NCBI RefSeq assembly: GCF_947623445.1
Contig: NC_135245.1
Span: 1,991,501 to 2,055,500 of the forward strand
Reading direction: 5' to 3'
DNA: 64,000 nt
Origin: Clavelina lepadiformis
Taxonomy: Eukaryota > Chordata > Ascidiacea > Aplousobranchia > Clavelinidae
Each line of letters starts with the position of its first letter. Position 1 is the first letter of the stretch. Both the position numbers and the translations under genes were made by a program. The notes under the pieces were generated by a model. It ran no database searches, was not told where the DNA came from, and saw only the letters and a program-made list of their open reading frames with translations. This document shows positions 1 through 64,000 of the stretch, piece by piece.

Positions 1-414
1 ACTATATACATAAAATATTAAAATCAGTCCTTTTGCCACATATTTAGTTGACAAAGTCATTTAACGAGGTATGTTGCCTTTAAAGTGATCAAATTTCGGT
101 ATGACTGTAACCTGCCATGCAGAAGTCGAGATAGAAGTTGGTCAACTTCAATTAACTTAATTCTTTCAAATAAATTGTAGCACACACAACGCAATTGCAA
201 GTGGGTATGACTATGGCTATGTTTTTTCATTTGTGATCTCATGTACAACGAATTGGAGATAACCTCCGTGACGTGGTATGAATTATCATTTTTAGCCTAA
301 AACCGTAAAGGCCTATACCGTACACATAAAATATAAGAATAAGTGAAGCCATATAACAACAGAGCTCAAAAGAAATTCTCTCTGTTATAACACGAACTCG
401 TAAACCATGTAATC
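1..414. other. 3' flank of G1
   Basis: Non-coding sequence downstream of the G1 stop codon. It matches the 3' flanks of the other GT31 copies but lacks the 451-bp hAT element: the region around 295-335 is an unoccupied, slightly altered version of that insertion site. No gene is seen. Confidence 0.6.
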
Positions 415-1904
415 TTAAAGTTTAAAACAGATGCTCTTGTTTTCAAATTTCTTCTTTCTTTCTGACCACATTGTCTTGAATTTGTTTTCAAAAAAACCGT
501 CCAAGTGTTGGCAGGTTTCACTTATTCCTGGCACCACCATTTCATCGGGCATTCCAATTTTCTGTCGAAGTATTCCAGTTATGAAAACGTCGTCTGTATT
601 TATGCGCTTTGAAGTCAACGACGCTTCCCACAATTGTCTGATGACGCGAACGCTGGTTGTGTAGAATCCACCGAGGCAAAACTTGGGCCAGTTTGGCTCA
701 CTATAATCTTGTAGAGAAATAAAATTTTTGTGTTGTTTGTCCCGTATAGGATGGGATGATTCTCTTGTTTCGTAAGTGCAAATGATTGGAAATTCTGGCC
801 ACTTTTCCTCAGAAATTTTTGCAATGTTTTTATCAACGGCCTCCATTAATTTTACGAGATCAATCATCATATCATCATCACCGCTGGAGTAGAAATATTG
901 ATGAGGAAGCTTGTCTGAGGTCCACCGCATCCCCGATAACGTCTTGAAACCGACATCTCTGAAATCATTGAAGCATTGTTTATCAAATAGAAATCCATGA
1001 TTTAGAAGATGCCAGGTAGAATATATGTGAGTGAAAAATAACACAAATTTCACTCACTGGTATGCGTCCGAAACGTCGACTTGCAATATATCTCCGTATC
1101 TGTCATATTCCTCGTCCAATAAAGCTTGAGTCGTTGCCTTTGCTTGACCAATCACAAAAACAATTTGGAAAGTGGCGCCATCGAGATGGCCTATAGAACC
1201 CCAGGTTTTACGAATCCATTCGCGACGTCTCCCGTAAGATGCAGCCGACTTGATGAAAATAATCATACTCCAAGATATGTTTTTTCCTGCGAGAATATAC
1301 CAAGGTCAGTTTCAACGTCGTTTGATTTAAATATGTGTAATTCAGAATGTTGAAACTGCTTTTTAATTGCAGTATACTTGTCTTTGAGTAATTTATTCAT
1401 ATTAACGTACCAAGTAAACAGCTGCTTTTGTCGTTATTGGAATAAAACATTGGTTCTTTTAAAAACTTGTTCGACTTTGCGGAACTTGAAATTGTGCTAT
1501 AAAGCGATTTATTGGAAGCGTAGGTTTTGTTCAAGGTTGTGACGTTTCTTGATTGCAACGTCATTTCCTTCTGCGTCGCTGCGTTGTTAACGGCTTCGAG
1601 ATTATTTGACCTTTTACAACTTTGGCTGCAAATCAAAAACCATGGCTTATTGTTAAACGCAGCATGTGTAAGAAATATTTTTTACTTTTACACAAGATAT
1701 TGAGTTAAGACAAGTCGATTCATTCGATTGAAACTTAGGTTTCTGTCTTTTGTTTTGAAATTCGAAAATGTTTCCGATATATACTTACTGTTGAAGCTTT
1801 ACATAGCTGGCTTGCATGGTAAGCAGTAACAGAACCCAAATGACAAGCCCAAACAGAACAGCAAAATACTTAAAATTTTTGTTGTGACCGTCAAGAAATA
1901 GCAT
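415..1904 (-). CDS. GT31 beta-1,3-glycosyltransferase G1, 4 exons, 367 aa
   Basis: Exons on the minus strand: 1789-1904, 1411-1625, 1058-1286, 415-958; all introns are GT-AG and phases join exactly to 1104 nt. Exon 1 gives a type II anchor: MLFLDGHNKNF, then a hydrophobic stretch from about residue 12 to 34. Residues 39-110 form a Ser/Asn-rich stem with N-glycosylation sequons (NVT, NKT, NKS). The GT31 domain follows: SMIIFIKSA, RREWIRKTWG (about 130-139), GQ..TT..LLDEEYDRYGDIL, the metal-binding DDD at 214-216, GGFYTTS at 283-289 and TDDVF at 308-312. The family transfers Gal or GlcNAc in beta-1,3 linkage to glycans in the Golgi; donor and acceptor cannot be told from sequence. Retaining the 99-bp intron 3 would stop translation at once after DAYQ. 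Intact and probably functional. Confidence 0.92.
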
Positions 1905-2215
1905 TTCTTTTCAAATTACAAGCTGAAGATATAGGAGTAAGATATATGGAAAAAGTAAAAATAAAATTTATTCGTGATATATTATGAATCGGAGTCGTAA
2001 CTCTTTTCAGAGATGTTCGGTTCGAGTTCGGGTTGGGGCTTAAGTGTGAAACAAAACTGGTTCCAGATTTAGGCAAAAATTCATATTCACACTCTGCCAC
2101 ATTTTCGTCGTAAATTCACTTACACGAATGTGTATGCACTCAGCAGAGCGATTTAAACCTTTGCATAACGCAACAAGTAATGATGATAGTCAGAGAATGG
2201 CATCAAAATATAACC
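1905..2215 (-). promoter_or_regulatory. Candidate 5' leader and core promoter of G1
   Basis: Upstream of the ATG, minus strand, a pyrimidine-rich acceptor ends in TATCTTCAG at 1923-1931, leaving an 18-nt leader (1905-1922). A good donor (CGT|GTAAGT) lies at 2118-2126, so a leader intron 1923-2123 is plausible; alternatively the acceptor receives a trans-spliced leader. GGTTATATTTT (2205-2215) is a TATA-like sequence. The TATA-like sequence recurs at 7143, 26405, 31343, 39221, 44145 and 52011. All of this is inference from sequence. Confidence 0.3.
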
Positions 2216-2256
2216 GAAGAAAAGGGGCAAACGCCCATCACTAAGTTGACTCTTTA

Positions 2257-2759
2257 ATAGGCCTACCATATTTTCATCGCCAAAAAAGAGGACCATTTCG
2301 CCAGCAAGTACAATGCAAATAAAGTTTTACGTTTAAAGAATTTATCACATGTTTTTGGATAATTATACGCATATGCCCAAGTAATGTATTCGGCTTCAGA
2401 ATCATTTCGTCCTTTTCTGAAACAAGGATAGGCCTACTTCTGCCGCAGTTCATCAGAAAACACAGTGTTCCTCTTTGGCATTATTGCTTAGCTTTATTTA
2501 GATTTTATGTTTGTCTAAATTAAAACAATTATAAGAAAAATGATTAGACCTCGTGCTGTCGCTGAAAAGTCATTTGACTTGACTTAGGCCTCATGCCGAA
2601 AAGTCACATAAATATATAATTCTGTTGAAAATTTAAGCAAGAAAACGCAAAATGCAAAAAAGGAGGACATTTGGGCATTTTTCAGTGTCCTCGGAGGACA
2701 ATTCATTTTTCTTTAGAAAAGAGAACAAATCCTCCTAAAAGAGGATATATGGTAGCCCT
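2257..2759. mobile_element. Non-autonomous hAT-like element, family MITE-3 (503 bp)
   Basis: Bounded by an 8-bp target duplication ACTCTTTA (2249-2256 and 2760-2767). Ends are imperfect inverted repeats, AGGCCTACCATAT at the left and ATATGGTAGCCCT at the right. The unoccupied site is seen in the G4 repeat near 15,165 (GAATCTTTAAGAG). No transposase. It sits just upstream of the candidate G1 promoter. Confidence 0.8.
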
Positions 2760-4328
2760 ACTCTTTAAGAGCTTCTTCACATAACCTATCATTGAAAATG
2801 TTAAACATTCGTCTGCTGATACGGATACAGCAAGGCGACATTAACCGTTGAAAGCGCTCTTCAGTGTATATAAGTCCTAAAATATACATTTTTATCAGCA
2901 GCAGCCAAGACTAAATTTGGTCGTTTCGGCTTAATGAGGGTGAGATCTGAAATATTTTTTTCACTTATCTTGCAATGGTTTTACATCTTTTCCTTTTCTT
3001 TAAATGCAGGGAATAATCTTTTAGTTTATTTAGATCTTTACAGTACTGTGATGATTTTAGCGCCACCGCACGTTGATTTTGTCCAACCTTTGGGCTAACC
3101 GCGTTAAGTATTTCTTAATTAGACATTGTGTTTATTACTGTGCGCTTGGTATGCAATTTTTGCTTATTTATGTCTGCTTGGAAAGCAACCTCGTCATTTG
3201 TTCGAAGTTGGGACCCTCAAGCGCCACAGCACTTCATCTCATTTTCACTTAACTAACACTGCGTGCCAGCTGTGTAGGTCTTTTGTGGTTGGAGCATGAG
3301 TCATGGTTTTCTTTTCCACTGCAACAAAGCAGATGAAAACTTATCAAAAGTTACTCCCCAAACCTGGATGCTTGTTCGTAATATATTCAGCTAACTTTAC
3401 AGACAAGCGACTTTCTGACTCCTGTTTTTCATAACGACACGCCAACGTCTTCAGTTTCGCGTTTCCCCGCTTTAAACGGACAATCATGAAGTTGTAAACT
3501 GCCTCCTCGACATTAACCCATCTTACAAGTCAAGTTATAAATAAAATCAATTTAATCGGACGTCTTGAATAAATTAAAACGCTTTACGCATACAGCGTAT
3601 TCCGATCCTAGTCACAATAGCACATACAGCATGGGAGGATCCTAGTCACAACCTTGAAAATAACCAACGGTTAGTTCAAGCGAGCAGTTTGAAATGGTCC
3701 GCTTGATTAATGATTAAATTTATAGAAGCAAGAAACGATTCTTGCTTTGAGTACAGGGATGGCTCAAAATACAGGATGACAACGAATAAATTATGAAAAT
3801 GAATAAACAATGGACGGAAAACTGGATGAAGGGTTAACAACGGATAACAAAGGATGAAACAACACACTGAAATACGCGACTAAATCACAAACGCTATATA
3901 CGCGATAGATTGCACACAACTCGGCATAGTGTAGTGTTATGTTGTCAAGTTTAAAACTTAAAAACTAACAACTCATACCGTGCAGTAAATGTCTAAATGG
4001 TGAATGTACCAATTAATAAAGTATATACATAAAAGTATTAAAATCAGACATTTTGTCACATACCGGTATTTAGTTGACAAAGTCATTTAGCGAGGCAAAC
4101 CTGGTGATCAAATTTCGGTATGACTGTAACCTGCCATGCAGAAGTCGAGATTAAAGTTGGTCAACTGTGAATAACTTAATTCTTTAAAATAAATTGTAGC
4201 ACACACAACGCAAGTGCAAGTGGGTATGGCTATGGCTATGTTTTTTCATTTGTGATTTCTTGTACAACGAATTGGAGATAACCTCCGTGACGTGTATGAC
4301 TTATCCTTTTTAGCCTTAAACCCTAAAC

Positions 4329-4779
4329 CAAGGGGTGTCCAACCCGTGGCCCGCGCGGTATTTTTCGATATGACTTATAGGCTATTACCAACTACTTGGC
4401 CTACGTAATTTATGGCGAACTTACATTCCGAGAAATTGGCATTTATTGTTTGTTTACTAATTTCTGACAGCCATGTGAAAAACTCGCTTCGCATTGCTAC
4501 ATCCTCCATCTCACCGAATATTGCCAAACTTGTTTGAGAAAAACAGTGCCAAACTTTACATTGAAATGTCGACGTGCAGTAACAACTTTGTTGAATTTAC
4601 TATATCTTGGTATGTTTATTGTTCTTATAATTGCAAAAGAGGATAATTCATATTTCTAAGATTAGAATTTTGGTGTGAGGGTTTTAATTAGAAATTATTA
4701 GCAGTAAACATTCAAGTGGCCCGCGCAATCATTCGTAAATCGCATGTGGCCCTTTGGCCAAAAAGGTTGGACACTTCTG
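4329..4779. mobile_element. Non-autonomous hAT element, family MITE-1 (451 bp)
   Basis: Target duplication CCCTAAAC at 4321-4328 and 4780-4787. Terminal inverted repeats are CAAGGGGTGTCCAACC on the left and GGTTGGACACTTCTG on the right, the classic hAT pattern. The interior has no open frame. The empty site AAGCCCTAAACCGTACA survives downstream of K1 near 13,124-13,140. Confidence 0.9.
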
Positions 4780-4853
4780 CCCTAAACCGTACACATAAAA
4801 TATAAGAATAAGTGAAGCCATATAACAACAGAGCTCAAAAGAAATTGTGTCTG

Positions 4854-6848
4854 TTATAACACGAACTCGTAGATCATGTAATCTTGAGGTTTAAAAAAAA
4901 TGCTCTTGTTTTCAAATTTCTTCTTTCTTTCTGACCATATTGTCTTGAATCTGTTTTCAATAAACCCGCCCAAATGTTGGCAGGTTTCACTTATTCCTGG
5001 CACCACCATTTCATCGGGCATTCCAATTTTCTGTCGAAGTATTCCAGTTATGAAAACGTCGTCTGTATTTATGCGCTTTGAAGTCAACGACGCTTCCCAC
5101 AATTGTCTAATGACGCGAACGCTGGTTGTGTAGAATCCACCGAGGCAATACTTGGGCCAAAATGGCCAACGGTAATCTTTTTCTGAGATATAATTTTTTG
5201 ATATCTTCCCGCGAATAGGCTTGCTTATAACCCAGCTTGTTTCGTAAGTGCAAATGATTGGGAATTCTGGCCACTTTTCCTCAGAAATTTTTGCAATGTT
5301 TTCATCAACGGCCTCTTTTAATTTTACGAGATCAATCATCATATCATCATCACCACTGGAGTAGAAATCTTTGAGGGGAAGCTTATCTGAGGTCCACTGC
5401 ATCCCCGATAACGTCTTGAAACCGACATCTCTGTAATCGTGAAAATGGATTTTGACAAATACGTCTAATGGAGGAGATGAAATTAAAAGGAACACTGAAC
5501 TGAAAAAACTGGTTTCCGTTTTCCCCAAAACCCAACTTTTTAATATGAGTTCATTCCGGATTAACTACTTATGGGTGTAGGTGAGTAGTATACCATACAT
5601 CAGGGGCGGGCAACATACGGCCCGCGGGAACGTATCCGGCCCGCGACGGGATTTTGAGCTCCCCGCAGACAGTTTCCGGTCTTACATGATAAAACAGACA
5701 TGGAGAGATAGCTGAACATTTTTTAGGAAAGGTCAACAAATTTCAAGTTTCTACAGTAAACAATGCAACTGTACGCCACGTTTTGCTGTGACTGTGTGCA
5801 AGAGAAGCCACACCTAGGGAAAATAGGGTTAAAGTTTACATTAAATACGATTTATTCCTTGCATAGGTGTTTAAATACACGATTACTGTTTCGATTCCGG
5901 GATCCGGCCCGCCAAGTACTTCATTTTCTCATATCAGGCCCGCCGACCGAAGAAGTTGCCCGCCCCTGCCATACATCTAAGCACATATTTCACTCACTGG
6001 TATGCGTCCGAAGCGTTGACTTGTAATATGTCTCCAAACCTGTTATATTCCTCGTCCAATAGAACTTGAGTCCTTGCATCCGCTTGACCAATCACAAAAA
6101 CAGTTTGGAAAGTGGCGCCATCGAGATAGCCAATAGAACCCCAGGTGTTACGAATCCATTCGCGACGTCTCCCGTAAGATGCAGCCGACTTGATGAAAAT
6201 AATCATGCTCCAGGATATGTTTTTTCCTGCGAAAATATACCAAGGCCAGTTTCACAATTTCAACCTCATTTGATTTATAAGTGTAATTCAGAATGTTGTA
6301 ACTTGTTTAATTGCAGTAAACTTTTTTTTGAAAGTGTTAGTCATATTAACGTACCAAGTAAACAGCTGCTTTTGTCGTTATTGGAATAAAAATTTGGTTC
6401 TTTTAAAAACTTGTTCGACTTTGCGGAACTAGAAATTGTGCTATAAAGCGATTTATTGGAAGCGTAGGTTTTGTTCAAGGTTGTGACGTTTCTTGATTGC
6501 AACGTCATTTCCTTCTGCGTCGCTGTGTTGTTAACGGTTTCGAGATTATTTGACCTTTTACAACTTTGGCTGCAAATCAAAAGCCATGGCTTATTGTTAA
6601 ACGCAGCATGTCTAAGAAATATTTTTTACTTTAACACAAGGTATTGAGTTAAGACAAGTCGATTCATTCGATTGAAACTTAGGTTTCTGTCTTTTGTTTT
6701 GAAATTCGAAAAAGTTTCCGATATATACTTACTGTTGAAGCTTTACATAGCTGGCTTGCATTGTAAGCAGTAGGATATTCCAAGTCACAAGCCCCAACAC
6801 AACAGCAAAATATTTAAAAATTTTGTTGCGACCGACAAGAAATAGCAT
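4854..6848 (-). CDS. GT31 glycosyltransferase G2, 4 exons, 378 aa
   Basis: Exons: 6733-6848, 6355-6569, 5998-6226, 4854-5430 (1137 nt with stop). The anchor exon begins MLFLVGRNKIFKYF. It keeps RREWIRNTWG, DDD, GGFYTTS and TDDVF. Its variable block is the ETSWVISKPIRGK version rather than the ETRESSHPIRDK version of G1. The usual TAA after FKL/FKP is changed to CAA, so the protein runs on for about 11 extra residues (QDYMIYEFVL). Intron 3 is 567 bp because a 368-bp hAT element is inserted in it; the other introns have ordinary length. Confidence 0.9.
5601..5968. mobile_element. Non-autonomous hAT element, family MITE-2 (368 bp), in G2 intron 3
   Basis: Perfect 14-bp inverted ends CAGGGGCGGGCAAC / GTTGCCCGCCCCTG, flanked by target duplication CCATACAT (5593-5600, 5969-5976). 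The related G4 intron keeps an empty site (ACCATTTATCTAAGC near 13,943). No transposase reading frame. Confidence 0.92.
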
Positions 6849-7194
6849 TTCTTTTCAAATTACAAACTGAAGATATAGGAGTAAGATATATGGATAAAGC
6901 AAAAATAAAATTATTTATGATATATTATGAATCGGAGTTGTAACTCTTTTCAGAGCTGTTCGGGTTCGGGTTCGGGCTTAAGTGTGAAACAAAACTGGTT
7001 CCAGATTTAGGCAAAAATTCATATTCACACTCTGCCACATTTTCGTCGTAAATTCACTTACACGAATGTGTATGCACTCAGCAGAGCGATTTAAACCTTT
7101 GCATAACGCAACAAGTAATGATGATAGTCAGAGAATGGCATCAAAATATAACCGAAGAAAAGGGGCAAACGCCCATCACTAAGTTGACTCTTTA

Positions 7195-7697
7195 ATAGGC
7201 CTACCATATTTTCATCGCCAAAAAAGAGGACCATTTCGCCAGCAAGTACAATGCAAATAAAGTTTTACGTTTAAAGAATTTATCACATGTTTTTGGATAA
7301 TTATACGCATATGCCCAAGTAATGTATTCGGCTTCAGAATCATTACGTCCTTTTCTGAAACAAGGATAGGCCTACTTCTGCCGCAGTTCATCAGAAAACA
7401 CAGTGTTCCTCTTTGGCATTGTTGCTTAGCTTTATTTAGATTTTATGTTTGTCTAAATTAAAACAATGATAAGAAAAATGATTAGACCTCGTGCTGTCGC
7501 TGAAAATTCATTTGACTTGACTTAGGCCTCATGCCGAAAAGTCACATAAACATATAATTCTGTTGAAAATTTAAGCAAGAAAACGCAAAATGCAAAAAAG
7601 GAGGACATTTGGGCATTTTTCAGTGTCCTCAGAGGACAATTCATTTTTCTTTAGAAATGAGAACAAATCCTCCTAAAAGAGGATATATGGTAGCCCT
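7195..7697. mobile_element. MITE-3 copy upstream of G2
   Basis: Same ends, same length and same ACTCTTTA duplication as the copy at 2257. It is therefore a duplicated insertion and not an independent one. Confidence 0.8.
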
Positions 7698-9267
7698 ACT
7701 CTTTAAGAGCTTCTTCACATAACCTATCATTGAAAATGTTAAACATTCTTCTGCTGATACAGATACAGCAAGGCGACCTTAACCGTTGAAAACGCTCTCC
7801 AGTGTATATAAGTCCTAAAATATACATTTTTATCAGCAGCAGCCTAGACTAAATTTGGTTGTTTCGGCTTAATGAGGGTGAGATCTGAAATATTTTATTC
7901 ACTTATCTTGCAATGGTTTTACATCTTTTCCTTTTCTTTAAATGCAGGGAATAATCTTTTAGTTTATTTAGATCTTTACAGTACTGTGATGATTTTAGCG
8001 CCACCGCGCGTTGATTTTGTCCAACCTTTGGGCTAACCGCGTTAAGTATTTCTTAATTAGACATTGTGTTTATTACTGTGCGCTTGGTATGCACTTTTTG
8101 CTTATTTATGTCTGCTTGGAAAGCAACCTCGTCATTTGTTCGGAGTTGGGACCCTCAAGCGCCACAGCGCTTCATCTCATTTTCACTTAACTAACACTGC
8201 GTGCCAGCTGTAGGTCTTTTGTGGTTGGAGCCTGAGTCATGGTTTTCTTTTCCACTGCAACAAAGCAGATGCAAACTTATCAAAAGTTACTCCCCAAACT
8301 TGGATACTTGTTCGTAAAATTTTCAGCTAACTTTACAGACAAGCGACTTTCTGACTCCTGTTTTTCATAAAGTCATGCCAACGTCTTCAGTTTCGCGTTT
8401 CCCCGCTTCAAACGGACAATCATGAAGTTGTAAACTGCCTCCTCGACATTAACCCATCTTACAAGTCAAGTTATAAATAAAAACAATTTAATCGGACGTC
8501 TTGAATAAATAAAAACGCTTTACGCATACAGCGTATTCCGATCCTAGTCACAATAGCGCATACAGCATGGGAGGATCCTAGTCACAACCTTGAAAATAAC
8601 CAACGGTTAGTTCAAGCGCGCAGTTTGAAATGGCTCGCTTGATTAATGATTAAATTTATAGAAGCAAGAAACGATTCTTGCTTAATTGAGTACAGGGATG
8701 GCTCGAAATACAGGATGACAACGAATAAATTATGAAAATGAATAAACAATTGACGGAAAACTGGATGAAGGGTTAACAACGGATAACAAAGGATGAAACA
8801 ACACACTGAAATACGCGACTAAATCACAAACACTATATATGCGATAGATTGCACACAACTCGGCATAGTGTAGTGTTATGTATTCAAGTTTAAAACTTAA
8901 AAACTAACAATTCATACTGTGCAGTAAATGTCTAAATGGTGAATGTACCAATTATTAAAATATACACATAAAAGTATTAAAATCAGACATTTTGTCACAT
9001 ACCGGTATTTAGTTGACAAAGTCATTTAGCGAGGCAAACCTGGTGATCAATTTTCGGTATGACTGTAACCTGCCATGCAGAAGTCGAGATTAAAGTTGGT
9101 CAACCTTGATTAATTTAATTCTTTCAAATAAATTGTAGCACACACAACGCAAGTGCAAGTGCATATGGCTATGGTTATGTTCTTTCATTTGTGATTTCTT
9201 GTACAACGAATTGGAAATAACCTCCGTGACGTGTATGACTTATCCTTTTTAGCCTTAAACCCTAAAC

Positions 9268-9718
9268 CAAGAGGTGTCCAACCCTTGGCCCGCGCGGTAT
9301 TTTTCGATATGACTTATAGGCTATTACCAACTACTTGGCCTACGTAATTTATGGCGAACTTACATTCCGAGAAATTGGCATTTATTATTTCTTTACTAAT
9401 TTCTGACAGCCATGTGAAAAACTCGCTTCGCATTGCTACATCCTCCATCTCACCGAATATTGCCAAACTTGTTTGAGAAAAACAGTGCCAAACTTTACAG
9501 TGAAATGTCGACGTGCAGTAACAACTTTGTTGAATTTACTATATCTTGGTATGTTTATTGTTCTTATAATTGCAAAAGAGGATAATTCATATTTCTAAGA
9601 TTAGAATTTTGGTGTGAGGGTTTTAATTAGAAATTATTAGCAGTAAACATTCAAGTGGCCCGCGCAATCATTCGTAAATCGCATGTGGCCCTTTGGCCAA
9701 AAAGGTTGGACACTTCTG
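9268..9718. mobile_element. MITE-1 copy in the 3' flank of G3
   Basis: 451 bp with CCCTAAAC at 9260-9267 and 9719-9726; the left end reads CAAGAGGTGTCCAACC. Same site as the copy at 4329. Confidence 0.88.
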
Positions 9719-9822
9719 CCCTAAACCGTACACATAAAATATATGAATAAGTGAAGCTATATAACAACAGAGCTCAAAAGAAATTCTCTTTGTTATAACA
9801 CGAACTCGTAGACCATGTAATC

Positions 9823-10684
9823 TTAAAGTTTAAAACAGATGCTCTTGTTTTCAAATTTCTTCTTTCTTTCTGACCACATTGTCTTGAATTTGTTTTCAAA
9901 AAACCCGCCCAAGTGTTGGCAGGTTTCACTTATTCCTGGCACCACCATTTCATCGGGCATTCCAATTTTCTGTCGAAGTATTCCAGTTATAAAAACGTCG
10001 TCTGTATTTATGCGCTTTGAAGTCAACGACGCTTCCCACAATTGTGTGATGACGCGAACGCTGGTTGTGTAGAATCCACCGAGGCAAAACTTGGGCCAAA
10101 ATGGCCAACGGTAATCTTTTTCTGAGATATAATTTTTTGATAGCTTCCATCGAATAGGCTTGCTTTCAACCAAGGATGTTTCGAAAGTGCAAATGATTGG
10201 AAATTCTGGCCACTTTTCATCAGAAATTTTTGCAATGTTTTGATCAACGGCCTCCTTTACTTTAACGAGATCAATCATCATATCATCATCACCGCTGGAG
10301 TAGAAATATTGACGGGGAAGCTTGTCTGAGGTCCACTGCATCTCTGATAACGTCCGCAAACCGTCATCTCTGAAGTCGTTAATGCATTGTTTATTAAGTA
10401 GAAATCCATGATTTAGAAGTACAGTATACCACGTGGAATATGTGAATAAAAAATAACACATCTTTCACTCACAGGTATGCGTCTGAAGCGTCGACATGCC
10501 CTATGTCTCCGTATCTGCTATATTTCTCGTCCAATAGAGCTTGAGTAGTTGCCTTTGCTTGACCAATCACAAAAACAGTTTAAAATGTGGCGCCATCGAG
10601 ATAGCCAATAGAACCCCAGGTTTTACGAATCCATTCGCAACGTCTCCCGTAGGATGCAGCCGAATTAATGAAAATATTCATGCT
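9823..10684 (-). pseudogene. GT31 remnant G3, 5' half replaced by the K1 segment
   Basis: Exon 4 (9823-10369) is fully open with DDD and TDDVF and the SLVESKPIRWK version of the variable block. Exon 3 (10473-10684) has an in-frame TAA where ACT TTC CAA has become ACA TTT TAA. It also has RRCEW for RREW and ends abruptly at 10,684. Exons 1 and 2 and the promoter are missing, with K1-associated sequence in their place. It cannot make the normal enzyme. The identical state in G9 and G12 shows that the damage predates the amplification of the block. Confidence 0.88.
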
Positions 10685-10727
10685 GATTATGCTATTCTGA
10701 TCATGCTATTCTGATGAAGAGACGGAT
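10685..10727. repeat. Junction with a 14-bp tandem duplication
   Basis: At the point where GT31 exon 3 homology ends and the BTB-Kelch segment begins, ATGCTATTCTGATC is followed directly by ATGCTATTCTGAT (10689-10715). The same junction occurs at 34,885 and 47,681. It looks like an end-joining scar or a small local duplication. Confidence 0.6.
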
Positions 10728-12377
10728 TTGTTCGACTATAGTTACCCTGCTTATGAAGAGAATTTTTACAATCGCTTAAAGAAGGAAAAGGCAACTGATG
10801 TTTGGCAGTACCTTAACGAAGACAGAAAAACATCTGAAACTTTGTGCGATTTTACTATTATTGTTACGAGTGAGGAATTTAGGGTGCATAAATGTGTGTT
10901 GGTGCCACATTCTCAATATTTCAAAACCCTTCTCTCATCAGATTTGCATGACAATTGTAAAAATTCAACAAACATTATCGGAATACCTGTTGATATCATG
11001 AAGATTATTGTTGATGGGCTTTACTCTGATGACGACTTATTAACCTGTGACAATGTTGGTGATGTGCTGGCAGCTGCAGATTTTCTACAAATTCCACTCA
11101 TCAAAACAGAATGCACTGATTTTATTGTTGCCAACAGCAATGAAGACACACTCCTGGCAGACTGGATATTGTTGAACAAATACAATGCAATGTCTCAGAG
11201 CATTGCGCGAAGAGTCGATTTCAGCATCAATTTGTGTTCCAGCAATAAGATCAACGAGTTAGAATTTCATGACTTTGAATCATTTTTGGACTTGAAGGCC
11301 GATAACAATGGCATGGATCTGCTTAAATGTATTACCTCCTGGACTGAACACAGGAAAAATGAACGTAAGGAATATTTTCCTAAGTTGTTTGATCGAATTA
11401 AGCTGCAGCAACTTAAGACAAAATACTTGAATGAAGCTGAGAGGAGTAACAAGCTTGTGAAAGAGGACTATCCAGAGATCTTGGCAAAAATCAGTGAAAT
11501 AAAACGGAGTCGTTTCACTGAAGATTGTAGCAGCAATCATATCGCTATCACGCTCAAGCGAGATGAGTTTGGACACCAATCAGAATATACAGTCTTTGAT
11601 GCTACAGAAAAATCATTGTCGCAGATTATTTCGTCTGATACTGATTACCATCCCGTCTATTATCCCGGGAAGGAAAACTCTGTTGTGATTGTGCAGGGTG
11701 ACAAACTGTTTGCAATAGGAGGAACTCGTCCACAAATCAGCAGATCTTCGACAGAATTTGGGTGCAATTGCATCCAAACAGCGTCTGTAACTAAATGGAT
11801 TCGTTTGCGAGACTTAAGCGTTGGTAGGCGAAAATTTGGGTGCACAATCTTGGAGGGTTGCATTTATGTAGCGGGAGGGCTTGAGCACAACTCACGCTGG
11901 TTGTCCAGCGTCGAAGCTTATGACATTGATGACAAAATGTGGGTTTGGACACCAAGCATGTTGCAGAAACGAGAAGGTTTAACATTGGTCTCCTTCAATG
12001 GATGCCTCTACGCCATGGGTGGTACCCCCAACCAGTCACGGGTTCTGCGTTGTGTGGAATGCTATGATGGGGAAATCTGGAGTAGAATTGCGCCCATGAA
12101 GAAAACTCGAACAGATTTTGCTGCAGTAGTTCTTAACAATCACATTTATGCAATTGGTGGGAAAACCAGGGGCGACTCTACCACAGCATCGGTGGAGAAG
12201 TATGACCCATCAGCTAAAGTGTGGATCTATGTTGCCTCCATGCATAAGCCAAGATCTAATCATACCGCTTGTGTTTCTAACGGAAACATTTATGTAGTTA
12301 ATTCAAAAGATCACTCTGATGTAGAAGTTTACGACTCTGTGAAGAATTGTTGGATGCTTCTGCAACTAGACAAGTGA
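10728..12377 (+). CDS. BTB-BACK-Kelch protein K1 (KLHL-like), intronless, 549 codons
   Basis: BTB domain at about residues 28-137 (CDFTIIV, HKCVLVPHSQYF, AAADFLQIPLI), BACK at about 140-240, then Kelch blades with KLFAIGG (327), CIYVAGG (378), CLYAMGG (426), HIYAIGG (472) and a weaker last blade NIYVV (521). Proteins of this plan usually act as substrate adaptors for cullin-3 ubiquitin ligases; the target is unknown. The frame opens after a TGA at 10698-10700 and no ATG precedes the BTB domain: position 10728 is TTG and the first in-frame ATG is codon 91, inside the BTB. So the start lies on an unseen upstream exon, is non-ATG, or was lost. Compared with K2 it has Gln for Glu at residue 63. 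Confidence 0.85.
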   Translation: MFDYSYPAYEENFYNRLKKEKATDVWQYLNEDRKTSETLCDFTIIVTSEEFRVHKCVLVPHSQYFKTLLSSDLHDNCKNSTNIIGIPVDIMKIIVDGLYSDDDLLTCDNVGDVLAAADFLQIPLIKTECTDFIVANSNEDTLLADWILLNKYNAMSQSIARRVDFSINLCSSNKINELEFHDFESFLDLKADNNGMDLLKCITSWTEHRKNERKEYFPKLFDRIKLQQLKTKYLNEAERSNKLVKEDYPEILAKISEIKRSRFTEDCSSNHIAITLKRDEFGHQSEYTVFDATEKSLSQIISSDTDYHPVYYPGKENSVVIVQGDKLFAIGGTRPQISRSSTEFGCNCIQTASVTKWIRLRDLSVGRRKFGCTILEGCIYVAGGLEHNSRWLSSVEAYDIDDKMWVWTPSMLQKREGLTLVSFNGCLYAMGGTPNQSRVLRCVECYDGEIWSRIAPMKKTRTDFAAVVLNNHIYAIGGKTRGDSTTASVEKYDPSAKVWIYVASMHKPRSNHTACVSNGNIYVVNSKDHSDVEVYDSVKNCWMLLQLDK

Positions 12378-13230
12378 TGGTGATTTTTTTCTCACTAACT
12401 GGTATTAAATGTCCAGTTTTTAATTTTTGTTTTTTGACTCGAGCTCTTAAGTTTGAGTCTGTTAACATTTCCAAAATAATTTTCATTGCATCTTAATTTT
12501 ATGATATCTCTTCGATAGACATCTTTTATACTGCCACTAGTCATTTATTTGGTTTTAGTTACTTCTATGATCTTGAATTTAGATTCACGCAATTCTTTCT
12601 TAGTCAACTTGTGATGCAGTTATAAAGTTACGCTTGTAAATATCTTGTTTGACATGGCATTTTTTCTATGTGGTGCACCTTCTTTTTCCATTTTCGTGAT
12701 GTAGCATTTGTCAAAGAACGCACTGTAAACACAGTCCCTTTCAAAAGTTGTTCTAATATTATTGAATACAAACTGGTGAATTTTTAGTCTGCTAAGCAAT
12801 GTAATCACTTCATACACAGCTGCTATCAGTTCCCTAATAAAATGTTTGAAGAAGTACTAGCAGAAGTGTTCATAGATCATACTAACAAAATCATGCTACG
12901 TAATCCTGAGCACAGAGAAACGGTCATTCCATGCAAGTATCAGCTCGACGCAGCTTATCAAACCGATAGTTAAAGAAGCAAACCACCGTAACTTGAAACA
13001 ACAATAAAAGAATTCCCGAAAACTAGTGTTTACAATTAGGCTGTGGTTTTTCATTTGTGATCTCTTGTACAACGAATTGGAGATAACATTCGTGACGTGG
13101 TATGACTTAGATTTTTTAGCCTAAAGCCCTAAACCGTACATATAAAATATAAGAATAAGTGAAGCCATATAACAACAGAGCTCAAAAGAAGTTCTCTCTG
13201 TTATAACACGAACTCGTAGACCATGTAATC
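12378..13230. other. K1 3' region and junction to the G4 flank
   Basis: AT-rich 3' untranslated sequence with two AATAAA signals (12836-12841 and 13013-13018). GT31 3'-flank homology resumes near 13,040. The BTB-Kelch segment is thus about 2.36 kb (10,685-13,040), without a poly(A) tract or target duplication. The MITE-1 site near 13,130 is empty here. Confidence 0.6.
12836..12841 (+). promoter_or_regulatory. Candidate poly(A) signal of K1
   Basis: AATAAA 459 bp after the stop; a second lies at 13013-13018. The equivalents are at 37036 and 37213 for K2, and at 49832 and 50009 for K3. Confidence 0.4.
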
Positions 13231-14818
13231 TTAAAGTTTAAAACAGATGCTCTTGTTTTCAAATTTCTTCTTTCTTTCTGACCACATTGTCTTGAATCTG
13301 TTTTCAATAAACCCGCCCAAGTGTTGGCAGGTTTCACTTATTCCTGGCACCACCATTTCATCGGGCATTCCAATTTTCTGTCGAAGTATTCCAGTTATGA
13401 AAACGTCGTCTGTATTTATGCGCTTTGAAGTCAACGACGCTTCCCACAATTGTGTGATGACGCGAACGCTGGTTGTGTAGAATCCACCTTTGCAAAACTT
13501 GGGCCAAAATGGCCAACGGTAATCTTTTTCTGAGATATAATTTTTTGATAGCTTCCATCGAATAGGCTTGCTTATAACCCAGCTTGTTTCGTATGTGCAA
13601 ATGATTGGAAATTCTGGCCACTTTTTCTCAGAAACTTTTGCTATGTTTTGATCAACGGCCTCTTTTAATTTTACGAGATCAATCATCATATCATCATCAT
13701 ATTTGAGAATCATAAAAATATTTGAGGGAAAGCTTGTCTGAGGTCCACTGCATCCCCGATAACGTCTTGAAACCGACATCTCTGTAATCGTGAAAATGGA
13801 TTTTGACAAATACGTCTAATGGAGGAGATGAATTTAAAAGGAACACTGAACTGAAAAAACTGGTTTCCCTTTTCCCCAAAACCCATTTTTTAGTATGAGT
13901 TCAGTCACGATTAACAACTTATGGGTGTAGGTGACTAGTACACCATTTATCTAAGCACATATTTCACTCACGGGTATGCGTCCGAAGCGTCGACTTGTAA
14001 TATGTCTCCATATATGTTATGTTCCTCGTCCAATAGAGCTTGAGTACTTTCCTGTGCTTGACCAATCACAAAAACAGTTTGGAAAGTGGCGCCATCGAGA
14101 TGGCCTATAGAACCCCAGGCTTTACGAATCCATTCGCGTCGTCTCTCGTAGGATGCAGCCGACTTGATGAAAATAATCATGCTCCAAGATATGTTTCTTT
14201 CTGCGAAAATTTACTAAGGTCAGTTTCAACGTCGTTTGACTAAAATAAGTGTAATTCAGAATGTTGAAACTGCTTTTTAATTGCAGTATACTTGTCTTTG
14301 AAAGATTTATTCATATTAACGTACCAAGTAAACAGCTGCTTTTGTCGTTCTTGGAATAAAAATTTGGTTCTGTTAAAAAATTGGTCGATTTTGCAAAACT
14401 AGAAATTGTGCTATAAAGCGATTTATCGGAAGCGTTGGTTTTGTTCGAGGCTGTGACGTTTCTTGATTGCAACGTCATTTCCTTCTGTGTCGCTGCGGTG
14501 TTAATGGCTTCGGGATTATTTGACCTTTTACAACTTTGGCTGCAAATCAAAAGCCATGGCTTATTGTTAAACGACGCATGTGTAAGAAATAATTTACACT
14601 TTTACACAAGATATTGAGTTAAGAGAAGTCGATTCATTCGATTGAAACTTAGGTTAATGTCTTTTGTTTTGAAAGTCAAAAATGCTTCCGATATATACTT
14701 ACTGTTGCAGCTTTACATAGCTGGCTTGCATGGTAAACAGTAACAGAGCCCAAGGCACAAGCCCCAACAGAACTGCAAAATACTTAAAATTTTTGTTGTG
14801 ACCGTCAAGAAATAGCAT
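13231..14818 (-). pseudogene. GT31 pseudogene G4, frameshift before the DDD motif
   Basis: The four-exon layout is preserved: 14703-14818, 14325-14539, 13972-14200, 13231-13781, with good splice sites. In exon 4, just before the DDD codons, nine bases are replaced by thirteen. The frame entering as KYFYDSQI then meets stops, while the DDDMMIDL frame continues in another phase. Everything after that point (variable block ETSWVISKPIRWK, GGFYTTS, TDDVF, C-terminus) is open. G5 and G14 share the lesion, so it was inherited. Unless an alternative splice skips the site, the product would lack the catalytic core. Confidence 0.82.
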
Positions 14819-15960
14819 TTCTATTCAAATTACAAGCTGAAGATATAGGAGTAAGATATATGAATAAAGTAAAATTAAAATTATTCATGATATATTATGA
14901 ATCAGAGTTGTAACTCTTTTCAGAGCTTTTCGGTTCGAGTTCGGGTTGGGGCTTAAGTGTGAAACAAAACTGGTTCCAGATTTAGGCAAAAATTCATAAT
15001 CACACCCTGCCACATTTTCGTCATAAATTCACTTACACGAATGTGTATGCACTCAGCAGAGCGCTTTAAACCTCTCGCATAGCGCATCAAGAAATGATGA
15101 TAGTCAAAGAATGGCATCAAAATATAACCGAAAGAAAAGGGGCAAACGCCCATCACCAAGTTGAATCTTTAAGAGCTTCTTCAAATAACCTATCATTGAA
15201 ATTGTTAAACATTCGTCTGCTGATACGGAAACAGCAAGTTGACCTTAACCGGTGAAAGCGCTCTCCAGCGTATATAAGTCCTAAAATATACATTTTTATC
15301 ATCATTAGCCTAGACTAAATTTGATTGCTTCGGCTTCATGAGGGTGAGATCTGAAATATTTTATTCACTTATATTGCAATGGCTTTACATCTTTTCCTTT
15401 TATGCAGAGGAATTCAGAGTTTAGTCTTAGTTTCTTTACACCCACACCCATAAGCTATAGTCAGGGTTGCCATCGGTCCGGACTCAAAAATAAGGTCGAA
15501 CAGGAACCAAAAAAAAATACCTTAAACAGTGCACAACAGAAGAAGGCAATCAATGTTCCAAAAATGAAAAAACCAGATACTGTTTGCATTTTCTTAATTT
15601 TTGTATCTCTTTGGTACAATATGTTATACTGAAGGTGTCAAAATGCCAAAATACGAACCTCCGCCTTAAAAATAAGACGAAAATAAGAACGTAAGTGAAA
15701 ATAAGGACAAATCTTAGAAGAAAAAACAAAATTTTTTCTAATACACGGACCTTCAAAAAAAGGAAAATATTAGAAATAAGGACGGTATGGCAACCCTGGC
15801 TATAGTGCTATGCAGTACTATGGCGGTTGTAGCGCCACCACACGGCGAATTTGTCCAACCTTTGGGCTATGTACCCTGAATCATGTTTTTATTTTCAACT
15901 GTAACAAAGCAGATGAAAACTTATCAAAAATTACTCCCCAAACCTGGATGCTTGTTCGTA
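13590..15960. repeat. Tandem repeat partner 1 (G4 repeat)
   Basis: Matches 17,343-19,717 at an offset of 3,753 bp (3,757 after the hAT element, which differs by 4 bp) with very few differences. This is a recent tandem duplication of one GT31 repeat unit. Confidence 0.85.
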
Positions 15961-16982
15961 AAATCTTCAGCTAACTTTGCAGACAAGCAGCTTACTGACT
16001 CCTGTTTTTCATAACGTCACGCCAATTTCTTCAGTTTCGAATTTCCCCGCTTTAAACGGACAATCATGAAGTTGTAAACTGCCTCCTCGACATTAACCCA
16101 TCTTACAAGTCAAGTTATAAATAAAATCAATTTAATCGGACGTCTTGAATTAGTTAAAACAGACGGACTGCAACCTCTTCACAACCCAGTCTACAGCATA
16201 AGACGATTCTAATCACAACCTTGAAAATCACAAACGGTTACTTTAAGCGAGCATTGTGAAATGGTTCGCTTGATTAGTGATTAAATTTATAGAAGCAATA
16301 AACGATTCTTTCTTTTAGTACAGGGATGGCTCGAAATACAGGATGACAACGAATAAATTATGAAAATGAATAAACAATGGACGGAAAACTGGATGAAGGG
16401 TTAACAACGGATAACAAAGGATGAAACAACACACTAAAATACGCGACTAAATCACAAACGCTATATACGCGATAGATTACACACAATTCGGCTTTCAATG
16501 TTATGTCTTCATGTTTAAAACTTAAAACTAACAATTCTTATCAGGCAATAAATGTTTAAATGGTGAATGTAGCTATTAATAAAGTATGTACATAAAAGTA
16601 TTAAAATCAGACATTTTGTAAAATACTTAGTTGACAAAGTCATTTAGTGAAGCAAACCTGGTGATCAAATTTCGGTATGACTGTAACCTACCATGCAGAA
16701 ATCGAGTGAGGAGTTGGTCAACTTTGATTAATTTAATTCTTGCAAAAAAATTGTAGCACACACAACGCAATTGCAAGTGGCTATGGCTATAACTATGTTT
16801 TTTCATTTGTGATCTCATGTACAACGAATTGGAGATAAAATCCGTGACGTGGTATGACTTATCCATTTTAGCCTAAAGCCCCAAACCGTACACATAAAAC
16901 ATAAGAATAAGTGAAGCCATATAACAACAGAGTTCAAAAGAAATTCTCTCTGTTACCACACGGACTAGTAAACCATGTAATT
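14819..16982. other. Spacer between G4 and G5
   Basis: 5' flank of G4 without MITE-3 (empty site), a MITE-4 insertion (15462-15798), then the common AT-rich spacer and the 3' flank of G5. Short open frames occur but none resembles a gene. Confidence 0.6.
15462..15798. mobile_element. Non-autonomous hAT-like element, family MITE-4 (337 bp)
   Basis: Target duplication GCTATAGT at 15454-15461 and 15799-15806. The ends are CAGGGTTGCCATCGGTCC and GGACGGTATGGCAACCCTG. The interior is A-rich with no transposase. The end motif (AGGGTTGCCAT) resembles those of MITE-3 and of the larger hAT element at 58,410. Confidence 0.9.
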
Positions 16983-18571
16983 TTAAAGTTTAAAAAAAAT
17001 CCTCTTGTTTTCAAATTTCTTCTTTCTTTCTGACCACATGCTCTTGAATTTATTTATGTCTAATCCGCCCAAGTGTTGGCAGGTTTCATTTATTCCTGGC
17101 ACCACCTTTTCATCGGGCATTCCGATTTTTCTGTCGAAGTATTCCAGTTATGAAAACGTCGTCTGTATTTATGCGCTTTGAAGTCAACGACGCTTCCCAC
17201 AATTGTGTGATGACGCGAACGCTGGTTGTGTAGAATCCATCGAGGCAATACTTGGGCCAAAATGGCCAACGGTAAATTTTTTCTGAGATATAATTTTTTG
17301 ATAGCTTTCATCGAATAGGCTTGCTTATAACCCAGCTTGTTTCGTATGTGCAAATGATTGGAAATTCTGGCCACTTTTTCTCAGAAACTTTTGCAATGTT
17401 TTGATCAACGGCCTCTTTTAGTTTTACGAGATCAATCATCATATCATCATCATATTTGAGAATCATAAAAATATTTGAGGGAAAGCTTGTCTGAGGTCCA
17501 CTGCATCCCCGATAACGTCTTGAAACCGACATCTCTGTAATCGTGAAAATGGATTTTGACAAATACGTCTAATGGAGGAGATGAATTTAAAAGGAACACT
17601 GAACTGAAAAAACTGGTTTCCCTTTTCCCCAAAACCCATTTTTTAGTATGAGTTCAGTCACGATTAACAACTTATGGGTGTAGGTGACTAGTACACCATT
17701 TATCTAAGCACATATTTCACTCACTGGTATGCGTTCGAAGCGTCGACTTGTAATATGTCTCCATATATGTTATGTTCCTCGTCCAATAGAGCTTGAGTAC
17801 TTTCCTGTGCTTGACCAATCACAAAAACAGTTTGGAAAGTGGCGCCATCGAGATAGCCAATAGAACCCCAGGCTTTACGAATCCATTCGCGTCGTCTCTC
17901 GTAGGATGCAGCCGACTTGATGAAAATAATCATGCTCCAAGATATGTTTCTTTCTGCGAAAATTTACTAAGGTCAGTTTCAACGTCGTTTGACTAAAATA
18001 AGTGTAATTCAGAATGTTGAAACTGCTTTTTAATTGCAGTATACTTGTCTTTGAAAGATTTATTCATATTAACGTACCAAGTAAACAGCTGCTTTTGTCG
18101 TTATTGGAATAAAAATTTGGTTCTGTTAAAAAATTGGTCGATTTTGCAAAACTAGAAATTGTGCTATAAAGCGATTTATCGGAAGCGTAGGTTTTGTTCG
18201 AGGCTGTGACGTTTCTTGATTGCAACGTCATTTCCTTCTGTGTCGCTGCGGTGTTAATGGCTTCGGGATTATTTGACCTTTTACAACTTTGGCTGCAAAT
18301 CAAAAGCCATGGCTTATTGTTAAACGACGCATGTGTAAGAAATAATTTACACTTTTACACAAGATATTGAGTTAAGAGAAGTCGATTCATTCGATTGAAA
18401 CTTAGGTTAATGTCTTTTTTTTTGAAAGTCAAAAATGCTTCCGATATATACTTACTGTTGCAGCTTTACATAGCTGGCTTGCATGGTAAACAGTAACAGA
18501 GCCCAAGGCACAAGCCCCAACAGAACTGCAAAATACTTAAAATGTTTGTTGTGACCGTCAAGAAATAGCAT
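16983..18571 (-). pseudogene. GT31 pseudogene G5, several lesions
   Basis: Exons 18456-18571, 18078-18292 and 17725-17953 are intact. Exon 4 (16983-17534) shares the pre-DDD frameshift of G4. It also has TGG to TGA directly after KPIR in the variable block, and one extra T in the codons after GMPDE-equivalent sequence near 17,130. The last two lesions are not in G4, so G5 has decayed further. G14 shares the extra T. Confidence 0.88.
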
Positions 18572-19717
18572 TTCTATTCAAATTACAAGCTGAAGATATA
18601 GGAGTAAGATATATGAATAAAGTAAAAATAAAATTATTCATGATATATTAGGAATCAGAGTTGTAACTCTTTTCAGAGCTTTTCGGTTCGAGTTCGGGTT
18701 GGGGCTTAAGTTTGAAACAAAACTGGTTCCAGATTTAGGCAAAAATTCATATTCACACGCTGCCACATTTTCGTCATAAATTCACTTACACGAATGTGTA
18801 TGCACTCAGCAGAGCGCTTTAAACCTCTCGCATAGCGCATCAAGAAATGATGATAGTCAAAGAATGGCATCAAAATATAACCGAAAGAAAAGGGGCAAAC
18901 GCCCATCACCAAGTTGAATCTTTAAGAGCTTCTTCAAATAACCTATCATTGAAATTGTTAAACATTCGTCTGCTGATACGGAAACAGCAAGTTGATCTTA
19001 ACCGGTGAAAGCGCTCTCCAGCGTATATAAGTCCTAAAATATACATTTTTATCATCATTAGCCTAGACTAAATTTGATTGTTTCGGCTTCATGAGGGTGA
19101 GATCTGAAATATTTTATTCACTTATATTGCAATGGCTTTACATCTTTTCCTTTTATGCAGAGGAATTCAGAGTTTAGTCTTAGTTTCTTTACACCCACAC
19201 CCATAAGCTATAGTCAGGGTTGCCATCGGTCCGGACTCAAAAATAAGGTCGAACAGGAACCAAAAAAAAAATACTACCTTAAACAGTGCACAACAGAAGA
19301 AGGCAATCAATGTTCCAAAAATGAAAAAACCAGATACTGTTTGCATTTTCTTAATTTTTGTATCTCTTTGGTACAATATGTTATACTGAAGGTGTCAAAA
19401 TGCCAAAATACGAACCTCCGCCTTAAAAATAAGACGAAAATAAGAACGTAAGTGAAAATAAGGACAAATCTTAGAAGAAAAAACAAAATATTTTCTAAGA
19501 CACAGACCTTCAAAAAAAGGAAAATATTAGAAATAAGGACGGTATGGCAACCCTGGCTATAGTGCTATGCAGTACTATGGCGGTTGTAGCGCCACCGCAC
19601 GGCGAATTTGTCCAACCTTTGGGCTATGTACCCTGAATCATGTTTTTATTTTCAACTGTAACAAAGCAGATGAAAACTTATCAAAAATTACTCCCCAAAC
19701 CTGGATGCTTGTTCGTA
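17343..19717. repeat. Tandem repeat partner 2 (G5 repeat)
   Basis: Copy of 13,590-15,960 (see that entry), including the MITE-4 insertion and its target duplication. Confidence 0.85.
19215..19555. mobile_element. MITE-4 copy (341 bp)
   Basis: GCTATAGT duplication at 19207-19214 and 19556-19563; same insertion as at 15462, carried by the tandem duplication. Confidence 0.9.
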
Positions 19718-20303
19718 AAAGTTTCAGCTAACTTTGCAGACAAGCAGCTTACTGACTCCTGTTTTTCATAACGTCAAGACAAATCCTTCTGTATCGAGTT
19801 TCCCCGCTTTAAACGGACAATCATGAAGTTGTAAACTGCCTCCTCGACATTAGCTCACCTTACAAGTCAAGTTGTAAATAAAAACAATTTAACCGGACAA
19901 TTTGAATAAATTAAAACGCTTCACGCATACAGTGTAGGCCGATCCAAGCCACAACGTTAAAATAACCAACGGTTAGTTCAAGAGCGCAGTGTGAAATGAC
20001 TCGCTTGATTAATGATTAAATTTATAGAAGCAAGAAACGATTCTTGCTTTGAGTACAGGGATGGCTCGAAATACAGGATGACAACGAATAAATTATGAAA
20101 ATGAATAAACAATGGACGGAAAAATGGATGAAGGGTTAATAACGGATAACAAAGGATGAAACAACACACTGAAATACGCAACTAAATCACAAACGCTATA
20201 TACGCGATAGATTACACACAACTCGGCATAGTGTAGTGTTGTCATGTTTAAAAGTTTGAAACTAACAATTCATATCATGCATTAAATGTCTAAATGGTGA
20301 ATG

Positions 20304-20817
20304 TGTCACGAGATTTATTTTAGGCACCCGTTTTATAGCAATCACAATGTACACTGTTTTTCTGAACCCCTTTTTATTGATTGATTTAGTCGGACGTGTC
20401 CTTTTTGTTGTGTCATTTTTATGTTTGTCTGGTCATGTAGCCTATATTTGTTTTATTTCAGTGTTGTTCACATTAGTCATTTTTATGCATGCTCACGTTC
20501 TGCCATATTTTACATGTTTAAGTGTACACGTGTTTTTATTCGATCACTGGTGACGTCTCTTCTCGCTACCCCGATGGCTTAATTAGTATTTAGCGTCCCA
20601 CGTTGATTCTCTCTCATTACGTGGAATTTGTTTTGGTGTGGTATTGCGTGCGGCTGGGAAGTGCCGTGCGAGGGTAGTTTCAGTAACGTTTGGGTGATAT
20701 AGCAGAAAGACGGATGTTTTTACATAAGAGATATGCCATTAAATGTGAATAAAGAAGACAGAGCTAATTGACTAGCTGCAAAGCGGGAAGGTTCCTGGTA
20801 AAGAAAGTTTGGTTACA
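20304..20817. mobile_element. Solo LTR, probably Ty3/gypsy-type (514 bp)
   Basis: Starts TGTCACGAG and ends GGTTACA (TG...CA), flanked by a short AATG duplication (20300-20303, 20818-20821). An AATAAA lies near the 3' end at about 20,749. The sequence it interrupts (GGTGAATG|TACCAATT) is continuous in every other GT31 repeat. No internal region is present, so it is a relic. It is younger than this repeat unit; family assignment is inferred from its ends only. Confidence 0.65.
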
Positions 20818-21255
20818 AATGTACCAATTAATAAAGTAGGCCTATATACATAAAAGTATTAAAATCAGTCGTTTTGTTTCATATATAGTTGACAAAGTCA
20901 TTTAACGAGGTATGTTGCATTTAAAGTGATCAAATTTCGGTATGACTGTAACTTGCCATGCAGAAGTCGAGATAGAAGTTGGTCAACTTCAATTAACTTA
21001 ATTCTTTCAAATAAATTGTAGCACACACAACGCAAGTGCAAGTGGGTATGGCTATGGCTATGTTTTTTCCTTTGTGATCTCTTGTACAACGAATTTAGTA
21101 TTTGGAGGTAACCTCCGTGACGTGGTATTACTTATATTTTTTATCCTAAAGGCCTAAACCGTACACATAAAATATAAGAATAAGTGGAGCCATATAACAA
21201 CAGAGCTCAAAAGAAATTCTCTCTGTTATAACACGGACTCGTAAACCATGTAATC

Positions 21256-22734
21256 TTAAGGTTTAAAACAGATGCTCTTGTTTTCAAATTTCCTCTTTCT
21301 TTCTGACCACATTGTCTTGAATCTGTTTTCAATAAACCCGCCCAAGTGTTGGCAGGTTTCACTTATTCCTGGCACCACCATTTCATCGGGCATTCCAATT
21401 TTCTGTCGAAGTATTCCAGTTATGAAAACGTCGTCTGTATTTATGCGCTTTGAAGTCAACGACGCTTCCCACAATTGTCTGATGACGCGAACGCTGGTTG
21501 TGTAGAATCCACCGAGGCAAAACTTGGGCCAGTTTGGCTCACTATAATCTTGTACAGAAATAAAATTTTTGTGTCGTTTATCCCGTATAGGATGGGATGA
21601 CTCTCTTGTTTGGTAAGTGCAAATGATTGGAAATTCTGGCCACTTTTCCTCAGAAGTTTTTGCAATGTTCTTATCAACGGCCTCCTTTAGTTTTACGAGA
21701 TCAATCATCATATCATCGTCACCGCTGGAGTAGAAATATTGACGGGGAAGCTTGTCTGAGGTCCACCGCATCCCCGATAACGTTTTCAAACCAACATTTC
21801 TGAAATCGTTAAAGCATTGTTTATCAAATAGAAATCCATGATTTAGAAGATGCCAGGTAGAATAATTGTAAGTGAAAAATAACACATCTTTCACTCACAG
21901 GTACGCGTCCGAAACGTCGACTTGCAATATATCTCCGTATCTGTCATATTCCTCGTCGAGTACTTTCCTGTGCTTGACCAATCACAAAAACAATTTGGAA
22001 AGTGGCGCCATCGAGATAGCCAATAGAACCCCAGGTTTTACGAATCCATTCGCGACGTATCCCGTAAGATGCAGCCGACTTGATGAAAATAATCATGCTC
22101 CAGGATATGTTTTTTCCTGCGAAAATATACCAAGGTCAGTTTCAACGTCGTTTGATTTAAATAAGTGTAATTCAGAATGTTGAAACTGCTTTTTAATTGC
22201 AGTATACTTGTCTTTAAAAGATTTATTCATATTAACGTACCAAGTAAACAGCTGCTTTTGTCGTTATTGGAATAAAAATTTGGTTCTTTTAAAAACTTGT
22301 TCGACTTTGCGGAACTTGAAATTGTGCTATAAAGCGATTTATTGGAAGCGTAGGTTTTGTTCGAGGTTGTGACGTTTCTTGATTGCAACGTCATTTCCTT
22401 CTGCGTCGCTGTGTTGTTAACGGCTTCGAGATTATTTGACCTTTTACAACTTTGGCTGCAAATCAAAAACCATGGCTTATTGTTAAACGCAGCATGTGTA
22501 AGAAATATTTTTTACTTTTACACAAGATATTGAGTTAAGATAAGTCGATTCATTCGATTGAAACTTAGGTTACTGTCTTTTGTTTTCAAAGTTGAAAATG
22601 TTTCTGACATATACTTACTGTTGAAGCTTTACATAGCTGGCTTGCATGGTAAGCAGTAACAGAACCCAAATGACAAGCCCAAACAGAACAGCAAAATACT
22701 TAAAAATTTTGTTGTGACCGTCAAGAAATAGCAT
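21256..22734 (-). pseudogene. GT31 pseudogene G6, 11-bp deletion in exon 3
   Basis: Exons: 22619-22734, 22241-22455, 21899-22116, 21256-21799. Exon 4 is fully open, with the RESSHPIRDK-type variable block (QTRESSHPIRDK), DDD and TDDVF. Exon 3 is 218 bp where intact copies have 229: eleven bases are missing in the TQALLDEE codons near 21,957, giving a frameshift and an early TGA. Sequence on one side of the gap matches the G1 type and on the other side the G4 type. The gap may be a faulty recombination joint. Confidence 0.85.
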
Positions 22735-24614
22735 TTCTTTTCAAATTACAAGCTGAAGATATAGGAGTAAGATATATGGACAAAGCAAAAAAAAATTTAT
22801 TCGTGATATATTAGGAATCAGAGTTGTAACTCTTTTCAGAGCTTTTCCCGTTCGAGTTCGGGTTGGGGCTTAAGTGTGAAACAAAATTGGTTCCAGATTT
22901 GGGCAAAAATTCATATTCACACAATGCCACATTTTCGTCGTAAATTCACTTACACGAATGTGTATGCACTCAGCAGAGCGATTTAAACCTCTCGCATAGC
23001 GCATCAAGAAATGATGGTAGTCAAAGAATGGCATCAAAATATAACCGAAAAAAAGTGGCAAACGTCCGTCACTTAGTTGACTCTTTGAACGTGTCTGCAC
23101 ATAACCTATAATTCAAATTTCAAATCCATCTGTTGGTATGAAAACAGCAAGGCGGCCATCTTGCATCTTGTAATGGCTTTACATATTTTCCCTTTCTTTA
23201 AATGCAGGGAGTAATCTTTTAATTTATTTAGATCTTTACAGTACTGTGACGGTTGTAGCGCCACCGCACGGTGACTTTGTCCAACCTTTGGGCTAACCGC
23301 TTTAAATATTTCTTAATTAGACATTGTGTTTATTACTGTGCGCTTGGTATGCGCGTTTTGCTTATTTATGTCTGCTTGGAAAGCAACCTCGTCATTTGTT
23401 CGGAGTTGGGACCCTCACGCGCCACAGCACTTCATCTCATTTTCACTTAACTAACACTGCGTGCCAGCTGAGGCCTTTTGTGGTTGGGGCCTGAGTCATG
23501 TTTTTTATTTTCAACTGCAACAAAGCAAATGAAGGCTTATCAAATTTAATCCCCAAACCTGGATGCTTGTTCGTAAAATATTCAGCTAACTTTACAGACA
23601 AGCAGCTTACTGACTCCTGTTTTTCATAACGTCACGCCAACTTCTTCAGTTTCGAGTTTCTCCGCTTTAAACGGACAATCATAAAGTTTTGAACTGCCTC
23701 GTCGACGTTAGCTCACCTTATAAATCAAGTTGTAAATAAAATCAATTTAACCGGATGTCTTGAATAAATTAAAACGCTTCACGCATACAGCGTATTCCGA
23801 TCCTAGTCACAACAGCGTTTTTAGCATGGGACGACCCTTGTCACAACCTTGAAAATAACCAACGGTTAGTTCAAGCCCACCGTGTGGAATGGTTCGCTTG
23901 ATTAATGATTAAACTCTAACAAACGAGACTCGATTCTTGCTTTGGGTACAGGAATGTCTCGAATTAAACAAACAGCAGCCATTTTATGACACGCAAGCAA
24001 CGCCAAACAACGGAAGAAAAAACACTAAAGTACGCGACTAAAATGCAAACACCATAAACGCAATAGATTACACACAACTCGGTTCATAATAGCAATTCAG
24101 GAATGCAGCTGACTTCTTAAATGTACGTGTTTAAAAAGTGCAAAACTAACAATTCATATCATGCATTAAATGTCTAAATGGTGAATGTACCAGTTAATAA
24201 ACTATATACATAAAATATTAAAATCAGTCCTTTTGCCACATATTTAGTTGACAAAGTCATTTAACGAGGTATGTTGCCTTTAAAGTGATCAAATTTCGGT
24301 ATGACTGTAACCTGCCATGCAGAAGTCGAGATAGAAGTTGGTCAACTTCAATTAACTTAATTCTTTCAAATAAATTGTAGCACACACAACGCAATTGCAA
24401 GTGGGTATGACTATGGCTATGTTTTTTCATTTGTGATCTCATGTACAACGAATTGGAGATAACCTCCGTGACGTGGTATGAATTATCATTTTTAGCCTAA
24501 AACCGTAAAGGCCTATACCGTACACATAAAATATAAGAATAAGTGAAGCCATATAACAACAGAGCTCAAAAGAAATTCTCTCTGTTATAACACGAACTCG
24601 TAGACCATGTAATC
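22735..24614. other. Spacer between G6 and G7
   Basis: 5' flank of G6, a shortened common spacer without MITE-3 or MITE-4, some divergent sequence around 23,900-24,150, and the 3' flank of G7. No gene seen. Confidence 0.55.
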
Positions 24615-26104
24615 TTAAAGTTTAAAACAGATGCTCTTGTTTTCAAATTTCTTCTTTCTTTCTGACCACATTGTCTTGAATTTGTTTTCAAAAAAACCGT
24701 CCAAGTGTTGGCAGGTTTCACTTATTCCTGGCACCACCATTTCATCGGGCATTCCAATTTTCTGTCGAAGTATTCCAGTTATGAAAACGTCGTCTGTATT
24801 TATGCGCTTTGAAGTCAACGACGCTTCCCACAATTGTCTGATGACGCGAACGCTGGTTGTGTAGAATCCACCGAGGCAAAACTTGGGCCAGTTTGGCTCA
24901 CTATAATCTTGTAGAGAAATAAAATTTTTGTGTTGTTTGTCCCGTATAGGATGGGATGATTCTCTTGTTTCGTAAGTGCAAATGATTGGAAATTCTGGCC
25001 ACTTTTCCTCAGAAATTTTTGCAATGTTTTTATCAACGGCCTCCATTAATTTTACGAGATCAATCATCATATCATCATCACCGCTGGAGTAGAAATATTG
25101 ATGAGGAAGCTTGTCTGAGGTCCACCGCATCCCCGATAACGTCTTGAAACCGACATCTCTGAAATCATTGAAGCATTGTTTATCAAATAGAAATCCATGA
25201 TTTAGAAGATGCCAGGTAGAATATATGTGAGTGAAAAATAACACAAATTTCACTCACTGGTATGCGTCCGAAACGTCGACTTGCAATATATCTCCGTATC
25301 TGTCATATTCCTCGTCCAATAAAGCTTGAGTCGTTGCCTTTGCTTGACCAATCACAAAAACAATTTGGAAAGTGGCGCCATCGAGATGGCCTATAGAACC
25401 CCAGGTTTTACGAATCCATTCGCGACGTCTCCCGTAAGATGCAGCCGACTTGATGAAAATAATCATACTCCAAGATATGTTTTTTCCTGCGAGAATATAC
25501 CAAGGTCAGTTTCAACGTCGTTTGATTTAAATATGTGTAATTCAGAATGTTGAAACTGCTTTTTAATTGCAGTATACTTGTCTTTGAGTAATTTATTCAT
25601 ATTAACGTACCAAGTAAACAGCTGCTTTTGTCGTTATTGGAATAAAACATTGGTTCTTTTAAAAACTTGTTCGACTTTGCGGAACTTGAAATTGTGCTAT
25701 AAAGCGATTTATTGGAAGCGTAGGTTTTGTTCAAGGTTGTGACGTTTCTTGATTGCAACGTCATTTCCTTCTGCGTCGCTGCGTTGTTAACGGCTTCGAG
25801 ATTATTTGACCTTTTACAACTTTGGCTGCAAATCAAAAACCATGGCTTATTGTTAAACGCAGCATGTGTAAGAAATATTTTTTACTTTTACACAAGATAT
25901 TGAGTTAAGACAAGTCGATTCATTCGATTGAAACTTAGGTTTCTGTCTTTTGTTTTGAAATTCGAAAATGTTTCCGATATATACTTACTGTTGAAGCTTT
26001 ACATAGCTGGCTTGCATGGTAAGCAGTAACAGAACCCAAATGACAAGCCCAAACAGAACAGCAAAATACTTAAAATTTTTGTTGTGACCGTCAAGAAATA
26101 GCAT
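24615..26104 (-). CDS. GT31 glycosyltransferase G7, 367 aa, twin of G1
   Basis: Exons: 25989-26104, 25611-25825, 25258-25486, 24615-25158. The coding sequence appears identical to G1, including the LDGFFENKFK C-terminus and the RESSHPIRDK variable block. All catalytic motifs are present (RREWIRKTWG, DDD, TDDVF). A downstream difference from G1 is at 24603 (G for A). Intact; twin copies of this kind would double dosage without adding specificity. Confidence 0.92.
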
Positions 26105-26456
26105 TTCTTTTCAAATTACAAGCTGAAGATATAGGAGTAAGATATATGGAAAAAGTAAAAATAAAATTTATTCGTGATATATTATGAATCGGAGTCGTAA
26201 CTCTTTTCAGAGATGTTCGGTTCGAGTTCGGGTTGGGGCTTAAGTGTGAAACAAAACTGGTTCCAGATTTAGGCAAAAATTCATATTCACACTCTGCCAC
26301 ATTTTCGTCGTAAATTCACTTACACGAATGTGTATGCACTCAGCAGAGCGATTTAAACCTTTGCATAACGCAACAAGTAATGATGATAGTCAGAGAATGG
26401 CATCAAAATATAACCGAAGAAAAGGGGCAAACGCCCATCACTAAGTTGACTCTTTA

Positions 26457-26959
26457 ATAGGCCTACCATATTTTCATCGCCAAAAAAGAGGACCATTTCG
26501 CCAGCAAGTACAATGCAAATAAAGTTTTACGTTTAAAGAATTTATCACATGTTTTTGGATAATTATACGCATATGCCCAAGTAATGTATTCGGCTTCAGA
26601 ATCATTTCGTCCTTTTCTGAAACAAGGATAGGCCTACTTCTGCCGCAGTTCATCAGAAAACACAGTGTTCCTCTTTGGCATTATTGCTTAGCTTTATTTA
26701 GATTTTATGTTTGTCTAAATTAAAACAATTATAAGAAAAATGATTAGACCTCGTGCTGTCGCTGAAAAGTCATTTGACTTGACTTAGGCCTCATGCCGAA
26801 AAGTCACATAAATATATAATTCTGTTGAAAATTTAAGCAAGAAAACGCAAAATGCAAAAAAGGAGGACATTTGGGCATTTTTCAGTGTCCTCGGAGGACA
26901 ATTCATTTTTCTTTAGAAAAGAGAACAAATCCTCCTAAAAGAGGATATATGGTAGCCCT
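26457..26959. mobile_element. MITE-3 copy upstream of G7
   Basis: Copy of the 2257 insertion at the 24,200 offset with the ACTCTTTA duplication retained. Confidence 0.8.
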
Positions 26960-28528
26960 ACTCTTTAAGAGCTTCTTCACATAACCTATCATTGAAAATG
27001 TTAAACATTCGTCTGCTGATACGGATACAGCAAGGCGACATTAACCGTTGAAAGCGCTCTTCAGTGTATATAAGTCCTAAAATATACATTTTTATCAGCA
27101 GCAGCCAAGACTAAATTTGGTCGTTTCGGCTTAATGAGGGTGAGATCTGAAATATTTTTTTCACTTATCTTGCAATGGTTTTACATCTTTTCCTTTTCTT
27201 TAAATGCAGGGAATAATCTTTTAGTTTATTTAGATCTTTACAGTACTGTGATGATTTTAGCGCCACCGCACGTTGATTTTGTCCAACCTTTGGGCTAACC
27301 GCGTTAAGTATTTCTTAATTAGACATTGTGTTTATTACTGTGCGCTTGGTATGCAATTTTTGCTTATTTATGTCTGCTTGGAAAGCAACCTCGTCATTTG
27401 TTCGAAGTTGGGACCCTCAAGCGCCACAGCACTTCATCTCATTTTCACTTAACTAACACTGCGTGCCAGCTGTGTAGGTCTTTTGTGGTTGGAGCATGAG
27501 TCATGGTTTTCTTTTCCACTGCAACAAAGCAGATGAAAACTTATCAAAAGTTACTCCCCAAACCTGGATGCTTGTTCGTAATATATTCAGCTAACTTTAC
27601 AGACAAGCGACTTTCTGACTCCTGTTTTTCATAACGACACGCCAACGTCTTCAGTTTCGCGTTTCCCCGCTTTAAACGGACAATCATGAAGTTGTAAACT
27701 GCCTCCTCGACATTAACCCATCTTACAAGTCAAGTTATAAATAAAATCAATTTAATCGGACGTCTTGAATAAATTAAAACGCTTTACGCATACAGCGTAT
27801 TCCGATCCTAGTCACAATAGCACATACAGCATGGGAGGATCCTAGTCACAACCTTGAAAATAACCAACGGTTAGTTCAAGCGAGCAGTTTGAAATGGTCC
27901 GCTTGATTAATGATTAAATTTATAGAAGCAAGAAACGATTCTTGCTTTGAGTACAGGGATGGCTCAAAATACAGGATGACAACGAATAAATTATGAAAAT
28001 GAATAAACAATGGACGGAAAACTGGATGAAGGGTTAACAACGGATAACAAAGGATGAAACAACACACTGAAATACGCGACTAAATCACAAACGCTATATA
28101 CGCGATAGATTGCACACAACTCGGCATAGTGTAGTGTTATGTTGTCAAGTTTAAAACTTAAAAACTAACAACTCATACCGTGCAGTAAATGTCTAAATGG
28201 TGAATGTACCAATTAATAAAGTATATACATAAAAGTATTAAAATCAGACATTTTGTCACATACCGGTATTTAGTTGACAAAGTCATTTAGCGAGGCAAAC
28301 CTGGTGATCAAATTTCGGTATGACTGTAACCTGCCATGCAGAAGTCGAGATTAAAGTTGGTCAACTGTGAATAACTTAATTCTTTAAAATAAATTGTAGC
28401 ACACACAACGCAAGTGCAAGTGGGTATGGCTATGGCTATGTTTTTTCATTTGTGATTTCTTGTACAACGAATTGGAGATAACCTCCGTGACGTGTATGAC
28501 TTATCCTTTTTAGCCTTAAACCCTAAAC

Positions 28529-28979
28529 CAAGGGGTGTCCAACCCGTGGCCCGCGCGGTATTTTTCGATATGACTTATAGGCTATTACCAACTACTTGGC
28601 CTACGTAATTTATGGCGAACTTACATTCCGAGAAATTGGCATTTATTGTTTGTTTACTAATTTCTGACAGCCATGTGAAAAACTCGCTTCGCATTGCTAC
28701 ATCGTCCATCTCACCGAATATTGCCAAACTTGTTTGAGAAAAACAGTGCCAAACTTTACATTGAAATGTCGACGTGCAGTAACAACTTTGTTGAATTTAC
28801 TATATCTTGGTATGTTTATTGTTCTTATAATTGCAAAAGAGGATAATTCATATTTCTAAGATTAGAATTTTGGTGTGAGGGTTTTAATTAGAAATTATTA
28901 GCAGTAAACATTCAAGTGGCCCGCGCAATCATTCGTAAATCGCATGTGGCCCTTTGGCCAAAAAGGTTGGACACTTCTG
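28529..28979. mobile_element. MITE-1 copy in the 3' flank of G8
   Basis: Copy of the 4329 insertion with CCCTAAAC on both sides; one substitution seen (28704). Confidence 0.9.
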
Positions 28980-29053
28980 CCCTAAACCGTACACATAAAA
29001 TATAAGAATAAGTGAAGCCATATAACAACAGAGCTCAAAAGAAATTGTGTCTG

Positions 29054-31048
29054 TTATAACACGAACTCGTAGATCATGTAATCTTGAGGTTTAAAAAAAA
29101 TGCTCTTGTTTTCAAATTTCTTCTTTCTTTCTGACCATATTGTCTTGAATCTGTTTTCAATAAACCCGCCCAAATGTTGGCAGGTTTCACTTATTCCTGG
29201 CACCACCATTTCATCGGGCATTCCAATTTTCTGTCGAAGTATTCCAGTTATGAAAACGTCGTCTGTATTTATGCGCTTTGAAGTCAACGACGCTTCCCAC
29301 AATTGTCTAATGACGCGAACGCTGGTTGTGTAGAATCCACCGAGGCAATACTTGGGCCAAAATGGCCAACGGTAATCTTTTTCTGAGATATAATTTTTTG
29401 ATATCTTCCCGCGAATAGGCTTGCTTATAACCCAGCTTGTTTCGTAAGTGCAAATGATTGGGAATTCTGGCCACTTTTCCTCAGAAATTTTTGCAATGTT
29501 TTCATCAACGGCCTCTTTTAATTTTACGAGATCAATCATCATATCATCATCACCACTGGAGTAGAAATCTTTGAGGGGAAGCTTATCTGAGGTCCACTGC
29601 ATCCCCGATAACGTCTTGAAACCGACATCTCTGTAATCGTGAAAATGGATTTTGACAAATACGTCTAATGGAGGAGATGAAATTAAAAGGAACACTGAAC
29701 TGAAAAAACTGGTTTCCGTTTTCCCCAAAACCCAACTTTTTAATATGAGTTCATTCCGGATTAACTACTTATGGGTGTAGGTGAGTAGTATACCATACAT
29801 CAGGGGCGGGCAACATACGGCCCGCGGGAACGTATCCGGCCCGCGACGGGATTTTGAGCTCCCCGCAGACAGTTTCCGGTCTTACATGATAAAACAGACA
29901 TGGAGAGATAGCTGAACATTTTTTAGGAAAGGTCAACAAATTTCAAGTTTCTACAGTAAACAATGCAACTGTACGCCACGTTTTGCTGTGACTGTGTGCA
30001 AGAGAAGCCACACCTAGGGAAAATAGGGTTAAAGTTTACATTAAATACGATTTATTCCTTGCATAGGTGTTTAAATACACGATTACTGTTTCGATTCCGG
30101 GATCCGGCCCGCCAAGTACTTCATTTTCTCATATCAGGCCCGCCGACCGAAGAAGTTGCCCGCCCCTGCCATACATCTAAGCACATATTTCACTCACTGG
30201 TATGCGTCCGAAGCGTTGACTTGTAATATGTCTCCAAACCTGTTATATTCCTCGTCCAATAGAACTTGAGTCCTTGCATCCGCTTGACCAATCACAAAAA
30301 CAGTTTGGAAAGTGGCGCCATCGAGATAGCCAATAGAACCCCAGGTGTTACGAATCCATTCGCGACGTCTCCCGTAAGATGCAGCCGACTTGATGAAAAT
30401 AATCATGCTCCAGGATATGTTTTTTCCTGCGAAAATATACCAAGGCCAGTTTCACAATTTCAACCTCATTTGATTTATAAGTGTAATTCAGAATGTTGTA
30501 ACTTGTTTAATTGCAGTAAACTTTTTTTTGAAAGTGTTAGTCATATTAACGTACCAAGTAAACAGCTGCTTTTGTCGTTATTGGAATAAAAATTTGGTTC
30601 TTTTAAAAACTTGTTCGACTTTGCGGAACTAGAAATTGTGCTATAAAGCGATTTATTGGAAGCGTAGGTTTTGTTCAAGGTTGTGACGTTTCTTGATTGC
30701 AACGTCATTTCCTTCTGCGTCGCTGTGTTGTTAACGGTTTCGAGATTATTTGACCTTTTACAACTTTGGCTGCAAATCAAAAGCCATGGCTTATTGTTAA
30801 ACGCAGCATGTCTAAGAAATATTTTTTACTTTAACACAAGGTATTGAGTTAAGACAAGTCGATTCATTCGATTGAAACTTAGGTTTCTGTCTTTTGTTTT
30901 GAAATTCGAAAAAGTTTCCGATATATACTTACTGTTGAAGCTTTACATAGCTGGCTTGCATTGTAAGCAGTAGGATATTCCAAGTCACAAGCCCCAACAC
31001 AACAGCAAAATATTTAAAAATTTTGTTGCGACCGACAAGAAATAGCAT
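29054..31048 (-). CDS. GT31 glycosyltransferase G8, 378 aa, twin of G2
   Basis: Exons: 30933-31048, 30555-30769, 30198-30426, 29054-29630. Same protein as G2 by reading, including the lost stop and the QDYMIYEFVL extension. Intron 3 carries the same hAT insertion. The SWVISKPIRGK variable block is kept. Confidence 0.9.
29801..30168. mobile_element. MITE-2 copy in G8 intron 3
   Basis: 368 bp, CCATACAT duplication, perfect inverted ends as at 5601. Confidence 0.92.
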
Positions 31049-31394
31049 TTCTTTTCAAATTACAAACTGAAGATATAGGAGTAAGATATATGGATAAAGC
31101 AAAAATAAAATTATTTATGATATATTATGAATCGGAGTTGTAACTCTTTTCAGAGCTGTTCGGGTTCGGGTTCGGGCTTAAGTGTGAAACAAAACTGGTT
31201 CCAGATTTAGGCAAAAATTCATATTCACACTCTGCCACATTTTCGTCGTAAATTCACTTACACGAATGTGTATGCACTCAGCAGAGCGATTTAAACCTTT
31301 GCATAACGCAACAAGTAATGATGATAGTCAGAGAATGGCATCAAAATATAACCGAAGAAAAGGGGCAAACGCCCATCACTAAGTTGACTCTTTA

Positions 31395-31897
31395 ATAGGC
31401 CTACCATATTTTCATCGCCAAAAAAGAGGACCATTTCGCCAGCAAGTACAATGCAAATAAAGTTTTACGTTTAAAGAATTTATCACATGTTTTTGGATAA
31501 TTATACGCATATGCCCAAGTAATGTATTCGGCTTCAGAATCATTACGTCCTTTTCTGAAACAAGGATAGGCCTACTTCTGCCGCAGTTCATCAGAAAACA
31601 CAGTGTTCCTCTTTGGCATTGTTGCTTAGCTTTATTTAGATTTTATGTTTGTCTAAATTAAAACAATGATAAGAAAAATGATTAGACCTCGTGCTGTCGC
31701 TGAAAATTCATTTGACTTGACTTAGGCCTCATGCCGAAAAGTCACATAAACATATAATTCTGTTGAAAATTTAAGCAAGAAAACGCAAAATGCAAAAAAG
31801 GAGGACATTTGGGCATTTTTCAGTGTCCTCAGAGGACAATTCATTTTTCTTTAGAAATGAGAACAAATCCTCCTAAAAGAGGATATATGGTAGCCCT
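31395..31897. mobile_element. MITE-3 copy upstream of G8
   Basis: Copy of the 7195 insertion; ACTCTTTA on both sides. Confidence 0.8.
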
Positions 31898-33467
31898 ACT
31901 CTTTAAGAGCTTCTTCACATAACCTATCATTGAAAATGTTAAACATTCTTCTGCTGATACAGATACAGCAAGGCGACCTTAACCGTTGAAAACGCTCTCC
32001 AGTGTATATAAGTCCTAAAATATACATTTTTATCAGCAGCAGCCTAGACTAAATTTGGTTGTTTCGGCTTAATGAGGGTGAGATCTGAAATATTTTATTC
32101 ACTTATCTTGCAATGGTTTTACATCTTTTCCTTTTCTTTAAATGCAGGGAATAATCTTTTAGTTTATTTAGATCTTTACAGTACTGTGATGATTTTAGCG
32201 CCACCGCGCGTTGATTTTGTCCAACCTTTGGGCTAACCGCGTTAAGTATTTCTTAATTAGACATTGTGTTTATTACTGTGCGCTTGGTATGCACTTTTTG
32301 CTTATTTATGTCTGCTTGGAAAGCAACCTCGTCATTTGTTCGGAGTTGGGACCCTCAAGCGCCACAGCGCTTCATCTCATTTTCACTTAACTAACACTGC
32401 GTGCCAGCTGTAGGTCTTTTGTGGTTGGAGCCTGAGTCATGGTTTTCTTTTCCACTGCAACAAAGCAGATGCAAACTTATCAAAAGTTACTCCCCAAACT
32501 TGGATACTTGTTCGTAAAATTTTCAGCTAACTTTACAGACAAGCGACTTTCTGACTCCTGTTTTTCATAAAGTCATGCCAACGTCTTCAGTTTCGCGTTT
32601 CCCCGCTTCAAACGGACAATCATGAAGTTGTAAACTGCCTCCTCGACATTAACCCATCTTACAAGTCAAGTTATAAATAAAAACAATTTAATCGGACGTC
32701 TTGAATAAATAAAAACGCTTTACGCATACAGCGTATTCCGATCCTAGTCACAATAGCGCATACAGCATGGGAGGATCCTAGTCACAACCTTGAAAATAAC
32801 CAACGGTTAGTTCAAGCGCGCAGTTTGAAATGGCTCGCTTGATTAATGATTAAATTTATAGAAGCAAGAAACGATTCTTGCTTAATTGAGTACAGGGATG
32901 GCTCGAAATACAGGATGACAACGAATAAATTATGAAAATGAATAAACAATTGACGGAAAACTGGATGAAGGGTTAACAACGGATAACAAAGGATGAAACA
33001 ACACACTGAAATACGCGACTAAATCACAAACACTATATATGCGATAGATTGCACACAACTCGGCATAGTGTAGTGTTATGTATTCAAGTTTAAAACTTAA
33101 AAACTAACAATTCATACTGTGCAGTAAATGTCTAAATGGTGAATGTACCAATTATTAAAATATACACATAAAAGTATTAAAATCAGACATTTTGTCACAT
33201 ACCGGTATTTAGTTGACAAAGTCATTTAGCGAGGCAAACCTGGTGATCAATTTTCGGTATGACTGTAACCTGCCATGCAGAAGTCGAGATTAAAGTTGGT
33301 CAACCTTGATTAATTTAATTCTTTCAAATAAATTGTAGCACACACAACGCAAGTGCAAGTGCATATGGCTATGGTTATGTTCTTTCATTTGTGATTTCTT
33401 GTACAACGAATTGGAAATAACCTCCGTGACGTGTATGACTTATCCTTTTTAGCCTTAAACCCTAAAC

Positions 33468-33918
33468 CAAGAGGTGTCCAACCCTTGGCCCGCGCGGTAT
33501 TTTTCGATATGACTTATAGGCTATTACCAACTACTTGGCCTACGTAATTTATGGCGAACTTACATTCCGAGAAATTGGCATTTATTATTTCTTTACTAAT
33601 TTCTGACAGCCATGTGAAAAACTCGCTTCGCATTGCTACATCCTCCATCTCACCGAATATTGCCAAACTTGTTTGAGAAAAACAGTGCCAAACTTTACAG
33701 TGAAATGTCGACGTGCAGTAACAACTTTGTTGAATTTACTATATCTTGGTATGTTTATTGTTCTTATAATTGCAAAAGAGGATAATTCATATTTCTAAGA
33801 TTAGAATTTTGGTGTGAGGGTTTTAATTAGAAATTATTAGCAGTAAACATTCAAGTGGCCCGCGCAATCATTCGTAAATCGCATGTGGCCCTTTGGCCAA
33901 AAAGGTTGGACACTTCTG
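33468..33918. mobile_element. MITE-1 copy in the 3' flank of G9
   Basis: Copy of the 9268 insertion; CCCTAAAC on both sides. Confidence 0.88.
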
Positions 33919-34022
33919 CCCTAAACCGTACACATAAAATATATGAATAAGTGAAGCTATATAACAACAGAGCTCAAAAGAAATTATCTTTGTTATAACA
34001 CGAACTCGTAGACCATGTAATC

Positions 34023-34884
34023 TTAAAGTTTAAAACAGATGCTCTTGTTTTCAAATTTCTTCTTTCTTTCTGACCACATTGTCTTGAATTTGTTTTCAAA
34101 AAACCCGCCCAAGTGTTGGCAGGTTTCACTTATTCCTGGCACCACCATTTCATCGGGCATTCCAATTTTCTGTCGAAGTATTCCAGTTATAAAAACGTCG
34201 TCTGTATTTATGCGCTTTGAAGTCAACGACGCTTCCCACAATTGTGTGATGACGCGAACGCTGGTTGTGTAGAATCCACCGAGGCAAAACTTGGGCCAAA
34301 ATGGCCAACGGTAATCTTTTTCTGAGATATAATTTTTTGATAGCTTCCATCGAATAGGCTTGCTTTCAACCAAGGATGTTTCGAAAGTGCAAATGATTGG
34401 AAATTCTGGCCACTTTTCATCAGAAATTTTTGCAATGTTTTGATCAACGGCCTCCTTTACTTTAACGAGATCAATCATCATATCATCATCACCGCTGGAG
34501 TAGAAATATTGACGGGGAAGCTTGTCTGAGGTCCACTGCATCTCTGATAACGTCCGCAAACCGTCATCTCTGAAGTCGTTAATGCATTGTTTATTAAGTA
34601 GAAATCCATGATTTAGAAGTACAGTATACCACGTGGAATATGTGAATAAAAAATAACACATCTTTCACTCACAGGTATGCGTCTGAAGCGTCGACATGCC
34701 CTATGTCTCCGTATCTGCTATATTTCTCGTCCAATAGAGCTTGAGTAGTTGCCTTTGCTTGACCAATCACAAAAACAGTTTAAAATGTGGCGCCATCGAG
34801 ATAGCCAATAGAACCCCAGGTTTTACGAATCCATTCGCAACGTCTCCCGTAGGATGCAGCCGAATTAATGAAAATATTCATGCT
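34023..34884 (-). pseudogene. GT31 remnant G9, twin of G3
   Basis: Exon 4 (34023-34569) is open with the SLVESKPIRWK block. Exon 3 (34673-34884) carries the same in-frame TAA and stops at the BTB-Kelch junction. Exons 1 and 2 are absent. Confidence 0.88.
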
Positions 34885-34927
34885 GATTATGCTATTCTGA
34901 TCATGCTATTCTGATGAAGAGACGGAT

Positions 34928-36577
34928 TTGTTCGACTATAGTTACCCTGCTTATGAAGAGAATTTTTACAATCGCTTAAAGAAGGAAAAGGCAACTGATG
35001 TTTGGCAGTACCTTAACGAAGACAGAAAAACATCTGAAACTTTGTGCGATTTTACTATTATTGTTACGAGTGAGGAATTTAGGGTGCATAAATGTGTGTT
35101 GGTGCCACATTCTGAATATTTCAAAACCCTTCTCTCATCAGATTTGCATGACAATTGTAAAAATTCAACAAACATTATCGGAATACCTGTTGATATCATG
35201 AAGATTATTGTTGATGGGCTTTACTCTGATGACGACTTATTAACCTGTGACAATGTTGGTGATGTGCTGGCAGCTGCAGATTTTCTACAAATTCCACTCA
35301 TCAAAACAGAATGCACTGATTTTATTGTTGCCAACAGCAATGAAGACACACTCCTGGCAGACTGGATATTGTTGAACAAATACAATGCAATGTCTCAGAG
35401 CATTGCGCGAAGAGTCGATTTCAGCATCAATTTGTGTTCCAGCAATAAGATCAACGAGTTAGAATTTCATGACTTTGAATCATTTTTGGACTTGAAGGCC
35501 GATAACAATGGCATGGATCTGCTTAAATGTATTACCTCCTGGACTGAACACAGGAAAAATGAACGTAAGGAATATTTTCCTAAGTTGTTTGATCGAATTA
35601 AGCTGCAGCAACTTAAGACAAAATACTTGAATGAAGCTGAGAGGAGTAACAAGCTTGTGAAAGAGGACTATCCAGAGATCTTGGCAAAAATCAGTGAAAT
35701 AAAACGGAGTCGTTTCACTGAAGATTGTAGCAGCAATCATATCGCTATCACGCTCAAGCGAGATGAGTTTGGACACCAATCAGAATATACAGTCTTTGAT
35801 GCTACAGAAAAATCATTGTCGCAGATTATTTCGTCTGATACTGATTACCATCCCGTCTATTATCCCGGGAAGGAAAACTCTGTTGTGATTGTGCAGGGTG
35901 ACAAACTGTTTGCAATAGGAGGAACTCGTCCACAAATCAGCAGATCTTCGACAGAATTTGGGTGCAATTGCATCCAAACAGCGTCTGTAACTAAATGGAT
36001 TCGTTTGCGAGACTTAAGCGTTGGTAGGCGAAAATTTGGGTGCACAATCTTGGAGGGTTGCATTTATGTAGCGGGAGGGCTTGAGCACAACTCACGCTGG
36101 TTGTCCAGCGTCGAAGCTTATGACATTGATGACAAAATGTGGGTTTGGACACCAAGCATGTTGCAGAAACGAGAAGGTTTAACATTGGTCTCCTTCAATG
36201 GATGCCTCTACGCCATGGGTGGTACCCCCAACCAGTCACGGGTTCTGCGTTGTGTGGAATGCTATGATGGGGAAATCTGGAGTAGAATTGCGCCCATGAA
36301 GAAAACTCGAACAGATTTTGCTGCAGTAGTTCTTAACAATCACATTTATGCAATTGGTGGGAAAACCAGGGGCGACTCTACCACAGCATCGGTGGAGAAG
36401 TATGACCCATCAGCTAAAGTGTGGATCTATGTTGCCTCCATGCATAAGCCAAGATCTAATCATACCGCTTGTGTTTCTAACGGAAACATTTATGTAGTTA
36501 ATTCAAAAGATCACTCTGATGTAGAAGTTTACGACTCTGTGAAGAATTGTTGGATGCTTCTGCAACTAGACAAGTGA
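34928..36577 (+). CDS. BTB-BACK-Kelch protein K2, 549 codons
   Basis: Same domain plan as K1: BTB about 28-137, BACK about 140-240, Kelch blades from about 323 to the end. It differs from K1 by one residue, Glu for Gln at 63 in HSEYF. Glu is also present in K3, so Gln in K1 is the derived state. Also opens at TTG with no upstream in-frame ATG before a TGA. The surrounding truncated GT31 junction is unchanged. Probably a cullin-3 adaptor by family; partner unknown. Confidence 0.85.
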   Translation: MFDYSYPAYEENFYNRLKKEKATDVWQYLNEDRKTSETLCDFTIIVTSEEFRVHKCVLVPHSEYFKTLLSSDLHDNCKNSTNIIGIPVDIMKIIVDGLYSDDDLLTCDNVGDVLAAADFLQIPLIKTECTDFIVANSNEDTLLADWILLNKYNAMSQSIARRVDFSINLCSSNKINELEFHDFESFLDLKADNNGMDLLKCITSWTEHRKNERKEYFPKLFDRIKLQQLKTKYLNEAERSNKLVKEDYPEILAKISEIKRSRFTEDCSSNHIAITLKRDEFGHQSEYTVFDATEKSLSQIISSDTDYHPVYYPGKENSVVIVQGDKLFAIGGTRPQISRSSTEFGCNCIQTASVTKWIRLRDLSVGRRKFGCTILEGCIYVAGGLEHNSRWLSSVEAYDIDDKMWVWTPSMLQKREGLTLVSFNGCLYAMGGTPNQSRVLRCVECYDGEIWSRIAPMKKTRTDFAAVVLNNHIYAIGGKTRGDSTTASVEKYDPSAKVWIYVASMHKPRSNHTACVSNGNIYVVNSKDHSDVEVYDSVKNCWMLLQLDK

Positions 36578-37430
36578 TGGTGATTTTTTTCTCACTAACT
36601 GGTATTAAATGTCCAGTTTTTAATTTTTGTTTTTTGACTCGAGCTCTTAAGTTTGAGTCTGTTAACATTTCCAAAATAATTTTCATTGCATCTTAATTTT
36701 ATGATATCTCTTCGATAGACATCTTTTATACTGCCACTAGTCATTTATTTGGTTTTAGTTACTTCTATGATCTTGAATTTAGATTCACGCAATTCTTTCT
36801 TAGTCAACTTGTGATGCAGTTATAAAGTTACGCTTGTAAATATCTTGTTTGACATGGCATTTTTTCTATGTGGTGCACCTTCTTTTTCCATTTTCGTGAT
36901 GTAGCATTTGTCAAAGAACGCACTGTAAACACAGTCCCTTTCAAAAGTTGTTCTAATATTATTGAATACAAACTGGTGAATTTTTAGTCTGCTAAGCAAT
37001 GTAATCACTTCATACACAGCTGCTATCAGTTCCCTAATAAAATGTTTGAAGAAGTACTAGCAGAAGTGTTCATAGATCATACTAACAAAATCATGCTACG
37101 TAATCCTGAGCACAGAGAAACGGTCATTCCATGCAAGTATCAGCTCGACGCAGCTTATCAAACCGATAGTTAAAGAAGCAAACCACCGTAACTTGAAACA
37201 ACAATAAAAGAATTCCCGAAAACTAGTGTTTACAATTAGGCTGTGGTTTTTCATTTGTGATCTCTTGTACAACGAATTGGAGATAACATTCGTGACGTGG
37301 TATGACTTAGATTTTTTAGCCTAAAGCCCTAAACCGTACACATAAAATATAAGAATAAGTGAAGCCATATAACAACAGAGCTCAAAAGAAATTCTCTCTG
37401 TTATAACACGAACTCGTAGACCATGTAATC
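36578..37430. other. K2 3' region and U2/U3 junction
   Basis: 3' untranslated sequence with AATAAA at 37036 and 37213, then GT31 3' flank with an unoccupied MITE-1 site near 37,325-37,340. Confidence 0.6.
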
Positions 37431-38920
37431 TTAAAGTTTAAAACAGATGCTCTTGTTTTCAAATTTCTTCTTTCTTTCTGACCACATTGTCTTGAATTTG
37501 TTTTCAAAAAAACCGTCCAAGTGTTGGCAGGTTTCACTTATTCCTGGCACCACCATTTCATCGGGCATTCCAATTTTCTGTCGAAGTATTCCAGTTATGA
37601 AAACGTCGTCTGTATTTATGCGCTTTGAAGTCAACGACGCTTCCCACAATTGTCTGATGACGCGAACGCTGGTTGTGTAGAATCCACCGAGGCAAAACTT
37701 GGGCCAGTTTGGCTCACTATAATCTTGTACAGAAATAAAATTTTTGTGTTGTTTGTCCCGTATAGGATGCCCTGATTCTCTTGTTTCGTAAGTGCAAATG
37801 ATTGGAAATTCTGGCCACTTTTCCTCAGAAATTTTTGCAATGTTTTTATCAACGGCCTCCATTAATTTTACGAGATCAATCATCATATCATCATCACCGC
37901 TGGAGTAGAAATATTGATGAGGAAGCTTGTCTGAGGTCCACCGCATCCCCGATAACGTCTTGAAACCGACATCTCTGAAATCATTGAAGCATTGTTTATC
38001 AAATAGAAATCCATGATTTAGAAGATGCCAGGTAGAATATATGTGAGTGAAAAATAACACAAATTTCACTCACTGGTATGCGTCCGAAACGTCGACTTGC
38101 AATATATCTCCGTATCTGTCATATTCCTCGTCCAATAAAGCTTGAGTCGTTGCCTTTGCTTGACCAATCACAAAAACAATTTGGAAAGTGGCGCCATCGA
38201 GATGGCCTATAGAACCCCAGGTTTTACGAATCCATTCGCGACGTATCCCGTAAGATGCAGCCGACTTGATGAAAATAATCATACTCCAAGATATGTTTTT
38301 TCCTGCGAAAATATACCAAGGTCAGTTTCAACGTCGTTTGATTTAAATATGTGTAATTCAGAATGTTGAAACTGCTTTTTAATTGCAGTATACTTGTCTT
38401 TGAGAAATTTATTCATATTAACGTACCAAGTAAACAGCTGCTTTTGTCGTTATTGGAATAAAACATTGGTTCTTTTAAAAACTTGTTCGACTTTGCGGAA
38501 CTTGAAATTGTGCTATAAAGCGATTTATTGGAAGCGTAGGTTTTGTTCAAGGTTGTGACGTTTCTTGATTGCAACGTCATTTCCTTCTGCGTCGCTGCGT
38601 TGTTAACGGCTTCGAGATTATTTGACCTTTTACAACTTTGGCTGCAAATCAAAAACCATGGCTTATTGTTAAACGCAGCATGTGTAAGAAATATTTTTTA
38701 CTTTTACACAAGATATTGAGTTAAGACAAGTCGATTCATTCGATTGAAACTTAGGTTTCTGTCTTTTGTTTTGAAATTCGAAAATGTTTCCGATATATAC
38801 TTACTGTTGAAGCTTTACATAGCTGGCTTGCATGGTAAGCAGTAACAGAACCCAAATGACAAGCCCAAACAGAACAGCAAAATACTTAAAATTTTTGTTG
38901 TGACCGTCAAGAAATAGCAT
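37431..38920 (-). CDS. GT31 glycosyltransferase G10, 367 aa
   Basis: Exons: 38805-38920, 38427-38641, 38074-38302, 37431-37974. It is the U3 counterpart of G1 and G7 with few changes: RESGHPI for RESSHPI and ISVQDY for ISLQDY in the variable block, and YGIRREW for YGRRREW in exon 3. All motifs and splice sites are intact. The variable block holds two of the three protein differences noticed. Confidence 0.92.
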
Positions 38921-39272
38921 TTCTTTTCAAATTACAAGCTGAAGATATAGGAGTAAGATATATGGAAAAAGTAAAAATAAAATTTATTCGTGATATATTA
39001 TGAATCAGAGTTGTAACTCTTTTCAGAGATGTTCGGTTCGAGTTCGGGTTGGGGCTTAAGTGTGAAACAAAACTGGTTCCAGATTTAGGCAAAAATTCAT
39101 ATTCACACTCTGCCACATTTTCGTCGTAAATTCACTTACACGAATGTGTATGCACTCAGCAGAGCGATTTAAACCTTTGCATAACGCAACAAGTAATGAT
39201 GATAGTCAGAGAATGGCATCAAAATATAACCGAAGAAAAGGGGCAAACGCCCATCACTAAGTTGACTCTTTA

Positions 39273-39775
39273 ATAGGCCTACCATATTTTCATCGCCAAA
39301 AAAGAGGACCATTTCGCCAGCAAGTACAATGCAAATAAAGTTTTACGTTTAAAGAATTTATCACATGTTTTTGGATAATTATACGCATATGCCCAAGTAA
39401 TGTATTCGGCTTCAGAATCATTTCGTCCTTTTCTGAAACAAGGATAGGCCTACTTCTGCCGCAGTTCATCAGAAAACACAGTGTTCCTCTTTGGCATTAT
39501 TGCTTAGCTTTATTTAGATTTTATGTTTGTCTAAATTAAAACAATTATAAGAAAAATGATTAGACCTCGTGCTGTCGCTGAAAAGTCATTTGACTTGACT
39601 TAGGCCTCATGCCGAAAAGTCACATAAATATATAATTCTGTTGAAAATTTAAGCAAGAAAACGCAAAATGCAAAAAAGGAGGACATTTGGGCATTTTTCA
39701 GTGTCCTCGGAGGACAATTCATTTTTCTTTAGAAAAGAGAACAAATCCTCCTAAAAGAGGATATATGGTAGCCCT
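39273..39775. mobile_element. MITE-3 copy upstream of G10
   Basis: 503 bp with ACTCTTTA at 39265-39272 and 39776-39783. Confidence 0.8.
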
Positions 39776-41349
39776 ACTCTTTAAGAGTTTCTTCACATAA
39801 CCTATCATTGAAAATGTTAAACATTCGTCTGCTGATACGGATACAGCAAGGCGACATTAACCGTTGAAAGCGCTCTTCAGTGTATATAAGTCCTAAAATA
39901 TACATTTTTATCAGCAGCAGCCAAGACTAAATTTGGTCGTTTCTGGTAAATGAGGGTGAGATCTGAAATATTTTTTTCACTTATCTTGCAATGGTTTTAC
40001 ATCTTTTCCTTTTCTTTAAATGCAGGGAATAATCTTTTAGTTTATTTAGATCTTTACAGTACTGTGATGATTTTAGCGCCACCGCACGTTGATTTTGTCC
40101 AACCTTTGGGCTAACCGCGTTAAGTATTTCTTAATTAGACATTGTGTTTATTACTGTGCGCTTGGTATGCAATTTTTGCTTATTTATGTCTGCTTGGAAA
40201 GCAACCTCGTCATTTGTTCGAAGTTGGGACCCTCAAGCGCCACAGCACTTCATCTCATTTTCACTTAACTAACACTGCGTGCCAGCTGTGTAGGTCTTTT
40301 GTGGTTGGAGCCTGAGTCATGGTTTTCTTTTCCACTGCAACAAAGCAGATGCAAACTTATCAAAAGTTACTCCCCAAACTTGGATACTTGTTCCTAAAAT
40401 TTTCAGCTAACTTTACAGACAAGCGGCTTTCTGACTCCTGTTTTTCATAAAGTCATGCCAACGTCTTCAGTTTCGCGTTTCCCCGCTTCAAACGGACAAT
40501 CATAAAGTTGTAAACTGCCTCCTCGACATTAACCCATCTTACAAGTCAAGTTGTAAATAAAATCAATTTAATCGGACATCTTGCATAAATTAAAACGCTT
40601 TACGCATACAGCGTATTCCGATCCTAGTCACAATAGCGCATACAGCATGGGAGGATCCTAGTCACAACCTTGAAAATAACCAACGGTTAGTTCAAGCGAG
40701 CAGTTTGAAATGGTCCGCTTGATTAATGATTAAATTTATAGAAGCAAGAAACGATTCTTGCTTAATTGAGTACAGGGATGGCTCGAAATACAGGATGACA
40801 ACGAATAAATTATGAAAATGAATAAACAATGGACGGAAAACTGGATGAAGGGTTAACAACGGATAACAAAGGATGAAACAACACACTGAAATACGCGACT
40901 AAATCACAAACGCTATATACGCGATAGATTGCACACAACTCGGCATAGTGTAGTGTTATGTTGTCAAGTTTAAAACTTAAAAACTAACAATTCATACCGT
41001 GCAGTAAATGTCTAAATGGTGAATGTACCAATTAATAAAGTATATACATAAAAGTATTAAAATCAGACATTTTGTCACATACCGGTATTTAGTTGACAAA
41101 GTCATTTAGCGAGGCAAACCTGGTGATCAAATTTCGGTATGACTGTATAACCTGCCATGCAGAAGTCGAGATTAAAGTTGGTCAACTGTGAATAACTTAA
41201 TTCTTTAAAATAAATTGTAGCACACACAACGCAAGTGCAAGTGGGTATGGCTATGGCTACGTTTTTTCATTTGTGATTTCTTGTACAACGAATTGGAGAT
41301 AACCTCCGTGACGTGTATGACTTATCCTTTTTAGCCTTAAACCCTAAAC

Positions 41350-41800
41350 CAAGGGGTGTCCAACCCGTGGCCCGCGCGGTATTTTTCGATATGACTTATA
41401 GGCTATTACCAACTACTTGGCCTACGTAATTTATGGCGAACTTACATTCCGAGAAATTGGCATTTATTGTTTGTTTACTAATTTCTGACAGCCATGTGAA
41501 AAACTCGCTTCGCATTGCTACATCCTCCATCTCACCGAATATTGCCAAACTTGTTTGAGAAAAACAGTGCCAAACTTTACATTGAAATGTCGACGTGCAG
41601 TAACAACTTTGTTGAATTTACTATATCTTGGTATGTTTATTGTTCTTATAATTGCAAAAGAGGATAATTCATATTTCTAAGATTAGAATTTTGGTGTGAG
41701 GGTTTTAATTAGAAATTATTAGCAGTAAGCATTCAAGTGGCCCGCGCAATCATTCGTAAATCGCATGTGGCCCTTTCGCCAAAAAGGTTGGACACTTCTG
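41350..41800. mobile_element. MITE-1 copy in the 3' flank of G11
   Basis: 451 bp, CCCTAAAC at 41342-41349 and 41801-41808; CTTTCGCCA replaces CTTTGGCCA near the right end, as also at 46,267. Confidence 0.9.
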
Positions 41801-41904
41801 CCCTAAACCGTACACATAAAATATAAGAATAAGTGAAGCCATATAACAACAGAGCTCAAAAGAAATTGTGTCTGTTATAACACGAACTCGTAGATCATGT
41901 AATC

Positions 41905-43850
41905 TTAAGGTTTAAAACAGATGCTCTTGTTTTCAAATTTCATCTTTCTTTCTGACCATATTGTCTTGAATCTGTTTTCAATAAACCCGCCCAAATGTTG
42001 GCAGGTTTCACTTATTCCTGGCACCACCATTTCATCGGGCATTCCAATTTTCTGTCGAAGTATTCCAGTTATGAAAACGTCGTCTGTATTTATGCGCTTT
42101 GAAGTCAACGACGCTTCCCACAATTGTGTGATGACGCGAACGCTGGTTGTGTAGAATCCACCGAGGCAATACTTGGGCCAAAATGGCCAACGGTTATCTT
42201 TTTCTGAGATATAATTTTTTGATATCTTCCCGCGAATAGGCTTGCTTATAACCCAGCTTGTTTCGTAAGTGCAAATGATTGGGAATTCTGGCCACTTTTC
42301 CACAGAAATTTTTGCAATGTTTTCATCAACGGCCTCTTTTAATTTTACGAGATCAATCATCATATCATCATCACCACTGGAGTAGAAATCTTTGAGGGGA
42401 AGCTTATCTGAGGTCCACTGCATCCCCGATAACGTCTTGAAACCGACATCTCTGTAATCGTGAAAATGCATTTTGACAAATACGTCTAATGGAGGAGATG
42501 AAATTAAAAGGAACACTGAACTGAAAAAACTGGTTTCCGTTTTCCCCAAAACCCAACTTTTTAATATGAGTTCATTCCGGATTTACTACTTATGGGTGTA
42601 GGTGAGTAGTATACCATACATCAGGGGCGGGCAACATACGGCCCGCGACGGGATTTTGAGCTCCCCGCAGACAGTTTCCGGTCTTACATGATAAAACAGA
42701 CATGGAGAGATAGCTGAACATTTTTTAGGAAAGGTCAACAAATTTCAAGTTTCTACAGTAAACAATGCAACTGTACGCCACGTTTTGCTGTGACTGTGTG
42801 CAAGATAAGCCACACCTAGGGAAAATAGGGTTAAAGTTTACATTAAATACGATTTATTCCTTGCATAGGTGTTTAAATACACGATTACTGTTTCGATTCC
42901 GGGATCCGGCCCGCCAAGTACTTCATTTTCTCATATCAGGCCCGCCGACCGAAGAAGTTGCCCGCCCCTGCCATACATCTAAGCACATATTTCACTCACT
43001 GGTATGCGTCCGAAGCGTTGACTTGTAATATGTCTCCAAACCTGTTATATTCCTCGTCCAATAGAACTTGAGTCCTTGCATCCGCTTGACCAATCACAAA
43101 AACAGTTTGGAAAGTGGCGCCATCGAGATAGCCTATAGAACCCCAGGTGTTACGAATCCATTCGCGACGTCTCCCGTAAGATGCAGCCGACTTGATGAAA
43201 ATAATCATGCTCCAGGATATGTTTTTTCCTGCGAAAATATACCAAGGCCAGTTTCACAATTTCAACCTCATTTGATTTATAAGTGTAATTCAGAATGTTG
43301 TAACTTGTTTAATTGCAGTAAACTTTTTTTTGAAAGTGTTAGTCATATTAACGTACCAAGTAAACAGCTGCTTTTGTCGTTATTGGAATAAAAATTTGGT
43401 TCTTTTAAAAACTTGTTCGACTTTGCGGAACTAGAAATTGTGCTATAAAGCGATTTATTGGAAGCGTAGGTTTTGTTCAAGGTTGTGACGTTTCTTGATT
43501 GCAACGTCATTTCCTTCTGCGTCGCTGTGTTGTTAACGGTTTCGAGATTATTTGACCTTTTACAACTTTGGCTGCAAATCAAAAGCCATGGCTTATTGTT
43601 AAACGACGCATGTCTAAGAAATATTTTTTACTTTAACACAAGGTATTGAGTTAAGACAAGTCGATTCATTCGATTGAAACTTAGGTTTCTGTCTTTTGTT
43701 TTGAAATTCGAAAAAGTTTCCGATATATACTTACTGTTGAAGCTTTACATAGCTGGCTTGCATTGTAAGCAGTAGGATATTCCAAGTCACAAGCCCCAAC
43801 ACAACAGCAAAATATTTAAAAATTTTGTTGCGACCGACAAGAAATAGCAT
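41905..43850 (-). CDS. GT31 glycosyltransferase G11, 368 aa
   Basis: Exons: 43735-43850, 43357-43571, 43000-43228, 41905-42451 (1107 nt). It is the U3 counterpart of G2 and G8, but it ends at the ordinary TAA (SICFKP stop), so the extension in G2/G8 is private to U1/U2. It keeps DDD, TDDVF and the SWVISKPIRGK variable block, with KDNRWPF where others have KDYRWPF. MITE-2 is in intron 3. Confidence 0.9.
42622..42970. mobile_element. MITE-2 copy in G11 intron 3 (349 bp)
   Basis: Same ends and CCATACAT flanks as at 5601 but 19 bp shorter. One GGCCCGCG direct repeat and the bases between it and the next copy are gone, a typical slippage deletion. Confidence 0.92.
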
Positions 43851-44196
43851 TTCTTTTCAAATTACAAACTGAAGATATAGGAGTAAGATATATGGATAAA
43901 GCAAAAATAAAATTATTTATGATATATTATGAATCGGAGTTGTAACTCTTTTCAGAGCTGTTCGGGTTCGGGTTCGGGCTTAAGTGTGAAACAAAACTGG
44001 TTCCAGATTTAGGCAAAAATTCATATTCACACTCTGCCACATTTTCGTCGTAAATTCACTTACACGAATGTGTATGCACTCAGCAGAGCGATTTAAACCT
44101 TTGCATAACGCAACAAGTAATGATGATAGTCAGAGAATGGCATCAAAATATAACCGAAGAAAAGGGGCAAACGCCCATCACTAAGTTGACTCTTTA

Positions 44197-44699
44197 ATAG
44201 GCCCACCATATTTTCATCGCCAAAAAAGAGGACCATTTCGCCAGCAAGTACAATGCAAATAAAGTTTTACGTTTAAAGAATTTATCACATGTTTTTGGAT
44301 AATTATACGCATATGCGCAAGTAATGTATTCGGCTTCAGAATCATTACGTCCTTTTCTGAAACAAGGATAGGCCTACTTCTGCCGCAGTTCATCAGAAAA
44401 CACAGTGTTCCTCTTTGGCATTATTGCTTAGCTTTATTTAGATTTTATGTTTGTCTAAATTAAAACAATGATAAGAAAAATGATTAGACCTCGTGCTGTC
44501 GCTGAAAAGTCATTTGACTTGACTTAGGCCTCATGCCGAAAAGTCACATAAACATATAATTCTGTTGAAAATTTAAGCAAGAAAACGCAAAATGCAAAAA
44601 AGGAGGACATTTGGGCATTTTTCAGTGTCCTCGGAGGACAATTCATTTTTCTTTAGAAAAGAGAACAAATCCTCCTAAAAGAGGATATATGGTAGCCCT
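44197..44699. mobile_element. MITE-3 copy upstream of G11
   Basis: 503 bp, ACTCTTTA flanks; left end reads AGGCCCACCATAT. Confidence 0.8.
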
Positions 44700-46266
44700 A
44701 CTCTTTAAGAGCTTCTTCACATAACCTATCATTGAAAATGTTAAACATTCGTCTGCTGATACAGATACAGCAAGGCGACCTTAACCGTTGAAAACGCTCT
44801 CCAGTGTATATAAGTCCTAAAATATACATTTTTATCAGCAGCAGCCTAGACTAAATTTGGTTGTTTCGGCTTAATGAGGGTGAGATCTGAAATATTTTAT
44901 TCACTTATCTTGCAATGGTTTTACATCTTTTCCTTTTCTTTAAATGCAGGGAATAATCTTTTAGTTTATTTAGATCTTTACAGTACTGTGATGATTTTAG
45001 CGCCACCGCGCGTTGATTTTGTCCAACCTTTGGGCTAACCGCGTTAAGTATTTCTTAATTAGACATTGTGTTTATTACTGTGCGCTTGGTATGCACTTTT
45101 TGCTTATTTATGTCTGCTTGGAAAGCAACCTCGTCATTTGTTCGGAGTTGAGACCCTCAAGCGCCACAGCGCTTCATCTCATTTTCACTTAACTAACACT
45201 GCGTGCCAGCTGTAGGTCTTTTGTGGTTGGAGCCTGAGTCATGGTTTTCTTTTCCACTGCAACAAAGCAGATGCAAACTTATCAAAAGTTACTCCCCAAA
45301 CTTGGAAACTTGTTCCTAAAATTTTCAGCTAACTTTACAGACAAGCGGCTTTCTGACTCCTGTTTTTCATAAAGTCATGCCAACGTCTTCAGTTTCGCGT
45401 TTCCCCGCTTCAAACGGACAATCATGAAATTGTAAACTGCCTCCTCGACATTAACCCATCTTACAAGTCAAGTTATAAATAAAATCAATTTAATCGGACG
45501 TCTTGAATAAATTAAAACGCTTTACGCATACAGCGTATTCCGATCCTAGTCACAATAGCGCATACAGCATGGGAGGATCCTAGTCACAACCTTGAAAATA
45601 ACCAACGGTTAGTTCAAGCGAGCAGTTTGAAATGGTCCGCTTGATTAATGATTAAATTTATAGAAGCAAGAAACGATTCTTGCTTTGAGTACAGGGATGG
45701 CTCAAAATACAGGATGACAACGAATAAATTACGAAAATGAATAAACAATGGACGGAAAAATGGATGAAGGGTTAACAATGGATAACAAAGGATGAAACAA
45801 CACACTGAAATACGCAACTAAATCACAAACGCTATATACGCGATAGATTGCACACAACTCGGCATAGTGTAGTGTTATGTTGCCAAGTTTAAAACTTAAA
45901 AACTAACAATTCATACCGTGCAGTAAATGTCTAAATGGTGAATGTACCAATTAATAAAGTATATACATAAAAGTATTAAAATCAGACATTTTGTCACATA
46001 CCGGTATTTAGTTGACAAAGTCATTTAGCGAGGCAAACCTGGTGATCAAATTTCGGTATGACTGTAACCTGCCATGCAGAAGTCGAGATTAAAGTTGGTC
46101 AACTGTGAATAACTTAATTCTTTAAAATAAATTGTAGCACACACAACGCAAGTGCAAGTGGGTATGGCTATGGTTATGTTCTTTCATTTGTGATTTCTTG
46201 TACAACGAATTGGAGATAACCTCCGTGACGTGTATGACTTATCCTTTTTAGCCTTAAACCCTAAAC

Positions 46267-46717
46267 CAAGGGGTGTCCAACCCGTGGCCCGCGCGGTATT
46301 TTTCGATATGACTTATAGGCTATTACCAACTACTTGGCCTACGTAATTTATAGCGAACTTACATTCCGAGAAATTGGCATTTATTATTTGTTTACTAATT
46401 TCTGACAGCCATGTGAAAAACTCGCTTCGCATTGCTACATCGTCCATCTCACCGAATATTGCCAAACTTGTTTGAGAAAAACAGTGCCAAACTTTACAGT
46501 GAAATGTCGACGTGCATTAACAACTTTGTTGAATTTACTATATCTTGGTATGTTTATTGTTCTTATAATTGCAAAAGAGGATAATTCATATTTCTAAGAT
46601 TAGAATTTTGGTGTGAGGGTTTTAATTAGAAATTATTAGCAGTAAACATTCAAGTGGCCCGCGCAATCATTCGTAAATCGCATGTGGCCCTTTCGCCAAA
46701 AAGGTTGGACACTTCTG
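46267..46717. mobile_element. MITE-1 copy in the 3' flank of G12
   Basis: 451 bp, CCCTAAAC at 46259-46266 and 46718-46725. Confidence 0.9.
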
Positions 46718-46821
46718 CCCTAAACCGTACACATAAAATATAAGAATAAGTGAAGCCATATAACAACAGAGCTCAAAAGAAATTCTCTTTGTTATAACAC
46801 GAACTCGTAGACCATGTAATC

Positions 46822-47680
46822 TTAAAGTTTAAAACAGATGCTCTTGTTTTCAAATTTCATCTTTCTTTCTGACCACATTGTCTTGAATTTGTTTTCAAAA
46901 AACCCGCCCAAGTGTTGGCAGGTTTCACTTATTCCTGGCACCACCATTTCATCGGGCATTCCAATTTTCTGTCGAAGTATTCCAGTTATAAAAACGTCGT
47001 CTGTATTTATGCGCTTTGAAGTCAACGACGCTTCCCACAATTGTCTGATGACGCGAACGCTGGTTGTATAGAATCCACCGAGGCAAAACTTGGGCCAGTT
47101 TGGCTCACTATAATCTTGTACAGAAATAAAATTTTTGTCTTGTTTGTCCCGTATAGGATGGGATGATTCTGTTGTTTCGTAAGTGCAAATGATTGGAAAT
47201 TCTGGCCACTTTTCATCAGAAATTTTTGCAATGTTTTGATCAATGGCCTCTTTTACTTTTACGAGATCAATCATCATATCATCATCACCGCTGGAGTAGA
47301 AATATTGACGGGGAAGCTTGTCTGAGGTCCACTGCATCTCTGATAACGTCTGCAAACCGTCATCTCTGAAGTCGTTAATGCATTGTTTATTAAGTAGAAA
47401 TCCATGATTTAGAAGTACAGTATACCACGTGGAATATGTGAATGAAAAATAACACATCTTTCACTCACAGGTATGCGTCTGAAGCGTCGACATGCCCTAT
47501 GTCTCCGTATCTGCTATATTCCTCGTCCAATAGAGCTTGAGTAGTTGCCTTTGCTTGACCAATCACAAAAACAGTTTAAAATGTGGCGCCATCGAGATAG
47601 CCAATAGAACCCCAGGTTTTACGAATCCATTCGCAACGTCACCCGTAGGATGCAGCCGAATTAATGAAAATATTCATGCT
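46822..47680 (-). pseudogene. GT31 remnant G12, with a swapped variable block
   Basis: U3 counterpart of G3 and G9: exon 4 46822-47365, exon 3 47469-47680 with the same TAA and the same truncation at the BTB-Kelch junction. Its variable block is TTESSHPIRDKQDK (G1/G15 type) where G3 and G9 have SLVESKPIRWK. Exon 4 is 3 bp shorter as a result. The flanking parts still match G3 and G9, so a patch of sequence was replaced inside this copy. Confidence 0.85.
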
Positions 47681-47723
47681 GATTATGCTATTCTGATCAT
47701 GCTATTCTGATGAAGAGACGGAT

Positions 47724-49373
47724 TTGTTTGACTATAGTTACCCTGCTTATGAAGAGAATTTTTACAATCGCTTAAAGAAGGAAAAGGCAACTGATGTTTG
47801 GCAGTACCTTAACGAAGACAGAAAAACATCTAAAACTTTGTGCGATTTTACTATTATTGTTGCGAGTGAGGAATTTAGGGTGCATAAATGTGTGTTGGTG
47901 CCACATTCTGAATATTTCAAAACCCTTCTCTCATCAGATTTGCATGACAATTGTAAAAATTCAACAAACATTATCGGAATACCTGTTGATATCATGAAGA
48001 TTATTGTTGATGGGCTTTACTCTGATGACGACTTATTAACCTGTGACAATGTTGGTGATGTGCTGGCAGCTGCAGATTTTCTACAAATTCCACTCATCAA
48101 AACAGAATGCACTGATTTTATTGTTGCCAACAGCAATGAAGACACACTCCTGGCAGACTGGATATTGTTGAACAAATACAATGCAATGTCTCAGAGCATT
48201 GCGCGAAGAGTCGATTTCAGCATCAATTTGTGTTCCAGCAATAAGATCAACGAGTTAGAATTTCATGACTTTGAATCATTTTTGGACTTGAAGGCCGATA
48301 ACAATGGCATGGATCTGCTTAAATGTATTACCTCCTGGACTGAACACAGGAAAAATGAACGTAAGGAATATTTTCCTAAGTTGTTTGATCGAATTAAGCT
48401 GCAGCAACTTAAGACAAAATACTTGAATGAAGCTGAGAGGAGTAACAAGCTTGTGAAAGAGGACTATCCAGAGATCTTGGCAAAAATCAGTGAAATAAAA
48501 CGGAGTCGTTTCACTGAAGATTGTAGCAACAATCATATCGCTATCACGCTCAAGCGAGATGAGTTTGGACACCAATCAGAATATACAGTCTTTGATGCTA
48601 CAGAAAAATCATTGTCGCAGATTAATTCGTCTGATACTGATTACCATCCCGTCTATTATCCCGGGAAGGAAAACTCTGTTGTGATTGTGCAGGGTGACAA
48701 ACTGTTTGCAATAGGAGGAACTCGTCCACAAATCAGCAGATCTTCGACCGAATTTTGGTGCAATTGCATCCAAACAGCGTCTGTAACTAAATGGATTCGT
48801 TTGCGAGACTTAAGCGTTGGTAGGCGAAAATTTGGGTGCACAATCTTGGAGGGTTGCATTTATGTAGCGGGAGGGCTTGAGCACAACTCACGCTGGTTGT
48901 CCAGCGTCGAAGCTTATGACATTGATGACAAAATGTGGGTTTGGACACCAAGCATGTTGCAGAAACGAGAAGGTTTAACATTGGTCTCCTTCAATGGATG
49001 CCTCTACGCCATGGGTGGTACCCCCAACCAGTCACGGGTTTTGCGTTTTGTGGAATGCTATGATGGGGAAATCTGGAGAAGAATTGCGCCCATGAAGAAA
49101 ACTCGAACAGATTTTGCTGCAGTAGTTCTTAACAATCACATTTATGCAATTGGTGGGAAAACCAGGGGCGACTCTACCACGGCATCGGTGGAGAAGTATG
49201 ACCCATCAGCTAAAGTGTGGATCTATGTTGCCTCCATGCATAAGCCAAGATCTAATCATACGGCTTGTGTTTCTAACGGAAACATTTATGTAGTTAATTC
49301 AAAAGATCACTCTGATGTAGAAGTTTACGACTCTGTGAAGAATTGTTGGATGCTTCTGCAACTAGACAAGTGA
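47724..49373 (+). CDS. BTB-BACK-Kelch protein K3, 549 codons
   Basis: Same plan as K1/K2. Against K2 I see seven amino-acid changes: E37K, T47A, S269N, I301N, G345W, C442F and S452R (numbering from the TTG). I also see about five silent changes. The loss of a Gly and the change of a small residue to Trp/Phe inside the Kelch part suggest relaxed constraint, though the frame is fully open. Also lacks an upstream ATG. 3' AATAAA at 49832. Confidence 0.85.
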   Translation: MFDYSYPAYEENFYNRLKKEKATDVWQYLNEDRKTSKTLCDFTIIVASEEFRVHKCVLVPHSEYFKTLLSSDLHDNCKNSTNIIGIPVDIMKIIVDGLYSDDDLLTCDNVGDVLAAADFLQIPLIKTECTDFIVANSNEDTLLADWILLNKYNAMSQSIARRVDFSINLCSSNKINELEFHDFESFLDLKADNNGMDLLKCITSWTEHRKNERKEYFPKLFDRIKLQQLKTKYLNEAERSNKLVKEDYPEILAKISEIKRSRFTEDCSNNHIAITLKRDEFGHQSEYTVFDATEKSLSQINSSDTDYHPVYYPGKENSVVIVQGDKLFAIGGTRPQISRSSTEFWCNCIQTASVTKWIRLRDLSVGRRKFGCTILEGCIYVAGGLEHNSRWLSSVEAYDIDDKMWVWTPSMLQKREGLTLVSFNGCLYAMGGTPNQSRVLRFVECYDGEIWRRIAPMKKTRTDFAAVVLNNHIYAIGGKTRGDSTTASVEKYDPSAKVWIYVASMHKPRSNHTACVSNGNIYVVNSKDHSDVEVYDSVKNCWMLLQLDK

Positions 49374-50224
49374 TGGTGATTTTTTTCTCACTAACTGGTA
49401 TTAAATGTCCAGTTTTTAATTTTTGTTTTTTGACTCGAGCTCTTAAGTTTGAGTCTGTTAACATTTCCAAAATAATTTTCATTGCATCTTAATTTTATGA
49501 TATCTCTTCGATAGACATCTTTTATACTGCCACTAGTCATTTATTTGGTTTTAGTTACTTCTATGATCTTGAATTTAGATTCACGCAATTCTTTCTTAGT
49601 CAACTTGTGATGCAGTTATAAAGTTACGCTTGTAAATATCTTGTTTGACATGGCATTTTTTCTATGTGGTGCACCTTCTTTTTCCATTTTCGTGATGTAG
49701 CATTTGTCAAAGAACGCACTGTAAACACAGTCCCTTTCAAAAGTTGTTCTAATATTATTGAATACAAACTGGTGAATTTTTAGTCTGCTAAGCAATGTAA
49801 TCACTTCATACACAGCTGCTATCAGTTCCCTAATAAAATGTTTGAAGAAGTACTAGCAGAAGTGTTCATAGATCATACTAACAAAATCATGCTACGTAAT
49901 CCTGAGCACAGAGAAACGGTCATTCCATGCAAGTACCAGCTCGACGCAGCTTATCAAACCGATAGTTAAAGAAGCAAACCACCGTAACTTGAAACAACAA
50001 TAAAAGAATTCCCGAAAACTAGTGTTTACAATTAGGCTGTGGTTTTTCATTTGTGATCTCTTGTACAACGAATTGGAGATAACATTCGTGACGTGGTATG
50101 ACTTATCATTTTTAGCCTAAAGCCCTAAACCGTACATATAAAAGATAAGATTAAGTGAAGCCTGACAACAACAGAGCTAAAAAAAATCAGTTTGTTACAA
50201 TACGGATTATTAGACCATGTAATC
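49374..50224. other. K3 3' region and junction to the G13 flank
   Basis: 3' untranslated sequence and GT31 3' flank with an empty MITE-1 site near 50,118-50,135. Unit homology fades at about 50,130. Confidence 0.6.
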
Positions 50225-51717
50225 TTAAAGTTTAAAACAGATGCTCTTGTTTTCAAATTTCTTCTTTCTTTCTGACCACATTGTCTTGAATCTGTTTTCA
50301 ATAAACCCGCCCAAGTGTTGGCAGGTTTCACTTATTCCTGGCACCACCATTTCATCGGGCATTCCAATTTTCTGTCGAAGTATTCCAGTTATGAAAACGT
50401 CGTCTGTATTTATGCGCTTTGAAGTCAACGACGCTTCCCACAATTGTGTGATGACGCGAACGCTGGTTGTGTAGTATCCACCTTTGCAAAACTTGGGCCA
50501 AAATGGCCAACGGTAATCTTTTTCTGAGATATAATTTTTTGATAGCTTCCATCGAATAGGCTTGCTTTCAACCAAGGATGTTTCGAAAGTGCAAATGATT
50601 GGAAATTCTGGCCACTTTTCCTCAGAAGTTTTTGCAATGTTTTGATCAACGGCCTCCTTTACTTTAACGAGATCAATCATCATATCATCATCACCACTGG
50701 AGTAGAAATATTGACGGGGAAGCTTATCTAAGGTCCACTGCATCCCCGATAACGTCTTCAAACCGACATCTCTGAAATCATTAAAGCATTGTTTATGAAA
50801 TAGAAATCCATGATTTAGAAGAAGCCAGGTGGAATATGTGAATAAAAAATAACACATCTTTCTCTCACTGGTATGCGTCCGAAGCCTCGACTTGCAATAT
50901 ATCTCCGTATCTGTTATATTCCTCGTCCAATAAAGCTTGAGTAGTTGCCTTTGCTTGACCAATCACAAAAACAATTTGGAAAGTGGCGCCATCCAGATAG
51001 CCAATAGAACCCCAGGTGTTACGAATCCATTCGCGACGTATCCCGTAAGATGCTGCCGACTTGATGAAAATAATCATGCTCCAAGATATTTTTTTTCCTG
51101 CGAGAATATACCAAGGTCAGTTTCAACGTCGTTTGATGCAAATAAGTGTAATTCAGAATGTTGTAACTTGTTTAATTGCAGTATACCTGTTTTTGTAAGT
51201 TTTAGTCATGAATATTAACGTACCAGGAAAACAGCTGCTTTTGTCGTTCTTAAAATAAAACATTGGTTCTTTTAAGATCTTGATCGACTTTGCGGAACTA
51301 GAAATTGTGCTATAAAGCGATTTATCGGAAGTGTCGGTTTTGTTCGAGGATGTGACGTTTCTTGATTGCAACGTCATTTCCTTCTGCGTCGCTGCGGTTT
51401 TAATGGCTTCTGGACTATTTGACCTTTTACAACTTTGGCTGAAAATCAAAAGCCATGGCTTATTGTTAAACGCAGCATGTGTAAGAAATATTTTTTACTT
51501 TTGCACAAGATATTGAGTTAAGAGAAATCGATTTATTCGATTGAAACTTAGGTTTCTGTGTTTTGTTCTGAAAGTCGAAAGTGTTTCCGATATATACTTA
51601 CTGTTGATGCTTTACATAGCTGGCTTGCATGGTAAGCAGTAAGAGATTCCAAGTCACAAACCCCAATACAACAGCAAAATATTTAAAAATTTTGTTGCGA
51701 CCGTCAAGAAATAGCAT
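50225..51717 (-). CDS. GT31 glycosyltransferase G13, 368 aa
   Basis: Exons: 51602-51717, 51224-51438, 50869-51097, 50225-50771. All open and in phase. The exon 4 variable block is SLVESKPIRWK (G3 type), followed by KGGYYTTS where most copies have LGGFYTTS. The stem differs from the others (SNKTDTSDK, KNDKSSCF). Exon 3 has GIRREWIRNTWG. The intron 3 donor is GTGAGA. Intact; the most divergent open copy within the recent part of the array. Confidence 0.9.
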
Positions 51718-54020
51718 TTCTCTTCAAATTAAAAGCTGAAGATATAGGAGTAAGATATATGGATAAAGCAAAAATAAAATTATTCATGATATATTTTAAA
51801 TCAGAGTTGTAACTCTTTTCAGAGCTTTTCGGTTCGGGTTCAGGCTTAAGTGTGAAACAAAACTGATTCCAGATTTGGGCCCAAAATCATATTCACGCTC
51901 TGCCACATTTTCGTCGTAAATTCACTTACACGAATGTGTATGCACTCAGCAGAGCGCTTTAAACCTTTGCATAACGCAACAAGTAATGATGTTAGTCAGA
52001 GAATGGCATCAAAATATAACCGAAAGAAAAGGGGCAAACGTCCGTCACCAAGTTGACTCTTTAAGAGCTTCTTCACATAACCTATCATTGAAATTGTTAA
52101 ACACTCGTCTGATGATACGGACACAGCAAGGCGATCTTAACCTTTGAAAGCGCTTTCCAGCGTATATAAGTCCCAAAATACACATTTTCATCATCATCAG
52201 CTTAGACTAAGTTTGGTTGTTTCGGCTTAATGAGGGTGAGATCTGAATTATTTTTTTCACTTATATTGCAATGGTTTTACATCTTTTCCTTTTATGCGGA
52301 GGAATTCAGAGATTAGTCTTAGTTTTTTTTGCACCCATACCCATACGCTATAGGCAGGGTTGCCATCGGTCTGGACTCAAAAATAAGGACGAACAAGAAA
52401 AAAAGAAGAATGCCACCTTAAATAGGCACAACTGGAAAAGGCAAGCAATGTTCCAAAAAGGAAAAAACGAGATACTATTTACATGTTCTCCATCTTTGTA
52501 TCTCTTTGTTACAAAATGGAAATGGTATACTAAAGGTATCAAAATGCCAAAAATACTAATCTTTGCCCTAAAAATAAGACGAAAATAATAACGCAAGTGT
52601 AATTAGGGACAAATCTTAGAAATAAGGACGGTAGGGCAATCCTGGCTAAAGTGCTATGCAGTAATATGGCGTTTGTAGCGCCACCGTACGGTGACTTTGT
52701 CCAAACTTTGAGCTTCAAGCTTTAAATTCTTCGTATTTAGACATTGTGTTAAATACTGTGCGCTTGGTATGCGAGTTTTGCTTGTTTATGTCTGCTTGGA
52801 AAGCAGCCTCGTCATTTGTTCGGAGTTGGGACCCTCAAGCGCCACAGCACTTCATTTCATTTTCACTTAACTAACACTGCGTGCCAGCTGTGTAGGTCTT
52901 CTGTGGTTGGAGCCTGAGTCATATTTATCTTTTCAACTGCAACAAAGCAGGTGAGGGATTATCAAAAATTACTCCCCAAACCTGGATGCTTGTTCGTAAA
53001 AGTTTCAGCTAACTTTACAGACAAGCAGCTTACTTACTCCTGTTTTTCATAACGTCAAGACAAATCCTTCTGTATCGAGTTTCCCCGCTTTAAACGGACA
53101 ATTATAAAGTTGTAAACTGCCTCCTCGACATTAGCTCACCTTACAAGTCAAGTTATAAATAAAAACAATTTAACCGGACGTCTTGAATTAGTTAAAACAG
53201 ACGGACTGCAACCTCTTCACAACCCAGTCTACAGCATGAGACGATCCTAATCACAACCTTGAAAATCACAAACGGTTACTTTAAGCGAGCATTGTGAAAT
53301 GGTTCGCTTGATTAGTGATTAAATTTTTAGAAGCAATAAACGATTCTTTCTTTTAGTACAGGGATGGCTCGAAATACAGGATGACAACGAATAAATTACG
53401 AAAATGAATAAACAATGGACGGAAAAATGGATGAAGGGTTAACAACGGATAACAAAGGATGAAACAACACACTGAAATACGCGACTAAATCACAAACGCT
53501 ATATACGCGATAGATTACACACAACTCGGCTTTCAATGTTATGTCTTCATGTTTAAAACTTAAAACTAACAATTCTTATCAGGCAATAAATGTTTAAATG
53601 GTGAATGTAGCTATTAATAAAGTATGTACATAAAAGTATTAAAATCAGACATTTTGTAAAATATTTAGTTGACAAAGTCATTTAGTGAAGCAAACCTGGT
53701 GATCAAATTTCGGTATGACTGTAACCTACCATGCAGAAGTCGAGTGAGGAGTTGGTCAACTTTGATTAATGTAATTCTTGCAAAAAAATTGTAGCACACA
53801 CAACGCAATTGCAAGTGGCTATGGCTATAACTATGTTTTTTCATTTGTGATCTCTTGTACAACGAATTGAAAATAACCTCCGTGACGTGGTATGACTTAT
53901 CCATTTTAGCCTAAAGCCCTAAACCGTACACATAAAACAAAAGAATAAGTGAAGCCATATAACAACAGAGTTCAAAAGAAATTCTGTCTGTTACCACACG
54001 GACTAGTAAACCATGTAATT
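51718..54020. other. Spacer between G13 and G14
   Basis: 5' flank of G13 with the TATA-like sequence at 52,011, a MITE-4 copy, common AT-rich spacer, and the 3' flank of G14. No supported gene. Confidence 0.6.
52355..52644. mobile_element. MITE-4 copy (290 bp), older-looking
   Basis: Same insertion site as at 15462, but the flanks have drifted (GCTATAGG left, GCTAAAGT right) and the interior is shortened. The ends are CAGGGTTGCCAT and GGGCAATCCTG. Confidence 0.8.
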
Positions 54021-55608
54021 TTAAAGTTTAAAAAAAATCCTCTTGTTTTCAAATTTCCTCTTTCTTTCTGTCCACATGCTCTTGAATTTATTTATGTCTA
54101 ATCCGCCCAAGTGTTGGCAGGTTTCATTTATTCCTGGCACCACCATTTCATCGGGCATTCCGATTTTTCTGTCGAAGTATTCCAGTTATGAAAACGTCGT
54201 CTGTATTTATGCGCTTTGAAGTCAACGACGCTTCCCACATTTGTCTGATGACCCGAACGCTGGTTGTGTAGAATCCATCGAGGCAATACTTGGGCCAAAA
54301 TGGCCAACGGTAATCTTTTTCTGAGATATAATTTTTTGATAGCTTCCATCGAATAGGCTTGCTTATAACCCAGCTTGTTTCGTATGTGCAAATGATTGGG
54401 AATTCTGGCCACTTTTTCTCAGAAACTTTTGCTATGTTTTGATCAACGGCCTCTTTTAATTTTACGAGATCATATCATCATCATATTTGAGTATCATAAA
54501 AATATTTGAGGAAAAGCTTGTCTGAGGTCCACTGCGTCCCCGATAACGTCTTGAAACCGACATCTCTGTAATCGTGAAAATGGATTTTGACAAATACGTC
54601 TAACGGAGGAGATGAATTTAAAAGGAACACTGAACTGAAAAAACTGGTTTCCCTTTTCCCCAAAACCCATTTTTTAGTATGAGTTCAGTCACGATTAACA
54701 ACTTATGGGTGTAGGTGACTAGTATACCATTTATCTAAGCACATATTTCACTCACTGGTACGCGTCCGAAGCCTCGACTTGCAATATGTATCCATATATG
54801 TTATGTTCCTCGTCCAATAGAGCTTGAGTACTTTCCTGTGCTTGACCAATCACAAAAACAATTTGGAAAGTGGCGCCATCGAGATAGCCTATAGAACCCC
54901 AGGTTTTACGAATCCATTCGCGACGTCTCCCGTAAGATGCAGCCGACTTGATGAAAATAATCATACTCCAAGATATGTTTTTTCCTGCGAAAATATACCA
55001 AGGTCAGTTTCAACGTCGTTTGATTTAAATAAGTGTAATTCAGAATGTTGAAACTGCTTTTTAATTGCAGTATACTTGTCTTTGAAAGATTTATTCATAT
55101 TAACGTACCAAGTAAACAGCTGCTTTTGTCGTTATTGGAATAAATATTTGGTTCTGTTAAGAAATTGGTCGACTTTGCGGAACTTGAAATTGTGCTATAA
55201 AGCGATTTATCGGAAGCGTCGGTTTTGTTCGAGGTTGTGACGTTTCTTGATTGCAACGTCATTTCCTTCTGTGTCGCTGCGGTGTTAATGGCTTCGGGAT
55301 TATTTGACCTTTTACAACTTTGGCTGCAAATCAAAAACCATGGCTTATTGTTAAACGCAGCATGTCTAAGAAATATTTTTCACTTTTACACAAGATATTG
55401 AGTTAAGAGAAGTCGATTCATTCGATTGAAACTTAGGTTACTGTCTTTTGTTTTCAAAGTCGAAAATGTTTCTGATAGTTACAGGTACTTACTGATGAAG
55501 CTTTACATAGCTGGCTTGCATGGTAAGCAGTAACAGAGCCCAAGGCACAAGCCCCAACAGAACTGCAAAATACTTAAAATGTTGGTTGTGACCGTCAAGA
55601 AATAGCAT
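54021..55608 (-). pseudogene. GT31 pseudogene G14
   Basis: Exons: 55493-55608, 55109-55323, 54756-54984, 54021-54565. It shares with G4/G5 the pre-DDD frameshift and with G5 the extra T after the TDDVF region near 54,171. It also lacks six bases in the MMIDL codons next to DDD. Exons 1-3 are open. Its arrangement with a MITE-4 upstream also matches the G5 repeat. Confidence 0.85.
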
Positions 55609-57756
55609 TTCTATTCAAATTACAAGCTGAAGATATAGGAGTAAGATATATGAATAAAGCAAAAATAAAATTATTCATGATATATTATGAATCAGAGTTG
55701 TAACTCTTTTCAGAGCTGTTCGGTTCGGGTTGGGGCTTAAGTGTGAAAAAAAACTGCTTCCAGATTTGGGCCCAAATTCATAATCACACAATGCCACATT
55801 TTCGTCGTAAATTCACTTACACGAATGTGTATGCACTCAGCAGAGCGCTTAAAACCTCTCGCATTGCGCAACAAGAAATGATGGTAGTGAAAGAATGGCA
55901 TCAAAATATAACCGAAAGAAAAGGGGCAAACGCCCATCACTAAGTTGACTCTTTAAGAGCTTCTTCAAATAACCTATCATTGAAATTGTTAAACAATCGT
56001 CTGCTGATACGGAAACAGCAAGTTGACCTTAACCGGTGAAAGCGCTCTCCAGCGTATATAAGTCCTAAAATATACATTTTATCATCATTAGCCTAGACAA
56101 AATTTGATTGTTTCGGCTTCATGAGGGTGAGATCTGAAATATTTTATTCACTTATATTGCAATGGCTTTACATCTTTTCCTTTTATGCAGAGGAATTCAG
56201 AGTTTAGTCTTAGTTTCTTTACACCCACACCCATAAGCTATAGTCAGGGTTGCCATCGGTCTGCACTCAAAAATAAGGTCGAACAGGAACCAAAAAAAAA
56301 TACTACCTTAAACAGTGCACAACAGAAGGCAATCAATGTTCCAAAATTGAAAAAACCAGATACTGTTTGCATTTTCTTAATTTATGTATCTCTTTGGTAC
56401 AATATGTTATAATGAAGGTGTCAAAATGCCAAAATACGAACCTCTGCCCTAAAAATAAGACGAAAATAAGAACGTAAGTGAAAATAAGGATAAATCTTAG
56501 AAGAAAAAACAAAATTTTTTCTAATACACAGACCTTCAAAAAAAGGAAAATATTAGAAATAAGGACGGTATGGCAACCCTGGCTATAGTGCTATGCAGTA
56601 CTATGGCGGTTGTAGCGCCACCGCACGGCGAATTTGTCCAACCTTTGGGCTGTGTACCCTGAATCATGTTTTTATTTCAACTGCAACAAAGGAAATGAAG
56701 GCTTATCAAAAATTACTCCCCAAACCTGGATGCTTGTTCGTAAAATCTTCAGCTAACTTTGCAGACAAGCAGCTTACTGACTCCTGTTTTTCATAACGTC
56801 ACGCCAACGTATTCAGTTTCGAGTTTCTCCGCTGTAAACGGACAATCATGAAGTTGTAAACTGCCTCCTCGACATTAGCCCATCTTACAAGTCAAGTTAT
56901 AAATAAAATCAATTTAATCGGACAACTTGAATAAATTAAAACGCTTCACGCATACAGCATGGAACTACCATATTCACAACCTTGAAAATTACCAACGGTT
57001 AGTTCAAGCGCGCAGTGTGAAATGGTTCGCTTGATTAGTGATTAAATTTATAGAAGTGAGAAACGATTCTTGCTTTGAGTACAGAGATGGCTCGAAATAC
57101 AGGATGACAACGAATAAATTATGAAAATGAATAAACAATGGACGGAAAATGGATGAAGGGTTAACAATGGATAACAAAGGATGAAACAACACACTGAAAT
57201 ACGGAACTAAATCACAAACGTTATATACGCGATAGATTACACACAACTCGGCATAGTGTAGTGTTGTCAAGTTTAAAAGTTTGAAACTAACAATTCATAT
57301 CGTGCAGTAAATGTCTAAATGGTGAATGTACCAATTAATAAAGTATATACATAAAAGTATTAAAATCAGACATTTTGTCTCATATTTAGTTGACAAAGTC
57401 ATTTAACGAGGTATGTTGCATTTAAAGTGATCAAATTTCGGTATGACTGTAACCTGCCATGCAGAAGTCGAGATAGAAGTTGGTCAACTTCAATTAACTT
57501 AATTCTTTCAAATAAATTGTAGCACAAACAACGCAAGTGCAAGTGGATATGGCTATGGCTACGTTTTTTCATTTGTGATCTCATGTACAACGAATTGGAG
57601 ATAACCTCCGTGTCGTGGTATGACTTATCATTTTTAGCCTAAAACCGTAAAGGCCTAAACCGTACACATAAAATATAAGAATAAGTGAAGCCATATAACA
57701 ACAGAGCTCAAAAGAAATTCTCTCTGTTATAACACGAACTCGTAGACCATGTAATC
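55609..57756. other. Spacer between G14 and G15
   Basis: 5' flank of G14, MITE-4 copy, common spacer, and the 3' flank of G15 without MITE-1. No supported gene. Confidence 0.6.
56245..56581. mobile_element. MITE-4 copy (337 bp)
   Basis: GCTATAGT at 56237-56244 and 56582-56589; same insertion as at 15462. Confidence 0.9.
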
Positions 57757-60335
57757 TTAAATTTTAAAACAGATGCTCTTGTTTTCAAATTTCTTCTTTC
57801 TTTCTGACCATATTGTCTTGAATCTGTTTTCAATAAACCCGCCCAAGTGTTGGCAGGTTTCACTTATTCCTGGCACCACCATTTCATCGGGCATTCCGAT
57901 TTTCTGTCGAAGTATTCCAGTTATGAAAACGTCGTCTGTATTTATGCGCTTTGAAGTCAACGACGCTTCCCACAATTGTCTGATGACGCGAACGCTGGTT
58001 GTATAGAATCCACCGAGGCAAAACTTGGGCCAGTTTGGCTCACTATAATCTTGTACAGAAATAAAATTTTTGTCTTGTTTGTCCCGTATAGGATGCGCTG
58101 ATTCTGTTGTTTCGTAAGTGCAAATGATTGGAAATTCTGGCCACTTTTCCTCAGAAATTTTTGCAATGTTTTTATCAACGGCCTCCTTGACTTTAACGAG
58201 ATCAATCATCATATCATCATCACCGCTGGAGTAGAAATATTGACGGGGAAGCTTGTCTGAGGTCCACTGCATCCCCGATAACGTCTTGAAACCGACATCT
58301 CTGAAATCGTGAAAATAGCTTTTGATAAATAAAAAGAATTATATTTAAAAATCGGTAACGTCAACACTTGACATTCCGTTGCCACCTAACAAACACCGCC
58401 CTTTAGCATAAGGGTTGCCATACGTCAGGATTTTCCATGTCAGGGACTTTATTGTTCAAATCTGCGTCAGGGATAAATATTAAAAAGTGCTTAAAAGTCC
58501 GGGTTTTTGAACATTGTATTTCATGAAAGTTAACTGGCAAGTATTTCACCATAAGAGTTTGTTTAGTGCCAAAGATTAAACTTTGTTATTGTTTTGCTGT
58601 TGAAAATGGCAAAGCGAAAATGTAAATTTACTGACGAGATGCAGGCAAGCTATGAAGAGACCCTTTTGACTTATGAGGATATCTTAACTTAATTTACCTG
58701 ATGAATTATTGTACACTATTGTTGTGTGTGTTTAGAATACTTTAACCTTTTTCCGGCCGAAAGGTTTTAATATTACATTAGAAATAGCTTACAAGAAAAG
58801 GTTTCTATTATAGGTGTTGTACACTTTCTCAATATTACTAATAACCAAGAACAAAAGTAATACTACTGCTTACAAGATGGCTATTGTCTATTAAAAAGAA
58901 AGTAGTTGGACTAAGCAAATGTGGCAATTCTGTACTTTTTCCCCTCTGTGACATTTATGCTGTCTTGCAGAAAAAATAAGCGTTTGGTTTGGTAGGATGT
59001 ACGAACATATACTGTAAAAAGTGGTGTAGCGCCTGTTTATTGTCGCAAAAGTTGGTCATTGAGACAGACAGGAATTTGGCTTTTTCTGATATGGTAGCCC
59101 TAGTTTAGCATCGACCCACTCAGAATCTACAAAATAGCAGATTTTCTCAACCAGGCTTGATAACTTGCCTTTTAGGGGGCGCGAAACTTGAGAAAAAAAA
59201 TGGCCTAAGTACAGTAGTTGAATCTTAAAGTGTTGTCAGTCGAATGGTGCACATCAGTCAACTGGAGCATAGTTGAGTCTCAGCTTAAGTTAAAACGTTT
59301 TGTCTTTTTGGAGACAATTGGGGTGCGACAACGCATGAAAGGATTTTTAGGGAAGCGAGGAAAAATGGTTGGAACCCTTAACCTAAAGCATAGAAGTATA
59401 TGTGAATAAACAAAAAGCGCTTATTCAAGCACGTATTTCTCTTACAGATATGCATCTGAAGCGTCGACTTGCAATATGTCTCCATATCTACTATGTTCCT
59501 CGTCCAATAGAGCTTGGGTTTTCGCATCTGTTTGACCAGTTACAAAAATAGTTTGAAAGGTGACACCATCAAGATAGTCAATAGAACCCCAGGTTTTACG
59601 AATCCATTCGCGACGTCTCCCGTAGGATGCAGCCGACTTGATGAAAATAATCATGCTCCAAGATATGTTTTTTCCTTCAAAAATAAACCAGATTCAGTTT
59701 AAGCATGGTTAACAAAAAAGTTTGATTTAATTTTAGAACATTGCAATGTTTCAAACAACATATTTATATCTTTGCAAATTTGCAAAATGTTTTTGATTTT
59801 TTTATTTAGGCTACATCAGCATACCTAATAAACAGCTGTTAATTTCTCTGTTGGAAAAAAATGTTGGCTCCTGCAGAAATTCGTAAGATTTCGATGAAAT
59901 TGAAGTTGTTTCAGAAGAGAAACCAATTGGAGCATCGGTTGTGTTCGAATATGAGATGTCTCTTGCTTGCAACGTCATTTCTCTCTGCGTTGCTGGCGTA
60001 TTAATGGCAGCGTTTTTCTGGCGCGCTTTGCTACTTTGGCTAGAGTTAAAAATCCACGGATTATCTTCAAACGTAGCAGAAGAAACAAACATGTTTTCTC
60101 TGATTCTTTTTGTTGACATAGTGATAAGTTATGACTAGTGGATACACAGTTTGTGTAAATGAAATTCACCGCTTTTTAATTTTTTATTATTTGCTATCGA
60201 GAAGTTTTGCAATACTCACTGGTGGCGGTTAGTTCGTCTGACTTGCATGGTAATCACCAGAAAACTCCAAACCACAAGCCCCAACACAATCGCAAAAAAC
60301 TTTAGTTTTTTGTTGCGACCAACAAAAAATGTCAT
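57757..60335 (-). CDS. GT31 glycosyltransferase G15, chimeric copy, 367 aa
   Basis: Exons: 60220-60335, 59825-60039, 59446-59674, 57757-58300 (1104 nt), with introns in the same places and phases as G1. The anchor reads MTFFVGRNKKLKFF; the stem (SSQSSKARQ, DISYSNTTDAP) and exon 3 (TFQTIFVTGQTDAKTQ) are clearly diverged from all other copies. Exon 4 and the 3' flank are almost identical to the recent copies, with a TTESAHPIRDKQDK block nearly matching G12. The change falls in intron 3 near 58,320-58,340. Intron 3 is 1,145 bp and holds a hAT remnant. Intact and probably functional. Confidence 0.88.
58410..59103 (+). mobile_element. Internally deleted hAT transposon in G15 intron 3 (694 bp)
   Basis: Target duplication TTTAGCAT at 58402-58409 and 59104-59111. 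The ends are AAGGGTTGCCATACG and TATGGTAGCCCTAG. At 58606-58692 a short frame begins MAKRKCKFTDEMQ and stops after 28 codons. This resembles the start of BED/hAT-type transposases, though the match is from memory of the family. The rest of the transposase is missing. End similarity suggests it is related to MITE-3 and MITE-4. Confidence 0.75.
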
Positions 60336-62006
60336 TGCTTTTAAAACAACCCTGGTAAGGGCAATCCATAGACAAATTGAAAAATATTATTTCGTTTATA
60401 GTAACTGCGCTTAAAATCAAGTAGACCTATGCATCAAACGTAACATTGTTCCCTGCTATGGACTGAAACAAAAACTTTTATATTCGCTTGTGTGTGGGAG
60501 GAACTGTGCGACACTGTCGGAAGACCAGGCCATGTTTTTCCGAAAATTGTTGACTTCCAGAATTAGAAAACCTGATTTTCGTTGCACATTGTTAAGGTCA
60601 GAGTCGTAACCAAGTCATCAAACTCGAGTTGAATAAGGCAAGTCGAGTGTCTTGCAAAAACAGACTCGAGTCAAGTAGAGCCATTTGGCAAATAAGACTC
60701 GAGTTTGGTCAAGTTAAACGATATAGGAAGCCAAGGCATACTGAAAGCAAAAATACCGTTTCTTTCGAAAAGCAACATTTGAAAATTTAAGTTTTCTTAA
60801 TTTTGCTGCCCAATACCCGTTCGTATGAATTGTAGACAAACAAAACTTTATTTTAAGTTTCACTAATTTGTTTGGACAAAAGAAGAATAAAATCGTTCTA
60901 CTTTAATGCTGAAACCTATAAATCAACATGAAGCGACTCGAGTCAAGTCGAGTCGTTTATATATTTTTTTTAGAAAGAGCCTCGAATTAAATCAAGTCTT
61001 TGCAAAAAGTGACTCGAGTCAGTCACGATAAATGAGTGGAAACTAAAGCCCTTAAATATTATTAAGTATACTTCTATGGAGTATGATGGGTAGCAGCTTT
61101 TATTAACAAGTAACTACTGCATCTAGTATAGGTTTTCACGCTTAAATCTGTTGGACCGCAAACTTCATGCCGCTCCTTATGCTTATAGTTGTGTGTATGG
61201 TCTAATCTAACCGGTTCTGTTTTCAAAAAAGGCCGCTCTACTACATACAGATCTGATCTCATCTTTGCTAGGAATTTTTTGACCTATCTCTGACACAAAA
61301 TTGCTGAATTAACACTGTTCATTATTTTTGGGCTGCTGTGCAACTGTGCTGTGCAAATAACTTGCGTATTGGGCGCATTAAACATCACACTTGCTTCAAC
61401 GAATGTAAAACAAAAAACAATTATTAATCAAGCGAAATAAAACTTCCTTTGTAACTGTGTTACGACTTAAATGACTGTTACCTGCCCCACTATTGTGGGG
61501 TTACCTGGTGCGCTTTGTTCTCATTTACTCGCCGTCTCTCATTACACAGATGTATTTCATGTACTTACTTAAAGAAAGTAACATTTCACGAAAAGTAGGC
61601 AACCCAGTTGTTAAAGGTAAGAGCTTATAGGAGAGATCGGACACCGGTACGTGAAAAAGATAATTTCACTTGTTTAAAGTTTGACTTGAGTTAGATTTAG
61701 ATTAGAAGGTATAAATTTAGGCTACTACAGTATGTCTGCAACCACAGAAGTGAAAGCGTCTGATAAATCTTATCACAACGATTTCATGGATGTATATTGT
61801 TTACTTGCGTTTCGCATTGTCCTCAATATCAGTCGTGTAATTATTTTGAGTTTTGCTATTTGGCCTTGAAAGTTAGATTTCCATAATTGTCTTGCTTCAA
61901 TGTGCAATGCATGGATGAACTGTTGTTTATAATCTTCTTCTTGTGAAAAACGATGCAAACTAAAAACAAAAAAGTGAATTCTTTGATAACATATGAATGG
62001 TAAATC
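60336..62006. other. Region upstream of G15
   Basis: Not homologous to the common spacer. It contains a repeat rich in the palindrome GACTCGAGTC (60,598-61,040) and otherwise AT-rich sequence with no supported gene. The 61-codon minus-strand frame near 61,773-61,958 is not recognised. Confidence 0.5.
60598..61040. repeat. GACTCGAGTC-rich dispersed repeat
   Basis: Multiple copies of CTCGAGT / GACTCGAGTCAAGT motifs in both orientations between AGAGTCGTAACCAAG on the left and GTCAGTCACGATAAAT on the right. A second short patch lies at about 62,998-63,045. Boundaries and class are uncertain; a palindrome-rich DNA transposon derivative is possible. Confidence 0.5.
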
Positions 62007-62186
62007 TTAAAGATTGAAACAGGAATTTTGATTTTCGATTTTCTTTATTTGTTCTGACCAAAATATCTGGAATTTATTTTCTTTTAATCCGCCCCCCAAG
62101 TGTTGGCAGGTTTCACTTATTCCTGGAACCACCATTTCCTCGGGCATTCCAATTTTCTGTCGAAGTATTCCAGTTATGAAAACGTC
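62007..62186 (-). pseudogene. GT31 fragment G16 (3' end of exon 4 only)
   Basis: Homology begins at the stop codon (62007-62009) and covers the C-terminus up to the VFITGILRQKIGMP codons, then breaks off at 62,186 in unrelated sequence. The tail is diverged but the GMP-EMVVPGISETCQHL part is close to the other copies. No exons 1-3 nearby. Confidence 0.8.
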
Positions 62187-63742
62187 ATACCCTTGTAATA
62201 ATTATACTTTCTGGAGTGACTGTGCCTTACTTCTTTGTAGGTTTTTCACTTTCTGCTCAATCTTCTGTATGTTCCTAAACCGTGAAAGTATGTAAAACGC
62301 GATCACTCACAACCACTGAAAGTGATTTTACGAAACTATTTGTTGGAAGCCGAAAGCGGAAGACTCAAAGAATCCGCCTAATCCATTTGTTACGCAATAC
62401 TTTCGACACATGCCGATATATAGTATACCTTGGACTCGGAAAACACACAAATGAAAGAACACTTTCTCGTTAAATTTGCGACTTAACCAGTTCACCCTCT
62501 TACACCTTGGGCTAAAATTTCAATAAAATAAATAACATTGTGTGTACTCATGAAACATTTCTGCATGGCCCAAGATTAAACATGAAATGCCGTTAGTTCA
62601 AGTTTGCTTATGGCTATGGCCAAATCACCTAATGGGTGTCCAGGGCATTTTGTTTGGTAAATTGTCAGATTTACAATATATAGAACGAAGTAGAACTGAC
62701 TCAGCTTTGCATTTTGCCAAGATAATCTCAACGCACAACTTAAGTAAAGTTTCCCATACACACTTTCGAAGTGGTTTGTTTTCAAAAAAAAGGAAATGGT
62801 TTGGTGCGTGGATTTTGGGGTACAGCATAGGTACATAATTAGACAATCAAATTAACTTACGTGGTGAAAAAAATTTGCAATCTTCAATAAACTGTTAACG
62901 GAAGTGAAATTTGTACAAACGGAAAACGGTCGTTGATACAAACGTTTCGCAAACACTTGCCTTGACTTCTTTTCTAGAGAATAACTTGAATGTTATGAAT
63001 CGACTCGAGTCACTAGTTGAAAAGAATCTTGCCTCGACTCGGTCATTTTTGAATAGATTACATTAAGGTAAACGATTTTTCTTTTTTTGTCCAAAAAATC
63101 AAAATATAACTAGAAATAAAGTTCATATGTTTACGAACCAGGATGAGGCCGCCAAATAAAGAAAATATTTTAAGTTTTCAAACGTTTTTTTTTACGAAAG
63201 CGGTATTTTTCGCTTTCTGTGTGAAAAGTGACTTTAGATATCAATTGGCTTAACCTGACATGTCACTTCGTCCAAAAATATCCATCTGTCCAGAGTCTTA
63301 TAAAGGTAACTTGACTTGTCATTCCAGTTAGATTCTTTGGTCATTCAAGTTAGATTCTGTAAGCCAGTCACTCTCTGAAAGTCCAAATATTTGTTTAGAT
63401 ATATTTGCTATTTGAATGCTTAAATGAAAAGCCGTACAGGGGACGTGCAAATATTTGTTCTTGCCAAGAAATTCTCGGCAAAGATTATATCAAAGCAATA
63501 ACAATATGCGCAATCACTTATCACAAGTTTAAACCGCAACAACAATTAAACAAAAGGTTGAAAACAATAAGTAGGTAATACTCTGCAGCCAGGCAAGTGA
63601 CCAAGTCTACAACTGCTGTTACACCAACATTAAAAATGTGTATAGGCATCTCGAAAGCAAAGACTTTACCGGTTTGACGCAATCAAACAATTTCAGTAAA
63701 TAATAGAAAAACGAATATACTGATAGCAGGTAAATGGAATCC
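62187..63742. other. Spacer between G16 and G17
   Basis: Unique AT-rich sequence with short frames on both strands (for example 62,282-62,473 and 62,576-62,838) that resemble nothing I know, and a short CTCGAGT-rich patch near 63,000. No supported gene. Confidence 0.5.
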
Positions 63743-64000
63743 TTAATGGTTGAAACAGGTATTTTTAGTTTCGATTTTCTTCATTTGTTTTGACCAAAAA
63801 GTACTGAATCTATTTTCCTTAAACCCGTCCAAGTGTTGGCAGGTTTCACTTATTCCTGGCACCACCATTTCATCGGGCATTCCAATTTTCTGTCGAAGTA
63901 TTCCAGTTATGAAAACGTCGTCTGTATTTATGCGCTTTGAAGTCAACGACGCTTCCCACAATTGTCTGATGACGCGAACGCTGGTTGTGTAGAATCCACC
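63743..64000 (-). CDS. GT31 glycosyltransferase G17, 3' part of exon 4, cut by the window edge
   Basis: The stop is at 63743-63745. The open frame reads back from a diverged tail (KENRFSTFWSKQMKK, NTCFNH) through GISETCQHL, TDDVF and GGFYTT to the edge. From about 63,825 to 64,000 the DNA appears identical to G1, whereas the 80 bp before it is only about 70% alike. The rest of the gene lies outside the window, so its integrity is unknown. Confidence 0.8.
   Translation of the reverse strand, partial: GGFYTTSVRVIRQLWEASLTSKRINTDDVFITGILRQKIGMPDEMVVPGISETCQHLDGFKENRFSTFWSKQMKKIETKNTCFNH

What the first reader, a model, noticed from the sequence alone, without database searches (positions are those of the whole stretch)
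415..64000. Glycosyltransferase array with an exchangeable variable block between DDD and TDDVF
Across the GT31 copies, about 33 residues (G1 residues 250-282, between WPEFPIICT and GGFYTTS) occur in at least three versions: ESSHPIRDK...FIS..DYSEPNW, SWVISKPIRGK/WK...DYRWPFW and SLVESKPIRWK...DYRWPFW. The DNA on both sides is close to invariant, even in silent positions. Versions do not follow the relationships of the surrounding gene. In GT31 enzymes this region lies in the catalytic fold between the metal site and the later acidic motif and may shape acceptor choice. The pattern fits diversification of enzyme specificity by cassette conversion, as in recognition gene arrays. Function is inference.
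Basis: partly seen in the sequence, partly recalled or inferred. Interest (0 to 1): 0.8.

Follow-up and report, generated by a model that had tools for sequence, protein, structure and literature searches.

The report
Sugar-transferase array with swapped acceptor loops
A sea squirt carries about forty similar copies of a sugar-adding enzyme gene in a row, roughly half of them apparently broken, and the stretch thought to grip the target sugar comes in a few old, very different versions that have sometimes been copied between otherwise matching genes, which may change what the enzymes act on.

Summary
A ~29-codon block occurs in versions A, B (B1-B3) and C in the array, and D in a lone inverted copy ~95 kb away. 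Two neighbouring units differ by a median 1%; of 128 windows of 100 bp only the block window reaches 8%. One truncated copy with block B1 is 98.4% identical to one with block A outside the block, and its block equals that of another gene class (0 of 87 differences). Block and non-block trees reject each other. The block aligns to HV2, the main acceptor-binding loop of B3GNT2. A second cluster 17.6 Mb away shows the same island. Corrections: silent sites diverge in the block too, so dN does not exceed dS; versions mostly follow gene class, with about three extra changes; 22 of 42 copies are defective or unproven, including both parties of the cleanest swap; conversion also affects other parts of the gene. 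Best reading: gene conversion homogenises exon 4 and occasionally moves whole loop versions. Changed acceptor specificity is plausible, untested.

The parts
415..1904 (-). copy c08, open 4-exon GT31 gene (window exons 1904-1789, 1625-1411, 1286-1058, 958-415); 367 aa; block version A
   Evidence: Galactosyl_T Pfam hit
691..777 (-). block A in c08
5160..5249 (-). block B2 in c09 (open, C-terminus extended)
10099..10188 (-). block B1 in c10 (defective: exons 1-2 not found, stop in exon 3); one party of the cleanest swap (the other, c04, lies outside the window)
13507..13596 (-). block B3 in c11 (defective)
17260..17349 (-). block B3 in c12 (defective, in-frame stop in block)
21532..21618 (-). 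block A in c13 (exon 3 frameshift)
24891..24977 (-). block A in c14 (open)
29360..29449 (-). block B2 in c15 (open, C-terminus extended)
34299..34388 (-). block B1 in c16 (defective); the only 100-bp window of 8% or more among 128 between two neighbouring units
37707..37793 (-). block A in c17 (open)
42181..42270 (-). block B2 in c18 (open)
47098..47184 (-). block A in c19 (defective); unit partner of c16
50501..50590 (-). block B1 in c20 (open); identical over the 87 compared bases to the block of c10
54298..54387 (-). block B3 in c21 (defective)
58033..58119 (-). block A in c22 (open), with exon-4 flanks close to those of the B2 gene c24
63743..64000 (-). 3' end of exon 4 of copy c23 (open; its block, version A, lies beyond the window edge)

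Best explanation
This is a tandem array of GT31 (beta-1,3-galactosyltransferase-like) genes and gene remnants in concerted evolution. Unit duplication multiplies copies, and ectopic gene conversion makes much of exon 4 nearly uniform. Within exon 4 the loop between the DxD region and the glycine-rich strand (HV2, the main acceptor-binding loop in the solved relative B3GNT2) survives as a few versions older than the common ancestry of the flanks, and short conversion tracts (139-177 bp in the one tract measured) move whole versions between gene classes. Shown here: the versions, the island, the tract, the conflicting histories, the alignment to HV2. Inferred: that conversion is the mechanism, and that version exchange alters which acceptor sugar, rather than which donor, is used (by hand alignment the equivalent of UDP-contacting Lys197 of B3GALT5 is constant while the Lys185/Glu188 equivalents vary).
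For: Neighbouring 12.8-kb units: median divergence 1%, 124 of 12,570 bases outside the two block windows; of 128 windows of 100 bp only the block window reaches 8% (26 of 93). c10 vs c04: 103 mismatches over 4,701 bp, 36 of them in the two 100-bp block windows, 1.6% elsewhere; block of c10 has 0 of 87 differences to c01, c05 and c20; 41 consecutive donor-like sites of 57 informative ones, 0 of 100,000 shuffles as long. c26 and c41, different hosts, share block C (1 of 87) while the A-type copies compared differ from c26 by 18-22 of 86-87. 23 copies: block rejects the joint flank tree (delta lnL 217.7), whereas 5' and 3' flank data both accept it (p-AU 0.14, 0.20). 15 open genes: one non-block tree accepted by exons 1-3 (0.06), joint flanks (0.09), 5' flank (0.19) and 3' flank (0.15), rejected by the block (delta lnL 75, p-AU 1e-5). 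Site incompatibility: within block 0.05, block-5' 0.43, block-3' 0.38, 5'-3' 0.15 (frequency-adjusted). Second cluster at C6 19.64-19.67 Mb: 3 pairs with the same island; 32 of 34 island pairs sit at HV2. Structural placement.
Against: The cleanest swap is between copies without found exons 1-2 and with a stop in exon 3, and c26 has a stop in exon 4, so selection on function is not shown. Among open genes only one version change above the minimum is needed. Exchange is not confined to the loop: each flank rejects the other's own best tree (delta lnL 137 and 105), exons 1-3 reject the best exon-4 flank tree and the reverse (delta lnL 352 and 64), two of 34 island pairs lie between DDD and WPEFP, and silent divergence also peaks at the end of exon 3 (pS 0.31-0.34). 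The structure prediction failed (pLDDT 31). No expression, activity or population data.
Confidence: 0.7

Rival explanations
1. Neutral island: conversion homogenises exon 4, and the loop escapes only because once diverged by ~40% and a codon indel it no longer pairs; whole-block transfers are rare by-products. (This shares the conversion step with the best explanation and differs on why the versions persist, so the odds overlap.)
For: Silent as well as coding sites are old in the block (dS 0.50 against 0.045-0.15); dN/dS 0.52; exchange is seen in defective copies; A and B differ by a codon indel.
Against: Islands sit at HV2 in two separate clusters (32 of 34 pairs, but pairs are not independent); versions A, B and C are each carried by open genes.
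Confidence: 0.4
2. Local hypermutation of the loop.
For: Block is the most divergent stretch of exon 4; within version A it has more changes per site than the 3' flank (17 in 84 against 6 in 189).
Against: Within version A the 5' flank changes at least as fast (49 in 183); identical blocks sit in different hosts.
Confidence: 0.03
3. Assembly or haplotype-mixing artefact in a repeat array.
For: Units with at most 1 mismatch per 2 kb over 12 kb are hard to assemble; the deposited assembly is not fully phased (PMC10884593, passages).
Against: No N in 200 kb; published QV 67.4; the pattern recurs in a lone copy and in another cluster; versions A, B1, B2, B3 and C each occur in two or more array copies.
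Confidence: 0.06
4. Exchange is driven by diversifying selection on acceptor specificity, for example of surface glycans met by microbes or by other colonies.
For: The exchanged unit coincides with the acceptor loop; recent changes in it are 24 nonsynonymous to 4 synonymous against 55.5 to 40.5 in flanks.
Against: No dN greater than dS (binomial p 0.34); no function known; many carriers are defective.
Confidence: 0.3

Closest known systems
GT31 beta-1,3-galactosyl/N-acetylglucosaminyltransferases (B3GALT5, B3GNT2)
   Same: Pfam Galactosyl_T, DxD, DD motif, PIR (PHR in B3GNT2) and a Lys in the HV2 loop
   Different: By hand alignment the acceptor-stacking Trp198 of B3GALT5 is Asn in all versions seen; HV2 versions are exchanged between paralogues
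ASSET, accelerated segment switch in exons (snake venom proteins; PMC2711939, abstract and outline seen)
   Same: Short exon segments near the target-binding surface are replaced on a conserved background
   Different: There the new segments are described as unrelated sequences; here versions are alignable and shared between tandem paralogues, and the clearest event has a matching donor class
Fut2/Sec1 gene conversion in leporids (PMC4398370, passages)
   Same: Gene conversion between glycosyltransferase paralogues, linked to glycan diversity
   Different: Three genes; conversion homogenises stretches of the catalytic domain rather than exchanging one loop
Trypanosomatid GT31-type UGT families (PMC5853035, passages)
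   Same: Arrayed GT31-family genes with recombination among paralogues
   Different: One to three breakpoints reported; no loop cassette described in the passages seen
UGT1/GCNT2 variable-exon clusters (PMC1885805, passages)
   Same: Hypervariable acceptor-binding regions in a tandem glycosyltransferase cluster (shown there for UGT)
   Different: Variation by separate first exons; gene conversion reported as not prevalent there

Membership tests
GT31 / Galactosyl_T (PF01762) | Profile match above the curated cut-off | tested here: met
   81.4 and 74.3 bits against 23 for two window ORFs
GT31 / Galactosyl_T (PF01762) | DxD metal motif and acidic catalytic-base motif | tested here: met
   DDD and TDDVF invariant in the 10 and 9 window copies aligned; roles taken from PMC7948508 and PMC11969544
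GT31 / Galactosyl_T (PF01762) | Type II membrane anchor | tested here: inconclusive
   Hydrophobic stretch near the N-terminus of c08 read by eye; no predictor run
GT31 / Galactosyl_T (PF01762) | Beta-1,3-glycosyl transfer | not testable with these tools
   needs enzyme assay
Gene-conversion (concerted evolution) array | Segments with conflicting histories inside one exon | tested here: met
   AU tests
Gene-conversion (concerted evolution) array | Copied tract identical to a donor class, host flanks on both sides | tested here: met
   c10 tract
Recognition-type cassette array (for example avian Ig, VSG; recalled) | Pseudogene donors feeding expressed genes | tested here: inconclusive
   22 of 42 copies are not open under the model used and carry A, B1, B3 and C; direction of transfer not resolved
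Recognition-type cassette array (for example avian Ig, VSG; recalled) | Programmed or somatic conversion, selection for diversity | not testable with these tools
   one genome, no RNA or population data
ASSET | Segment changed to an unrelated sequence (wording of the abstract of PMC2711939) | tested here: not met
   Versions A, B, C and D align through the block and share PIR, Lys-Asn and the closing Trp-Pro-Lys

The most novel reading that the evidence does not exclude
The array, defective copies included, is a germline library of acceptor-loop cassettes: recurrent short conversion at the HV2 loop, with islands at that loop in at least two separate GT31 clusters of this animal, re-specifies a set of glycosyltransferases and keeps old loop versions in circulation, so that individuals or species differ in surface glycans for recognition or defence.
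Probability: 0.12. Interest if true: 0.85.

Novelty: new variant of a known kind. Interest (0 to 1): 0.55.

Why it matters
It gives a natural series of enzymes that differ most strongly in the acceptor loop, so the idea that GT-A enzymes gain new acceptors through their variable loops (argued from structures in PMC7948508, passages) could be tested with natural pairs and simple chimeras. It also shows a specificity segment being kept and moved while differences elsewhere are largely erased.

Tried and rejected
Structure prediction of exon 4 with 9 window sequences gave pLDDT 31 and was not used. A GENECONV-like run test is confounded by uneven divergence along the exon and is not relied on; the compatibility and tree tests are. 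A loose island scan returned 632 of 861 pairs, only 196 of them at the block, about the share expected by position (0.32), because distant genes enter; it says nothing for the block. The strict version is used. In one search the rows of c26 were shifted because the aligner dropped a stop sign; they were redone and the values for c26 are discarded. A cassette-exon idea was dropped because the block lies inside one continuous open exon. Relatives in other species could not be searched with the collections used here. Novelty searches: (1 of 1 listed; 3 of 3; 12 of 2,441; 15 of 58; 15 of 41; 10 of 294; 8 of 10), search listings unless a paper is cited as read; no listed title or abstract start describes a GT31 loop exchanged between tandem paralogues in a tunicate; most subscription papers are not held.
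Full report
Where it is. The window is bases 1,991,501-2,055,500 of contig C6 of a 209-Mb genome. Contig lengths of 28.78, 25.73, 20.77 and 19.51 Mb for C1, C3, C6 and C8 match chromosomes 1, 3, 6 and 8 of Clavelina lepadiformis, a colonial sea squirt (28.79, 25.74, 20.77, 19.51; table seen in PMC10884593, passages); the species name is inferred from that match.

What it is. On the minus strand lies a run of GT31 genes. A Pfam search of the genome gave 151 exon-level Galactosyl_T matches (a lower bound), many of them on C6 at 1.965-2.136 Mb. Extraction by blastn gave 42 exon-4 copies, here c01-c42 in order of position, plus two short fragments left out, in a 200-kb stretch without N. The window holds complete blocks of 15 of them, c08-c22. 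The first copy has four exons with GT/AG borders and a 367-aa product; 18 of 42 copies are fully open by the same model and c09 and c15 are open with a longer C-terminus, so 20 of 42. Among the other 22, six (c04, c10, c16, c19, c29, c35) have no exon 1-2 match and a stop in exon 3, others have frameshifts or stops, c02 has lost most of exon 4, and c42 is open but with a GC donor. Versions among the 20 open copies: A 9, B2 7, B1 3, C 1; among the 22 others: A 10, B3 7, B1 3, C 1, unreadable 1.

The block is an island. Among 22 distinct codon-aligned sequences (from 31 of 42 copies, after dropping 7 that did not align by codon, the frameshifted c11, c30, c36, and c26) dS is 0.15 in the 5' flank, 0.50 in the block, 0.045 in the 3' flank; dN is 0.049, 0.26, 0.011. 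A versus B1 has dS 0.87, A versus C 0.37, and the D version of the lone copy at C6:2,232,586 is at or near saturation (13.7 of 17.8 silent sites against A, 14.5 of 18.0 against B1, dS 2.1 against C) although its flanks are at dS 0.05 and 0.16 to c08. Within version A the block has 17 inferred changes in 84 sites, the 5' flank 49 in 183, the 3' flank 6 in 189: faster than the 3' flank, not faster than the 5' flank.

The block moves. Two neighbouring units of the window (24,501-37,300 and 12,816 bases further on) differ by a median 1% and by 124 of 12,570 bases outside the two windows that hold the block; of 128 windows of 100 bp only the one with the block of c16 against c19 reaches 8% (26 of 93; the next highest has 7). 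Windows of 8% or more also occur at both junctions and beyond the unit, where c17 is set against c20 (28 of 95 at the block). c10 and c04 are a like pair: 4,701 aligned bases with 103 mismatches, 36 of them in the two block windows and 1.6% elsewhere. The block of c10 equals those of c01, c05 and c20 (0 of 87), while its 5' flank is closer to c04 (4 of 183 against 10 of 183 to c05). The tract, with c05 as donor stand-in, has 41 donor-like sites in a row, spans at least 139 and at most 177 alignment columns, and runs about 50 bp past the block on the 3' side. Version C is shared by c26 and c41, whose C-termini differ at 22 of 90 sites. Among open genes, c22 (A) and c24 (B2) differ by 2.8% and 1.5% in the exon-4 flanks and 41% in the block, though by 25% in exons 1-3.

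Tests. With 23 distinct exon-4 sequences (from 32 copies; c02 was left out of the alignment and nine copies with frameshifts in or at the start of exon 4 were dropped) one tree for both flanks is accepted by each flank and rejected by the block, and the block tree is rejected by both flanks (5000 replicates, flagged as few by the program). With 15 distinct open genes (from the 18 counted open) and 10,000 replicates a single non-block tree is accepted by exons 1-3 and by both flanks and rejected by the block. Results that cut the other way: each flank rejects the other flank's own best tree, and exons 1-3 and the exon-4 flanks reject each other's best trees, so the rest of the gene is mosaic too and only a compromise tree fits it; and version labels are far from random on these trees (5 changes against a shuffled mean of 9.0; 3 against 6.0). 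Most copies thus inherited their version; about three changes beyond the minimum are needed among all copies, one among open genes.

How general it is. I compared 12 open array copies with 30 other exon-4-type GT31 matches, chosen by me from the list and fetched (not every match in the genome). Of 101 pairs with neighbours of at most 12% divergence on both sides somewhere, 34 have an island of 25% or more; 32 lie at this loop: 29 in the array and 3 among copies at C6:19.64-19.67 Mb. The other two lie just upstream. Pairs are not independent; the count of clusters with the island at the loop is two, plus the lone copy. Some families show other patterns: at C6:1.45 Mb block and 3' flank are nearly identical and the 5' flank is not; at C5:18.1 Mb divergence falls steadily from 5' to 3'; the C3:4.5 Mb trio and one C3:25.1 Mb pair show no clear silent-site island.

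Structure and function. Profile search against solved structures finds B3GALT5 (8zwp, E 7e-12) and B3GNT2. In the printed alignments the block covers the HV2 loop. PMC7948508 (passages) states that this loop supplies five of seven acceptor-binding residues of B3GNT2; PMC11969544 (passages) places Lys185, Glu188, Lys197, Trp198, Tyr210, Phe213 and Ser215 of B3GALT5 in the corresponding stretch. By hand from that alignment, Lys197 is Lys and Trp198 is Asn in all versions, while positions 185-189 and 206-209 differ between versions. I infer that versions share donor use and differ in the acceptor beyond the first sugar. This is a prediction. My own structure model failed.

Verdict. A clean case of segmental exchange at an enzyme's specificity loop, best read as gene conversion. 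The kind (conversion of a functional segment) is known; its occurrence at the GT31 acceptor loop in a tunicate array was not found in the searches named in Tried and rejected. Whether selection keeps it going is open. Daphnia offers a precedent for glycosyltransferase clusters as candidates at a parasite-resistance locus (PMC5340410, passages), which is only a lead.

Noticed in passing
10701-12377, 34901-36577, 47697-49373 (+): Three near-identical single-ORF genes of 558 aa on the opposite strand are carried along in the repeated units; the first matches BTB, BACK and Kelch.
   Followed up: partly
window 1 to about 12,000 versus the same plus 24,200: Segmental duplication with at most 1 mismatch per 2 kb over 12 kb, then loss of register: very recent unit duplication.
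   Followed up: partly
c08 residues 166-180 (end of exon 3) in 15 open genes: A second silent-site peak (pS 0.31-0.34) with little amino-acid change; another possible conversion boundary. With all 15 genes residues 91-105 are also high (0.36).
   Followed up: no
L025 484-8 (-) and 4288-4713 (+), C6 about 1.45 Mb: Two inverted GT31 copies identical in the acceptor loop and nearly so downstream, but with silent differences of 0.57 upstream: conversion with one edge just before the loop.
   Followed up: partly
c09 and c15 (window 4854-5564, 29054-29764): C-terminus extended by about 10 residues beyond the usual stop position.
   Followed up: no
L049-L052, C3 about 25.1 Mb: GT31-like copies with a changed metal motif (TDDN, VDEN where the array has GDDD), perhaps inactive.
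   Followed up: no
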